Of a DNA stretch of 64,000 nt, positions 1-64,000 are shown in pieces. Each line of letters starts with the position of its first letter. Positions within the stretch are counted from its first letter, which is position 1. The notes under the pieces were generated by a model. The model was given only the letters and a program-made list of their open reading frames with translations, did no database searches and was not told where the DNA came from. The position numbers and the translations under genes were made by a program. The DNA is taken from positions 1,798,001 to 1,862,000 of the forward strand of contig KN832870.1 in the NCBI GenBank assembly GCA_000827325.1. Reading direction: 5' to 3'. Source of the stretch: Oidiodendron maius Zn. Its lineage: Eukaryota > Ascomycota > Leotiomycetes > Myxotrichaceae.

Positions 1-1494
1 TATAAAAGTCTTTGCTGTGCGCCGGGATTGTGGTACGACGCTCAGATTTGTAAGTTCATCATCATCTAGGGCTATGCCGGCCATATTGACTTCGTCCTCC
101 GAACTATCAATTTCATACGGATCACGGTTCGCATGTCGCCGTCTTCGGGGAAGGAGGGTTTGAAGCTGAGCCGTAGAGAATGTGCTTGGAGGTGCGGCCT
201 GCCATCTCCCTCTTAGTTGGGCCGCTAGCGTTACTCCCGATTTATCTCTAGCTGGACGGTTGGGAGAATGAGTCAGAGGCGGAGGAGAAGAGAGTGGAGA
301 ATCCTGGTGTGCTACAAGTGGGGTTCTGCCCCTGAAAGGCCTTCGTCCTCGGGGCTGGTAGTCCTGTGACTGACATCTCGGCATCATTGATGGTGGCGGC
401 GAACTGTGTAGAGGACTATCTGGAGGAGATGAGCTGCTTTGGGGGGGAGCCATAGTTCTGTTGATTGGGTCCGAGTTGAAACCTTCAATAGATGGAATTG
501 GAGGTTCTGGTGGCGACGAAGGGTTATTGTACTCTTGGGCTACGTTGTCACCAAGAGCACCCGCTACCACAATACTATCAAGCTCTTCAGCGACTGTGGA
601 AGATTGTGCTTCAGAAGTTGGCCGAGATTCACTAGCAACGGACAACTTGCGTTTCCGGGGGTTCGATGACGTGCTAGCGGGGGAGATACTGTCAGGAGCT
701 GCTTTCGCCAACTTCAATGGGGTTGACTCGTCCTCGGGATTGAAATCGTCGTCATCGTCTTCGTCTATAACTCGATCTTGCTGCGGCTTCCGGCTCGTAC
801 CTAATACACTAGATTCTCTTGCTCTCCTTTGAAAATTCCCAAGATTTAAGACCGATGTATGCTGTGCAGGCGTGCCTTTGTCTGTGTCCAATCCCACACT
901 GCTAGATCTGGCCCGTTGTCCCAGGACGCTAGGTTGCCTTGGACGCCTCTTAAAATTTCCGAGGGAGAACGTCGAGGTATTCCTGCTGGACATGCCCACC
1001 AGATTACCGTCAGGTCGATTTGATTCCACGCTGCTAGATCGCGCTTGAGCTTGTCCACGCCCAAGGATGCTCTTTTGACGTGGCTTCCTCCTGAAGTTTG
1101 AAATGGAGAGGACTGAGCTCTCAAAGGCGGTGGAATGGCGACCCCTTCTACCCAACTCAACTGAAGGGCTACTAGATTCAAGTTCAATGTCTCTCATAAG
1201 AGAATCCTCTGCTAGTGCTTCTGGCGCGACATGCTGACCTCCAGCCCTGCTGCCAATTGGTTCGCTGGGTTGATCCTCCACCTGTTGAGGCTTTTTCTTC
1301 GGAGGTCTGCCTCTGCCTCTCTTCGCAACTGGCGCTCCTACTTTATCCTCAATATCACTGACCTGGGTCATATCGATATATCCTGCTCTGGCCTCGCTGG
1401 GTAATTCCTGGACTTCAACAATAATTGTGGAGTTGGTGCTCAACCTTGGCGGATGTACAGATGGTGCCACCTTTAGTCGTTTGGGACGCGGCAT
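1..1494 (-). CDS. AT-hook nuclear protein, 5' part only (runs off the left edge)
   Basis: The reading frame opens at an ATG at 1494 and stays open to base 1, so at least 498 residues are seen and the C-terminus is missing. The product starts MPRPKRLKVAPS and has an AT-hook-like stretch KRGRGRPPKKKP near residues 55-66. It then has several spaced repeats of an S(I/V)LG..R motif (NFRRKPRQKSILG, NFKRRPRQPSVLG, NFQRRARESSVLG) and long Ser/Pro/Glu-rich stretches. Near the left edge it contains AAQLRGRWQAAP, an LLPRRRR basic run and an acidic SSEDE patch. The composition points to a disordered, DNA-binding nuclear protein. I do not recognise the family; a chromatin or kinetochore factor would fit, but this is a guess. 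No intron is needed within the visible part. Confidence 0.7.
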   Translation of the reverse strand, partial: MPRPKRLKVAPSVHPPRLSTNSTIIVEVQELPSEARAGYIDMTQVSDIEDKVGAPVAKRGRGRPPKKKPQQVEDQPSEPIGSRAGGQHVAPEALAEDSLMRDIELESSSPSVELGRRGRHSTAFESSVLSISNFRRKPRQKSILGRGQAQARSSSVESNRPDGNLVGMSSRNTSTFSLGNFKRRPRQPSVLGQRARSSSVGLDTDKGTPAQHTSVLNLGNFQRRARESSVLGTSRKPQQDRVIDEDDDDDFNPEDESTPLKLAKAAPDSISPASTSSNPRKRKLSVASESRPTSEAQSSTVAEELDSIVVAGALGDNVAQEYNNPSSPPEPPIPSIEGFNSDPINRTMAPPQSSSSPPDSPLHSSPPPSMMPRCQSQDYQPRGRRPFRGRTPLVAHQDSPLSSPPPLTHSPNRPARDKSGVTLAAQLRGRWQAAPPSTFSTAQLQTLLPRRRRHANRDPYEIDSSEDEVNMAGIALDDDELTNLSVVPQSRRTAKTFI

Positions 1495-2565
1495 CTTGTA
1501 AAGATTCTCTGTTGACTTTGAGCTTTCGACCTAGCAATATCATTCGGTCTCAAGCCTATTAGAGATGAAAGACTGCGTGGAGTTGAAGGACGTTCCTCTG
1601 CAGTGATGAGATGTTGGGGTTGACGCGTTCTATTCTACGCGAACGCGTCTGACAGACGGAAGCTGGCCAGTTTCGCTAACAAACCTGACCAATACCAATA
1701 CATCCAAGCCCTAAAAGAAACACCATCATCTACCCCTCTGCATCACCTCCGACCCATTCAAATTCATCGCGGAAACACCCTCTTTGGTGGCAATTGTTCA
1801 TAAGGATAAGTCAGCTGCTCCTTTCCCTCGCTGTCGTCATTCGGGTGACTGCAACCAACAAAAGGTCTGCTGCTCGGAACTCTACTAGCAAATAGAACTT
1901 TCCGAGCATTCAATACCGTTTATGAAGAATGAACTGGAATCTATGGCCCCAGTTACACGGGAGTTTGACTGTCCCGAGGCGATCTACTCAGAAACATATA
2001 CTATATTTTCTCGGACTTTTATGTTTCCCGCCCTTCTGTCCCTTGAGTATATAATCTCTCTAATAACCACATCTAAGAATCATGTTCATCTCTTGCACAC
2101 ATTTACTACTTTCCCATGTTATCCTCGCGCATCCTAATTGTTGGTGGTGGTATTGCTGATCTCACATGGGATATGGATGTAGACAAGGGAAGAGAGTGAA
2201 TGGAAGTCCTACGCGCCTGCCTCACTGTGTGTTCGGCTATTCTACTTAAATAGGAATGGTCGCACCGATTTTAGTCGTTCCTGTCTTTACAGTCAACAGA
2301 AGCTTCCATCAATTTTTTTCTTTTCTCTTCTCCTCTCAGCCAACCCCATCGTCATCTTCATTAAGGTGAGTGCTTAACCCTGTCCGATATCTATTTGGCC
2401 GTTGTACGATCCATCAAAAACCCATCAATATTTATCGAGATCTATTGATTTTGATGCTATTGACCGTTGTATGGGTCCGAAAGGCGGCTGGGGCCTTGTG
2501 CCTGGCTGGCGTAACGCTAACGCGTGTGGCGTGATAGATCCCTGCAACCCAAGTCGTCCCCCATC
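1495..2565. other. intergenic, shared 5' region of two divergent genes
   Basis: This is the divergent promoter region between the AT-hook gene and the Stc1-like gene. A pyrimidine-rich stretch around 2310-2345, followed by a good splice donor (GTGAGT at 2366), looks like a 5' UTR with a UTR intron for the right-hand gene. No coding exon is supported. Confidence 0.5.
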
Positions 2566-3615
2566 ATGCCTGGCCGTGCAGCTCGAAAGGCCCGAAACCG
2601 CAGCCTTCATGTGCCAGAGGAGGTGAGAAGAGCGTGAAATGTGCGCAAAAGTCTAATAAAGCGATGGAAGCGCGCCACGAGCGAAGACGAGCGCAACGGC
2701 CTAGCCGAAGAACTATTAGCGGCGATGTCCCACGAAGATGCTGTACGACAACCCATTGAACCACGATACGAATCGTGGGAGGAACGAAGACGAAGGGAAG
2801 AATCCATTGCATGCATGCCGTTTACCATGTGTGCCTGGCCTGGACGTGTAAGACCCTGTCCAACCCTATCACCACGCTCTTGTAGAGAAGTGATCTGACG
2901 CGAAAATAGGTCCCTTGCCATATTAATCCATCACAGAGCCGCGCTGACATGGGGTTACCCAACGAGGTGCTGGTGTCTCGTGATGGATATCTGGGGGAGG
3001 ACAAAGACATTGTGGCCGCTCCGGAGATTGGCGAGAATGAAGAAGTCGAGGAGAAGGGTCCCTGCTTTGTGGTGCCCGGCAACTTGATGGAAATGTCTGG
3101 AGAGTGAGATCCACACTCTGTCCTTTTCCTGCCAATAGCTAATGTATACCTTACAGTATTCGATGCGTTATATGCCTCGAATGGCGCCCTGCGTCCGATT
3201 TCAATAGCGACCAACGCCGTAGGTTTGGCAATGTCAGTGTAAGTATCCCTTCCCATTAACTGCCTAAGAATACGCTAATGATTTAAAGCGTTGCAACTAC
3301 TGCCTTTCTGCTCGTGACTGTGACCTTTGCAGCTTGTTTAAGCACGCAAAGTATTTCTCGAAATCGCCATGTCGAAACAACAACCGCCAGCCGGTAAGTG
3401 CTAACCTGCCTTATGCCTCGATCTATCTCTGACATATAACGTAGTGGTGCCTTGATTGTATGGATTGGCGGGAGCGTGTGGACGAGAACGCGAGACGAGG
3501 TCTGCCGCCGCCTCCCCGCCTGGGCGAGGTTCTCCAAGGAGAGGATGCCGCGATGCAGAAACGCTTCCGGGAGATTTTGGCGCAGTTTGTGGGCTCGGAT
3601 GAGGATGAGGATTAG
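2566..3615 (+). CDS. Stc1-like Cys-rich zinc-binding protein (5-6 exons)
   Basis: I join 2566-2622, 2662-2847, 2910-3103, 3157-3238, 3289-3393 and 3445-3615; all phases match. The product has a basic N-terminus, an acidic middle, and then a Cys-rich domain: CVICLEWRPASDF, RCNYC, CDLC, a lone Cys and WCLDCM. Pairs of CxxC around an F..xQ segment are the layout of Stc1 domains. In fission yeast Stc1 links RNAi to the CLRC histone methyltransferase, so a heterochromatin role is possible but inferred. The C-terminus ends in an acidic GSDEDED tail. Oddity: read without a first intron, an in-frame TGA at 2635 breaks the gene. A 39-nt intron (2623-2661, GTGAGA...CTAATAAAG) removes it but would be unusually short. 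Either that is a micro-intron or the gene is broken near its start. A fragment of exon 3 recurs at 53934-54055. Confidence 0.6.
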
Positions 3616-3767
3616 TACCCCTTTATGCCTTACTAGTCATAGAGTATAGAGCGGAATGATTTATCCTATAGAGTGTTATGGGCGGATCGTTTTACTAGCT
3701 ATAGAGAACTTGCTTCTTTGCCCATTGCCTCACTGTGCGCTGGTATTTCTTTGCACTTGCATGTACC

Positions 3768-4066
3768 GACTCTTAACTCCTCCAGGAAGTCGTCAAGCTC
3801 GTCGAGCGACTTCAAAATCTTGCGCTTTCATTTCACTTCCATACTCTACCACGGATATGTTGACTCGATTCAGCCTTTCATGTCTCTCCTCGGCAGTCAA
3901 GTTCTTACATCTGAGAGGAACGGTAGAGACAGTCATAAAGTCGGCGAGATATCGTAGGTGATGCCATCCACGACAAATCTTTCGAACGTGATCATGATAG
4001 GGGCCAGCAGTTTCCCTGAAGCTTATCAGCAATGTCAAAAAGAGGTTCAAGATAAAGTATATCGGA
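3768..4066 (-). pseudogene. duplicated fragment of a CorA-like transporter gene
   Basis: This stretch is nearly identical to 63702-64000, part of the CorA-like gene at the right edge of the window, in the same orientation. It encodes the part with ETAGPYHDHVRKICRGWHH and STVPLRCKNL, then loses frame by small indels near the segment that reads KSLDELDD in the parent. Nothing else of the gene is present. It is a non-functional duplicate lying just downstream of the Stc1-like gene. Whether the similarity continues past 4066 cannot be judged, because the parent runs off the window. Confidence 0.85.
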
Positions 4067-4563
4067 GCTGTTTACGCTTGCTCAGCCTGAGTCTGAAGAA
4101 ACAAAAACAATCCGAAATTCTGCCCTGCCGAAAGAAAAAAAAACACTTCTCACGTATGTGCGTATGTAGAGAATTGCGATTCATGCTGTTTATAGCCCGA
4201 TTAGTCGACCGATAAGTAGTTATGGTGATCAGCTCACTCAGTGTTAAGATGGTCGCTTGCCGTTTGGGTCGAAGCTGCAGTGCGGCCACTATCTAAAATG
4301 GTGGAGGCGCGTATAAGGGGCGCAGTCGCCAACGAATCGCCTCACAGTCCTTGTATCTCTCATGCGCCGTTGATTTGGCAAGTCGTTCCCAGGCTCTATG
4401 AAGGTAGTTATATTGTTGCCTCGTATCCCCTCTTCCCGCTCTCCATTCTCTATGTTCTCCCTAGCTTTCCCACATTGGTCCAGTACTTCGTCTCTTTCCT
4501 CTCGTCTATCCTCTACCGTTATTGATGAAGTCTCACATAGGCGGAGTCTAAGGCGCCGAAGGC
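4067..4563. other. intergenic, upstream region of the lipase gene
   Basis: The stretch holds a CT-rich segment (about 4430-4515) typical of fungal promoters and 5' UTRs. I see no coding exon. Confidence 0.4.
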
Positions 4564-6383
4564 ATGGTGATCTTCGGCAGGAAGGGGGAAGACTCCCGCC
4601 CCGTTATCTCTGCACCTATTGCCCAGTCGAGCCTGATACTGGACCAACTCTCTATTGAACAAGGAGCTTCAGCGGTTTCACTCCATCCAGGCTGGGATGC
4701 GATCCCGCCGAGACCGAAGACATCCGAGGGACCTCCCCAATATCAACCCGCCTTGGGTCAGGATTATCTCGCTCCTCCTACCGCCCGCAAGCACAAGAAA
4801 CTTAGCCATTCTCTCAGCAAACTCAACCTTTCCTCTATGACGAGTCTTCTTTCAAGCGGCATTCCAGAATCCAATCAAGACGTCCAAGCGTTCAGTGATG
4901 AGGTACCAGCGTACCAACAGCAGGAAGGAGCTCAGTCACTGTATGATATAATATCCGCAAAATTTAATATCATCGTCACCTTGATCGATGGGGAGGTGTT
5001 TACCGGTGACGGGGCAGACCTAACACCACCCCAGGATCTGCCGCTATGGCAGCAGCAAGAGTCAGCTTACATCGCACAGGAGGTTGCCAAGGGGAGATCC
5101 AAAGAGGTCAAGAATAAGATCAAATCTACATTAGAGTTCTCAAGCGGCAATTACTTTTCGAAAGTGTACTTATATGCCAATTCGAAGCTGCCACGGCATC
5201 TGCCTCCTATGAAATTGTATGAGCACCTTCAAATATCCTGACCTTTTCTGATAAGTCACAGATATCTCCCTACATTTCCCCTGCTGTGCCTAGCAGCCCA
5301 ATACTCGGAACGAGTCTACGAGAAACCGTCGGGTCAGGAGAAGGAAACACTTGTTGGGGCGGATTGGAAGACTGGAACAAAAGCCATGGTAGTCAAGTCC
5401 GTACCAATGGATGACATGAATACGATAGTGTTTGCAATTAGGGGGACTCAAACATTCATGGATTGGGTGGCCAATTTTAACGCTACCCCATCGCCGCCAG
5501 AAGGATTCCTCGTACGCCCCTCCCTAGTCTCCTTTGATTTCGTTAACAATGTCAGGATGATGTAGAAAATTTGTGTCACACAGGCTTTCTCACCATTGCA
5601 CGCAAGATGATCAATCCGGTTGCTGCGCGACTGCGCCAACTAATAGAGGAATCACCCGATCGATCCACTTACTCCCTCCTTATCACCGGCCACTCGGCTG
5701 GTGGCGCCGTTGCGTCCCTGCTCTATTCGCACATGCTCTCAACAAGCAAGAGCGCAGCATCGGAGCTTAACATACTTACTGGCTGCTTCAAGCGCATCCA
5801 CTGCGTTACCTATGGAACCCCACCAATCTCTATCTTCCCTTTAACTAAGCCAGACAACCCCGCGCTCAAGAAGTCTCTTTTCTATTCATTCCTCAATGAG
5901 GGAGACCCCATCACAAGAGCGCACCCAACCTATCTGCGGTCTCTCATCGAGCTGTACACCCACCCCGCCCCTAAAATAACCTACGCCGAACCATCGAGTT
6001 CCCGGAAGCATAAGCACACGCTAACCAGCCTACCATCGAAATCGAGCAGCACCCTCTCCATAGACAAGACCCAGCCTAAGCACAAGAAGTCTCATACGGC
6101 TCCAGTTCCCGGTATAGCGCCCATGTGGAATGTGCCGGATTTGATATACAGTAATGCTGGGAGATTGATACTATTAAGGGGCATGGAGAAGAAGGGAGCT
6201 GGGTCATCAAAGAAGAAGAAGAATATAGAGGACAGAATGAATGAGGGGGTGGTTGCGCAGGTGATAACGGATGGACAACTAAGGAACGTTATCTGGGGGG
6301 ACCCTGTGATGCATATGATGAAGCTTTACTCGAGGAGGATTGAAGTGTTAGCTACTAATGCGGTGACGGGAAGGGGAGGTTGA
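4564..6383 (+). CDS. class 3 lipase family protein
   Basis: Three exons (4564-5216, 5262-5511, 5556-6383) give 576 residues; both introns are 44-45 nt with good borders and the phases fit. The alpha/beta-hydrolase core is clear: the segment FAIRGTQTFMDWVANF is the usual RGT lead-in, and the nucleophile elbow is GHSAGG with Ser348. The acidic residue is probably Asp418 (NEGDPIT) and the His is His554 (DPVMHMMKLY). The first 150 residues are Ser/Pro-rich and without a signal peptide, and the lipase part begins near residue 120. Layout and size match fungal lipase (class 3) proteins that resemble sn1-specific diacylglycerol lipases, which are intracellular or membrane-associated. The substrate cannot be told from the sequence. 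Confidence 0.9.
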
Positions 6384-6849
6384 AATTGGCTTTGAAAGGA
6401 ATGGACTGGGGAGTTGGATGGGCGGCGAACTGGAACATGAATATACCCCTTGACTTTCGGTTACGGCAGGGATTTTACGGACTATATATAGTATGCTTAT
6501 TTGAGTTGCAGAACTCATTTTGATATGAGACTTAGGATCAAATCTAGAAGTGTGCTGCAGTAAATCACGTGCGGTGGACATTTTCAACACGTGAAAACTT
6601 CACATGATATTCCGGGAATATCCCACTTCACTATCTGATCTTTTCGATGGACCCACTCCAAGCCTCACGGAGCATCTCCTAGCCTTATGAACCTCGGTAC
6701 GATGGAAATTTCTTATCAGTCTCTCATTTTGTTTTCGTGGTCCCTTTTCTCTTCCCTCGATGCTTTATAGACTTTATTACCCTGATTAGAATAGACGTGT
6801 TGTGGTTGATTTCTTTCCTTCCTCGTCCTTCAAGATACGATCACAGATA
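6384..6849. other. intergenic between lipase and peroxidase genes
   Basis: This is the 3' flank of the lipase and the promoter of the peroxidase. It has an AT-rich stretch and CT-runs before 6840. Nothing else is seen. Confidence 0.4.
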
Positions 6850-7811
6850 ATGAGCAAACAAGGGGACTTTGAAGCTGTCCGCAAGGACATTGCCGCTCTT
6901 CTTAAGCAGCCCGGATACGATGATGGGAGTGCAGGTCCTGTGTTTGTCCGGCTAGCATGGTACAAATATCATCTTGGTTGTCTTCTGTATAACACATACT
7001 AATGACCATCTCCAGGCACTCTGCCGGAACATATGACGCCGAGACCGACACTGGTGGATCGAATGGCGCTGGTATGCGTTATGAAGCGGAAGGTGGGGAC
7101 CCCGCCAATGCTGGCCTTCAACATGCCCGCGCCTTCCTCGAGTCCGTGAAGGAAAAGCATCCATGGATCACTTACGCTGACCTCTGGACTCTTGCCGGTG
7201 TCGTAGCTATCAAAGAGATGGGGGGTCCTACAATCCCCTGGAAGGGTGGCCGGACAGATTATGTCGACGATAGCAAGCTCCCACCACGAGGACGACTCCC
7301 GGATGCAGCCCAGGGCGCAGACCACATCCGTTGGATCTTCAGCCGCATGGGCTTCAACGACCAGGAGATCGTCGCCCTCTCAGGAGCCCACAACCTTGGT
7401 CGCTGTCACTCCGACCGATCAGGATTTGAGGGCGCGTGGGTCAACAGCCCAACTCGTTTCTCGAATCAGTACTTCCGACTTCTGCTCTCGCTGCAGTGGA
7501 GGAAGAAGATATTAAAGAACGGGATCGTGCAGTTTATGAACTATGATGAGGACACCGAGACTGAATTGATGATGTTGCCGACAGACATTTCGCTGACAAC
7601 GGACCCGAGCTTCAAGAAGTACGTTGAGCTATATGCCAAGGACAAGGATCGGTTCTTTGAGGATTTCAGCAAAGTCTTCGACAAGTTGATGGAGCTGGGT
7701 ATTGTTCGTGATGCGAGCGGAGCCGTCACGAATGCGGATAATGTGAAGGGCGGTTACCACTCTGCGCCAAAGAAGAAGAACAGCCCGGGCGCCGCCATGG
7801 CGAGGCTGTGA
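6850..7811 (+). CDS. class I heme peroxidase (cytochrome c peroxidase-like, short form)
   Basis: Two exons (6850-6959 and 7016-7811) give 301 residues. The intron splits the Trp codon of the distal site and splicing restores RLAWHSAGTYD (Arg34, Trp37, His38). The proximal site is [11 protein letters not shown], followed by the usual [17 protein letters not shown] segment. The protein lacks the long mitochondrial presequence of CCP1, so it belongs with the short fungal peroxidases often called CCP2 or putative heme-binding peroxidase. These reduce hydrogen peroxide in the cytosol or mitochondria; the electron donor is unknown. The C-terminus is Lys-rich (PKKKN). Confidence 0.93.
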
Positions 7812-8239
7812 GAGGTGGGTGAGTGTAAGTTAGAGTTAGACGTGGGTAAACGGGAAACTGGATTGGAAGGGTTCGCCTACTCACATAGACAGATACATTA
7901 GACTTGGCAGAGAGACAACTTAGATGAACGGCCTGGATTGACCACAGACATAGAATTCCTTTACTCTCCCCCTTCAAGCTCATGACCCTGCATTCATTCC
8001 GTTATGTCACGTTGCGTCCGGCTTGTAGGTATCTGATTTTGTCACGATCTGACATCCTAATACTAATTTCCAGTGGCGTGTATGTTGCGATGGGAATGCG
8101 CATTGGGTGTGAAGCAAAATATAATAGAAGCCGGCCGTCCCTGCCATTTTGGCTTCAGGAAACTGCGCGATTGAAACCCACAAACGTGACGAGCAAGCAT
8201 CTCCTAGAAATTTCGTAAATCTTACAAATCCCTTTTCAA
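7812..8239. other. intergenic
   Basis: This is the 3' flank of the peroxidase gene and the promoter of the next gene. No other feature is seen. Confidence 0.35.
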
Positions 8240-9102
8240 ATGCAGGTATTCAATAAGATTAAGAGTCTCCGCCTGGGGAAGGCAAAGACCTCTGCCAAGC
8301 ATCCGCCTTCTAAAGTTGATAGCACACGCCAGACAGATCCGCTCACAGCATCCCCTAGGCAAAACGACAGCCCAGTAGATAGCGTGTCAACAATGTCTGG
8401 CAGATGGACTGAGCTCTGCATGAGAAGCGATCAATGGCCACAAGTCCTGCTTGGAAATCTGTCCTCGCCGGACTCTGCGTCCACCACGCGAATATCGTAC
8501 GTGGACAACTTGCTGTACCACACGGCCAAGCTGCATGAGCATCACTGGAAGCTCCTTGGACAACAAGAGAAGTACCAAAATTGTAAGTTTCCAGACGACC
8601 TACAGCCGACACGTCCCATAGGGCTGATCTAGCCAGTATGCTCCACCGAACAGTGGGACGCAATCCAGCATGATCTGGCACTGTACAGTGGGTTCCCGCA
8701 TGATATGCCAAAGAAAAGCCGACTGAGAATATAACAGCGAAAGCAATACAAGCTTTCGAGCTATGGCTGCAACATTCGCATCTCGACCCTGACTTCAGCC
8801 AAAGAGACCGCCCAGAGGATGCATCATATATTCAGGGGCCGCAGGATGGATGTGCGATTGTGCAGCTGCAGAGGCCCCAGAGCCCGTCGCGGGATCAAGG
8901 AGAGAGCAGGCACGGCCAGGAAGGTATGCAGAGGCGGATAAACAGGGTCGGCGCTGAGATGGACATGACGATGGGATCCAGAGGAAATGCGCCGCTCATG
9001 ACGAAGCAGTTTCTAGTAATAGGAGGGGTAATGATAGCAGCGACGGCATATGCGGCGCTCCTGACGATGGTAGCAGGACTGCGGTGGGCAAGCAGGATGT
9101 GA
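8240..9102 (+). CDS. hypothetical protein with C-terminal membrane anchor
   Basis: I join 8240-8582, 8637-8687 and 8738-9102 to give 252 residues; both introns (54 and 50 nt) fit in phase. The first 60 residues are basic and Ser/Thr-rich (MQVFNKIKSLRLGKAK). A helical middle part follows (LLYHTAKLHEHHWKLLG, then FELWLQHSHLDPDF), and then a single hydrophobic stretch near the end (FLVIGGVMIAATAYAALL) with a short basic tail. This looks like a tail-anchored protein. I do not recognise the family. The small middle exon is the least certain part, because another acceptor at 8632 leads to a stop. Confidence 0.6.
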
Positions 9103-9933
9103 TGACCGAAGACAAAAGGATAGAGTGATCTGCGAGAAGTAACTTACTGCGTGGATGACAGGAATACTTGACTGAATCGAAGCCTCCATCAGCAAATACT
9201 TTCCACGGCAAGTTTTATGCTGCGGTCTTTCGCGCCCTGTTTATAAAAGGCGTTTCTCACGTGATGGCTGAGGGATCGATGGACGGAAATGATACGCCGC
9301 CAGTGTGTGCGGCCCAGCTTAACGTTACATGACAACCTACCAATTGACACCACTAGAGCTCCCCGTGTTGTGTGCGCGAATACCGTTGGAAACAACAGCT
9401 TGGGTAGGGATCCTGGGCGGGAGGGATAAGAATAGAAAAAGGGCGCCAGAGGGCCTCTTGGGAATAGCATCACAACCCTACAGTATTTGGGGGAGAGAGC
9501 GTGGTTAGATAGGTGAAAGGAGATACATAAAACGAATGATAAATATACAGGATTATGAATTATCCATCTCGCCTGGTGCTGTCCAAATAACCTCACATTC
9601 CTGTCGCGTCCCTGGCCCTCTCGGGCGTAGTGGGGCTTCTCACGTGCGCACGCCCGTGATGTATCGATGATCCGCCAGAAATCCTTCAAGCTTTAATTAT
9701 CCAGTTGGGCCTCATTTCACCTTAAATCTGCAGGCTTACTACAAAGCCTGACCTGTTTTTTTCTTGTTCTCTCCCTCTACTTCCCTTCCCTTCTCTTCTC
9801 CTCCTTCCTTCTTCCCTTTACATGTCTCGTGCTATATGTCGAGGTACGTCGCATCAGCCCACGCCCGCTCCCGCCCTCTCGATCTCGCTGCTGCGATAAC
9901 ACCTCCCGCCTTCTGTCGTCGCTGCAATCTGCG
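9103..9933. other. intergenic, promoter of the kinase gene
   Basis: It contains a long CT-rich tract (about 9755-9815) typical of fungal promoters. Two GATTTCTGGC/TCACGTG-type segments surround 9255 and 9640. An open frame of 166 codons on the minus strand (9189-9689) has no recognisable content. Confidence 0.4.
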
Positions 9934-12323
9934 ATGTCAGACTCCGCGACGCCCTCAGCTTCAGCTCCAGATAACCTCCACCGCCGCCATGTCCCGTCTC
10001 CGCCGTCCGAGGCGCCACCGCGTTGGCTCCGGGACAATGCGGTCGTGAACATGCAGGGCACAATAAAGCCTGAGGATTCCCAGGCGCACGACTCACTGGC
10101 AGCCGCGAATGGCACACAGGCCTTTCACACCAACACTTTTTCTTCTCTTTCCCCTCCGACCCTCTCCGTCCCGCTCTCCGATCACCCCAAGCCTCTGGCG
10201 CTGGACACAGCGTCTCGTCGCCACGCCTCGCCGAACACTTCTGGAGCGAGCTCGACTCCCCTCAGCGCCAGTCTGCGCATCCAGACCGAGATCCCTGGAT
10301 ACACTGTCACAGCTGCCAGTGCCGTCACACCTGCGGCGCCGAACCCCATAGAGCTACACCCAGCTCCAAATACGATTACCATACCACGAACACCCAGTGT
10401 GAAGAAGGTTTTGGCCAGCAGCTTCGGCAGCAGCACAAGTCTTAGCTCTGCGCCAAACTCGGTCGTCTCCTCGCCCATGCTGAACGCCATCTCAGATGTG
10501 ACTCCTCTTCCCTCTCCTCTCATGTCGGGGGACTCGCCCGGACCGTGGAGGAAGCTGGCCTCGAGGCCTACCTCCATTGAAGAGGTTATACCCATCATAC
10601 ATGATTCAGCTCTTGTTACTGCAACCGGCGAGTCCATATCCTCAGCTATAGCAAACCAATCGAAGCGCCGCGCATATCATGGACTCGGAATCACGGACGC
10701 GGGCCTGTCTGGCACTGTTATGAATAGAGAGAAGCACAGCGACGGCCATACCAGGAATAGAAGTCTCAGCGACTATGTGCCCGAATCCATTCAGGGATTG
10801 AAGCCTCGAAATATCGCCGTTTCCGGCACACATGGTCACATGATGCTCGATTCCACTCCAGAGACAAGTACGCCTGTAGACACGCCAATGCGGAGGGAGC
10901 CGCATTTGGCATTACAAAGAGGGCTGGCCCCGATTCCAAGGTCGGTATTCCGAGCATGCTCTTTGTCCTTGCATATATAAATGCCGCTGGCTCTTTTGAT
11001 CATAAATGCAACGGAGGTTGCATAATTGTAAAGTGTTTCCGGCTAACTAGGTCAACTAGCAGACCACCAACCCCTCCATCGAGTAGAACAGGAGGTGAAA
11101 GTAGTGATAGCGATTCTTCTATCACGGCAGTAGAAAAATCTAGATCAATGAAGCCGCGACACGAATATTTTGAGGCTCAATCCAGAGACGGGCAAAAGAC
11201 AAGAAGATGGAGAACAGTAAAAGTCCTAGGAACAGGAACCTTTAGTCGTGTGGTCCTAGCTACTAGCCAATTGGACGAAGATGTCGACAAAGATGATAAA
11301 GCGGCATATGAAGATGAAATGGAAGGCATCATGACGCCTGTCCCGGAGGATAAACTAGACCGGAAGAGACTTGTTGCGATCAAGATTTGCGAGCACGGAC
11401 CTAAGGGAGGTGCCTCTGAAGAACGAGTAGAGATGTCTCTGAAGCGGGAATTGGAGATCATGAAGACCGTCCGCCATCCTTCACTTGTGCATCTCAAGGC
11501 GTGGGGCATCGAGGAAACGCGCGCACTCCTGGTCCTCAGCTACTGTCCAGGGGGTGACCTTTTCGAAGTCGCGAGCGACAATCGGAATCTCATGGTCCCA
11601 GCGCTCTTGCGTCGCATCTTCGCGGAACTAGTCGGAGCGGTGCAGTATCTCCACGGAGCACATATCGTCCATCGGGATATAAAACTCGAGAGTATGTATG
11701 TCCTTTTCTACTGATCACGTGAGTAGTCCTAACAACATGCAGATGTTCTCGTAAATATCCCTCCATATGAGCTCGCCCGCGACCAGGATTGGAGCAAGTA
11801 CCCGTATTCCATCATCACACTCACCGACATGGGCCTCTCACGCTATGTCGCCGACGACGAGAAGCTCACCACCCGCTGTGGATCCGACGACTACGCGGCG
11901 CCTGAAGTGATCCTCGGTCAGCCCTACGACGGTCGTGCAACTGATGCCTGGTCCCTCGGCGTGCTCCTGTATGCCCTGCTGGAGAAGCGTTTGCCCTTCG
12001 ACGCCCACCCCAACATGTCTGAGGCGCAGCGCTCACGCAGCCGCACATCGCATCGCATCGCCCGCATTGAGTGGGCGTGGATCGAGTACGCCGGCGATGA
12101 GGGCGACCACGAAGCCGACCCGGAGAAATTCAAGACCGCCGGCTTGGAAGGAGCCATGACAGCGACAGAGGGGTTATTGAAGCGCGCACGTCATCGCTGG
12201 ACGATGCAGCAGGTCGCAGACCTAGAGTGGATAAGCGGCGCGATTGCCGTCGACGGAGGTATCCAGTTCCGCGAGGAGGATAAGGTCGAGCCTTTCGATA
12301 TCAATTCGCCGCCCATGGCATAG
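9934..12323 (+). CDS. Ser/Thr protein kinase, PRR1-like
   Basis: Exons 9934-10940, 11051-11691 and 11743-12323 give 742 residues. I chose the ATG at 9934 (MSDSATPSAS); an in-frame upstream start at 9829 would add 35 residues with CT-rich, UTR-like composition. The first 380 residues are Ser/Pro-rich and disordered. The kinase domain has the glycine loop GTGTFSRV (about 396-403), VAIK with Lys447, HRDIKLEN (543-550, split by an intron), and GSDDYAAPEVILGQPYDG with WSLGVLLYALLEKRLPFD. These last blocks resemble yeast PRR1-type kinases, which act in stress and pheromone signalling. Oddity: the metal-binding DFG motif reads DMG (578-580). The Asp is kept, so activity is likely retained. An inserted acidic loop (about 411-440) lies between the glycine loop and the Lys. 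Confidence 0.88.
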
Positions 12324-13277
12324 AAGCCGGAGTCAGGAAGGAAAGAAGGATTGACTTCCCATGTGTTTTCCACAACAATGAAGAAAGAAATGAAGATGTA
12401 TTTATCTTGCAGCCCGAGGGTTTAAGGAAAGTTCAGAGAAAAGAGGCAGCATTGATCATATTATGTACCGGTTAGGAAAGGCGTTGTGATTAAAACTAGC
12501 GAGCGAGCGTGCGAGCGAGTTGAGGATTTGAATTGAATCGAAAAATCAGGGCGCTACTATATCAGGCGGGAGAAATTTCTAATGGAAAGGAAGGATACAT
12601 CTATGTATATTAGCGGCGGGGTATATTAGTGGTGGGAAGTGTTAGACTTGGGAAGGGGAGGGGTATGAGGGCACTGGATAGGGGAGGCTTTAGACAGAGA
12701 TCGTAGCAATGCGAGAGTCATTACTCTTCTTCGCCAGTGATGGTCTTGGCATTTGTATTTCTGCGGGTTCAACTGTTTGGTAAGAAAAGAGTAAGAGGAG
12801 GGATTTGATACGAGACGCAGAGAGCCCACAAAGGGGATTTATATTATTATGCGTCACGAATTTAGTCCCAGATTTCATGGATCATAGATCCTTCGCAAAA
12901 CGGAGTGTATAAACACTGCTCTATTATATCGATATGACACAGCAGTAGTATTTATCCGATCAGACACAGCGATTCATCCCAAAGCCGTGCCCTCATGCAA
13001 TGCAAAAGCCATGTGAATCCCACCGCGGCCCTGCGATGAACAAACCCCTTATAGTTGCTGATACGCGAAAGAGATTTGATACCCCCTTCCAAAAATCCAT
13101 GAAATTGCGTCTTTGTAATTACTTCTACAGCCGAGACTCAGTGTAATCATTACCTGGTTGGGTAAAGTAGGGTGAGCTGAGGCGGATAGCTGGAGTGTTA
13201 AATCGTACTCCCCCCTCTCTCTGCGGACTGAACAGCAGAGTCTTTTATCGTAATATTCATCTCTTCATTCGACCATC
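12324..13277. other. intergenic between convergent genes
   Basis: This is a 3'-to-3' gap between the kinase and the deubiquitinase. It has a short run of GAGC-type simple repeats near 12500. No gene is supported. Confidence 0.4.
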
Positions 13278-16200
13278 TCAGTCAATCTTCAGGCCATCGT
13301 CGTCTTCGACATGAATTTCGGTCGCGGGCTCCTCGATTTCCTCACCCGGGCCGGCAGCAGTGACAGTAAATTCTTGGCGAGCCCTCGCTACGTCACGGCG
13401 CGACTGTAGCAGATCACGATGTAGCGTCAGAGTATCGATGCGGCCGTCATCATCGTTGATGTCCGGAACGGGGCTCGGGTCCTCGAACAATCCATCCTCA
13501 CCATCGCCTTCGGCTGGGGTAGTGTCGAAATCGTGGATACGGCCGCGGATCGAGTTGGAGCTGGCAGAGGAATTGTGCTGCACGACATCACTGCGATCTG
13601 ACCCGAATTCGTCGTCGGAGTTCTCGTTCGCGTCAACCTCGGATCCGGTCCCGGAGATGAAGTTTTGCTCGCGGTTGAGGCCCTCGAGACCTTGAAAGTT
13701 CCAGTTGCTGCCGATAGCCTGCGAAGACTGCAAGGCTGCGGTACTCAGGCCAATGTTACTATAGTTAACGGTCATGTCAATGCCTTCATCTTCAATGCTG
13801 TTAAGCGGCAATCCATCATTCATCTCCGCATCGCGTAAGAGTAAAGACGCAGCATCTTCATCATTCTCCTCGTGGGCTTTGTAGGCAGGCAGCCCCTCGA
13901 TATCGTGAGGTTTGAGGACCTTACCCAAACCACGATTTAGCTGAGGGCGAGCTACTCCTACTCCTGTCAAAGCGCTCGACGACCCACGTAGGGAGGAGTT
14001 TGCGACGAGGCTCTGGTCTTCCCCCGACCCGGCAAGTTCATCTTCCGACGGTTCTAGAGAATTGTCGAAGTTGGTCAGGATCTCTTGGAATCGTGGTCCG
14101 CCAAGAGGGCCATCTGACCGACGACGGTAGAATAGTAGGTAGGCGCTCTGGGAGACAACGCGGGAAGGGTCCTTCTGCTTCGAAACCGAAGTGTCTGATG
14201 TGGTCAGTTGCCTGAAAGATTAGCAAGAAAGCTCACACATACCATTGTACTCGTACCATTCGCCGTCGATAAAGTTCTTAGCGAATGCAGTATAGTGACC
14301 ACCACCAAGGCCCCCCCAGTGATCATCAACAGCGATGAGATCGTAAATTTCTTCCTTGCCCTCTTGGGGCTCGACCACTCTTTTCGTGAGGTCAAGGTTC
14401 TCAATGGGGAAATCCACAAGGACGTCTAGCTTATCTCGCCGGGTACTGCTTGAGCTGAAGCGCTTGAGATGCACGATGAGAATATCAGGAGTCTTCCATA
14501 GCTCGAACTTTTTCGTGGCTCTCTGGTGCTCCTTACACCGAGGGCAGTACCAGGTATCTTGCTCCGAGAGGACTTCCTCCTTGCCAAACTCGTCAAGGCA
14601 GTCATCTAAGGTAATGCCATTCTTCCTCCGCTTTGCACGAGCGGCCCGCTTAGCATTGAGCTCGGTATCATTGAAGGTTTCTATAGAGTTGAAGGTGGCA
14701 CGGCCTCGTAGGTGGTCGTCGGGCCCGTCAGCTTCGAACAAGGCATTATAGGCTTCGGTTGTCCAATCAACTACGATTCCTTCACCAAGACGGATCAGAG
14801 GGCCATCATCAGGGGCATCTTGGTCGCTATCATTGCCGCTGGATAGCTTTTGCGGTAGCTGTCGGTTGCCCTTTCTCGAGTAAGTTTTCATACGACGATT
14901 GCGACTTTTTCCATAACCTACTCTTGGCCCTCCAACTTTTCTGACTGTTCGAAGAGCAAGAGCCTAGTCTTGGTCAGATGAAACCTCACCACCGAAATGA
15001 GGAACCGAGGGAAGTATTCGACAGGAATGGGGGCACGTCTTTGTAAAGGAGCTTTCACTTACACGTCGTTGAGGCAGAGTTGCATCTTCATCGCTAGACT
15101 CATCAGTCATTCTTGTCATGCTCGGCATAACATTCGAGGGCTGATCCTCATCTTCATTGCTGCTCTCAGAACCAGTTCGAAGACTGTTTCTCTCAAACTC
15201 GTTTCCCGACTCCGCTTCTTCGTCTTGCTCTTGGCGGGGGATTCTCGAGGAAATGCTTGGATAAGTCTTATCGTCATCAACTTCACTCCAACCAGTAGGG
15301 AAAGATCCTGCCGGGCCGGAGAAGAAGCCGATCTCGAACATGTTTTGAAGCATTGGGTTAAGATGTGATCCAGGTTGGATGAATCTTGGACGGCGCTTGT
15401 TGAAGGTTGGGTGACTTTAAGAAGAGATATTAGTATAGGTCAAGAGTGATCAGACTTGTTTTACTTACCAACTCCCTGCATCTGCTACCTTCTCAGCATT
15501 GCTCTCCGTTGATGGCTGAGTCGTATTCGAACCTTCCATAGTCACATCAACAATCCCATCTTCGCCGTCTATTGAGTTAGCGGCAATTTTGCCATCAGAC
15601 GAGTCAGAGCCGTTGGTAAGAACAATATCCGGGTCGATACTATCAGCGACGCTGCCACTAGCCTCGTCGTCCTCATCAAATTCTTGGGAAGTGCTAAACG
15701 TAGCAACTTTCTCAAGAATCTTACGCCTAATCATGTCCTCACTTCTCGCCTGGAATATCATTAGCAGCAGTTCAGAGTGAGAAAGATGTTTTGTCTCACC
15801 TCCTCTGCAGTGAGCATGATGAAGTGAGGAACTGGCATGATGACCCAACTCTTTTTAAAGGCCCGACCGCGATCAGGGTTAGGGCGACGGTAGAACACGG
15901 GAACTAGCATATGCTCCGCTGCGGGAGTTCCCCAACTTGGCGATCCATCGTCTTCGTCAGAATCATTACTGTACAACAACTTCATCTTAGGTTTCTTTCC
16001 AGCTTTGCGTAGAGGAGGCCAGTTTGTTGGCTTAGCTTCGAGTTCGTAAAAGGCAATATTGTCGTTGGACCCCACTTCGTCCGAGGCACACTTGTAATCA
16101 TCGAATACTTTGTAAAATTTTGACTTGAACTCCTCGGCCATGAATAGTCTCTCTACAGGAACACGCACTTTCTTGCTTATGTATTCCTTCATGGTTGCTA

Positions 16201-18226
16201 TACTACCTTGCCTGTCCATGTCGACAGGAATCATCATTGGAGCGTCGTTTAGAGGGAAATAATAAACGGTATGGGACCATGCATTTTCAATCGGTAACTG
16301 CAAGGTTAAGTTGTTGAATGGGTCGAAGGTGATGCTGACTTTGCCACAGACAGGACAGACAAGAGTTGACTTGTACATTCCCGTGAAGAGATCTGCAATT
16401 ACGGAATCGTCTCGCTTCTTGGTGATGTCCCAGACCTGTGCTGCCATCTCTCTAATCGCCTCGGGGTTGTTGACCATCTCATCTGTCGAGTCGGGCTTCT
16501 CAATATAAGGCTTCTTCTTCACACGGCTCAAATCCTCCTGGAGCCCGTCGAGTAGGAATCCAAGAAATTCTTGGGAATCCTGTTGCCCATAGCCTGAAAA
16601 TGAGGGCGCGTATCTGCCGATGGTATTCTTGAATTGCCGTGGCGTCACAGATGCTGGTACTGGTTCCTTGTAGATTTCTTTGAGCAGGCTGTCATATACC
16701 ATCGCAACATCGCCATTGTTGCCCAAGGGATTATCAACATTCAACTCTTCCGTCGCACTCCCGGTGAGAAAGTACTTTGTCAGCTCTTCCACGCTTCGGA
16801 CACACTGTAGGGCTGAGTTCATATAACATGTGTTGCCCAAATTGCTTAAACCTACGGTCCCGAGAGCGCGTCCAGATCTCTGAGATCGGCCACGCAAGTT
16901 ATACCCAGGAGCCGGGCTGCTTCGACGACTGTTCACCTGGCTGTTGGGGTAAGATGCACTTCCAATTGGATTCCGGTTGGGTACGAGGGCTTTTCCCTTG
17001 GATGTGTAATTTAAGATATAACTGTCACGTTCGACTTGCTCATCCAAGACGAGAGTTTGGGTTTCACCCAATCCAGTGAAGGCTAAGTCGCTGTGACCAT
17101 TATACTTGGGGTTGCCTGTCTGGTCAGGACTGTCGACTACTTCTCGTTGCTCGCCCTTCTTTAGCGCAGCGAATGTTGTCACCTCCAAGAGCAACCGAGT
17201 CCAGGAATCTTGTGGTTCAAGGGTTGGGGCAGCTGATCCTGCGGGAGCTGGAGAGCTTGGTCTGGAGGAGGGAGGGGTGGTCAAGTTTGTAACTTGAACC
17301 ACGGGCTCTGCAGCAGGTTGCGTTCTCGGAACTCTCCAAACACGCACTTTCCTGTTCATTTCTACGCCAGCTTTGGTCTTAATTCGCCTCAAAAAGTCGA
17401 CGTATGGAACAGATCTACTGACAACGAAGACAGGTGCAGGAGGGTCTTGCTCTTTGATGGCCTGGGAAAGAAGGGGGGCAATATCTGACCACAGTCGATG
17501 GATCGTGAAGATGGGAGGGTGATACTCGTAGATGATGTTAGGAATTCCAGTTCTGTCCGAGTTCGTGTTGTGGGCGTATCGATCAATAGGGCACTGTCCT
17601 CCTTTGAGGCCGTACCAAGCCATTACAAGATCCCACGCCTCCTGTGGGAAGAGGTCAAAGGATTCCGTTCCTAGGCCATGTTTCAATTCGACAAAGGTCT
17701 TGCCATCCGCGTCTATAATATGTCGATTGATAATGTCGGAATTATCCACTGGTCCAATATCTCCCTCGGGTGCCACTTTACTATTCGCCAGGGCTTCCGA
17801 GCCTCGTGCAATGACACGACTAAGCCACGCCTTCGACACCAGATACGTCCTATCCCCTTCAGCAAGCTGGTGCTGGTCGGCAGCTTGGCAGAGTGTGGTG
17901 ACGGTCTTGATCTGTACGTCGATAGGGGGAATCTCTAGAGGGCCAGTTAGCTTTGTAACGCCAGAATGAAGATCTCTCTGTGCAAACATGCCTGTTTCCG
18001 CAGAAGATGGCTCATCTTGACACTCGTCACCCTCGGCTTCCTCCTTCAGCATATCTACTGACTGAGCACGTCTTGCACGGGGCGGCCTTGTAGAAGCCTC
18101 CATGGCTTCGGAAGGGTCAGAGACGTTGATCATCTCGACATCATCCTTCTCCTCCGCGTCCAGGTTGGACGCCCTTCTTTTCAGTGGCGAGGAGGAGCGC
18201 TGGGGAATGTCCTCTGCACCACCCAT
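13278..18226 (-). CDS. ubiquitin carboxyl-terminal hydrolase, UBP12/USP4-15 type
   Basis: Exons in transcription order are 18226-15800, 15749-15469, 15414-15063, 14963-14243 and 14194-13278. All phases fit; the product is about 1565 residues from the ATG at 18226. The catalytic Cys box is GLSNLGNTCYMNSALQ (Cys467) and the His box is GLGGGHYTAF (His about 1243). Two CxxC pairs (CPVCGK, CPRCKEH) form the zinc knuckle within the split USP domain. A DUSP-like region with TYLVSKAWLSRVI precedes it. The C-terminus is acidic and disordered. These enzymes remove ubiquitin from proteins in nucleus and cytosol. The true N-terminus is unsettled: the frame stays open upstream to beyond 18637, and the segment STKKRKLSPQH there looks like real nuclear-localisation coding sequence. 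An upstream exon splicing at a CAG near 18632-18640 is likely. Confidence 0.9.
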
Positions 18227-18639
18227 AATAGCTCTATGGCACGGCAGCCGTGGGGACTGAGCACGGGCGTCTGTATCGTTCGGGGCGAGCGAGGACCTCC
18301 GGTATTCAAAGCTCTGGTTCTGGCTCTCCCCGCCGTCAATGGACAGGCCCGCGTAGGCCGCACTGGGCGAGCTGGCGGCGGAGGAGATGCAATCCTGGGC
18401 GCCGAACGAGGCCGAGGCGTGGATGTGTGGCGGTATATGAGGGGGGAGCGCAGAGTCGGAGTGGGCGTCGTCGTTGGTGGGGAGGTCGAAACGCGGCAGC
18501 TCGGTGGGGGACAGAGAATCACGGCCCTCGACCGAGTTCAGCGGGATGTCGTGGCTGTTGGCGAGGGGCTGGCCTTCTATATGCTGCGGCGAGAGCTTTC
18601 TTTTCTTTGTGGAAGACGTCGTGAAGGTGAGCTGCACAG

Positions 18640-19432
18640 CTGCAGCTCGGGGGACGCGATGGAGGGCGGCGGTGGTGCAGGGCGAGGAGGAAGACGAGCA
18701 ACGCAGAGGCAGCCAGGCCGACGCGGGCGCATGTACTGGCGGGAGGGAATTAAAAAATCAGGAGCGAAGCAAAGGCACAGGCGCAAACATCGAGAGCGGG
18801 ACCGGCGGGAGGGAGAGGAGGGAGTCGTGGGCGCGTGCTGGAAGGGAGGGTGATGGCGATGGGGATGGAGATGGTGGTTTTCGTGTATCAAAACCTCTCA
18901 GGTGAGAATCCTCCCCTGTCGTTGGTGGTGGTGGTGGTCGAGGAGGTGGTGTTGGAGTGCGGTGGTGGTGGTGCTTATGATGGTTGGCACTGGCAAGTGG
19001 AAGTGTCCGCTAGGCGAAGCGGCTGGTGGAAAAAAGCTGACGCAGTGAAAATACTCCCAGGTTGACAAAGACAACCCAACTGCCCGAGGAGTGCAGCCTT
19101 GCCACTCGGCGCGATGAGTAAAGTAGAGCAGCGTTCAAAGGAAACGACACAGGCGCTCAAAGAAACGTCGGTTTATGGCCCAAGTGAGGCACGCTAGCCT
19201 ATCTCATATGCGGTTTACGCACGATTTGGCGTCATTCATAATTCGGAGCCCCCGAAGAGTGAATGGCCTCATCGTAATTGCTCTGAATATTTTAATCACT
19301 TTCTGGTTGGAATGAAATAAAAGGCAAAGCCGCCTCGCATGAATCACAGGAATGGCAGGGTCGCGATTCCTCATTATATATATCTCAGATCTAAGGAGGT
19401 CTTTTCTATGATACAGTTTATGCCTCCTGCCG
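18640..19432. other. intergenic, GC- and GGA/GGT-rich, promoter of the deubiquitinase
   Basis: The strongly purine-rich plus strand (18650-18850) and a GGTGGT run (18915-18970) match a CT-rich promoter or 5' UTR on the minus strand. The first exon of the deubiquitinase may lie here. Confidence 0.4.
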
Positions 19433-21352
19433 TCAAGTCTCTCCAGGGGACTTTGGCTTGTCAGGCTCCTTTTCTGCCTCTTTGTCAGGTGTCTTCTCGC
19501 CCACTGTCTCCTTCTCTAATTTCTCCTTCTCTGCCTTCTCCTTCTCCGCCTTCTCCTTCTCCTTTTCTTCCTTCTCTCGCTCGGCCTTCTCCTTGGCCTC
19601 CTGTTCCTTGTCTTCCTCCGCCTTCTTCTTCTTAGCCGTCAGCGTCGTTCTGACCCACTCCGCTGCATTCTTGACTGCGGCCTCTGGCTCCCGCTTGTTC
19701 TTCAGCAGGAACCCCTGGATCTCGGCAGGACTGAATGTCATCGTTGGGATTTGCTCAGCAAACTTCTTGCCTAAGTCAGCTATCCTTGCGTCTTCAGCAA
19801 GTCTCCTAGCCTCAGCCTCCTTTCTTTCTATTTCCTCGATCTTCTCTTGTTCCTCCCTTGTTCTCTTCAGCTCTGCTGAAGTCTTGCCAGGCGAACGGAT
19901 GACGATGCCATTCGAGGTTTCTTGGGGTGGAATGTCCCCCTCGATGGTTGCAAAGATAGCTCGAAAGATTGTCATGATCATGTCGGTATTGGCTAGATCG
20001 AATTTGATGGTCATATCAACCCGTCCAGGCCTGATCAATGCCTCATCTAACTTTTCAATGTGGTTTGTGGTCATGACCAGCACCCGTCCCTCCTGGCTGG
20101 CAACTCCATCAAGGATATTGAGGAGAGCAGACAGAGAGATGCGGCCATTATTGTTGCTGTTGGAAGGGGTGGCTGCTACCAGTGTAGTCCCGGATCCCGG
20201 GAGAATCTCGACTGGCTTAGCCTCGTCGACCTGCTTCTCTGCTCTAGTGTGCGTCAGCCCAGCAGTGTCGATATCTTCCAGCAACACCAGACACTTCTTT
20301 GGCAGGTCCGCAAAAAGGTTACCCAGATTCTCTTCGTTCATCGCCGGGGAGTTCAGACTAACGATGTAGATCTTCAGCTTAAAGTAGCCCGCAATTGCGA
20401 AAGATAAAGACGACTTTCCGGTACCGGGAGGACCGAATAGTAGATATCCACGACGATAAGGGATACCGCGATTGCTGTACCACCTTCGGGTGTGCGGGTG
20501 GAGGTAGTCGCTCATGTCGTCGAGGAGGCTCTGCTTGACGGCTTCGTCGAGGACCACAGTGGAAAATGGTCGAGAAGCACGAGCCGAGCACCGGGTCCAA
20601 GTTGGTTCGGCAGTGCCTTTCTTGAGGCCGCCTCGGTAGATAATGGTCTTCTTCTCGTCCTGCTTCTGGAAGGACGCACGACACTCGTCCAAGAGATCTT
20701 TAAGAAGAGACGAATCTCGGCCGAAACTTGAGACGGAAATGTTCTCCCGCTCGCTGACAGTGCCCCATGCATTCTGGTTGCGGTCCTGAGTCCTGCTGAA
20801 TACAAAGGGCCTGCCCTTATACCAGAAGTAATGCGATCCGAAGGAGGGTGTGAATTGGAGCTTCTTATTCTTCCCCTTCAAGTTGTTAATAACAGAACTA
20901 CTGTTGCTATTCTCATCATCTTCCTCATCGCCATCCTCCTCATAGTCCCGGAAGAGCCACCACATGCGGGAGTTGAGATTGGTGTTGGCCACGAACCGAC
21001 GGGAGCTCTTAGCAAACTTCTGCTGAGCAACCCAAGCCATGACCATGTTGTACATCTCATCGTCTATGCGAATATCCGCAGTCGACATGAGAAACTTATC
21101 CATGAAATCCCAGAACCACTGCGATACAAAGTGCGACGACCAGATGGCCAGGCCGAGCATTATGAAGGAAGGGAGGTATATCGAGATGTCGATGCCCGAG
21201 TATCTATGCAGCGCCGTGCTGAGGAGGGAGAAGCCGGGGAAGAAGGTATCGAGGAGAAGGAATTGTGGATTAATCCCCGAGGGTTCTGGAAACCCGGAAG
21301 CAAGCATGGTCGCGTGCCCTTGGGGATGTTCTTGATTTCGAGATCGATTCAT
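19433..21352 (-). CDS. BCS1-like AAA ATPase
   Basis: A single exon of 639 residues. A hydrophobic segment near residues 58-80 (SFIMLGLAIWSSHFVSQWFW) is the N-terminal membrane anchor of the BCS1 family. The BCS1-N-like domain follows, then the AAA module: Walker A GPPGTGKSS (about 305), Walker B CLVLLEDID (about 355), sensor MTTNHIEKLDEALIRPGRVD. Mitochondrial Bcs1 inserts the Rieske protein into complex III. The long insert between Walker B and the sensor and the extended C-terminus show that this is one of the several fungal paralogues rather than the orthologue. The last 120 residues are an almost pure Lys/Glu helix (repeated EKEKAEKEKAEKEK), probably a coiled coil. A paralogue-specific role is unknown. 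Confidence 0.9.
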   Translation of the reverse strand: MNRSRNQEHPQGHATMLASGFPEPSGINPQFLLLDTFFPGFSLLSTALHRYSGIDISIYLPSFIMLGLAIWSSHFVSQWFWDFMDKFLMSTADIRIDDEMYNMVMAWVAQQKFAKSSRRFVANTNLNSRMWWLFRDYEEDGDEEDDENSNSSSVINNLKGKNKKLQFTPSFGSHYFWYKGRPFVFSRTQDRNQNAWGTVSERENISVSSFGRDSSLLKDLLDECRASFQKQDEKKTIIYRGGLKKGTAEPTWTRCSARASRPFSTVVLDEAVKQSLLDDMSDYLHPHTRRWYSNRGIPYRRGYLLFGPPGTGKSSLSFAIAGYFKLKIYIVSLNSPAMNEENLGNLFADLPKKCLVLLEDIDTAGLTHTRAEKQVDEAKPVEILPGSGTTLVAATPSNSNNNGRISLSALLNILDGVASQEGRVLVMTTNHIEKLDEALIRPGRVDMTIKFDLANTDMIMTIFRAIFATIEGDIPPQETSNGIVIRSPGKTSAELKRTREEQEKIEEIERKEAEARRLAEDARIADLGKKFAEQIPTMTFSPAEIQGFLLKNKREPEAAVKNAAEWVRTTLTAKKKKAEEDKEQEAKEKAEREKEEKEKEKAEKEKAEKEKLEKETVGEKTPDKEAEKEPDKPKSPGET

Positions 21353-22802
21353 GATTACGGAAGAAAGAAAGACAAAGGGTATATTTGTAAAATAATATAT
21401 CGTGAAGGACTAATGCGCCCAAAGAGGGGCAGAACGAGCTGCGTGGTGTCTGGCCACACACAAACTGAGAATGAGAATGGAGAGAATGCACGATATCAAA
21501 GTGGGCAACACTTGGCTCTATATATACTCGCGCATCTTAGGCACTTAGGCAACTCTGCCTCATGTGGAAGCTAAAATATGCCTGTGCAAACCAGTGATGC
21601 GACTCACCACGAACAAGGTCACTCGCAGCTCTCTCCCCACAGCGCCAACCCAACACCGTCTTGTCACGGGCCATCCCTGCCGCGTAGAAAGTCGAGGACA
21701 ACGGCCAGCGAACCGCTGCGACAGCGAATGACGCCTTGAATCATTCGCCGGGACCCGAGGCTATGCACGTAGATTTCCTTTTGGAGGTGCGATGGAAGGG
21801 TGGTGAATGCGTAGTCACCACGGGCTAGGTTTGTAGGGTGGCGGACAACAAGGCCGACAGGCATCCTTTTGCCTGTATGAAGTCAAGTGCATATACCATG
21901 GGTGGTAACACGATTCAGTAGAAGCTTGGAGACCCATGGACGAAAAAGGACCGTCAACGACGTCTTCGCAGTCCGGCCGATCCTTGCATGCATCCTACTC
22001 TAATTCGCACGTCCCCGTCCTTTTGCCTTGGTCGCGGTGCTTCAGCCACAGCCAGGTGGTCAGCCTCGTCATACAGGGTGCGACTCAATGTTACGGCGGC
22101 GCGGGGTACAACTCCCTGGTACTCTCTCCTCGTCCAGCTGAGGCTGTTCGGCGTGCAGGTCCAACATATGATTCAGGACGCTCTGTCCCCGGCGTGCTCT
22201 AGCAATTGTGCTTGGGGGGAGGTTTTAAGTGGATATGCCCCTGCCTGGATAGGCAACAATTAAGGCAAAAGACCCATACAAAATAGTGCTCTGTGAAAGC
22301 GGTTTGCCTTATACGCGCAAGGAAGCGCAACCGCCATACCGACTTTCAAAGTCAAGAAAGCGTTTGCATTACTGTACATTCATTACCTTGCTGTGGCGGT
22401 GACGGCGTGAGGGTCAACGGAGAGCATGCGCCACAACGAGGCTTGCTGAGCCTGGGCTTGTGGTCGAAACGCCAGCAGATGCAAGACTGACCTCATCGCA
22501 CATTGTCGAGGCTCAAAGGCAGTAAGCTTATTACCGTGCTTCTGCCTGGGGTCTCGTGCTCTCCTTCTCATGGGTCAAAATGATGAGCTTTGGCAAGGTA
22601 TAGAGCCAATCAATACCCGGATTCCTATTGCAGCTAATTCTTTTTTCGTTCACCGAATGTATAGTCACGTTCCGGACTTTTGACTCATGCTCTAATTCAA
22701 GGGTTGCTGTCGTAGTCTGGTATCGTCTATTGTTTTACAGTACAGTATTATACACGCTGGTGGGCCAGTCATACAGCCGATGCGGCGGGAGCTGAGATCT
22801 AG
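21353..22802. other. intergenic, 1.45 kb, no gene recognised
   Basis: Short open frames occur on the plus strand around 21936-22490, but they show no domain, no introns that join them and no similarity I recognise. The 5' end of the BCS1-like gene and the 3' end of MRH4 border it. Confidence 0.4.
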
Positions 22803-24695
22803 CTAAATCAGGGCCTGGCCCCTGAACATTCCTTCCTTTACCTCTGCTACCACGTCTCTTCTATCATTCTTCCCCACAAGGACGATACCCCGTCCTCGCC
22901 TCCCCATTCTCCCTGTCCTTCCCAGTCGGTGAATGAAATCTATTGTAGAGTGCGGCACATCGTACAGAATGACATTACGTACGGCTAGCGTGTCGATGCC
23001 TCTAGAACCCAAATCCGTGGTTACTAAGACTTTCATGTTGGGCAATTGCCGCTTCACTCCAGGTGAAGGCTGCCCAAATGGTAGGTAGTTAGGCTGGTTA
23101 TCAGCAAGAGTGCCTGGGTGATCTTCTTTTGGACCCAGGAGAGGTTCAGATGACGTAAATGAAGCCAACATCTCGGACTGTCGCTGCTCTGGAGTATCCC
23201 TACTCAAGGCAATTGCGTCAACCCCTTTTGCGACCAGATAATCGGCCACCTCCTGTGCTTTCTCGCGCTCATTGACAAAGACCAATACGCGCTTTACATC
23301 CATCTGGCCCTTCACAGGACCGTCATGATCTGCGGCGGCCTTACCAATGGACCAGATTTGATCGGCACATGCGAGATTCTTATTCCCTTGATATGGAGTC
23401 CTCTCCACATCCACAACACCAAGTTGGACACGTCTAGGAATAGCGTGCAAATTCGGTGTTGTGAGACGCCGGATATCAGGGAATCGCTTGTGCATGAAAG
23501 AGTCCATACTTCGGGGTATTGTCGCGGAGCAGAGAACGAGCTGCTTTAAAGATGGCGTGGCGCGATCAACGATAGCTTGAGTCAATGGAGAAAAGCCGCG
23601 GTCTAAAAGCGAGTCTGCCTCATCAACGATGAGATGGGTGACGCGAGAAAGGATGTTCGGATCCGCGTCGGCGATAGAGGAGAGTAGATGGGGCGTGGAT
23701 ACTATGATATCTATGCCTCTAGGAGAAAACAACCGATTGCGAATAACTTTACCACTAAAAGAAGAAGATAGCTTAGCGGAGCGGAACTTGACCGTATGTG
23801 AAAATGACTTCACAAGATTGCCGACTTGCTCTACCAATTCCGCCGTTGGCACGAGAATGATAGCCCGCGGCCGTCCCGTTGTAGGATGTGGCAGATCCGA
23901 CACTGGCGGCGCTACAACACCAGACTCCTTCTGGCGCAACTTCTCTTCCTCTAGTTCCTTCTCGTAGGCGGCAACGTCGGCATCAGCAGCTTCGGCGAGC
24001 TTGACTGCATTTATGGTTGGGATCAAATATGATAGAGTCTTTCCGGAGCCAGTTTCCGCCGCAATAAGAAAGTCCCCTCGTGCGACGCCGACTTCTTTAC
24101 TTTTAGCTCTTCCCTTGGCCGTTTCAGATCCTAAAAGAGCGGGTATTGCAATTCTTTGCACTGGTGTAGGGCGAATATCTGCCATGCCTTGCAACGCCTG
24201 TGTAGATATCGAGCTTTGCACCACCGGGAGTAGTTTGAATTGTTCGAATGAGTCGATGGCCGCAATTCGTTCCTTAACCTGGCTTCGCTGGGCATATGAC
24301 ACAGCTGCTAGAGAGCGCTGCATTTTGAGTGCCTTGAATCCTTTGGGACCTCTTACATCTTCTCGACTTCTGCGATTATCAGCTCGCTTTTCCTGTTGTC
24401 CCGCAGGTCGCTCTGGAACTCCTCGTATCTTCGCTTCTTTGAGATTCATTCCTCCAAACGGTCCATCTTGCCTTCTCCTTCTTGATGAAACCGTATCTAT
24501 TTGCTTCGGTCTGGATCTGGCTACATCATTTGCTCCTGCAAGGCTCATTCGCGCCGGCCGAATGCTAACCCTCGTTGGATGTTGTTTCACACTCAGAGCT
24601 GCCACAGCCTGCCATTGTCGGATCGATGTATGCCGGGCTTGTCGAGCCGCTCTGAACGAACAGAGCAGACAAGCGGAAGTCTTTGGTCGAAGCAT
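22803..24695 (-). CDS. mrh4: mitochondrial DEAD-box RNA helicase Mrh4
   Basis: A single exon of 630 residues. The N-terminus is Arg/Ala/Ser-rich without acidic residues for the first 50 positions, as in a mitochondrial presequence. Helicase motifs are in order: a Q-motif region (ADIRPTPVQ, 172-180), motif I AETGSGKT (213-220), motif Ia PTAELVEQ, motif II VDEADSLLD, motif III CSATIP, motif V TTDLGSRGID and motif VI HRLGRTGRMGRRG. The spacing, the presequence and the FKLLPVVQSSI segment are those of Mrh4, which takes part in assembly of the large mitoribosomal subunit. It is transcribed divergently from NOC3. Confidence 0.93.
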   Translation of the reverse strand: MLRPKTSACLLCSFRAARQARHTSIRQWQAVAALSVKQHPTRVSIRPARMSLAGANDVARSRPKQIDTVSSRRRRQDGPFGGMNLKEAKIRGVPERPAGQQEKRADNRRSREDVRGPKGFKALKMQRSLAAVSYAQRSQVKERIAAIDSFEQFKLLPVVQSSISTQALQGMADIRPTPVQRIAIPALLGSETAKGRAKSKEVGVARGDFLIAAETGSGKTLSYLIPTINAVKLAEAADADVAAYEKELEEEKLRQKESGVVAPPVSDLPHPTTGRPRAIILVPTAELVEQVGNLVKSFSHTVKFRSAKLSSSFSGKVIRNRLFSPRGIDIIVSTPHLLSSIADADPNILSRVTHLIVDEADSLLDRGFSPLTQAIVDRATPSLKQLVLCSATIPRSMDSFMHKRFPDIRRLTTPNLHAIPRRVQLGVVDVERTPYQGNKNLACADQIWSIGKAAADHDGPVKGQMDVKRVLVFVNEREKAQEVADYLVAKGVDAIALSRDTPEQRQSEMLASFTSSEPLLGPKEDHPGTLADNQPNYLPFGQPSPGVKRQLPNMKVLVTTDLGSRGIDTLAVRNVILYDVPHSTIDFIHRLGRTGRMGRRGRGIVLVGKNDRRDVVAEVKEGMFRGQALI

Positions 24696-25118
24696 AGATA
24701 TTGCTGATGTGTTGTCTGTCGCAATGCTCCTTGGGGTGCTTGGTTGAATAATTTTGTCTGGAAATTATTCTATCTTCATGTGGGAGAACATTTTTCCGGT
24801 CCGACTTGTGACACTACTCTGTCCGCCAATTTAATCCACACCCTTTTGAGAGTTCTCTTGCAATTAATATTTCATCTGCCTTGGAAAATTTTGTACATTT
24901 TGTAATATAACTAGTCATAAGATTTTGAATTTTACGTTTGGGGCAGCATGCTTCACTGATAATTACAAGTTAGGTCCCGTATACTTTCCAAGCCCGTAGT
25001 TAGATGGCGAAATTTTTAGTGGGGGAAGTTTTCGCTAGACGGAAACTTTTCTGGCAGATAAGGTCCTTTTCAGAACTTATATCGCAATCTTCGATCAACT
25101 ATACTCGACAACCTAGAG
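24696..25118. promoter_or_regulatory. divergent promoter between mrh4 and noc3
   Basis: 423 bp separate the two start codons, so both genes share this upstream region. Both products work in ribosome assembly (mitochondrial and nucleolar), so co-regulation is plausible but inferred. No specific operator is recognised. Confidence 0.5.
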
Positions 25119-27158
25119 ATGGGTAGCGTACCTGCTGTCAAGAGACGGAAGCTGACGCCTCTCGCAACGGACGGAGAAGAGTTAGCCGTTTCTACTCTCG
25201 AAGCAGTACCCAACACGAATTCCTTTTTCAAACACGCGTCTAGCTGGAATCTAGAACAAGACTACGAGATACGGCCACGAAAAGGGAAAAACAAAGAGAA
25301 AGAGAGCACTCGACTGCCAATAATAACATCAGAGGGGCGAATTCAGCAAGTTGACGAACCAGAAGAGAACCAAGAGGAACGGAACGACTTGGAATGGCTT
25401 GAGGCCCAACAATCCGGCGAGGAAATTGTAGAGGAAATTCAGAAGCCCACAATACCAGTGCGAGAACAGATCTTGGAGGCAAAGGAAGAATTAGCACGCA
25501 TTGCATTATTGCTCAATGAGGAACCGGAAGAGAACACTGGTGCCTTCAAAACTCTGGCACAATTTACCCAATCGCCCAATTCAATAATTAAGAAGCTCGG
25601 CATGGTAACACAGTTAGCAGTCTACAAAGATGTCATCCCGGGATATCGAATACGGCCATTGTCGGACGATGATATGGAAGCAAAAGTGTCCAAGGAGGTA
25701 CGGAAACTACGAGCCTATGAACAGGCGCTTGTTGGAAGCTATCAGGATTATATTCGAGAATTGTCAAAACTTGCACAATCTGGTAGAGGAACACATCCAG
25801 AAGCCAGCACAAGCCTTAGCAGCGTCGCAATTAACTGTGCATGCACCCTGTTAACTTCGGTGCCACACTTCAACTTCAGGGGTGAATTGCTAAAGATCTT
25901 AGTTGGAAAGCTGAGTACAAGGAAGGTTGATGACGACTTTAACAAATGCCGTGAGACGATTGAAACATTATTTCGCAACGACGAAGACGGAACGCCATCT
26001 CTGGATGCCGTGGCATTGCTCACGAAAATGATGAAGGGAAGAGGCTTTCGAGTAGATGAAAGTGTGTTGAATACATTCTTGCATTTGAGATTACTGTCAG
26101 AATTCTCTTGGAAGGCCTCGACGAATCATGTTGATAAACGTAGCATGGAAAATGGTGATAATGCGAAAGCTAAGCAGAAGAAGGTCTTTCTGACGAAGAA
26201 AGAAAGAAAATTATCGAGAGAGCGCAAGGTAGTTGAAAAGGAGATGAAACAGGCAGATGCTTCAGTGAGCCATGAAGAACGAGATAGGATGCAAGCAGAA
26301 ACTCTGAAATTGGTCTTCGTCACGTACTTCCGCATCCTGAAGATGCGCTCCCCAACTCTAATAGGAGCCGTCTTGGAAGGCTTGGCAGGTTACGCACATC
26401 TCATCAACCAAGATTTCTTCGGTGATCTTCTTGAGGCTTTGAAAGATCTCATTGGCCATGCTGAAATGGAAGACGACGTGGAGGAAATGGAGCACGCAGA
26501 GGATGGCGACGTTGAAACGACGCGAAATCTCACTCGAGAGGCACTACTTTGCATTATCACGGCATTTGCTCTACTTGAAGGCCAGGATGCACACAAGGCA
26601 AAAGCAACGCTCAGTTTAGATCTGAGCTTCTTTATAACGCACCTCTACCGGAATCTATATGCTCTGTCTCTTAATCCAGATATCGAGCTCAGCGCCAAAT
26701 CGCTCCATCTTCCCGACCCCAACGACCCACATCCGCCACCAGCTATTACAACTGCCGATAACAAAATTAATCTGCAAACGACTACGGTACTTCTCCTACG
26801 ATCCCTCAGCTCCGTGCTACTGCCCCCACTTGCGCAGCGTGCCGTACCTCCACTTCGGATCGCAGCATTCACAAAGCAACTTTTGACATCTTCACTCCAT
26901 CTGCCAGAAAAATCATGCATGGCTGTAATGGGACTCCTTGGCAAAGTGACCAAAACGCATGAGAAAAAAATTGCTGCTTTGTGGAATACTGAAGAGAGAC
27001 GGGGCGACGGAACTTTTGATCCTCTCGGTGGTGAAGTAGAAGGAAGCAATCCTTTTGCGAGTACGATTTGGGAGGGGGAGATATTGAGGAAGCATTTTTG
27101 CCCGGCTGTTAGGGATGGTGTGAAGACAATAGAGAAGAATATCTTAGGTCTCAGATAA
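25119..27158 (+). CDS. noc3: nucleolar complex-associated protein 3 (Noc3)
   Basis: A single exon of 679 residues. The N-terminal 110 residues are charged and disordered with the basic motif KRRKL. The Noc3 domain follows (residues about 115-210: EAKEELARIALLLNEEPEEN, LAVYKDVIPGYRIRPL, EVRKLRAYEQALVGSYQDYI), with a basic insert (KKVFLTKKERKLSRERK) in the middle. The C-terminal CBF/Mak21-type helical region ends FNPLGG-like as FDPLGGEVEGSNPFASTIWE. Noc3 with Noc2 escorts pre-60S particles out of the nucleolus and also takes part in replication licensing in yeast. Length agrees with the family. Confidence 0.94.
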   Translation: MGSVPAVKRRKLTPLATDGEELAVSTLEAVPNTNSFFKHASSWNLEQDYEIRPRKGKNKEKESTRLPIITSEGRIQQVDEPEENQEERNDLEWLEAQQSGEEIVEEIQKPTIPVREQILEAKEELARIALLLNEEPEENTGAFKTLAQFTQSPNSIIKKLGMVTQLAVYKDVIPGYRIRPLSDDDMEAKVSKEVRKLRAYEQALVGSYQDYIRELSKLAQSGRGTHPEASTSLSSVAINCACTLLTSVPHFNFRGELLKILVGKLSTRKVDDDFNKCRETIETLFRNDEDGTPSLDAVALLTKMMKGRGFRVDESVLNTFLHLRLLSEFSWKASTNHVDKRSMENGDNAKAKQKKVFLTKKERKLSRERKVVEKEMKQADASVSHEERDRMQAETLKLVFVTYFRILKMRSPTLIGAVLEGLAGYAHLINQDFFGDLLEALKDLIGHAEMEDDVEEMEHAEDGDVETTRNLTREALLCIITAFALLEGQDAHKAKATLSLDLSFFITHLYRNLYALSLNPDIELSAKSLHLPDPNDPHPPPAITTADNKINLQTTTVLLLRSLSSVLLPPLAQRAVPPLRIAAFTKQLLTSSLHLPEKSCMAVMGLLGKVTKTHEKKIAALWNTEERRGDGTFDPLGGEVEGSNPFASTIWEGEILRKHFCPAVRDGVKTIEKNILGLR

Positions 27159-27429
27159 GGCAAATAGATCCTATCATTTGAAACTTCATGAAGGTCAGCC
27201 CGAAGACCAGTTTGCATTCGAAATAAGCAAGCTATGATGCGCTTTTTACATCACCGTACAATCATACTATTCTCCTTCTTCCTGGAGTTATGTGCATGAG
27301 CTACACAATATTTTAGCCAGCAATATATCGGACAGACAAGTTGCAATTTCCATGGCGAAGTCTTTGCATGTCCCATATCAATGCGCAATCGACTTCCTGT
27401 CATCTTGAAGGAGACAGCAGTCGACCTCT

Positions 27430-27901
27430 TCAAGATTGACTCGACCCATCCCGAAGTAAGGACTTAGCAGTAATCACCACGATATCTCCTTCATGCACGT
27501 GGGTTACCTTTAGCAACTGAGCCGCAAATTGCTTGTCATGTGTTCCTTGCTTTTTCCAGTCCAAGCTGGTTGCAGCGGCGAGCATGATTGACAAGCTATT
27601 CACGATTACGCCTGCAACTTTAAGCGCTTCAGACGGTTAGCTTGATACCAAAGCTTGGCTGGATTAGATTCTATACCGTTCTGCGCTTTCTCCTGTTCGG
27701 GGCTGAAAGTTGAAATGGAAGTGAGAACAAGAGACGCTGCCGAAAGCACAATGGACAGGAAGACAGATGAGCGCTTCCAGAATTGCGCGGTCATGTACCA
27801 GGGTCCCTGAATGCGATTAGTAATTACTCTAATGTGTCTGCCGTGTGCGCAGCAACATAAACTCTTACGATCTGAAGGTGGTTCGAAATGACCGTGGTCA
27901 T
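27430..27901 (-). CDS. small hydrophobic protein, three exons
   Basis: Exons 27901-27869, 27806-27677 and 27617-27430 join in phase to 116 residues. Introns are 62 and 59 nt with GTAAGA/CAG and GTATAG/AAG borders. Two hydrophobic segments are seen: SVFLSIVLSAASLVLTSIS (about 26-44) and VAGVIVNSLSIMLAAATSL (about 54-72). They are joined by a short charged linker, and a hydrophilic tail carries HVHEGDIVVI. It would be a two-span membrane protein. I do not recognise the family. The initiator is uncertain: the upstream frame is open for about 80 nt before a TAA. Confidence 0.5.
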
Positions 27902-28493
27902 GGCTCCTAAGAGAAGTGTCTCGGTTTTGAAACTTTGTAGGGCGCAGAGTGACCTTTCTACAGGTATTACGTCGATCGGCCTTTAGGCGTATTGTTTTAG
28001 ATGAATACGCATTAGAAATTTGAATGATTTGAGGTCGAAAATTCGAGGTGGACTTTGTATAGATGCGATTATATTCGCTGGTAGACGAGGAATTCGCGGC
28101 GAAATTCAGGTTTCAGAATTGACCACGCGAATTCCTACCAAGACAATGCTTGGCAACAACGCCACCAAATATGGCAAGGGCCTTCCTTCGCTTCACATTC
28201 CATAAACAATGTCCCATCTAGATTTGAACTGCATATGATCACGTGTGTCCATGTGTTTTTTTTTTTTTTTAATATCTAGACTCCGTTATCTTGCAGCAGG
28301 CCGAATCTCAAACGGGTAAGCACTTCCGTGGAGATCCTCTTTAGGCGCCGGAAGTTATATATATAGCAGCCCTATCCAAGGCAACCTCCCAACTATGAGT
28401 CGTCACCGAAAAGTCTTTCGAGATGCTGTTGGATAAGCAAGAATTATTTCGCAGCAAAATTAACCTCGCTCTAGATCCCCTCCAGTAACCGAT
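27902..28493. other. intergenic
   Basis: It holds a poly-T run of 14 at about 28257-28270 and an AT-rich stretch. No gene is supported. Confidence 0.35.
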
Positions 28494-29271
28494 ATGTTGA
28501 CCAACTCGAGACTCGATATGGTGCTGATCCCATGGGATCCTGAATCTCCGGAGCAGGTCGAGAGGCTCTACCAACAACGTGTTGCGTGTGGCTGGTATGA
28601 GAATGATGTGGAATCATGGCGAGATCGCCAACGATCTGGGGCCATTGCTCTTCAATGGATGGTAACTTTTTTAATTGAAAGCATTATAAGTAAATCTAAT
28701 CGTCTCCAGGTTCTAGGAGACTTATATCCTTCAAAGGAAGGGAAGTTAAGTGAACATGCGAAGATATGGCCCTTGGAGGCGAGACCTCTATCAGATACGG
28801 CAACTTCTTTGGGTGGAATTTCGAGGACTGCTGATCCAACGAGAAGATTCCTTCCTGTGGGCCATATCTCCTTAAACGCAGACGGCGAGGACTTTGTCCT
28901 AGAAGGATCTTATAAAATTGCATACTTCTACGTATCAACTGCATTGCAAGGCGGGGGTCTCGGTCGCGCGGCTATGGATGCTGTGGAAAGCATGGCTGCC
29001 AGCCAACCGCTTTGTGCGAAGTTACTTTGGCTTTCTACCACTTCTAATGTTCAACAAGACCCACCACCGGCCGCGGATAAGGCATCCGTAAGTGAGATCC
29101 GGTAAGAAATAGGTTCTTGTTAACACTCTAAAATAGATGTCTACGCAAAGTTGGTACGCGAGAAGGGGTTACGATGTCTTTCAGGATGTACCGCGGAAAT
29201 GGCAAAGGCTTGATTCTGACGGAGTCGTCCGGTGGACAGATGCCGTTTATATGAGAAAATATATTACTTGA
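28494..29271 (+). CDS. GNAT-family N-acetyltransferase
   Basis: Three exons (28494-28661, 28710-29087, 29137-29271) give 226 residues. The acetyl-CoA binding signature is seen as YFYVSTALQGGGLGRAAMDA (QGGGLG at 136-141), preceded by VGHISL and followed by a SMSTQSWYARRGYDVFQ-type C-terminal motif with W and GY as in the family. Intron 1 is 48 nt and has no stop in frame, so the unspliced form would only insert 16 residues. Intron 2 is 49 nt. The substrate is unknown. It is the last gene before the accessory island. Confidence 0.85.
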
Positions 29272-29744
29272 TATCATCTGGGTTGGGATGATAATGGTGA
29301 TTCAGAGCTCTTGGGATCAACCATAAACGGAACGCGGTGTTTTGTTTATATATCTTTACAATAGAAACAGCTTCTGAGTTTCATAAATTCAACATTGGAA
29401 TGTCAAAAACCATCTCGCTTCTAGAAGAGTGCAGCCAAATATTTACTTTACTGTTCCGGGTTTGGCTGGATTCCTGCACTGAAATCGGTCAGCATTAACG
29501 ACATTGTCCACTGGAACCAAGAGAGTGTAGATCAAAATATCAAGATTATAAGAAGACGCCACCCAAGCAATTCCACTGAAAGGTGTGTTAGGAGGTCAAT
29601 TATTTGTAAATTGCAGATAATATCTTGACTTAAGAGCTTATTATAAGCTTAGTACAGTGCAAATAAGATGGTAAAAAAAATTAAACTTAGTCGTACTGAG
29701 CTGGGAGTTTATTAGAGACTAAAGGACAAGAGTTCTGACCGTAC
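29272..29744. other. intergenic at the left edge of the accessory island
   Basis: AT-rich, with no coding sequence recognised. Confidence 0.35.
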
Positions 29745-29829
29745 TGTTGGCACTTACGATCGAACTCAGAACCATCTCGGGTCATATGCTCAGCGATGTG
29801 AACGAGATATCATAACCATTAGACCATAC
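29745..29829 (-). tRNA. degenerate, intron-bearing tRNA-like sequence (Val, CAC?)
   Basis: On the minus strand it has an A box (TGGTCTAATGG) and a B-box-like GAGTTCGATCG. It can also form an anticodon stem ATCTCG/CGAGAT, with TTCAC in the loop and about 15 extra bases that would be an intron. The acceptor and T stems do not pair well, so it is probably a decayed tRNA or tRNA-derived remnant. Its 5' end abuts the repeated block at 29811. Confidence 0.35.
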
Positions 29830-30423
29830 GACTTTCGCGACGCGATTAATATTCCGACGCCCGTATCCCGCTATTTAAATCTCCAACTCCCATTTTCCCA
29901 CTGCGCCCGTGAAATTTCCTCTACCACTCCCAACCACCACGACATTATCGTCACCTCTCACATCTAAATCCCCTTTTCGCGAGTTCGCTTTCCCGATCCT
30001 CGTCGTGCGCATCCCTCTCTCGTTATCCCGTATCGTCATGCTCCATGGATCGAGCCGGGCGCTCTATACATAGGGCGATACATAGAGCGCCCGGCTGGAG
30101 AAAAACCGTGTTCTCATTGTCGTTTTACCGTATTCCCAAAACCCGTCGTTCGCGTACGTATATTTTTTTCTGGGATACCTTCAGCCCACGCTACAGAAAC
30201 TAGTAGAATAGTAGAATAAGGATTAAACCTAAGGCAAGTGCCTACTATATATTTTGGTCCTTAAAAATTTTCGATCTCTGGTTTCTGGCGTGCTACATTG
30301 CAGATAGCGAGGTATAACTCATTTCTTAACATTGTTGCTGCTCCTCTGAAATTTTTGCGGATTCTAAGCATCCCAACATTGGCTTTCGGTGCTTAGAGAC
30401 ACGGAGTACAGTACGCGCCGCGG
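29811..30423 (+). repeat. shared upstream block, copy 1 (left end of the island)
   Basis: This 613-bp block recurs, diverged and inverted, at 55453-56031, and partly at 49482-49925. Shared landmarks in order are TAACCATTAGAC, TAATATTCCGAC, the ACGACATT region, TCCCGTAT, a GC-rich hairpin, ACCGTGTTC, GGCAAGTGCCT, and ACGGAGTACAGTACGCGCCGCGG at its end (cited here only as a landmark position near 30401-30423). It ends about 185 bp before the start codon of the DUF3435 gene. It is either the transposon end or the promoter and 5' leader, or both. Confidence 0.8.
30053..30096 (+). promoter_or_regulatory. conserved 15-bp-stem hairpin in block copy 1
   Basis: Two arms of 15 bp (30053-30067 and 30082-30096) are perfect inverted repeats (AGCCGGGCGCTCTAT), separated by 14 bp. 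The matching hairpin at 55775-55806 keeps its pairing despite sequence changes, including compensatory ones. This suggests selection on structure, in RNA or as a recombinase site. Confidence 0.6.
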
Positions 30424-30607
30424 ATCTCAAAGTCAGCGTTGCAGATTTTACTCTCCCTCCTCTGCCCTCCCTCATCCCCAACCCCAATCCTATATCGTCC
30501 CCTATCATCACTGTCGTCGTTATCATTCTTATCACTGTTACCGCTATCATTTTTATTGCTATTATCGCGATCACCGCTATTATCGCGATCATTTTCTGTT
30601 TTACACT

Positions 30608-33027
30608 ATGGATGCCCTCCTGGCTAAACGCGAGGCCCTTAGAGCAAGACGTCTAAACCCAGTGGATGCATTCTCCTATATAGAGAAATTGGCGGCCCCA
30701 TCGGCACGTCAGTACACCGACCAGCTGAGTCTCTGGGAGTTGTAGGTTCCCTCCTTGCCCCGGTTGCTCTACTCTGCTCTGTATACAAGCTTACTCTTGT
30801 CGCTCTAGGTTCACGGCTAGGTTACCTGAGCCCGACGCCGTCCCTGATCTAGATAACCTCCAGCTTTTTGCTTGGCTATGTGCCACGATGAGTAAAGGCA
30901 GGCTAGCTGAGCACTCAGACGTCAAGACGCTATGCTTCAACCTAGAACGGTTTGCGTCTATCTATAACAAGAGCCACCGGTATCATATTTCGAAGGATGA
31001 TATTAAAGAAACTAAGAGCGTATAGTAGCCTAGCCTAGGCGATGTTTTATAACGCTGACTCTTGATAGTATATTAGGACCGATCTAGCCCAAGAACTTGG
31101 ACTTCAGGACCTAGAGCGAGACAAAGAATATGCTGACTGGGAGGATATTAAAATCATGGTCCGGTACATGATAGCTGAGGACCCACACGCCTATAATAAT
31201 AATCGATTCCGAGCCCAGCTTGTACTCATCTACCTGCTTGTCTCTGAGAGTGGAGAGCGGCCAGGGGCTATTGTACGGTCGGAGAGCTATCGCAAGGAAG
31301 AGGTAGCGATATGCTACGGGGTATAGTCTTCTATACCGTATGCTCTTGACTCGGACTGACTAGTGCTCTTAGGATATTGAGCTCTTTTTACGGCCTGCAT
31401 CGAGCTCCGGTGTTTGTAGCCCTCAATTTAAGCTGCAGATAACATATAATAACCGCAAGAACGAGCGTAAGACCAAGGACAAGTATGTTAGGTGAGGGCG
31501 CTAGTGTAACTTTATAGCTAACGAGATCCCTTATAGGCTAGTTGTAACATATTACCAGCGGACCGACCTTGCCCATTGTGTGATCGCGTGGTTTCTTGCT
31601 CTTGCTTTCTTAGATGATGCGTTTGATGGCGGGATAACGTCTCCTTCAGATCTGTTTAATAGACATAACCCAGGGCCGGGCGAGACGCGGATCCACTTTA
31701 AGAGAGATAAGCTACAGATACCAATATTGCGAAGAATGCGCTCTCGCGGCAGCACCGAGCTCTCACCCAACCTTCCATGGAGCTGCAGTGGAGTGACATC
31801 CGAGTCCCAGCGAGTGGTGAGCGAGGCCGGCTTCGAGCAGCGATTTACATTCTATAATGTACGCAGAACAATGGGTAATATGCTAGAGGACGGTAAGTTC
31901 TTCATCCTATCGGCCTGCTTGATCCGTCTAATTGTATGGTAGGCAAGGTCTCGGCGGCCCGGAGGAAGAAGCTCATGGGCCATAGTGGCGAATCAGATAC
32001 CGTCTTCCGGAAATACTACGAATCGAAACACATGCTAGTCGATACAGGGAACATCTTCCGCAAAGAAAAGCCGCGACCAGAGAAGACGGAAGTACTCAGT
32101 ATGCATCTACGGAGGGATCCAGACGTTCCAGACGTGCCAGACTCCCTCTTAAACCAGGCCCTCGATAATGACGAAGAATTAAGGAGCCTAGTCAGGGCTA
32201 GATACGAGTTACAGACTCAACTAGACCAAATAAAGGGCGATCCAGAACAGGGATATAATAAGGTTACAGTGAACGCTGCCCTCGAATACGTGCGTCGAGC
32301 CGTAACAAAGCGGCGGAAGTTTTTGAAAAATAATACAAGAGAAGATTTTCGGAAGGAATATTTCAAGAACCCGGAATATATCCGCTCTCAATATCCCTCT
32401 GTACGTCCGCCCGAGCGGGACTATAGATCTGAACTAGTCAGTGCTCTATACCCAGAAAGAGTATCAGAGGGATCGGCTTTGGTGGCTATCGAGGCAATTA
32501 TCGCACACTGCAGATCTGTAAGAAGAGGTCCAAAAAAAGGGTACCACAAGCTGCCCCATCCCGTTGATTCTTCCCTGCCTACATCTTCAGAAGCGGAGCA
32601 AGACACAAGCATGCCCGTTAAGCGGAAGTTTACTGCAGAAGACACACAGTACCTTGTACATCTGAGAAAAAATCTAAGATGCCCCTGGGCACAAGTTCAA
32701 GCCAAGTTTCCTGGTTGGTCGATATATACACTGCGACGTCATTTTAGAACGGCTGTATCTTCCCCCAGGTTAGACAACGGATTAGAAGCCGGGCAGAAAT
32801 GCCTAGTACAGATTCCTGATTCTTCAGATTGTATAACGAAAAATCATTTACCTGGCACCTTTGAGCAGCAGCAGAACCCGAAAAAGCGACCGCATTCTGC
32901 CTCTAGTTCTCCACCGCCTGCAAAACAGCGTAAGACGGGCCCCGACCGACCCGGCAGTCCAGCAATTATTATTGCAAGAGCAGTTTACAATGTAGAATTA
33001 GGTAGAGAGGAGTGGGTGGATGTATAA
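30608..33027 (+). CDS. DUF3435 tyrosine recombinase (Starship captain-like)
   Basis: Six exons (30608-30741, 30809-31019, 31069-31320, 31373-31482, 31537-31892, 31943-33027) join in phase to 715 residues. Catalytic positions of a tyrosine recombinase are all present: Arg in SGERPGAIVRSES (Arg179), the YNVRRTMGN box (Tyr342/Arg345-346), His in LMGHSGESD (His368) and the nucleophile in FRKYYESKH (Tyr379 or 380). The sequence after it (DTGNIFRKE, RRDPDVP) is typical of DUF3435. A Myb/SANT-like segment (FTAEDTQYLVHLRKNLRCPW) and a basic NLS-like stretch (KKRPHS, KQRKTG) lie near the C-terminus. DUF3435 proteins move Starship transposons and sit at their 5' end facing inward, as here. No stop, frameshift or RIP damage is visible, in contrast to its neighbours. 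Confidence 0.88.
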
Positions 33028-33189
33028 CGACAATTGACCCTGATCTATATTATTATTATTTGTCCTCCGCAATGGCTAAGCCGCGGTACTTCTACACAAT
33101 AATATCCTATATACAAAGGCTAACGCAACCTCTCGGAAGAATCCTCACTGATATGCATACCCCCCTTGTAATACAGGCAAATAATCGGG

Positions 33190-33770
33190 AGGCCTAGGTA
33201 AACTCGTCCAGTGGCAACTCTGAACCAAACTTCCTCCTTCTCCCTGGGATCAGACCACTGTCCCTGCCTCTGGTGTCCAGCCCTGTCTCTCACTCAGTTC
33301 TGTTCCTAGACGGCCACCGGGGGGCTGGTCGCTTCGCTATATGATTGGTCGCGGTTGTAGGGCCCTATCACCCTAGTCTCAAGCTCTTTGGTCGCGTATC
33401 AATGATTTAGTCTTCGTCGTTTCTAGAGGCTCACCCCTCTAGAAAAGTAGGGTTTTGCCCAGGTTCTCGGTTAGACGACCGCTGCTGTGGTATCCGGGAG
33501 CAGAAGCCGGGGCCAAGGTTCTCGGTTAGGCAAAAACCGCTGCTGTGATAACCGGGAGCAGAATCCGGGTTCAAGCTAGGCCTAGGGGGAGCAGTCCTAG
33601 GTAGACCAGCTAGTCATCTTCTGGGAGGCAACAGAAGAGGTGCCTAGAGCTGGATTCGAACCAACATCCCTCACGTACCACATCCTAGCGAGCGGGACGA
33701 GACTCGTTAGTCGCGACGACTTTTGGGACCCGAGGCGCACGACCACTGCGCCATCCAGGCGACCCTGATC
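33190..33770 (-). repeat. tRNA-headed SINE-like repeat
   Basis: On the minus strand it starts with a tRNA-like head (A box TGGCGCAGTGG, B box GGTTCGAATCC, 33645-33770). A body follows that carries a duplicated motif of about 60 bp (GGTTCTCGGTTAG...CCGCTGCTGTG...CCGGGAGCAGAA) at 33462-33515 and 33516-33568. The anticodon and T regions are too irregular for a working tRNA gene. It lies just downstream of the recombinase gene. Confidence 0.4.
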
Positions 33771-34329
33771 TATAATGAAGGAGCAATAATTATAGTAGTG
33801 CGAATTTTATATACCCTAGTTCATTAAGTCTTTACCTTCGATCACAATCTCCCGTTTCCCATGGTTAGGTGAACTTAGCGCGAGCTACTTCAAGATTGCA
33901 TCCCATCGTCCTTTGGACTTCACATCCTTCCTGCTCATCAACTCCCAATATCGAACATCTCCTGTTAGTAAGATCGCGAGTGAAATGAATGTTGTATTAC
34001 AGGAATACTAAACTATAGTTAGTCCTCTCTCCTTCCCGCCACTCTTTTGACTAATCTCGACTCTCCACCACGAAGAGGTTCTGAGTCAAGGACATGCTGT
34101 ACAAGTTTCCCAAAAAGCAGTTCCGGAACTCCTAAGCAATACAACGCTGCTCTTCATTCACTACGAACCGTGATCGGGATTCCCTGCTAAAGGTAATAAT
34201 ATTCTAGTGACTTGGTCTCGGCTCTCCATACTCTATTAGAGATGAAGGTTCGTAGGGAACGCCAAGGTACAGGCGCCGAGTGAGTTCCCCGACCGTACAT
34301 ATGTAGCGGCCCTTGTTTTACAAACAAGA

Positions 34330-34960
34330 ATTAGTAATCCATTCTAGAGGTGGGAAACTTACTGAGGGTCTATCTCAGGACTTGCCTCGTCCCTATCCTC
34401 ATCCTCATCACCCTGAAATCGGCATGCCAGATAGAGCATTCACCGAGCATCTCGCGGATAGCGGGGCCTAGGGGCGATGCATCTGTGCATTCCAGCAATG
34501 CATCCAGCCAGACCTTGGGAACCCAAGGCTCTTTCTCTTGCTCCCTAGCCTCGTCGGACCGCTGATCAGCCTCTTCGTCCCAGAGGGCGTGATTACCGCC
34601 TGTCTCCAACAGGTCGACCAGCTCCTCGTCAACGTCAAACGACTTGACGTTAGCCTTGCCTGTAGATATCTCTGGTGCAACGCTAGTGACATCATCTAGA
34701 GTCTTACTTCTAGCGTCTTACTTATCTGTGCGTGCAGGTCTCGATTTCCCCTCAAGATCACCTGTCTGCGCAAGCCGCAACGTCAGACCACTAGTACGCG
34801 CAGGTGTTCCCGTGAGATCACCCGTCTGCGCTCGGAGATAACCTGTGCGATCTGTCTGCACCTTCACACCACCAGTGCGCGCAGGTGTTCCCGTGAGATC
34901 ACCCGTCTGCGCTCGGAGATAACCTGTGCGATCTGTCTGCGCCTTCACACCACCTGGGCA
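34330..34960 (-). repeat. coding-like remnant with 81-bp tandem repeats
   Basis: Two full 81-bp units (from about 34801 and 34882) and a degenerate third keep a 27-residue frame on the minus strand (AQTGDLTGTPART motif). After a stop the frame continues into acidic, gag-like sequence (LDALLECTDASPLG). It may be the remnant of a retroelement gag gene; this is not certain. Confidence 0.4.
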
Positions 34961-37223
34961 AACCTAGAAGAAAGAGGCTTTACCCTATTTAGCCAGTTCA
35001 ATACTTAATCCATCCAATCAGAGCTCGTCGTTCTCGAGGCTAGTCCTGAAGAGGAAACAGAGGTTGATTCGAAGAAGTCCTCGGATTTGGACGTAACTCA
35101 GTTGTCTTGAGCCCGTAAATTTCTACCCTTATCACCCGTATCTGTTCGTGTATCTACCCGATCCACCTAGCCAATCGTCCCTTCCGTTATATCAAGCCGA
35201 TTCGAATCAATAAGAGCCTTGAGGCTGTTGCTAGGCTTCTCCTTTGTCATGGCACCGGCTATGTTGTGCTTCCTATCGATCCACACTACTTGTGATACCT
35301 CTCTACACTTGTAGGCTTATCAAAGACACATTATATCGATCATTAATCGCTTCTCGTGTATTGTTCTGAGTCGTATAAGGTAGTCATAAAGGGATTTCAA
35401 GACAATGTAGATTGTAAGATCGATTGGTCGATGTAGGATCTGTTGAATCGTCTATTTGATCACTGCTGCGTTATCAAAACCCAAGGATATAGTATATAAC
35501 TCAGCTACTAAGATGCTTCAAGTAACACGCTTGTATTTGACTGAACTCTAGTAGATTATATTAGCTCTGTTGTCCTTATCTACTGTAATAACTATATATC
35601 TGATCTAGGAAGATATGTCGTGGTTGTTCGCAAGAGAAGAGTCTGTAAATATAGCCATATAAAGGGTCTGTAGGTCAAAGGGAACAAAGCATAGTCTTCT
35701 ATCAGGGTGATCAAGTTGCTAGGATAGTTGTTTGTTCAGAAAATCAATCTGTTTATCCGTAATAGTCGAATTAATCACCTGTACAGTAAAAGAGTATCCA
35801 AAAGCTTGCTCTGGCTTTGATACAGTTACAATATATACTCCTTAGGCACGTTAAGCGATATATAATTCGTAATCTGTAGCTAATTCAATCTTTGAAATCT
35901 GATAGGTCTGGCTGATTATAATTGAATTGTCTGTATCATAAAGCTAGATAACTGTACTATTAAAAAGAATAGGTGATATAGTTAGTAACTCCTAGTAAGG
36001 CTTTGAAGAAAAGGTCAAGGCTGCTTCTTCCTTATTAGCTAGGGTAGTATTAGCCAATAGTAATGTATCGATAGTTTTTATACTAATGACTCTATTACTA
36101 TGCTTCTTAATTAAGAGACAAGGATTAAAGGTTAAGTCTTCTATATCAAGCTTCTTAATATAGTGTTTGTAGTATATATTATGCTAGTAAGTGCCTGATT
36201 CAGCTAATCTGTAAAGAGGTTGGATAAGCTATAAAAACTTCGACTGAAGGCCTAGTTTAGTAGGAGGGTTAAGATAAATATCCCTAGTTAGCTGTATCTA
36301 AGACTGTATATAGGCTTGAGAAATGTCCTATAAATACAGCTTTATATTCTAGGTATAAAAAGAAGGTGCAAGACTTAAGAGTATCTGTTGACTAGCCTGC
36401 TAAATAGTTGGTGCTTATATGAGAATCTTATCCTTACCACTATTACTATATCCCTAGACGACTAGTCGGGATTTTTCAAAGGCTTTCTTAGTACTAGCGA
36501 ACTTAATCTTATCTATAAACCTAGTCTTGAAGAGCTGACTATTAGGTAGGATATAGTTGATGATTTTGAAGATACCGTGTTTAAATAAGCTGTTCAATTC
36601 CTTTTAGTAAGACTGTTCGAAAGGTTTACCATTAAGCTAGGTATTGGGATCAGGGATACAGATCGTAATATCAGCTATAAAAGAGTCATTAGAAGGTTGA
36701 GGTTGTTTCTGTAGATAGCCTTAAGGTCTTCATAAAGGCTCTGGTTGGCTAGGTTCTTCTATTATGATAGTATCCTCTAGAATAGTGTTGTCTGGCTGAA
36801 TAGCTGGCTGAATAGCTGCTTCTAGTAATAGGGTTTTATCTATAGGTTTGTCTGGTTGAATTACTTGCTCTGAAGCTAGTGGTTCCTGTAAATACAGCTT
36901 TATAACTGTAGTCCTGAACTGGATAGGTTGTCTATTGATTTCCACTATATATCTGCAAAAATGTTGAGCTGATTTTGACGTTAATGACAGCTTGACGGAT
37001 CTGCTTATGCTCCTTATTTTGATAGGTTTGACAGCCTACCTAATTATTTTGACGCGTTTGATAACCTACCTAAATTTTTGACGCGTTTGACAGCCCGCCT
37101 AAATTTTTGACGCATTTAACAGCCCACTTAATTATTTTGACAGGTTTGACAGGTTTGATAGGTTTGACAGGTTTGATAGGTTTAATATATTATTATTATT
37201 ATTTAAATATATTACTAGCTAAA

Positions 37224-37739
37224 TATTAGAGCGTATGTATTTAAGCATTAGAGCGTATATATTTAAGCATTAGAGTGTGTGTATTTGAGCATTAGAGTGT
37301 GTGTATTCAAGCATTAGAGTGTGTGTATTCGAGTATTAGAGTGTGTGTATTTGAGCATTAGAGTGTGTATATTCAAGCATTAGAGCGTGTGTATTCAAGC
37401 ATTAGAGTGTGTGTATTCGAGCATTAGAGCGTGTGTATTCAAGCATTAGAGCGTGTGTATTCGAGCATTGGAGCGTGTGTATTCGAGCATTGGAGCGTGT
37501 GTATTCGAGCATTGGAGCGTGTATATTCGAGCATTAGAGTGTATATATTCGAGCATTAGAGTGTATATATTCGAGCATTAGAGTGTATGTATTCGAGCAT
37601 TAGAGCGTGTGTATTCGAGCATTAGAGTGTGTGTATTCGAGCATTAGAGCGTGTATATTCGAGTATTAGAGCGTGTGTATTCAAGTATTGGAGCGTGTGT
37701 ATTCGAGCATTAGAGTGTATATATTTAAGTATTAGATTA
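37224..37739. repeat. 22-bp minisatellite, about 23 copies
   Basis: The unit is ATTAGAGCGTGTGTATTCGA plus GC, with mostly C/T and G/A variants between copies. There are no unique spacers, so it is not a CRISPR array. Confidence 0.9.
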
Positions 37740-37771
37740 GAGTATATATATTTAAGGGAATTACTTAGTTA

Positions 37772-38090
37772 TTTTGATGGTATTGACACAATTTTGATAG
37801 CTTACCTAGTGATTTTGACAGTATTGACGCGATTTTGACGGCTCACCTATTGATTTTGACAGCATTGACACGATTTTGACGGCCTACCTAGCGATTTTGA
37901 CAGCATTGATGCGATTTTGACGGCTCGCCTATTGATTTTGACAGTATTGACACGATTTTAACAGCCCACCTAGCGATTTTAACGGCATTGACGCGATTTT
38001 GACGGCTCGCCTATTGATTTTGACGGCATTGACACGATTTTGACGGCCTACCTAGCGATTTTGACAGTATTGATGCAATTTTGACGTCGT
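37772..38090. repeat. 41-bp minisatellite, about 7-8 copies
   Basis: The unit alternates GATTTTGACGGCATTGACAC and GATTTTGACGGCCTACCTAG plus one base. Related, shorter GTTTGACAG units fill 37010-37185. A/G and C/T changes dominate, as expected from RIP or decay. Confidence 0.85.
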
Positions 38091-38912
38091 TAGTACTATA
38101 TAAAAATTCTGAAATTTCCTGACGCTTAACATTTTTGCAGATGTAGCTATCTCTCCTTTAATTATCAAGAGCTTGTATAGCCTGTTCCATACCTTCTTGT
38201 GAATCTTCCAAACTAACACCTCTGATCTAGCTTCCAAATTATGTATATTATCGACTCGTGGGCCATTACGCTATCGTAGAGCGTCTATAACTTGTCGATT
38301 TGCCTATAGCTTCAAGAGTTCTTGGGTAGCTTTCTTGATAGTAGCTGTTCTCTGAGTAATTGAAGGGGAAGGAGGGTCAGATTTAGATAGTCGAGGGTAT
38401 AAGCCAAATACTAGCAAAGTTAGTACTAATCCGTCAGGTCCTATTATATCATTAATTGCCTTGACTAAGAGTTGTAAAAGGATAGCTTTGCCTGTAGTTA
38501 TACCTGCTAATTTCTCTAATATCTCTTTATATACATGGCGTAAAGGTGCATAATATCGTTCGATAATGCCTATTGATTGAGCTGCTTTAGTAGGAACTGC
38601 CTTGGTTCGAATACTCAGGGTCTGAGTGTTCTGTTGGAACTTAGTAGCCGTAAAGTTAGTTCCTGTGTTATAAACTATCAGATCTGGGGGTCCTAAGTAA
38701 GTGTCAATCCAGCAGAACCGAAGTATGTCCTATATATGCTAAGCTGTCATGTTTTCAAGCTATCTGGTAGCTTGGAATCGAGTAGCTTCGTCGATAATAT
38801 AAAGGACTGGTGACCCGTTGATATACATTATATCCGTATATATAGTGTAATTAAAAAAGATATCATTATTATAGAGCGTGAATTTGAATTATCGGGGAGC
38901 CTGGCTATTCCT

Positions 38913-39647
38913 CTAGCAAAGGGAACAGTATTTAGTGAGCTTCTGAATCAAGCTGAGATGCTGAGGATCGTCATGTCCAGCTCTATTAAGGATTGTATAT
39001 AGTCGTTCGATTGTTGGATGTCTGAATCGATGGTGTAGTTGGCGTAATTCAGGCTCTGTAAGGTAGCTGACTGCAGAGTTTTCCCATATAATGAAGGGAT
39101 GTCTGTAATTATGGATAACTGGGTGAGATCCTCCTGGGTAAATGATCTGGTCCATAAGATTGTTATAATACGCTCCGATCTTATCGAGGTCTTGGAGACA
39201 GAGAAGGAAAGGGGTGTCTGCATCAACTATATGGAATGTAGCTGATCCAATAGGCATATGAAGCTTTACAGATCCAATAGAAGTAGTGGCGCCAATTCCA
39301 AAACATACTGAGGTTGATCCAGTGGTTGTAGTATCTAGTATATCGAGATTGAAGGCTTTTGAATAGGCCTGATACTGGTTCTTTCCAGCCGTAGAGACCG
39401 TTGCTGCACCCGTATCGATCATTACTCCGGCGAAGTGGTTGTCTGAGTATCGAGTCAAGTAGGTTGATAGTTGCTTTGAGTCATCAATTCTTTGGGTAGT
39501 GGCGCTGGTCAAAGCGTATTCAAAGGCTTGATTAGCCACTATATCAACTATCTGTTGAGCCTGCTCTGTATTTACTGCCCCACATGTTGTAAAATAGGTC
39601 GTAGAATCAGGATTATTCGTATTCAACTGAGAGTCATCCGTAATCAA
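38913..39647 (-). pseudogene. copia protease and GAG-pre-integrase fragment
   Basis: The longest open piece of the relic, 244 residues. It has the active-site GVMIDTGAATVS, a hydrophobic strand pair around VKLHMPIGSATFHIVDADTP, and the HHCC zinc motif at its end. The integrase would follow directly but is broken by stops. Confidence 0.75.
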
Positions 39648-40329
39648 GGCTTCAAAAGCTTCTTGGAGATCATTCGTGTTATCCGTATCTTCAAGTTCAG
39701 TTATATATTATCGGAAGCCCTTATCAAAACGCTTCCTAAGCCTATCCATGGCTTCTTTACGCTCCTTAGGTGTATGATTGGTTGACTAATAGCCGGCTTT
39801 CTGATAGACTAAGCACTTTTTAGTGCAGTCTTGAGGCTGATGGTATTTTTGATCTTTTGATGGTCTATAAGACTGTCGTCTAGGTCTGAATCGAGAGGGA
39901 GGTAGTCAAGAAGGTCCATAATACTGGCGATCAACATAATATAGGTCAGGATCTAGTTCAGGATCAGGATCAGGATCTGGTGGGTCCATAATATAAGCAT
40001 TCGTAGGCTTAGACTGCTCAAACGTAGTGATCGATAACTACAAATCACTAATAATACCGGTCAAAGTATTACTAGCCTTATAACATGCAAAGCGATAGGC
40101 TTCATTAGCTCGACACGCATTAATAAGCTTATCATAGGCAATCTTATTATCATGATATATAGTAGGGAGGTTTTGTTGGATTGTAGTCATCTACTTAATC
40201 AAGATATCAAGATATTGAGCCGTGGTTTTGTTAGGATTCTCCTTGATCGTAGTATTCAGTGACAGAGTCTCCCATTTGAGTATGTTTAGACGGCCTTGTT
40301 CACTGGTTTCAAATCTCTTGCTTATAGCC

Positions 40330-40944
40330 TTACAAAGCCGGTTGATATTGTAGCGACTTTTGATGACATGCCTTGTAGTAGTAGTCCTTGGCTAGACCAC
40401 TAAGCATCATTGAGAAGGCTATGCTCTGGGCTTGTCTAGGGACACTAGCTTTCATATAGTTATCAAGGAATATACCGAATTTGAAGTCAAAGCTATCGTC
40501 TGGCTGTCCTGAATATCGATCCTCCTCAGTGTATATTTTAGCAAGGTTGGCTATCTGATGACTAAAGTCGGGCTGAGGTTCTTCGATCTGGGGAGTCTGA
40601 ATTCGAGGCATCTGAGGTATCGGATCTTGAGGGATTCGAGGCTGTATTGGTGGATGTGGTCTTGTCGGGCTTGTGGGAGGACTAGTATCGTAAATATCAG
40701 GTTGGTTCTCTGGCTGAGGGTCTTGTCGAAGCTCTTGTCGAAGCTCTTGTTGAGGCTCTTGTCGAGGTTCTTGCCGTTGTCCTAATACTGACTTGTAGGC
40801 ACTAAGGGATGGGTATCTGGCTGATCTAGACAGTCCAAAAGCTCGTTGATTTGTCTGAGGCGGAGTCGTAAAGCGGAGTTGAGGGCCTATAGATTGATTT
40901 TGAGGGCTTGGAAATCGAGTAGGAGGGGCTTGAGGTTGATTCAA
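40330..40944 (-). pseudogene. copia gag-like fragment
   Basis: 204 residues. The first 110 are Pro/Gln-rich with repeated QEPRQEPQQELRQEL. A helical segment follows (YSGQPDDSFDFKFGIFLDNY, SIAFSMMLSGLAKDYYY), typical of fungal retroelement gag. It then loses its frame. Confidence 0.6.
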
Positions 40945-40990
40945 AGGAGTCTTCTTGTTTAGAGCTTCGGGATCGTCTACTGGCCAGGGT

Positions 40991-42173
40991 AATTCACAAG
41001 CCGGTGCCGCCTATGCCAATATCTATATGGCCTAAAGAGAAAAAACGGGAGGGGAAAAAGTAGAGACAATAAGGCAACTCTAAGAAGTTTTGTTATCATA
41101 CACGCTGGATATTATCCACCAAAGTAGAGAGCATGTGTCTACAAGCGGGCGGGAATAGTTTAACCAATGATATTCACATATCTCTTAGTACTACTGCGAC
41201 AAAGCCCTGCACCGTTATCTACCCAATTCGACTTTATGTCATGGTAGCAATCCTTTGTATTAAACATCACAAATATCTTACTACAGTCGCTTGTAAACAG
41301 GGCTTCTCCTTGGCCCGAAGTTTTTGACTTACTGACGACCAGAGGTCTTAGGCCTTTTACAGAGGTAACCCGATATTACAATTACATGTTGATCCTATCC
41401 GTACCTACAGCACCTCCCGTGTATTAGGCTTCCTTTGCCCAACACCCTGACAACGGCCTATTTCGCGACAGTGCTAGATAAGTGTCATCTTTCACGTATA
41501 GCTAGTAGCCCAAGCCTCAACAGCCAGGTCATCTCGGTGCCCAATATCTTGCTGACGGCCGCGTAAGCAGCTCAAAGAGGATGACACAAGTCAAGGAGCC
41601 AGAGCTGACCAAGCCACGAAAATCCCAACTTGTAAGTTACCTAACCTTCATCCCTGCGAAACTCTATCATAAGAGGCTTTTGGGGTAGGAGGGGAGGGCA
41701 GGGGAGCCTTTTTTCCAGCTCTTCCTTGTCTCCTGCTCTTGTCGTGATATTTACGTGCTAGTACTTCTTAAAAGCCGTTTCATACCAAGTTTACAGTAAC
41801 TTATAATATATTATACTAAGTATTAATATTTCTAGTTCGTGATTAGATAGATAAATAGGTATGATTAAGCGTGGGTATAGAGGTTATAGTGGGTATGCAC
41901 TATAAATTTAGCGAGTATCCTCTGTAAATTTAGTGAGTGTAGCCTGAAGCCCACCAGATGACTAATAGACACGCCACAGTTGGCCGAAAAGGGTAATTGA
42001 TATGCGTGGGGTGGAACTTAGTCATCATCTGTGGTGTGAACTGGTGGAATGTAAGTTAACGCGAGCCCATCCCTGCAGCTTACCTGTCACACTTGACCAA
42101 CCAAACAGCAACTAAACAGCCACCAAACCCCACCAAACAAGTCTCACACCACCACCCCTCTCTGTCATTAATC
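40991..42173. other. intergenic between copia relic and E-A-G-x-S-E-S gene 1
   Basis: The 5' LTR of the copia relic might lie in the first 400 bp but was not recognised. The last 150 bp are the promoter of the next gene. Confidence 0.35.
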
Positions 42174-43179
42174 ATGGCATCATCTCTGTACCATCCTGCA
42201 TCATCTGCATCGTCAGCTTCGGTGTCTACACCTGCGTCAGCCTCTGCGTCAGCCTCAATGTCTAAATCTGCCTCAACCCCAGCTTCGTCTGCTTTGATGG
42301 CGTCGCAGGACACCAAGCCCCCAACTATTCAATTCACGACAGTTGAAGCGCTTTTTGAGCTAATTAATCGTGTTCCTGGAGATATTCTGATTGTTACGGG
42401 TATATCAGCTCAGCTCTATATATCTTTACTTGTAATTATACTAATTATTTTTAGAGGTCTCTTATCAAGATTTTGCTATAATTGAGAGAGAGAGAGAGAT
42501 CCGTCGACGCGGGATTCGGTTCCGTCGTTATTATGCAGACTCAAGACTCCTTATTATTACAATCCCGACTGGAATTCACGAAACCCTTCATGAAGAGCTT
42601 AACCAGCAGTATGCATATAAGCTTGTCCCAATGAATTTACAAGGATATTGGAAAACAAAAGGCGCTACTACATTTCGAGCAAGAGAAGGACACCCTGGTG
42701 GCGATGGTGGTGAAGGTGATTCGACTGGTGGGCCTATACCGGATCGCTTAGGACATGAAAAATGGCCTACACTAGTTATTGAAGCTGGGCATTCTGAATC
42801 ATTGCCCGAGCTAAGAGCAGATATGAGATGGTGGTTCTCTACATCAAATCATGATGTCAAGATTGTGATTCTTGCTAAATTTGATGGCGGGCAAAGTTCA
42901 ATTATATTAGAGAAGTGGGAAGAAGAAGAACGAGTACCTCGACAAGGAGCAGCTACAACCCGATGGTCTGCAGTAATGGAGCCAGTGCTACAACAAGCAA
43001 TCACAATTACCTACAATAACACTGGAGACCCTAGAAACACAGCATCATATACTGTCAATGGAGGTGCATTAGTACTGGAGTTTAGACTCCTATTCCTTAG
43101 AGATCCAGGTCTAGGAGAAGGGGATATTGTCTTCAGTATTCCAGAACTGCAATCTTATGCAGTAAACGTCTGGGCATAA
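42174..43179 (+). CDS. E-A-G-x-S-E-S family protein 1 (possible PD-(D/E)XK-type nuclease)
   Basis: Two exons (42174-42399, 42455-43179; 55-nt intron) give 316 residues. The first 50 are a Ala/Ser-rich low-complexity tail. The core reads WPTLVIEAGHSESLPELRAD, then MRWWF, then VKIVILAKFD and IILEKWEE. The same layout appears in the gene at 54379-55254 (FAVEAGASES, AKIWLEHEES, VVTIKIS). The E-x(n)-V-x-I-x-K order is reminiscent of PD-(D/E)XK nuclease folds, but I could not confirm this, and the family has no function I know. It is common as an uncharacterised protein in accessory parts of fungal genomes. The gene appears intact. Confidence 0.75.
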
Positions 43180-43335
43180 CGTTAAACAAATGCTTCAGAA
43201 TAGCGTAAGCTATCTTTTCTTCTTCCCTTGTGGCGCGAGCCATCTTTTATTTTCTGGAAACCGAGATCCCAGAACACCTGAGCAAGGAATCTATTGCTGA
43301 CTTGCTATTCTGTGATCCTTCTGGTTCACTTAGAT

Positions 43336-43680
43336 GTGCCCACTGGCGCATGATAGCTGTCCACAGAACCTACGGGTGTATTCCATATCCCTACGGAGGT
43401 ATGATGAGAGATTACCTCCTACGGGAGAGATTATATCCTACGGGAGGCTAGCAAAGTCGAACTCCCACCTGTACGTGGTGCCAGCTACGAACTGTGATTG
43501 TAATATTATCGCAGAGCCAACGGGAGACAAGCGCATTTTAAATACACTGCAGTTTGCAAGAGCAAACCAAACCACAGACCAAGGGACTATTGGGATATTA
43601 TCGTAGCAGGTATGACACCATCTGATATAAGATTTACCTAACTGCAGAATAGGCTGACATCAACTAGCAGCCTCAAGCAT
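43336..43680 (+). repeat. CTACGGG dispersed repeat, copy A
   Basis: It shares with 44782-44999 and 51281-51660 the order ATAGCTGTCCACAGAACC, TCCCTACGG, GAGGCTGGCAAAGTCGAACT (here GAGGCTAGCAAAG), GTGGTGCCAGCTACGAACTG. It lies directly after E-A-G-x-S-E-S gene 1. Short open frames in it are not genes. Confidence 0.7.
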
Positions 43681-43744
43681 CACCACAGTTTGTCCCTTCG
43701 ATCACGAAGTGCGAGATCACACTAACGTCCTTAGATATTGAACA

Positions 43745-44689
43745 CCTACGATCTCTGCAGACATCTCGTGACTTCTATTCTTCTACCAAGTAAGATAAAC
43801 TTATCCTCCAGGCATGCCTCTTGAATTGCTTCCGAGTTCTAAACCATATTTCTTTTTACATAGTGAAAACCAGGCCTCGCACACCAGTGACACCCTCACC
43901 TTTTCTCGATGGCAATAAAGTTGAAGAGATGGCGGCAGCTATGGGCGAGCCAGCTACACGAAGCGCCCAACAACAGCTCAAGGAGAATTGTCTTGAACGT
44001 GACAATTTTCAATGCATGTTAACAGGGATCACTGATATCTCAGCCCCAAAACATGGTAGAAGCATAGTGGGCTATTCAGGCCGTACAATACCCTCACATA
44101 TAATTCCCTTTTCACTAGGGTGCTGGGATAACAATGAAGAGGTTTGTTAGACATCTTTCACCATTCCTGCAAATTACTAGAAGTAGTTCTAGAATCAAGA
44201 GATTGCACGGATTTGGACAACCCTTAGAAGGTGCTTCCCCTGTCTTATGCTTCAGCCAAAACACATTAATAACTCTGCGAATTTAATGACATTATCCCAA
44301 GAGGCCCACTCGTCATTTGGTGCATTTGAGCTCGCTTTTGACCCAACTGTATGTCCTTACTCTCTTAAATGACGAGCATAATGTACTAATTTAGATAGGG
44401 AGAACCAAACGAATACGAAATCTTTACCTTTCCTGGGTACCCGACAATACTTGACCTACATATGCCCCAGCCTAATATGTACGGCAAGCGTATTATTAAA
44501 TTTACAAGCTACTCAGACGCAGAACTCCCAAGCAGCGTAGTACTCCAAATTCACGCTACGCTTTCAAAAATATTGCATGCTTCAGGAATGGGCAAACATA
44601 TTGATGATGTCATGAGAGAGCGAGATAGGATCAGAGGCCTTTCAAGCGATGGTAGCACTGACATCTCACGTCTTCTATTTGCGTTTTAG
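43745..44689 (+). pseudogene. HNH nuclease gene, 5'-decayed paralogue
   Basis: Exons 43864-44141, 44193-44348 and 44399-44689 match exons 2-4 of the intact HNH gene at 49966-51288, with the same intron positions. The catalytic motif is present: CMLTG, SHIIPFS (His), NLMTLSQEAHSSF (Asn and His). Exon 1 is broken: only its last 17 or so residues (YDLCRHLVTSILLP against EDLYSVFNNLVTGLAVP) can be read, after an in-frame stop, and it lacks a start. Unless an unseen upstream exon supplies one, it is a pseudogene. Copy B of the dispersed repeat follows 90 bp after its stop. Confidence 0.7.
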
Positions 44690-44781
44690 ATGGTGTGACG
44701 ACGGTACTTGTTGGTCTTTGGCAGGCGGAATACGGTTTACGGACCGGCTTGCCCTTTTGTACAGTAGAACTCCCTGCCTTT

Positions 44782-44999
44782 TTGGTTGAAAACCAAAGTT
44801 TTCTTTTGAAAAACTGTTGAGTGCCTGTGATGGACCTCCTAGGCACGAGCAACGCCACATGTCCCTACGGGCGCATGGTAGCTGTCTACAAAACCTACAG
44901 GTTATGCTCCATGTCCCTACGGGCGCATGATGAGAGCTTATTCCTACGGGAGGCTGGCAAAGTCGAACTCTCACCTCTCCGTGGTGCTGGCTAGGAACC
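44782..44999 (+). repeat. CTACGGG dispersed repeat, copy B
   Basis: It follows the stop of the decayed HNH gene and fuses directly into the truncated patatin frame at about 45000. It shares the TTGGTTGAAAACC start and the TGTTGAGTG...GATGGACCTCCTAGGC segment with copy C. Confidence 0.75.
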
Positions 45000-45002
45000 T
45001 TC

Positions 45003-48000
45003 AGCTTCGTCTGGAGAGCCAACGAGAGTCGCAAATCGTTTCGAGATAAGTATTCCCAGTATTTTGATCTCATCGGAGGAACCAGTACAGGCGGGTGAGC
45101 TATTAATTAATGACCTACCTAGGAAGTAGTGGCCCCTTAAACTCACTATTCTAGGATCATCGCCGCCCTCCTTGGGCGGCTGGGTTTGACTCCCGGAGAG
45201 GCTATCGCAATATACAAAATGGTTGCCGCGGCGGCATTTAGACCGAAGCACTGGATCTCAATCCTTGTCGCACTGAGCGGCATGTTCTCGGCCAGGTCAC
45301 TTGAGAATGCCATCAAGTCCGTGATGGAGGATTTTTGCCGTGATCCTGCTGGTATTTCCCGGAGTCTCGAGGGGTTGGCACAGTCACCGGCAGAGACTTG
45401 TCCACATCGAGATCAAGTCTTTCGAGACGAGTCATGTTGCAAGGACGTATGTCTACTCGTCATGTCAGCAGGAAGTGATTTGTTTCTAACGTCAATAGCG
45501 CTGTCTTAGCAATAACAAAACACAATCTCAAACTTTATTTAGGACATACGAGACTAACAGCAGGTTAAAAGATTGTAAGACCTGGGAAGTTGTGCGGGCT
45601 ACATCATCGGCCGCGACGTACTTAAATCAATAAAATGCTAACTGGATGAGGTCGAATTCATCGACGCTGGATTCGGCTGTAACAACCCATCCAACGTTCT
45701 ACTTCAGGAGGCAAGACGGTTGTTCCCCCAGGCCGGAAACATCCAAGTGGACAGCATCAGTACCGGCTTGGGAATGTCGTTACTATCAAAAATACCAGAA
45801 TTTCGATATTGCAAGCCCTCAAGATGATGGCAAGCAGCTCCAGCAGAGTAGCCCAAGAGATGGAAATGCTTTACCGGGATAGCGACAACTATTTTCGTTT
45901 CAACGTCGAACGAGGCCTTGAAGATGTCACCCTCTCTGACTGGGAGGAAATAAGTACGATAACTACGCATACGCACAATTACATCCTTGAGCACGAGAGC
46001 CGACTGCAAAGATGTGCGCTTCAGCTGGTCAGATCCAACACTAGAGTTCCAGAAGCAAGCCAACACAATGCACCTGAAGTATGACAAGATGTCCCAATGA
46101 GCGATGTAATGGAGGAAATCTCGCACCCTGAAGCATTTTCTGACGATACGAGGTAAGAGAACAACGATATCTTATCATACCATACTAAATTATCAAAGAG
46201 CCTACCTGCTAACTATTCTATCATGTCGCCAGACCGGAGATAGAACCCAGACATGGGCAAGACATCGGTTCTCACGACACAGCCTCCAAGACTAAGACTT
46301 GAATCTTCACTGTCCATTTAGACTCAAATGAGGACTAAGTCTGGAGAAGAGATCTTGAAATGTCTCTCCTCTCCATACTTCAACCAGGAAACCGAAGACC
46401 CCACCAGCCAAGAAGGTCTGCACTCTGTGGTCTGGGCGGGTCGGGCAAAACTGAAATCGCAGTGCAGTTTGCTCAGGATTACCGGCCCTGCTATAGCGCG
46501 GTATTCTGGGTCAACGGAATGGACAAACCGCATCTAATTAACGGGTTTTCTCTTATCGCCCGACATGCCGGCGTTGGGACGATGCAAAGCTTGGAAGGAA
46601 ACGTAGAAGCTGCGAAGAATTGGTTGACCCAGAATGACGGATGGCTCCTCATCGTCGACAACGTGGATTCGGACGATGGGCTCAATGCCTTACACCGTCA
46701 GTTCTTCCGAGTTGGAATGAAGGCACGGTTCTGATGACAAGCCGAAACGACTTGGTTAAGCTACAGTGGAACACGGTCGATGTTGCCGGCATGGACCATA
46801 CAGAAGCACGGCAGCTTCTTCACCGCATCACCAATATTACAACCGAGGTCGAGGGGGCAGCATCGGAGTTGCTCAAATCCCTGGGGTATCTGCCATTGGC
46901 CATTGATCAGGCTGCATCTTACATTAGAACAGCTCAAATATCCATTGCAGAATACCTCAAGCTGTACTTGAGAGAGCGCTCCGAATATCTACAGGAGTAC
47001 CCGTCGACGCAGTACAACTTTCGGAGCCGAGAAACCGTTATGACAACCTGGACTATCTCCTTCGAGATCATCAAGAAGGATTTCCCCGAAGCTGCGTTGC
47101 TCCTACAGATGCTGTCACTTCTACAGACTGAGGATATCCCGATTTCCATCATCGAAAGTTGTTTAGTGGGACAATACTACTGGGCTTCCGAATGGAGAGT
47201 TTCAGGAAGCCCCGAAAGATGAACAGTGGGTATCACCACAGCTGAGGAGAGTTCTGTGTAGCCGGAAAGGCTCCATAGATGCGAAACGAGTGATAAGAAA
47301 GTCTCCTTCATTCGAAGCGGCGTCGACTCGACCTCCATCTACATCCATCCTCTTGTCCATTACTGGGTGGCAGAGAGCATCAAGGAAAAGAACACCAGAG
47401 AAGAGCTCACGCTTTGTCTTCGTTTGAGAAGCAGGACAGAATCGCCCCTTGTTTGCCACGTTCTTACGGAACCCGAGGGCTTGAGGAGAGCGAGTTGGGA
47501 ATCTGGCCGTGGAGGAATACACAAAGTTTGCGAGTCATGTAAGAACATGTCTGGTTCTCGCTACGAAATTAGATAGCGGCCGGTTCTCTCCGTCGTGGGG
47601 CTACCTCTGCTACAAGTCCTTGAGTATTCTACTTTCGGGAACATCCACGAGGACTCTAGTATAGCCGACCTATTCCTAGAAATGCTTGATCGAGCGGACT
47701 CGGACGGTTACATAACCACCTCGGCGCAAATCTGGGAGTTGAAGCGCTCAGACTTCTGTCGCTGCAAGAAGAGTGGCCTTGAACGTTGCCAAAAATGCTG
47801 TCTGGTTCTCTCGAATCGTTGTCAACTATGAGACACCAGTACCAAACATTCACCGAGAACCCAAAGTCTGGCATTCCTTCTCTCTTTCACTAGCCATCAG
47901 CCTCATCACTATGCAGAGAATCCCTCTGGAGTCCTCCGGTAACAGATGAAATCCAAGAATTCATGCTACCCGTCACAAAAGCCTCGTGGATGGGAAGATA

Positions 48001-48210
48001 TAGCCTAGCTCTGGCTGAGTACCTTCTACTGAAGTCTGCGGTTGAGGCTGACAGCAAGATTTCGATATCTCACACTCAAAGAATTCACGCGGTTTGGAGC
48101 GAGTTCAAGGAGCTGTGTGCCGAAAAGTCCGAAGAATGTCGCCCGCGCGGCTTTCTACGTCTCTCATGTGTGAAAAGCGAAGCGCTCGCCATTCTTGAAA
48201 CACGGTGAAT
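45003..48210 (+). pseudogene. patatin/NB-ARC (NLR-type) gene, broken and 5'-truncated
   Basis: The patatin part starts abruptly after repeat copy B: FVWRANESRKSF, then the Ser nucleophile motif DLIGGTSTGG, an intron (45095-45154) and IIAALLGRLGLTPGEAIAIY. More patatin pieces follow in shifted frames (WEVVRATSSAATYL; FIDAGFGCNNPSNVLL near 45659, with the Asp of the catalytic dyad). The NB-ARC part has P-loop GLGGSGKTEIAVQFA (about 46430), WLLIVDNVD, TSRN and LGYLPLAIDQAASYI, with a frameshift near 46720. A degenerate, TPR-like helical region follows to 48210. Intact fungal proteins of this design act like NLR immune receptors in heterokaryon incompatibility and are known Starship cargo. This copy has at least three frame breaks and no 5' end. 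Confidence 0.8.
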
Positions 48211-48490
48211 GTCTCGATACAAAACCCGGTTCAATTATGGTCTCATGAGTGTTGCGTCATCCGATAAATCAACAAGCTTTTGGATGCCGGAATGACAGAA
48301 GATGCCGAAAAGTGCACTATCAACGTCAAGATGGCCTACCAGAAAGTGGGACTTCGGTGCAACGGCGCTGATTGAGCGTTGCAATTAATGGAGATTTCAA
48401 AGGTTTGTTCCACCTTCTATCAGACCTCCTACCTTAGGTACATGAAATCACCATTGGCTTGCGGATGGCGAAGACGCTAATGCAGGTATA

Positions 48491-48805
48491 GTGCAGAACA
48501 ATGCTTCATCCGCGAGAAGATTCCAGATATTTGTGAAAACTCTGACCAGTAAATCAATCACAATCGAAACAAGACCCTCGGGCACGGTGGATGTGCTGGT
48601 GAGTCGCGCAAGTGCTGCTGCAACGCCTCTTCACTGCCGTAGTGACGGTTGCAAGATATACAGTCGAAATTATGCGCGAGTGACGTTCGTTTGTGCTGCT
48701 GCAGGCTTTCGTCGCTGCCAAAAGATTGATCGCAGAGAATACAATGTTCATAGTGCCAAAGTTTTTACACCAGTGATTCGACTTTTCAGATGTATTCAGA
48801 AGTAA
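48491..48805 (+). pseudogene. ubiquitin-like N-terminal fragment
   Basis: Residues 10-34 of this frame (48518-48592) read QIFVKTLTSKSITIE and then RPSGTVDVL, which matches the first strand, turn and second strand of ubiquitin (QIFVKTLTGKTITLE...PSDTI). The Met before Gln is replaced by Phe, preceded by a short Ser/Arg stretch, so the domain is internal or fused. Similarity stops at a GTGAGT that could be a splice donor (48600). The remaining two thirds of the fold are not found. It lies just after the NLR relic. Confidence 0.55.
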
Positions 48806-49481
48806 TAATGTGAGTCGACAGTCCTATTATGCGTGTGACGAATGGAATGTCGGCATAGCAGCTATGTCGTATAATAATGCCGTCCAATGATCCAAGAGTG
48901 TCTTAAGTGAGGTATCTACAAGATTTCACTGGCGCTGAAAACATCCTATCCTCAAAGGCATGACTGCATCCTCAAAAGACATGACTGAGCCCTGGAATCT
49001 CAATCCTTATAAGTGTACTCATCTTACGAAGACGCTTTGGAAGGTGATGCACTCTGGCACCCAATCTCAACGTTCCCAAGGACACTCAGAATGTAACAGC
49101 AGCTAATATTGTACTCAAGCAAACACGCTGACCGCTTCTCCGTCAACCGGTATAAATTTCCTGCTTTGCGATTCGAATCACGATGTCGAACGTAGTCTCG
49201 AAGATAACACTGTTGTAGTATATTAAGCAGTTAGTGGATATCTATTAAAGCTTGAATAGCTTCAAAGATAGTGCATCAGTTAGGTTAGAATCCCTTACTT
49301 TTATTGGCTAATAACCCTTTGTAATCTGACCCACTATTACATTTATTTTGAGAGGGGGAGTAGTATATATACAGAAAACCGTAATATCAATATCGCGAAT
49401 CATTCCAACTATATATTCCTACACACCAGAACCTATATTCTTGCCTTGCCTCTATACAGAGCAAAAAGTGAACCGGTCTAA
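48806..49481. other. intergenic between ubiquitin-like fragment and block copy 3
   Basis: No coding sequence recognised. The last 100 bp (from about 49380) resemble the flank outside block copy 2 (AAAACCGTAATAT..., ACACACCAGAAC), so the repeat family extends into it. Confidence 0.4.
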
Positions 49482-49496
49482 ATAACCATTAGACTA

Positions 49497-49697
49497 TCCC
49501 CTCGTCCGGTAAGAACTAGCCACGCTAGCAGGGATATTTTGTCCAATAATACGACTCATTTTACCGCTTACTCGTTGCATAACTGACTGAATTAGGAATA
49601 GTTGTTCATAATTTTATGTATTATATTCAGGAGCAAATCATCATACAGGAGTAGGGAAAACCCTACTAGCGTGGCTAGTTCCTACCGGATGAGGGGA
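49497..49697. mobile_element. 201-bp MITE with TA target duplication
   Basis: Terminal inverted repeats of at least 32 bp start TCCCCTCGTCCGGTAAGAAC on the left; the right arm matches with two changes. TA flanks both ends (49495-49496 and 49698-49699), as in Tc1/mariner-type elements. Removing the element and one TA restores the block sequence known from copy 1, so the insertion site is directly confirmed. Confidence 0.85.
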
Positions 49698-49802
49698 TAC
49701 GACTTTCGCGACGCGATTAATATTCCAACCCCTGTATCCCGCTATTTAAGTCCCCAACTCCCGTTTTGCCCTGCCCCGTTAAATTTCTGCTCTAGTCGTT
49801 CC

Positions 49803-49878
49803 GTTACGTAACCCGGTCACCCACCTAGCTGCGCTAACTTAACTTTGCTGTTGCTTGTGTTAAGCCGGGTTACGTAAC
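49803..49878. mobile_element. 76-bp hairpin element (mini-MITE)
   Basis: Perfect 14-bp inverted ends, GTTACGTAACCCGG at 49803 and CCGGGTTACGTAAC at 49865. It is absent from block copies 1 and 2 at the matching place. No coding capacity. Confidence 0.6.
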
Positions 49879-49965
49879 CGAACCACTAACTAGTTATCCG
49901 CTCGTCGTCTCACATAAATCCTCTTTCTGAACACACGCTTTAGTATTTGTCCTACATATCCAACC

Positions 49966-51288
49966 ATGACTCCCGGCAAGCGCAAGCAGACGGACCAGCA
50001 GCCGGAATCTTCTGATTCCCCTCGACGAAAGTCTGCACGTATTGCGAAACGAACTGAAAATTCGGCACCAGGTGAAAGTTCGATTCAACAGCAGTCGCGA
50101 GGCTTATCTGTTTTGTCCACTATCACCGCGGCTTCTGAAGATTGGACGACTTTAGCAGAAGAAGCAAGGAAAAGGATAAGTACATACAAGACCAAGGACC
50201 GTCCTAATGAAAAGAAACTTCAGCCTTCTTTTAATGCTTTCTTAGAATGGCTACCAGAGGGGGGCCGAGAATCTATGGCTAGAGATATTAGTAATGCAAA
50301 GACAGATGAAGATCTCTATTCTGTCTTCAACAATCTAGTCACTGGCCTTGCAGTACCAAGTAAGCCTAGAGTATTATAATAAGTAGACATCACTAATCCT
50401 TAGTATAGTGAAAGCCCGCTCTCGAAAATCTTCGGTTACAAGTTCACCACACCCAAAACGACAAGAAAATGCAGAGATTGTGGCAGGAAGCCTAGATATG
50501 CCAGAAGCTCGCGAAAAAATCTTTCGAGAAAGATGTCGTCGACGTGATAGCCATCGTTGTGTTATAACTGGTAGCATGCACATTGGTCATTGGAATGAGC
50601 TTGGCCGCCCAGAGGTCACAAAAAAAACGAAGGTTGAAGTTGCGCATATAATTCCATTTTCTTATGGATCATGGAATCAATCATCAGTAATATATCCTTA
50701 ATGCCTTAACTGTGTTAATACTAACTAAAGCAAGCAGGCACCAAGTGATACTTCAAAAGCATGGGAAGTGCTTTACCGATGTTTTCCTAATGTTCGAAAG
50801 GCTGGAATGCAAGTTGAAAGCATTAATGACATTTCAAATGGAATATCACTTTCGTCCTACTTGCATAGCGCATTTGGAGATTTCTCTCTTGCTTTTAAGG
50901 CTACTGTTAGTATACCCTAGTAAATTTAGTATTGGTTAAGTTTACTAACAAATGTATGTATTATTAGGAGAGTGACAATGTGTATGAGCTTAAAACTTTT
51001 GCTGAATACCCAGATGATTTGGAAAGTCTTCTCCCAGAGAGTCGCCGAGTTGAATTTAGAAGGGCAGAAGATGCACAAGAGTTAGAGCTCCCAAATGCTG
51101 TCCTTTTAGACTGCCATTATAGACTCGCAGAGATTCTAAATGCATCTGGTATGGCTGAGATAATTGAGAAGCATCATCGAGATTGGGAAGAGATCAAAGG
51201 CAGTGCTGGCGACTCGCTCAAAGAGGATGGTGGAACAGATATTGGGCATATGTTAAGCGTTGCCTTGTGGGAACGTGTTGTTGGTTGA
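49966..51288 (+). CDS. HNH endonuclease-domain protein (HNH_2 type), intact
   Basis: Four exons (49966-50359, 50409-50686, 50738-50905, 50968-51288) join in phase to 386 residues. The N-terminal 130 residues are basic then helical (TPGKRKQTD, PRRKSARIAKR; LQPSFNAFLEWLPEGG). The HNH module has CVITGS, VEVAHIIPFSYGSW (first His), then ISNGISLSSYLHSAFGDFSL (Asn and second His). A C-terminal helical region follows (LDCHYRLAEILNASGMAEII). Fungi carry many such HNH proteins of unknown role, often near transposons. It lies directly behind block copy 3, suggesting its promoter or even its mobility is shared with the DUF3435 gene. A decayed paralogue lies at 43.7-44.7 kb. Confidence 0.85.
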
Positions 51289-51660
51289 AAACCTAAGTTT
51301 TCTTCTAAAAAACTGTTGAGTGTCTGTGATGGACCTCCTAGGCACAAGCAACGCCACATGTCCCTACGGGCGCGTGATAGCTGTCCACAGAACCCACGGG
51401 TTGTACTCCATGTCCCTACGGGCGCATGATGAGAGCTTATTCCTACGGGAGGCTGGCAAAGTCGAACTCCCACCTGTACGTGGTGCCAGCTACGAACTGC
51501 AATTTCAATCTTATCGCAGAGCTAACGGGAGACAATCGCATTTCAATACACTGCGGTTCGCAACAGCAAACTAGTAGACCAAAGGACTGTTAAACTATTA
51601 TCGCAACGGGGTAGGAAACCCATCCGATGTACGATTTACCTGACTGCAAAACAGGCCCTC
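51281..51660 (+). repeat. CTACGGG dispersed repeat, copy C
   Basis: It overlaps the last codons of the HNH gene and runs through its 3' flank. It shares TTGGTTGAAAACC and TGTTGAGTG with copy B and its second half with copy A. The 84-codon open frame at 51320 is part of the repeat. Confidence 0.7.
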
Positions 51661-52989
51661 CAGCACGACAGATCACATACAACTTTCCTCGATGTGGAAT
51701 CGATGCCTCCCTCGAACGATCAGAGCGGCTCCGCCCATCACTCTCCAGTTCCAGACATTGGTGAAAACTCTATCTTAAGTGTTGGTACGAACTCGTTGAC
51801 CTTGGATACCAGTTCATTCCACTGTTGGCGGCACCCATCGGGGGTACCAGTACTCGTCTCGCTTGGAATTATAAGATAGGCCCGGATGTAGTTGTCCTAA
51901 ATCTTGCTGACTTATCCCTTTAGAGAGACTTGTTCCGGAGGAGTATCCGTACTTTATAACTAGCTTACATCTGCCTGTACCGAACTGCATATCGCCTTAT
52001 CGTCCTTATCCTTTGCATGCGCGCGGAGCTTCTTCAAGAGTGTCTTGGCATCCTTCGGCTTCGTCGTGCCTACTGCAGGGCATTGCGAAGGAACAGCTTC
52101 TTACAACGTCTGCCTATGCAAAGTCTTCTACCAAAACTGACTGTCGCGATGGAAGAGACTGCCTGCGCCTATCGACCGTAAGGGAACAGGTTGCGGGGCG
52201 AACAGCGGTTGTTTCTGCTGTCGTCTGGCTGGCCGTGAGAGTCTTTGGTGGTTGTAGCTGTAGATGCTGCCCACCATAATTATGATGTGCCTAAACTCGC
52301 GCTATATGATTAGTGGATAGGTTGCCGAGTGGAGCCTTGATGCTGACCTTTAATTCGTATATCATCGTCTTTGCTCGGTAAGAAGGCCTGTGGACTAGGA
52401 TTTCCCAGAGTTGACGGAGCGGGACGTGGATACCGGCCTCTTCACTGTCATCGATAAATGGGTATTAGCTTTTCGGTATTCTGATTCTCGGTGTTCTGTG
52501 AGCCCATACTCTGTAAATTTAGTGGCTAGTTAATAAAAAATATTCCCAACACCCTGAAATGGAATGGAGGCTTAATAAGTTCAACCACCGGAGGGCGAAA
52601 TACTGATTAATCTATGACAGTTGGAAAAGCTAGGCTGGCAAGCAGGTTCACAACTGCACTTACTTCCGTACATTCATTTAACCAAGGTCGCTCCGCTTCA
52701 CTTTTCTTTATTCTTTAAATAACTTTGCCGAAGACACCTAGATGCAAGTCACCTAATACCCTATCAAAGGCGAGGGTAGCAAGGAATCTAGTAAATCATC
52801 GAATTCTCCTCCATCCTCGCCCCCTCACATTCTCCTCCGCGGCCTTCCAGATCTCCTCAACCACCTCGCGATCTCGCCACCGTCTCGCCGCGGCCACAGC
52901 CGCAATCAACCTCGTTACCTCAATACATCTGCACTCTTCTTCGCCTAAAGCACCACGTCCCTAGACAATAATAAAAGATTACAAAAGCG
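51661..52989. other. intergenic, no gene recognised
   Basis: Short open frames (51694, 52013, 52725) lack domains and consistent splice sites. The last 250 bp are Pro/Ser-codon and CT-rich and may be a 5' leader of the DEDDh gene. Confidence 0.35.
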
Positions 52990-53814
52990 ATGTCGAAGAT
53001 TTACTTCCCACAAAATGGGTTAGAGCAGCTACAGTCAATTTTCGGCCTTCAAAATAGTCCTATATGGGATGCTGTCATCGTCTCTTTCGACCTCGAGCTG
53101 TTAAAACCCGGAGCACCTGATATCTCACAGATGGGCGTTTCAATATTGGATACTCGTTGCCTCTCTTTAGATATATCCAAATCAACAGGATCGTTACTTA
53201 CACGACACTTCGTTATTGGGGGACAAAAGAGAGGTGGACAGAAGAGATTCCGAAGAGAGCGAATGAAGTTTTACTTTGGGACTTCAGAGTACCGTACTGA
53301 CGATAGAGTAAATGAAGTTATTTTGAAGCAACTCTATATACAAGATGAGATTAAAGGCCAAGAATACCGCAAGATTATCCTCGTGGGCCATGGACTTCGG
53401 AGTGATCTCGCAGTCCTTCAAAAGCGAGGCATTTTCATTCAAGAGATTCCTACTATAATCGCTAAGTTTGATACAACATATATTGCTACGGAAGTCTTGG
53501 GCATCAAGTCCAGCCTTTATCACTTACTAAAAATACTCGACTGCCCTCATGAAAACATGCATATCGCTGGAAATGATGCAAATTACACCCTGCGAGCTTT
53601 GTTACTATTGACCTACTACGGGCTACGACCATTAGTTTCTTGTCTGGACGCAATTAAGTATTTGAAATACTTCAAGTATTTAGGGCTAGAGCGTCTGCCC
53701 GATATAACAGAGAGAAACGCAATGATACGGGCATCGAAACCTGTATGGCGACGCGAAGACTTTACCTTGATTGCTCTAGATAGTGGAAGCATTTCATTCC
53801 TCGTTGACACTTGA
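52990..53814 (+). CDS. DEDDh 3'-5' exonuclease-like protein (Gfd2/YDR514C-like)
   Basis: A single exon of 274 residues. The RNase H-fold acidic residues are in order: SFDLELL (Asp34, Glu36), ILVGHGLRSDLAVL (Asp139), and HIAGNDANYTL (His191, Asp196), giving a complete D-E-D-Dh set. The spacing, the FDTTYIA strand and the SLYHLLKILDCPHENMHIAG segment match the Gfd2/YDR514C-like nuclease domain found in many fungal proteins. Substrate unknown. The protein is near the minimal domain size, without extra domains. A relic of the Stc1-like gene follows within 120 bp. Confidence 0.82.
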   Translation: MSKIYFPQNGLEQLQSIFGLQNSPIWDAVIVSFDLELLKPGAPDISQMGVSILDTRCLSLDISKSTGSLLTRHFVIGGQKRGGQKRFRRERMKFYFGTSEYRTDDRVNEVILKQLYIQDEIKGQEYRKIILVGHGLRSDLAVLQKRGIFIQEIPTIIAKFDTTYIATEVLGIKSSLYHLLKILDCPHENMHIAGNDANYTLRALLLLTYYGLRPLVSCLDAIKYLKYFKYLGLERLPDITERNAMIRASKPVWRREDFTLIALDSGSISFLVDT

Positions 53815-53933
53815 ATAAATGCTTATCTCAAAGAGCAGCAGTACAAGCTTTGCGAAAAACAGATACTACCGATCTCCGTTACCACCGACGCTCCTTCCTG
53901 CCTCGACCCGCCACGACCAGCCACTCTACACTT

Positions 53934-54055
53934 GACAAAGACATTGTGGCCATTCCGGAGATTGGCGAGAGTGGTGAAGTCGAGGAGACGGGACCCTGCT
54001 TTGTGCTGGGCCACTTGGTGGAAAGGCCTGGAGAGTGAAATCCACACTCTGTCTT
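53934..54055 (+). pseudogene. fragment of the Stc1-like gene (copy of 3000-3122)
   Basis: The frame reads DKDIVAIPEIGESGEVEETG then PCFVLG, against DKDIVAAPEIGENEEVEEKG then PCFVVPG in the gene at 2566-3615. The DNA stays similar through the splice donor and the first bases of the intron (ATCCACACTCTGTC), so the copy was made from genomic DNA, not mRNA. The zinc-binding part is missing. Confidence 0.85.
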
Positions 54056-54159
54056 ATCTTACCCAAGGCTTATCATGGTAACCAAAAATTGGATACCTAG
54101 TACGGCGAAACGTGATTCTGGTACTGCATTGTGAGGCTTAGTCTCGCACAGGAATTGTT

Positions 54160-54371
54160 TAGTCCGTTGGTTTCACTAGGACAATGTCCATAGTTACTTA
54201 TCCCCATCACCGCGTAAAGGTGGACTAATGATAGGGTGCAGGAATCGAACCTGCAACGCCTGCTCTCTAGCAAAGGACGGAAAACCATGCGTCCGTAGCG
54301 GCATGGAACATACCCCGTATGGTATGCTGGTGCTCATCGCGCTATGCGCCCGTAGGGACAAGGAGCATAGG
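54160..54371 (-). repeat. tRNA-derived SINE-like repeat, copy 1
   Basis: It is a nearly identical inverted copy of 57747-57963. On the minus strand it has a perfect T-arm (GCAGGTTCGATTCCTGC, including a B box) and a CTCCTTGTCCCTACGGGCGC head that links it to the CTACGGG repeat family. The acceptor and D arms are not tRNA-like enough for a working gene. Confidence 0.7.
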
Positions 54372-54378
54372 CCATTAG

Positions 54379-55254
54379 CTAGCTCTCCACTGCTGGGGAG
54401 GGGATTTTAAAACCCATATCCAGCCATATCCGTCTAGCAATCTCACCTAATTCCCGTTTGGAGAGGATTAAGTCCTTCTCTGCCGTTCCTTTCCGTGGTT
54501 CTCGCTCAAATAGTTTCTTAAAAGAGAGGGAAATTGTTTTGCTAGCCACTGGTCGTTCTTGTGCTAGTGTTACACGCACCATCTGAACCTCAGAAGCTCT
54601 CCGCGGGTGTTCTGCTCGTGTATCCTTCTCCTGTGTTGTATTCGTCCATACACTGAAGAAAATCTCTTCTCGTACACGAGAAATCTTAATCGTGACGACT
54701 TGTGCCACGTGCGACTCCTCATGCTCAAGCCATATCTTAGCATTTAGTGCTAGTGCTCTCGGCGACTCTGATGCCCCAGCCTCTACGGCGAATGTAATGT
54801 ATCTTGGACCACTCAGGGTCCAGGATTCATCAGGCGATTTTCTGACGTTGTTCATCTCTACCGCCGGCCCTCCTTGTGTGACAAGTTCATCCGCGCATTT
54901 CATAGCCTCAAGTTTTCGATCTATTAGCCGGCCAAACAAGCGACTCGCTCTTTCATGTGGGTAGCCAGGCATCGTGATAAACAGTGCTTGCCGGTCTTCA
55001 AGATATAATATCTTGCCGTGTCCAGGAAGTAATGGTTCGTCGTCATCGTTGTCGTCGTAGTCGTCGAAGTTAATGAAGCTCGAGGCGGGGAATCCCATAA
55101 TGAGAATAGTGTAATCACAAAGTGAATCACGATCCGGGGCAATATAGAAGTCGCGTATAGCTTGCCTTAGGTCCGTTAAATTTGTGAAGTGAATCGTTTC
55201 TTCCACATCTAGTAGCCCTTTAAGATCAACGTTAGATCCTATAAGGGATTCCAT
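54379..55254 (-). CDS. E-A-G-x-S-E-S family protein 2 (possible PD-(D/E)XK-type nuclease)
   Basis: A single exon of 291 residues. The core reads RYITFAVEAGASESPRALAL, AKIWLEHEESHVAQVVTIKI and IFFSVWTN, parallel to gene 1 at 42174-43179. The C-terminus has helices ending ELGEIARRIWLDMGFKI. An acidic loop (DDYDDNDDDE) occurs near residue 66. It is intact, and starts about 200 bp inside block copy 2, as the DUF3435 gene does behind copy 1. Function unknown; the nuclease-like reading rests only on motif order. Confidence 0.72.
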   Translation of the reverse strand: MESLIGSNVDLKGLLDVEETIHFTNLTDLRQAIRDFYIAPDRDSLCDYTILIMGFPASSFINFDDYDDNDDDEPLLPGHGKILYLEDRQALFITMPGYPHERASRLFGRLIDRKLEAMKCADELVTQGGPAVEMNNVRKSPDESWTLSGPRYITFAVEAGASESPRALALNAKIWLEHEESHVAQVVTIKISRVREEIFFSVWTNTTQEKDTRAEHPRRASEVQMVRVTLAQERPVASKTISLSFKKLFEREPRKGTAEKDLILSKRELGEIARRIWLDMGFKIPSPAVES

Positions 55255-55452
55255 AGTGTTGATAGTGATATTGTCCTGAAGTTAACTAATAGCCCTATAT
55301 GATATATCATATATAGAGGAAAGATATTCAAGAGACTTAAACTTCTAACTATCTTAATACTCTATATATCTAAACAAACCTATTACTGATGCTTTCATCT
55401 CAGTTACGTCATACCATATGACGTTAATAGGGGCATTCTATGGCCTCGAGGC

Positions 55453-56031
55453 CCGCGGCGCGTACTGTACTCCGTGTCTTCACTGAAAGCTGATGTTGGA
55501 TATTTAGAATACGCAAAAATTTCGAAGGAGCAGCAACGGTACATAGAAATGAGCCACGCCTCGCCATCCGTAGTATAGCATACTAGAAACCAGAGATAAA
55601 AATATTTGAGAACCCAAATATATAGCAGGCACTTGCCTTGGTTTAAACCTCATTCTCGTCGTTGTAGTGCAGGCTAAGGGTATTCCGGGAAAAAATATAC
55701 CTACACGAAAGACGGGATTTGGGAATACAGTAAAACAACGATGAAGGAACACGGTTTTTTCTAAAGGTATGTCTAGGCGGGCACTCTACGCGTAGAGCGC
55801 CCGCCTCGACCTGCCGAGGATAATCATACGGGATGGCGAGAGGGGGATGTGCACCACGAGGATCGGAAAAGCGATCTCGCGAAAGGAGGATTTAGATGTG
55901 TGAGAGAAAATGTCGTGGTGGTTAGAAAAGTTTAACAGGGCCGGGGAAAACGGAAGTTGGGGACTTATATAGCAGGATATGGGGTCGGAATATTACTCGC
56001 GTTGCTTCAGTTGTATGGTCTAATGGTTATT
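55453..56031 (-). repeat. shared upstream block, copy 2 (right end of the island, inverted)
   Basis: Read on the minus strand it aligns with copy 1 (29811-30423) throughout, with many substitutions and small gaps. It includes the tRNA-like edge TAACCATTAGACCATAC, ACCACCACGACATT, the hairpin, CCGTGTTC, GGCAAGTGCCT and the final CGGAGTACAGTACGCGCC. It ends about 200 bp before the ATG of the gene at 54379-55254. Confidence 0.8.
55775..55806 (-). promoter_or_regulatory. conserved hairpin in block copy 2
   Basis: Two 16-nt arms meet with no loop bases left over in the DNA palindrome (55775-55790 and 55791-55806). The one mismatch becomes a G-U wobble when read on the minus strand, the sense of the downstream gene. 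It corresponds to 30053-30096 in copy 1. Confidence 0.6.
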
Positions 56032-56095
56032 TAGACCGCCTGACTTTTTGTTTTGCATGCAGGTAAGGCGGGAATATGAGTTCTGGTGTGTTGAA
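55997..56095 (+). tRNA. degenerate, intron-bearing tRNA-like sequence (Lys, CTT?)
   Basis: It has an A box TGGTCTAATGG, a potential stem CCGCCT/AGGCGG enclosing CTT and a long insert, and a weak B box (GAGTTCTGG). It abuts block copy 2 exactly as 29745-29829 abuts copy 1. Probably decayed. Confidence 0.3.
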
Positions 56096-57118
56096 AAGAT
56101 TAAGCAGCGTATAGGGGCTTAAGCGAGCCAACTAGTATATATGCGGAAAACCGTAATATAAATATTGCGAATTTTTACAGGATTTGGAGAAGTGGAGCGG
56201 AGTATGGACTCCCAGAATCAGAATACCGGAAATCTAAGCCATTTATCTATGATAGGCAAGAGGCTGCATCCATGTCCCGCAACCATCAACTCTGAGGAGT
56301 TCTAGTCTGCAGGCTTTCTTACTAGGCGAGACTATTATACGCATTAAATAGGCAGTAGTATAGCTGTTAAAAGGGCCTTGTTGTTTGCCTTTTCCAAATC
56401 CCAAAACCAACCCCCTGTATCAATAGGGTGGATCCTAACGAAGTTTAAGTAGAGTCCTTAATTTAGCTGTTTTAAAATGCTACCTAAATATTTCTAAACT
56501 GTATATATAAGTTACCACCTAAACATTTGTAAAGCGACTAGTATCTATTAATGTCCAATAACAATAATATAATATTATAATTAATTATCGAGGTTTATTT
56601 TAATACCATTCTACTATACTATAGGTATTATATTCAGGTTCTGGTATTTATTACATCTAACCTTATCAAAAACACTGGGGGTTAACAATTCGAACCTTGG
56701 CCTGTAGCCTGCCGTTCGCTCACGAGTTCGTCCAGCCGCATAAATGGACGGTTCTATCATCTCTATTAGCGCTCTCCGTCACTAACCGTGTGTTTGTGTG
56801 TGTTTTGAAGTTGTGTCAAGACTCTGTTGTTGAAGTGAGTAGGGGGTGCGCAAGTCAAGTGGTAGAACATCTAGAGATTGAGTGTAATTCACTATCGAAA
56901 GATCCGAAGTTTTGAATCGCGGAGTATGAGGCAAGTACCATTCAAAATTCACTATGTCACATACTTCCCTGGAGTCGTAAAGTGAAGTGTGGACTTTCCA
57001 CCCACCTCTATATCTTCTCCTGCCTTCTCCTCGCACTCCTCAACACACACGCTCACGCACACGCAAAGGTTTGACTCATCCCATAACTACCCCTGGGCCT
57101 CTACTAAATACCCCGTAG
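56096..57118. other. intergenic right of the island
   Basis: AT-rich decayed sequence (56450-56680), then a promoter-like region with CACACACGC repeats near 57040. No gene recognised. Confidence 0.35.
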
Positions 57119-57724
57119 ATGTCGACGATCCAACCCACCGACGGAATGGATGTAGAAGTGCAAGTGAGTTGGGCTGACGAAATGAATGCCATCGCTGAAG
57201 CTACCGCCAACCCCCAAGCCAAATCTCTCCCGCGCCGCCCAAGAGGGGAGAATGAAGCCGAGGCTAAGGAGGAGGCGGCGAGTGCAGAAGGCCCAGAGGC
57301 TCAACGGGCCTCACAAGCCCCCGAGCCTACTGCAGCTCCTCAGAACCAAGGTTCTGAGGACAGAAGCACACAAGGGCAAGGGCGAGCTCTGAAGCCCATC
57401 TGCCCAACGTGCCAAAAGCGGCATCATCCGCCTCATATTGACAATTACAATGGGGATCAGCCCTATTGTAACCGATGCAACCACAGGCATCGTGGCCGTT
57501 GCAATCCCAACGACCGGCGCAGTCACAACGACCGGCGTAATCACAACGACCGGCGAAATCGCAACGACCAGCGAGGCGGAAGTGGAGCTTCCGAACAAGT
57601 CCTCTCCTTCTCCTTCGCCAACCCAGCAACCGCCAGAGCTTTTGCTGAAGGTCTACAAAGGGAGAGGTCGAGGTCCCCGGCTCCAAGGCGCCGGAGAGAT
57701 CATCGCCAACGCTCTGATAGGTAA
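57119..57724 (+). CDS. low-complexity protein with zinc-knuckle-like Cys/His motif
   Basis: A single frame of 201 residues. The first 90 are acidic and Ala/Glu/Pro-rich. A Cys/His cluster follows (CPTCQKRHH, then CNRCNHRHRGRC, residues about 98-130), resembling a shortened CCHC knuckle. Then comes a tandem run of NDRRNH-type repeats and a basic RS-like tail (RSRSPAPRRRR). The mix suggests a nucleic-acid-binding or gag-derived protein. The stop overlaps a good splice donor (TAGGTAAGAG), so a further exon is possible. A SINE-like repeat follows at once. Confidence 0.55.
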   Translation: MSTIQPTDGMDVEVQVSWADEMNAIAEATANPQAKSLPRRPRGENEAEAKEEAASAEGPEAQRASQAPEPTAAPQNQGSEDRSTQGQGRALKPICPTCQKRHHPPHIDNYNGDQPYCNRCNHRHRGRCNPNDRRSHNDRRNHNDRRNRNDQRGGSGASEQVLSFSFANPATARAFAEGLQRERSRSPAPRRRRDHRQRSDR

Positions 57725-57746
57725 GAGGCCATGCCTCATCCTACAG

Positions 57747-57963
57747 CCTATGCTCCATGTCCCTACGGGGGCATGACGCGATGAGCACCAGCATACCCTA
57801 CGGGGTATGTTCCATGCCGCTACGGACGCATGGTTTTCCGTCCTTTGCTCTTGCTAGAGAGCAGGCGTTGCAGGTTCGATTCCTGCACCCTATCATTAGT
57901 CCACCTTTACGCGGTGATGGGGATAAGTAACTATGGACATTGTCCTAGTGAAACCAACGGACT
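57747..57963 (+). repeat. tRNA-derived SINE-like repeat, copy 2
   Basis: It is nearly identical to 54160-54371 in inverse orientation; the few differences include a TGCTCT/TGCT length change near 57847. It carries the same T-arm GCAGGTTCGATTCCTGC. Confidence 0.7.
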
Positions 57964-58222
57964 ATAAAATATCCCTCACATGAGGAAACTTCTGGCCTGC
58001 ACTGTAACGGGTTAAACTAATGGTCAAGTATGTATTGCATCGATTGGAAAATGCTCCAGTAGGTTGAAACTAAAGAGAAGAAATAGATGGCTACTGCGGT
58101 GGTGGCCGCGAACTTGATTTTGTGACGCGAAGATCGGTTGCGGGGTAACCATCCATTATGACTTACGGGGTACGGATTCATTCCTGAATATCTCCCTAAC
58201 CACATGCATTCATCAATCAACT

Positions 58223-59161
58223 ATGGCCGAATCCGAGGAGACTCTCGAGTTTGACGTGTATACTCCGGCTATTAAAGTCACTCATAATCGCTCACAGTAC
58301 ACGTGCGACGATGGTGGCCTTCAAAAAAATGGGGCTAGCTTCCACGCACACTTATCCGAGTACCTGCCCATTCTATTCAAGAACGGTAGTATCAACAAGG
58401 CCCAATCACACCGCCAGAAACAACAAAATGCAGACTGGTGGCGCGCCCAATGCGCATTTCGAGGTCTGCCGACCTCTGGTAGCATCGGAGAGGTTCAGGC
58501 GCGGTTAAGATCCGGGGCGAATGCTATGACCAAAGAACTTGTCGAGTTGGAGAAGAAAGCCAAAGCTGAATGGAAGGCTGAGGCTGACGCCGACCAACGG
58601 AGGGTGCGACAAGAATACCAAGATCAACAGCGCAAGGATGAGCTGAATGGCGTAAATCGTTTAAAGGCCATTTTCAACGACAACAATGCAACCCTGGCCT
58701 CCGTGTTCAAGAAGGATTGTCAAGGCCTTGATTGTGCGGCAACAAAAATGGGCCTCCACTTCCGATATATTCACGCGCCAATCATTTCTTTGAGCCTTGA
58801 GTGGGACCACAGTTGGATTATTGTCGGACGGACAGTTGCCGATGTGGAAGCCAAACATGCGGAGGTCAGATCGGAGGACGAAGATCGAATTCTGGCTCAA
58901 GAGCTACAAAGGGAGGAGGAGGAGAAGGCAGCTCGATATGCAGAGACAAGATTATGTGCCTGGACTGCCATTCTGTCCGCCATAAATGGAGACTGGGATG
59001 TGACAGGCGTATGGAAGATTACTTGTCCAAAGTTCCATGACAGTCACTCTTTGAATAATGAGATGAATTTCAGGATCTATCGGGTCAGCGGAGCAAAGGT
59101 ATCGCAAATGTTTGCCAAACTCGACTTCAGTATCGTCAAGGGGCTGACAAAAATATCGTGA
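58223..59161 (+). CDS. hypothetical protein with SAP-like helix motif
   Basis: The first 312 residues are open. A SAP-like stretch (WWRAQCAFRGLPTSGSIGEV, residues 74-93) is followed by a charged coiled-coil region (ELEKKAKAEWKAEADADQRR), a domain with WDHSWIIVGRTVADVEAKHA, another coiled coil, and a C-terminal part beginning GDWDVTGVWKITCPKF. Uncharacterised fungal proteins share this order, and in them the last part continues for about 100 more residues. Here the frame stops soon after LDFSIVKG, and the continuation at 59170-59490 cannot be joined by a convincing intron. The 3' end is therefore either mis-spliced in my model or decayed. Confidence 0.6.
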   Translation: MAESEETLEFDVYTPAIKVTHNRSQYTCDDGGLQKNGASFHAHLSEYLPILFKNGSINKAQSHRQKQQNADWWRAQCAFRGLPTSGSIGEVQARLRSGANAMTKELVELEKKAKAEWKAEADADQRRVRQEYQDQQRKDELNGVNRLKAIFNDNNATLASVFKKDCQGLDCAATKMGLHFRYIHAPIISLSLEWDHSWIIVGRTVADVEAKHAEVRSEDEDRILAQELQREEEEKAARYAETRLCAWTAILSAINGDWDVTGVWKITCPKFHDSHSLNNEMNFRIYRVSGAKVSQMFAKLDFSIVKGLTKIS

Positions 59162-59949
59162 TATTATTGGCAGATGATTCGGCTAGGCCTCCTTGCTAAC
59201 CACCACCATCATCTTCGATATCCCTCCACGACCCGAAGGTGCAACAGAAATGCCATATACAACGTTCCGTGTAGAGTTGGGTTTTCAGTGCTGTTGGTGC
59301 TATCGGACATCGCAAGTTGGCTGACGGGATTTGCGGAGCGCCGATTGTTCAGTGCGATGAAGATTCCAAGGGAAGAGGTTGGTATGGTCGAAGGTGTAGT
59401 GGGATATTTCCAGAATTACCTGGACAATGGGATTTGTACGACGCCTGCCCTTGATAAACATATAATTGATGGTTGGGAACCAGTGTGAATGGGCGAATAC
59501 TTATTGTTTGTATGACTCCGGTGATACTGCATATGTAATATGGGGTCAAAAAGGTTGGTTGAATTAATTGTTATTATTGTCTAAGTCGAAGTCTAGTCTC
59601 AGTTATCAATATACCCTCCCTCCAGTCCGTCGTTCATCCGTTGCCTCGGTGAGTCTTATCCTGAGGTTGGTTATACACTTATCTCGAAACAGGGACGCTC
59701 GAGGAGTTTTGGGGCGGGGGTCATTGCTCGTGCTATTCATGATGGCAATTTCAGAAGGCACAGATCAAACCTGTTTGAGCTCGTCTTAGCTTCACCTTTT
59801 GCAAGGCTACTAGTCACCAGCACTGCGTAGAAGTGCGAGCTCATCGCTGGTGGGCATCCTCGAGAGGGAATCCGAAGATTCCGTCCGTCATCAGATACCC
59901 CGGGGCGTCTATGGCCTTGCCCCGGGAAGGCCTCTATAAAGCCGTTAGC
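59162..59949. other. 3' remainder of the SAP-like gene and intergenic sequence
   Basis: 59170-59490 keeps coding-like composition and may be the broken last exon of the gene to the left. The rest shows nothing. Confidence 0.3.
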
Positions 59950-60354
59950 TTATCTTCCACGAGGACTGCGACGCACCGTGGTGACCAGCTGCATGCCCTG
60001 GAGGGAAGCAGGCTGGACTGGCGGGTGCGGCCGCAGTTGTTGTATTGTACGGTTTACCTCCCCTCTCACAAAATTTTTGATATCTTCCCTTTCCTCCTCT
60101 GTAAAGGGGGAAGGGGTGGGAGGGGAGGGAGGGGAGGGATGGAGGCGCTCACTTACTTTTCCATTTGGCCAAGTGAAGGCCCAGAGTTGTATGAGGAGGA
60201 GTGGTATGCTGAGCAGCATAAAAGCAAAAGAAGCGATTTCGAGCCAAGAAGACATTGTGAAGTTGCTTAAAGAGAACCATCGTGAGGGGACGAAAATAAA
60301 TAATGGAAATACAGCTAACATTATGGTTAAGGAAAGCACAATAGAGGTAGCCAT
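59950..60354 (-). CDS. small two-span membrane protein
   Basis: 134 residues. Two hydrophobic stretches are seen: IVLSLTIMLAVFPLFIFV (about 5-22) and IASFAFMLLSIPLLLIQLWAF (about 40-60). A Pro-rich hinge (PSPPSPPTPSPF) and an acidic/basic tail (TEEEREDIKNFVRGEVNRTI) follow. No family recognised. It starts 70 bp downstream of the stop of the F-box gene on the same strand, an unusually tight gap. Confidence 0.5.
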   Translation of the reverse strand: MATSIVLSLTIMLAVFPLFIFVPSRWFSLSNFTMSSWLEIASFAFMLLSIPLLLIQLWAFTWPNGKVSERLHPSPPSPPTPSPFTEEEREDIKNFVRGEVNRTIQQLRPHPPVQPASLQGMQLVTTVRRSPRGR

Positions 60355-60424
60355 AGTTACTTCTCTCCTAGCTAACCATAAGGGCTTTCCTGAAAAAGTA
60401 CCTTCCTCTTCCTATCCCGTAGGA

Positions 60425-61432
60425 TCAAAGATTATTAAACTCAAACTCGATATGTTCCTTCCCCTCGAACGCAGCGTAGATAGAACCTCGGCCGAACCTA
60501 ACCTGCTTCCATGGTCGATCTATTCCTACATTAACATGGCCCTGCCATTTATGATCTAGAGGAGAAAGGCCTTGACCAAGGTCCTGCCATTTTATAAAGG
60601 ACATAGCATAACCCTGTTTTCCAGGCTCTTCAAAGTCGATTTGGAATTCAGTCAGGCAGTATTTGCATTTCATAAGTCGATTTCTATTCCGATAGCCATG
60701 TAACTCTTTCCTATACGGCCTATTCGTAATATCCCTATGCTCATTAACAATTTTTAATGATTTAAATTGGATATGCGGACAAATGTAGAAAGAAATATCC
60801 CTTAAAGTTGTAGTTTGTTGGGCAGGTGGCAACATAAATCTTCTCTGCTGCCGAATAAACAGGGAGCCAGCTACAATTTTTGAAGAAGCGGTGCGATGCT
60901 CATCATAGCCTCGTAGCGAACGAATTTCAGTTTGGTGGGACAAGAGCTTCAAAAGTTCAGAATAGTTAAGACCTTGGCGATAAAGCTTCATTGTCATCTG
61001 AAAAACACGGAAGCAGAAAGAATGATGAATATATTGCCTAACCAAATAATTATAGTTGGATTTCCAGCATGGGAAGACGTTCCTATTAGCATATCGCCTA
61101 TTAGGGTCGTATTGGTAGGCATTCTTCATAGCGTGAAGCCTCTTGCAAAAGTAACACAAAATATGGTTTGGTAGGTCGCGTTCTAGCAACGTTAAGAACT
61201 GATAGCGATCTAGATGCTGGTCCTCTTTTACAATCTTGATATATTGTGATTGGAGTATTGAATGTATAGGCAAGCAGCATAGAGAGAATGATAATGTCGA
61301 TTCCGGTGGTAGAAAACGAGTAATATAAAGTATAAGTTCAGGTGGAAGGATGCCAAGTACCGAGGATTCGAGAGCGATAGGTCTATAAAACCAGACGCCA
61401 ATCTGGCGTAAAATGGACTTGAAAATGGCCAT
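60425..61432 (-). CDS. F-box domain protein
   Basis: A single exon of 335 residues. The F-box is at residues about 25-65 (ILPPELILYITRFLPPESTL). The next block, FLTLLERDLPNHILCYFCKR followed by LHAMKNA, with CYFC and the later KCKYC pair, is typical of a large fungal F-box family in Leotiomycetes and Sordariomycetes. Such proteins recruit substrates to SCF ubiquitin ligases; the target is unknown. The frame is intact. The Cys pairs may bind zinc. Confidence 0.8.
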   Translation of the reverse strand: MAIFKSILRQIGVWFYRPIALESSVLGILPPELILYITRFLPPESTLSFSLCCLPIHSILQSQYIKIVKEDQHLDRYQFLTLLERDLPNHILCYFCKRLHAMKNAYQYDPNRRYANRNVFPCWKSNYNYLVRQYIHHSFCFRVFQMTMKLYRQGLNYSELLKLLSHQTEIRSLRGYDEHRTASSKIVAGSLFIRQQRRFMLPPAQQTTTLRDISFYICPHIQFKSLKIVNEHRDITNRPYRKELHGYRNRNRLMKCKYCLTEFQIDFEEPGKQGYAMSFIKWQDLGQGLSPLDHKWQGHVNVGIDRPWKQVRFGRGSIYAAFEGKEHIEFEFNNL

Positions 61433-62389
61433 CTAGTCAAATGAATATTAAAATTCGCAGGAAATGCTGAGACAGTTGAGATGGCGGAGAGGGAAGTAAG
61501 TAAAGAGAGACATAACAACGACACAATGCGATAGTGTATGCCACGCGTAATAGAGTACCGTACAATGTGACTAATGACTCCTTAGTCTGGATCGAAATAT
61601 GTCTACAATTTGTAGACCCTTGTCTCTATCGGTTATCGTCGTTCGATATCCGGCCAACCAGGTTTCGGAATGAGCTCATTGATCCCCTAGTTCAAAGACA
61701 GTCGCAAGCGTCGGTCTTCTCAGATATACGCATCTAGGACATATATATGCTCATAAGCTATAGAAAATCCTGCATTCCATAATCTGCTACGCAATACGGA
61801 GTCCTGTTTATAGATAGCTGCTTTTTTCGGATTGGGATCTTTATTTGTCGTTAGGGGAGAAATAGAGAGGGCGCCCAGCACACATGCAGTAATGAAGTCT
61901 GAGGGAGCACAATACAGGCCTTCTGATAGTGCTGACCACATGCTCGGCGTGGTCTTTATTCTACTCAAAAGTAGAGTTTTGTACAGCGTAATACTACTAC
62001 ATAAGCATAACCTTGACACTTCTCCTGCGTTGTAATTCCTGAAACTCCAAATATCAATGGACTATGCTGGTTCTTGCAGATATCCAGAGCTAGATCCTTC
62101 TAAGATAATACCTTAATTTCGCCCGAGGGTCTTTCCAGCATGATAGAAGCGGCCTGGCCACTGTACATGCTCTGCGAGACAGAAGCGGGGAAATTTCACA
62201 ATGATGACAAGTTCATAATAGATGATTCAGAGTGGAGTCAAACCGCCATGAGTTGGACTTCTCTGCGAAACTAATACTTTTAACATTTGTAAAATCATGA
62301 AGTAAAATCGGAGGTAATGGGCATATTAATAATCCTGCGTGGAAGATTCCTCGTAAAGGAAATCATCACCTAGTCTCTCTTTCGATCCC
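61433..62389. other. intergenic
   Basis: No gene supported. A 99-codon frame on the minus strand (61720-62019) has no recognisable content. Confidence 0.35.
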
Positions 62390-64000
62390 TCAAACCCCAT
62401 CATTCCACTTCGACTTCCTTTTCACCTTCTTCAAATCTCTCTGTCTCATTATCCGCCAAAATCTCCCAATCTTGCCAGCAAACACCAAAGCACAAAAAGC
62501 GCAAGCACTAATCGGCAACGCAATCACAGCATATATCCAATAAGTCCTAACCGGGAAGTCTGAACTCATGCTAAAGAAACTCGTCCAAAAGCTCAGCGGC
62601 ACAAAAACAAATGCTAAGTAACTGATCCTAGTAATTGTGCGAGACTCCTGAGTGGCTTTCTTGCTTTCCTCCCTCGCAGTCACAGCCATGGAAACTCCCA
62701 TGATCTTGTCAGCCCGACAATGAAGGATATCTAGTCGATGCAATATGTCTCTGAGATTAGTCAGAATATCAGACCAGGAGTTGAAAGGTTTCGTGTCGGA
62801 GGGCGATTTATATCGTGCTGAGATCGTTGAGATCGTGCGTTCCACGAAATCGTGATAGATGGGCATACGACGCCGCCAGATCAGGAGCATTTTGAGCGTG
62901 TGGTCGAAGTCTTGGGCATAGAGACTTGAGAGACCGAGTTCTATTTCATATTCGATTTGCCCGAGACGTGTATTTACATACTCACACATAATGAGCCAGT
63001 GTGCGCATACCATGGTGAAGAATGCCAGCGGAAGGAGATCCGGACATGGCGGAGTGACTTTTACTTTGGATCGAGCCTGGTTGAGTGTCCAGAAGATGAA
63101 CTGTTGAGCGACGTTTCCATCATATGGCGGGAATGAGATATCATCAAGCTGGGTATTAATACTGGGCGGCGGATGAAAATTTCCATACCCAGACCAGAGT
63201 GGGAAGCCTTGAGTGATCGATGGATCTACCAAAAGGATCGCTTGAGGTGGATCAGTACAGGAATCCATTCAGATTTAAAATTCCACTTACCAAGCCATCC
63301 TTTCTGGTCAGATTGATTAGGACGTACCCAAAGTGAGGCCTTGCTTCTCACCAAGCCAACATCGCTGCCCGGCATATCAGACCAGGCTTTGAACCGTCCG
63401 TCATGATCAATTCTTCGAAGAACATTGAATGATTCGGCTTGCGCTTTGGCCCTTTTTAAAGACTCCTGAGTCTCGAAGTATCTCGGCTGCACGTATTGGA
63501 TACTGAAATAGTTCGAACTCTTGGAAAAAGCTTCAAGGTTTGGTATTTCGGCTTGTGGATCACGAGTGTTCAACCACACATAGTCTCCAATGTGGCTTCT
63601 GAAGAAACCTGGTTCGATGTCGAATGTAGCTCCTAGTTTCTCAATCATGCAGGTTGAGAGATCTTGGACTACGAGGAGACGACCATCAGGATGCTCCTCT
63701 TCAACTCTTAGCTCCTCCAGGAAGTCGTCAAGCTCGTCGAGTGACTTCAAATCTTTCGCTTTCATTTCACTTCCATACTCTACCACGGATATGTTGACTC
63801 GATCCAGCCTTTCATGTCGCTCCTCGGCATTCAAGTTCTTACATCTGAGAGGAACGGTAGAGACGGTCATAAAGTCGGCGAGATATCGTAGGTGATGCCA
63901 TCCACGACAAATCCTTCGAACGTGATCATGATAGGGGCCAGCAGTTTCCCTGAAGCTTATCAGCAATGTCAAAAAGTAGTTCAAGATAAGCATATCGGAG
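62390..64000 (-). CDS. CorA-like transporter-domain protein, 3' part
   Basis: Two exons are visible: one running from the right edge to 63291 and one from 63240 to 62390, joined by a 50-nt intron in phase. An acceptor near 63951 suggests another intron, with the N-terminus outside the window. A long cytoplasmic region (YVQPRYFETQESLKRAKAQ; DYVWLNTRDPQAEIP) is followed by two C-terminal membrane spans (ISYLAFVFVPLSFWTSFFSM and YWIYAVIALPISACAFCALV) and a basic tail, the layout of CorA-like proteins. The GMN signature of true Mg2+ channels is not present at the end of the first span, which reads FFSM, so ion transport is uncertain. Fungi have many such paralogues. Its first visible part is duplicated at 3768-4066. 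Confidence 0.8.

Follow-up and report, generated by a model that had tools for sequence, protein, structure and literature searches.

Starships are transposons of Pezizomycotina that carry a DUF3435 tyrosine recombinase, the 'captain'. Sites used by tyrosine recombinases have an arm-spacer-arm layout, and in bacteria and archaea, tRNA genes serve integrative elements as points of attachment. As described in PMC12153272, Starships have 5′ captains, direct repeats, inverted ends, and sizes of ∼20–700 kb. In A. fumigatus, the same paper gives direct repeats of 2–12 bp for 19 of 20 elements and terminal inverted repeats for 18 of 20; repeats longer than 6 bp are generally tied to 5S rDNA targets, with Tardis as the exception (PMC12153272). 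Another kind of mobile sequence, the mimp miniature transposons, is found in the promoters of Fusarium SIX genes (PMC11620798). Our literature search, which covered the papers of one open-access library, found nothing that links Starships with tRNA targets, the one paper with both Starship captains and tRNA naming the latter only as part of an enzyme name; Cryptons may have such targets.

We analyzed a window of 64,000 nucleotides from Oidiodendron maius Zn (contig C1, positions 1798001–1862000; the genome comprises 45.9 Mb on 58 contigs). Short GT-AG introns and DUF3435 proteins suggest a filamentous fungus. All comparisons were made within this one genome, and genome-wide copy counts are lower bounds. 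Labels such as L054 and L053 denote fetched loci elsewhere in the genome, and C1, C3, C7, and C9 are contigs. Judged from its sequence, an upstream block in this window appears to be the front end, promoter included, of a fungal mobile-element family that would insert at one spot of tRNA genes.

An upstream block before three unrelated genes

The sequence-only reading of this region described three copies of one block (A, B, and C), homologous in order and detail and each pointing toward a different gene. Blocks and genes are located as follows:

29811..30423 (+): block A, which would form the proposed element's left end and presumably serves the DUF3435 gene as promoter and leader
30608..33027 (+): gene for a DUF3435 (PF11917) tyrosine recombinase or 'captain', with PF11917 over 31370–32376
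49495..49699: MITE-like insert with 39-bp inverted ends, within block B
49697..49923 (+): remainder of block B, with 98 bp that are 88% identical to A, a TATA-like box, and a short weak tail
49793–49888: second palindromic insert of block B
49966..51288 (+): HNH gene behind block B (Pfam HNH_2 at E 0.0023, below the cut-off)
54382..55254 (−): single-exon gene behind block C, encoding the E-A-G-x-S-E-S protein
55305..55413 (−): this gene's own proximal leader, in common with a block-less paralog at C1:757 kb
55453..56031 (−): block C, with the TATA-like box CTATATAAG and a hairpin at 55771–55810

The described homology is strong for A and C, which align at 75.6% over 615 columns (E 4.7e-114; a looser alignment reaches 30435 and 55441, respectively). 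Copy B is homologous only in part, because it is interrupted by the two palindromic inserts: its first 13 bases are kept and are followed by an insert, 98 bp, a palindromic stretch, and a weak tail. It aligns to A at 88% over 100 columns (E 2.8e-28), and the tail at 67% over 49 columns (E 0.08). The distances from block end to start codon agreed with the earlier description (185 bp to the ATG at 30608, 41 bp to that at 49966, and 199 bp to that at 55254), and the three genes are indeed unrelated, with no match among their proteins (tblastn, E 1e-3). Block A precedes a mobility enzyme; B and C precede unrelated nuclease-like genes.

Searching the genome with the DNA of block A returned only the places of A, B, and C and a self-match of A's hairpin, i.e., three clear copies, all within 26 kb. 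A diverged fourth copy at C9:1086.7 kb was reached indirectly. After its core, the alignment scores of this copy are 43.8 against A and 44.6 against C; the highest scores in the two sets of 300 shuffles were 17.8 and 18.5, respectively. A model built on the first 167 block positions did not match it, and when the C9 sequence was searched against the genome, only C9 and C7 came up and not A, B, or C. Beyond its TATA, the left copy on C9 bore no resemblance to the block (the scores were reached by 33 and 116 of 300 shuffles). The copy overlaps minus-strand frames and adjoins a transcription-factor gene (Pfam Fungal_trans_2). No plus-strand frame of at least 80 codons starts at ∼1400–2112 of L053, within ∼0.7 kb behind it, so that a gene follows three of the four block copies. 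The sequence-only reading had further proposed a family of elements with common 5′ ends and swapped cargo. That different genes have a common left end in front of them is confirmed, and this end is bounded by an apparent recombination point (the tRNA A-box core described below) beside a DUF3435 gene, a setting that such a family would require; the low copy number, three clustered copies and a diverged one, speaks against wide mobility. No right end of a B or C unit was recognizable in the window, and these units may therefore be fragments.

Both A and C carry a TATA-like box ∼45 bp after the core (CTATTTAAA at ∼29871 in A and CTATATAAG in C). B has such a box too, which the insert has moved farther away from the core. 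Hairpins are located at matching places in A (30050–30099, z −4.08) and C (z −5.00), and their arms differ by paired changes, as judged by eye from these two sequences; the C9 equivalent is weak (z −1.54). The block may be a promoter plus leader as well, and the hairpin may act in RNA or as a recombinase-binding palindrome. With its TATA-like box, its leader, and a hairpin that A and C have in common, the block would probably also drive whichever gene follows it.

The DUF3435 gene is an open frame with five GT-AG introns over 30608–33027, as found by a mechanical splice search that takes any GT-AG path and yields predicted exon borders. Its ATG is located 796 bp inside the left core and the gene points inward. 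Candidate catalytic residues were picked by eye (YNVRR and MGH...FRKYY). When four stretches of the recombinase were compared with 11 other DUF3435 regions of the genome, one stretch was matched, in two regions, and the YNVRR and MGH...FRKYY boxes were unmatched. Neither the block nor module M (see below) was present at 12 other DUF3435 places, for each of which 8–10 kb were fetched (at C29, next to a contig end, only ∼0.3 kb upstream). A match between A's leader and L027 (62%, E 2e-4) was rejected: it falls outside the block, on the opposite strand, and consists of pyrimidine-rich sequence. Behind the recombinase gene lies a tRNA-Glu(CTC)-like gene with an intron (33639–33760, −; Rfam 34.9 bits), inside the proposed element.

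The exons of the HNH gene (49966–50358, 50408–50686, 50738–50905, and 50968–51285) follow from its frame and from a paralog on contig C3, which has 73% DNA identity over 1224 columns with homology starting at 49951; the mechanical splice search prefers a shorter product ending at 50920. No block lies upstream of its relatives at the two that were fetched of five other matches. The gene behind block C, for which no Pfam or NCBIfam family was found, has 13 other matches in the genome, six of them near full length with 36–55% identity, and the block is absent upstream of the best 6 of the 13. Its closest paralog, at C1:757 kb, is 55% identical and has the same proximal leader (two 49-bp pieces at 71–76%, with E 0.002 and 8e-4) without the block. 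Therefore, the block was probably joined to the C gene secondarily. Two inverted repeats are found in this part of the window. A 225-bp pair (54154–54372 and 57746–57970, 94% alike) flanks the C unit. The ∼145-bp pair R (52349–52494 and 56208–56348, 77%; no third copy was found in the genome) has one copy upstream of a DEDDh exonuclease-like gene (52990–53814) and the other upstream of C.

The left border and its tRNA-like sequences

The borders of the blocks are made up of the following features:

29745..29832 (−): degenerate sequence resembling a tRNA, at the proposed element's left end, with the core as its A-box/D-arm
29812..29825 (+): left core copy ATAACCATTAGACC
49361..49481 (+): proposed right end of the element, with S at 49361–49407 and M at 49416–49481, ending GGTCTAA
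49482..49495 (+): right core copy ATAACCATTAGACT
56015..56096 (−): core and M upstream of block C, a second copy of the right end

The exact 14-base core, ATAACCATTAGACY, occurs at four places in the genome (A, B, C, and on contig C7), three of them in the window. With zero to one mismatch it is at chance level (33 matches versus 36 for the reversed control), and the window holds no further copies beyond chance (six with at most two mismatches, three of them exact, versus 4.4 expected). B and C share ∼80 bp further to the left (49416–49497 and 56096–56015, 80.5%), which are missing in A, as well as S, a piece of 47 bp whose copy beside C is inverted. The left flank of A shows no similarity to M (262 of 300 shuffles attain the score). 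Though dissimilar, the two meet the block at an identical position.

M ends at the same point in five places (B, C, C7, C3, and C9). The end on C9, which stands outside the model R1 of M built from B, C, C7, and C3, scores 49 bits with that model. Allowing up to three mismatches, GGTCTAAATAACCATTAGACY occurs at six places versus none for the reversed pattern; the sixth (C6) is doubtful, with only 14.7 bits in the M model. The five M junctions read roughly GGTCTAA-ATRACCR-TTAGACY, i.e., inverted arms around a 7-bp spacer. The last 7 bases of M (GGTCTAA in B, C, and C7, GGTGTAA in C3, GATCTAA in C9) are the exact or near inverted complement of the tRNA sequence TTAGACY across the spacer, which itself is ATAACCA, ATAACCG, or ATGACCG. 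MITE-like inserts with similar CCTCGTC-type inverted ends, recognized by eye, lie beside two M copies (L037 1620–1836 and 49495–49699).

We take the reversed core, TGGTCTAATGGTTAT, to be the A-box and D-loop of a tRNA. On contig C9, an intact tRNA-Asp (GTC) identified by ARAGORN (L054 3228–3311) carries TGGTCTAACGGTCAT and is above the Rfam gathering cut-off, with 43.8 bits. The A site scores 15.6 bits with RF00005, below the gathering cut-off of 29 (E 0.93 for 4227 families and 201 bp). Nothing else in the 4227 Rfam families matched at E up to 10, and the match lies at the expected place and on the expected strand. ARAGORN calls the A site only at a lowered threshold, and the call has little weight because this threshold also fires on two of seven other sequences, one of which is the real tRNA-Asp. 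The left flank of A has no plain similarity to the 3′ part of tRNA-Asp (143 of 300 shuffles attain the score), so that its tRNA-like sequence would be another kind of tRNA or badly decayed.

The 19 bases after M on contig C3, 7 of them acceptor stem, match the 5′ part of the C9 tRNA-Asp exactly, and the M on C9 is likewise followed by tRNA-Asp 5′ sequence. As a candidate tRNA or other Rfam RNA, M itself was rejected: no tRNA was found by focused searches in C, C7, and C9 (the search of C gave two matches far under their cut-offs), within the whole loci of C7, C9, and C3, or in the M of B, there at the gathering threshold only. Since tRNA-Asp sequence follows M on C3 and C9 and M is not itself recognized as a tRNA, M is, on these matches, joined to the 5′ parts of different tRNA-like genes. 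A U2 snRNA-like match (L050 2802–2967, −; 47.4 bits, cut-off 46) is located near the M and HNH paralog on C3.

The C9 locus has the intact tRNA-Asp on the left and an M end on the right, in the same orientation and 3.7 kb apart, with an 86-bp direct repeat (84%) and the spacer ATGACCG at both ends. A and B show the same layout, with the tRNA-like sequence on the left at A, M on the right at B, and ATAACCA as the spacer of both. That each of the two pairs has a spacer of its own is the strongest argument for taking 29812–49494 as one element. No DUF3435 match was found inside the C9 pair, which would thus be a relic or a dependent unit. A candidate left partner exists for only two of the five M ends (the proposed element and C9). 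For the partnerless ends, ARAGORN found no tRNA within 14.4 kb (C7), within 5 kb (C3), or up to the end of the window (C). One A-box-like motif with two mismatches (L039 6709–6723) lies in an apparent helicase frame.

A proposed element and its alternatives

Our preferred reading, in which we place equal amounts of trust and doubt, is that 29812–49494 represents one 19.7-kb Starship-like element (E1) in a tRNA-like gene, with B and C as sister left ends. E1 would have entered this gene at its A-box/D-arm. Block A would form its left end, with the inward-pointing DUF3435 gene starting 0.8 kb further in; S-M would form its right end, and the putatively tRNA-derived repeat ATAACCATTAGAC would stand at both ends (29812 and 49482). 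The inverted 7-bp arms, GGTCTAA and TTAGACC, would serve as binding sites of the recombinase, with strand exchange taking place in the 7-bp spacer. We infer that E1 moved as a unit and that its DUF3435 enzyme acts on such arm-spacer-arm sites. Because they are located just past an M end, blocks B and C look like the left ends of further elements. These would be neighbors of the same family that abut right ends and whose first gene is no recombinase, having inserted, in tandem or by accretion, at one shared attachment sequence. That the B and C units are mobilized in trans is a guess.

As in a Starship, a DUF3435 gene stands at the 5′ end of E1 and points inward, its position as the first gene depending on the inferred border. 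E1 also contains cargo, namely an NTPase-like frame under Pfam's cut-off (within 29812–49494) and relatives of both genes found behind the other blocks:

42472..43176 (+): distant relative of the C gene (tblastn 24%)
43863..44677 (+): distant relative of B's HNH gene (tblastn 32–38%)

Behind the two HNH genes, 44779–44998 and 51278–51497 are 91% alike, whereas the proteins are merely 32–38% alike. This common 3′ end (∼210 bp) was dropped as an element end because a neighboring, partly overlapping stretch is a dispersed repeat with 25 matches in all.

The candidate direct repeats ATAACCATTAGAC have four exact places in the genome, and the borders of E1 are themselves inferred from these repeats. 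Its candidate terminal inverted repeats are TTAGACC on the left, which is also tRNA sequence, and GGTCTAA on the right. The reading of E1 as an element is supported by the core being an A-box, the tRNA-like sequence at A, the presence of M at five places, the common joining point of M and the unlike flank of A, the C9 layout, the tRNA-Asp sequence behind M on C3, the inward DUF3435 gene at the left end, and the hairpin with paired changes in A and C. It is weakened by the A tRNA scoring under the Rfam cut-off, the A flank unlike the tRNA-Asp 3′ part, the core matches with one mismatch being at chance, the inverted S beside C, the three M ends with no left partner in the sequence covered, the C9 pair with no DUF3435 match inside it and no block similarity past its TATA, the failure of Rfam to see M as a tRNA, and the other DUF3435 places with neither block nor M. 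The homology of A and B also argues against it, since it extends well beyond the core and exceeds reported Starship repeat lengths. We regard as doubtful the wider idea of a DUF3435 clade that uses the tRNA A-box as a loxP-like site, with tandem accretion, captain-less units mobilized in trans, and a left end serving as a portable promoter.

The clustering of the three clear copies would also be expected if an ancient promoter/leader had been duplicated locally before the HNH and E-A-G-x-S-E-S genes, the borders being ordinary breakpoints without any movement. In agreement with such promoter capture, local repeats are confined to the region (the R and S pairs, in addition to the 225-bp inverted pair), the block contains a TATA-like box, and the C-gene paralog has the same proximal leader and no block. 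However, capture leaves unexplained why the same tRNA A-box break occurs in A, B, C, C3, C7, and C9 and why the C9 layout matches. We consider it unlikely.

In a further alternative, M, core, and block are the LTR of a retrotransposon, present as solo or broken copies, with its promoter driving the three genes. The C9 copies, with their 86-bp direct repeat, flank an open frame, which by eye we take to resemble a Copia RNase H, and the TATA-like box and the purine-rich GAGAGGGGGAG immediately left of S in B would fit an LTR as well. But the three L054/L053 frames between the C9 repeats contain no Pfam domain at E 0.1, TG..CA ends were not recognized by eye, and the copies are few. To our knowledge, a tRNA A-box at the edge is not a feature of LTRs, and we judge this origin improbable. 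Least probable by our estimate is a small tRNA-derived, SINE-like repeat (M-core) lying beside the blocks by chance: a tRNA-like A-box and variable sequence beyond it at C3, C7, and C9 would suit it, but in B and C the boundary between M-core and block falls on one and the same base, A has the same border with a different tRNA-like sequence, and the copies are few.

Taken together, the locus is real and unusual, and a tRNA-targeting Starship-like element with sister left ends is the best reading of it, one that could equally well prove right or wrong.

Comparison with known systems

If true, this reading would be a case of convergence, in which a tyrosine-recombinase element of a eukaryote attaches at tRNA genes as bacterial islands do. 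It would also show a way for Starship-type elements to spread, as captain-plus-satellite arrays. One mobile left end would put several nuclease-like genes under one control, and the recognizable site would make the binding arms and the crossover of the enzyme directly testable.

Like Starships, E1 has an inward 5′ DUF3435 gene, a size of ∼20 kb, other genes, and candidates for direct repeats and short inverted ends; unlike in Starships, its target would be a tRNA A-box, and the same left end is also found before non-recombinase genes. With the integrative elements in tRNA genes it would have in common the tyrosine recombinase, a crossover in the tRNA gene, an end that restores part of the tRNA, and tandem arrays. 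It differs from them in its eukaryotic DUF3435 enzyme and in its border on the A-box side, and no homology is claimed. The mimp elements are comparable in that one repeated mobile sequence is located upstream of several different genes. In contrast to these miniature inverted-repeat elements, the sequence described here is ∼600 bp long, occurs in three to four copies, and has a tRNA border.
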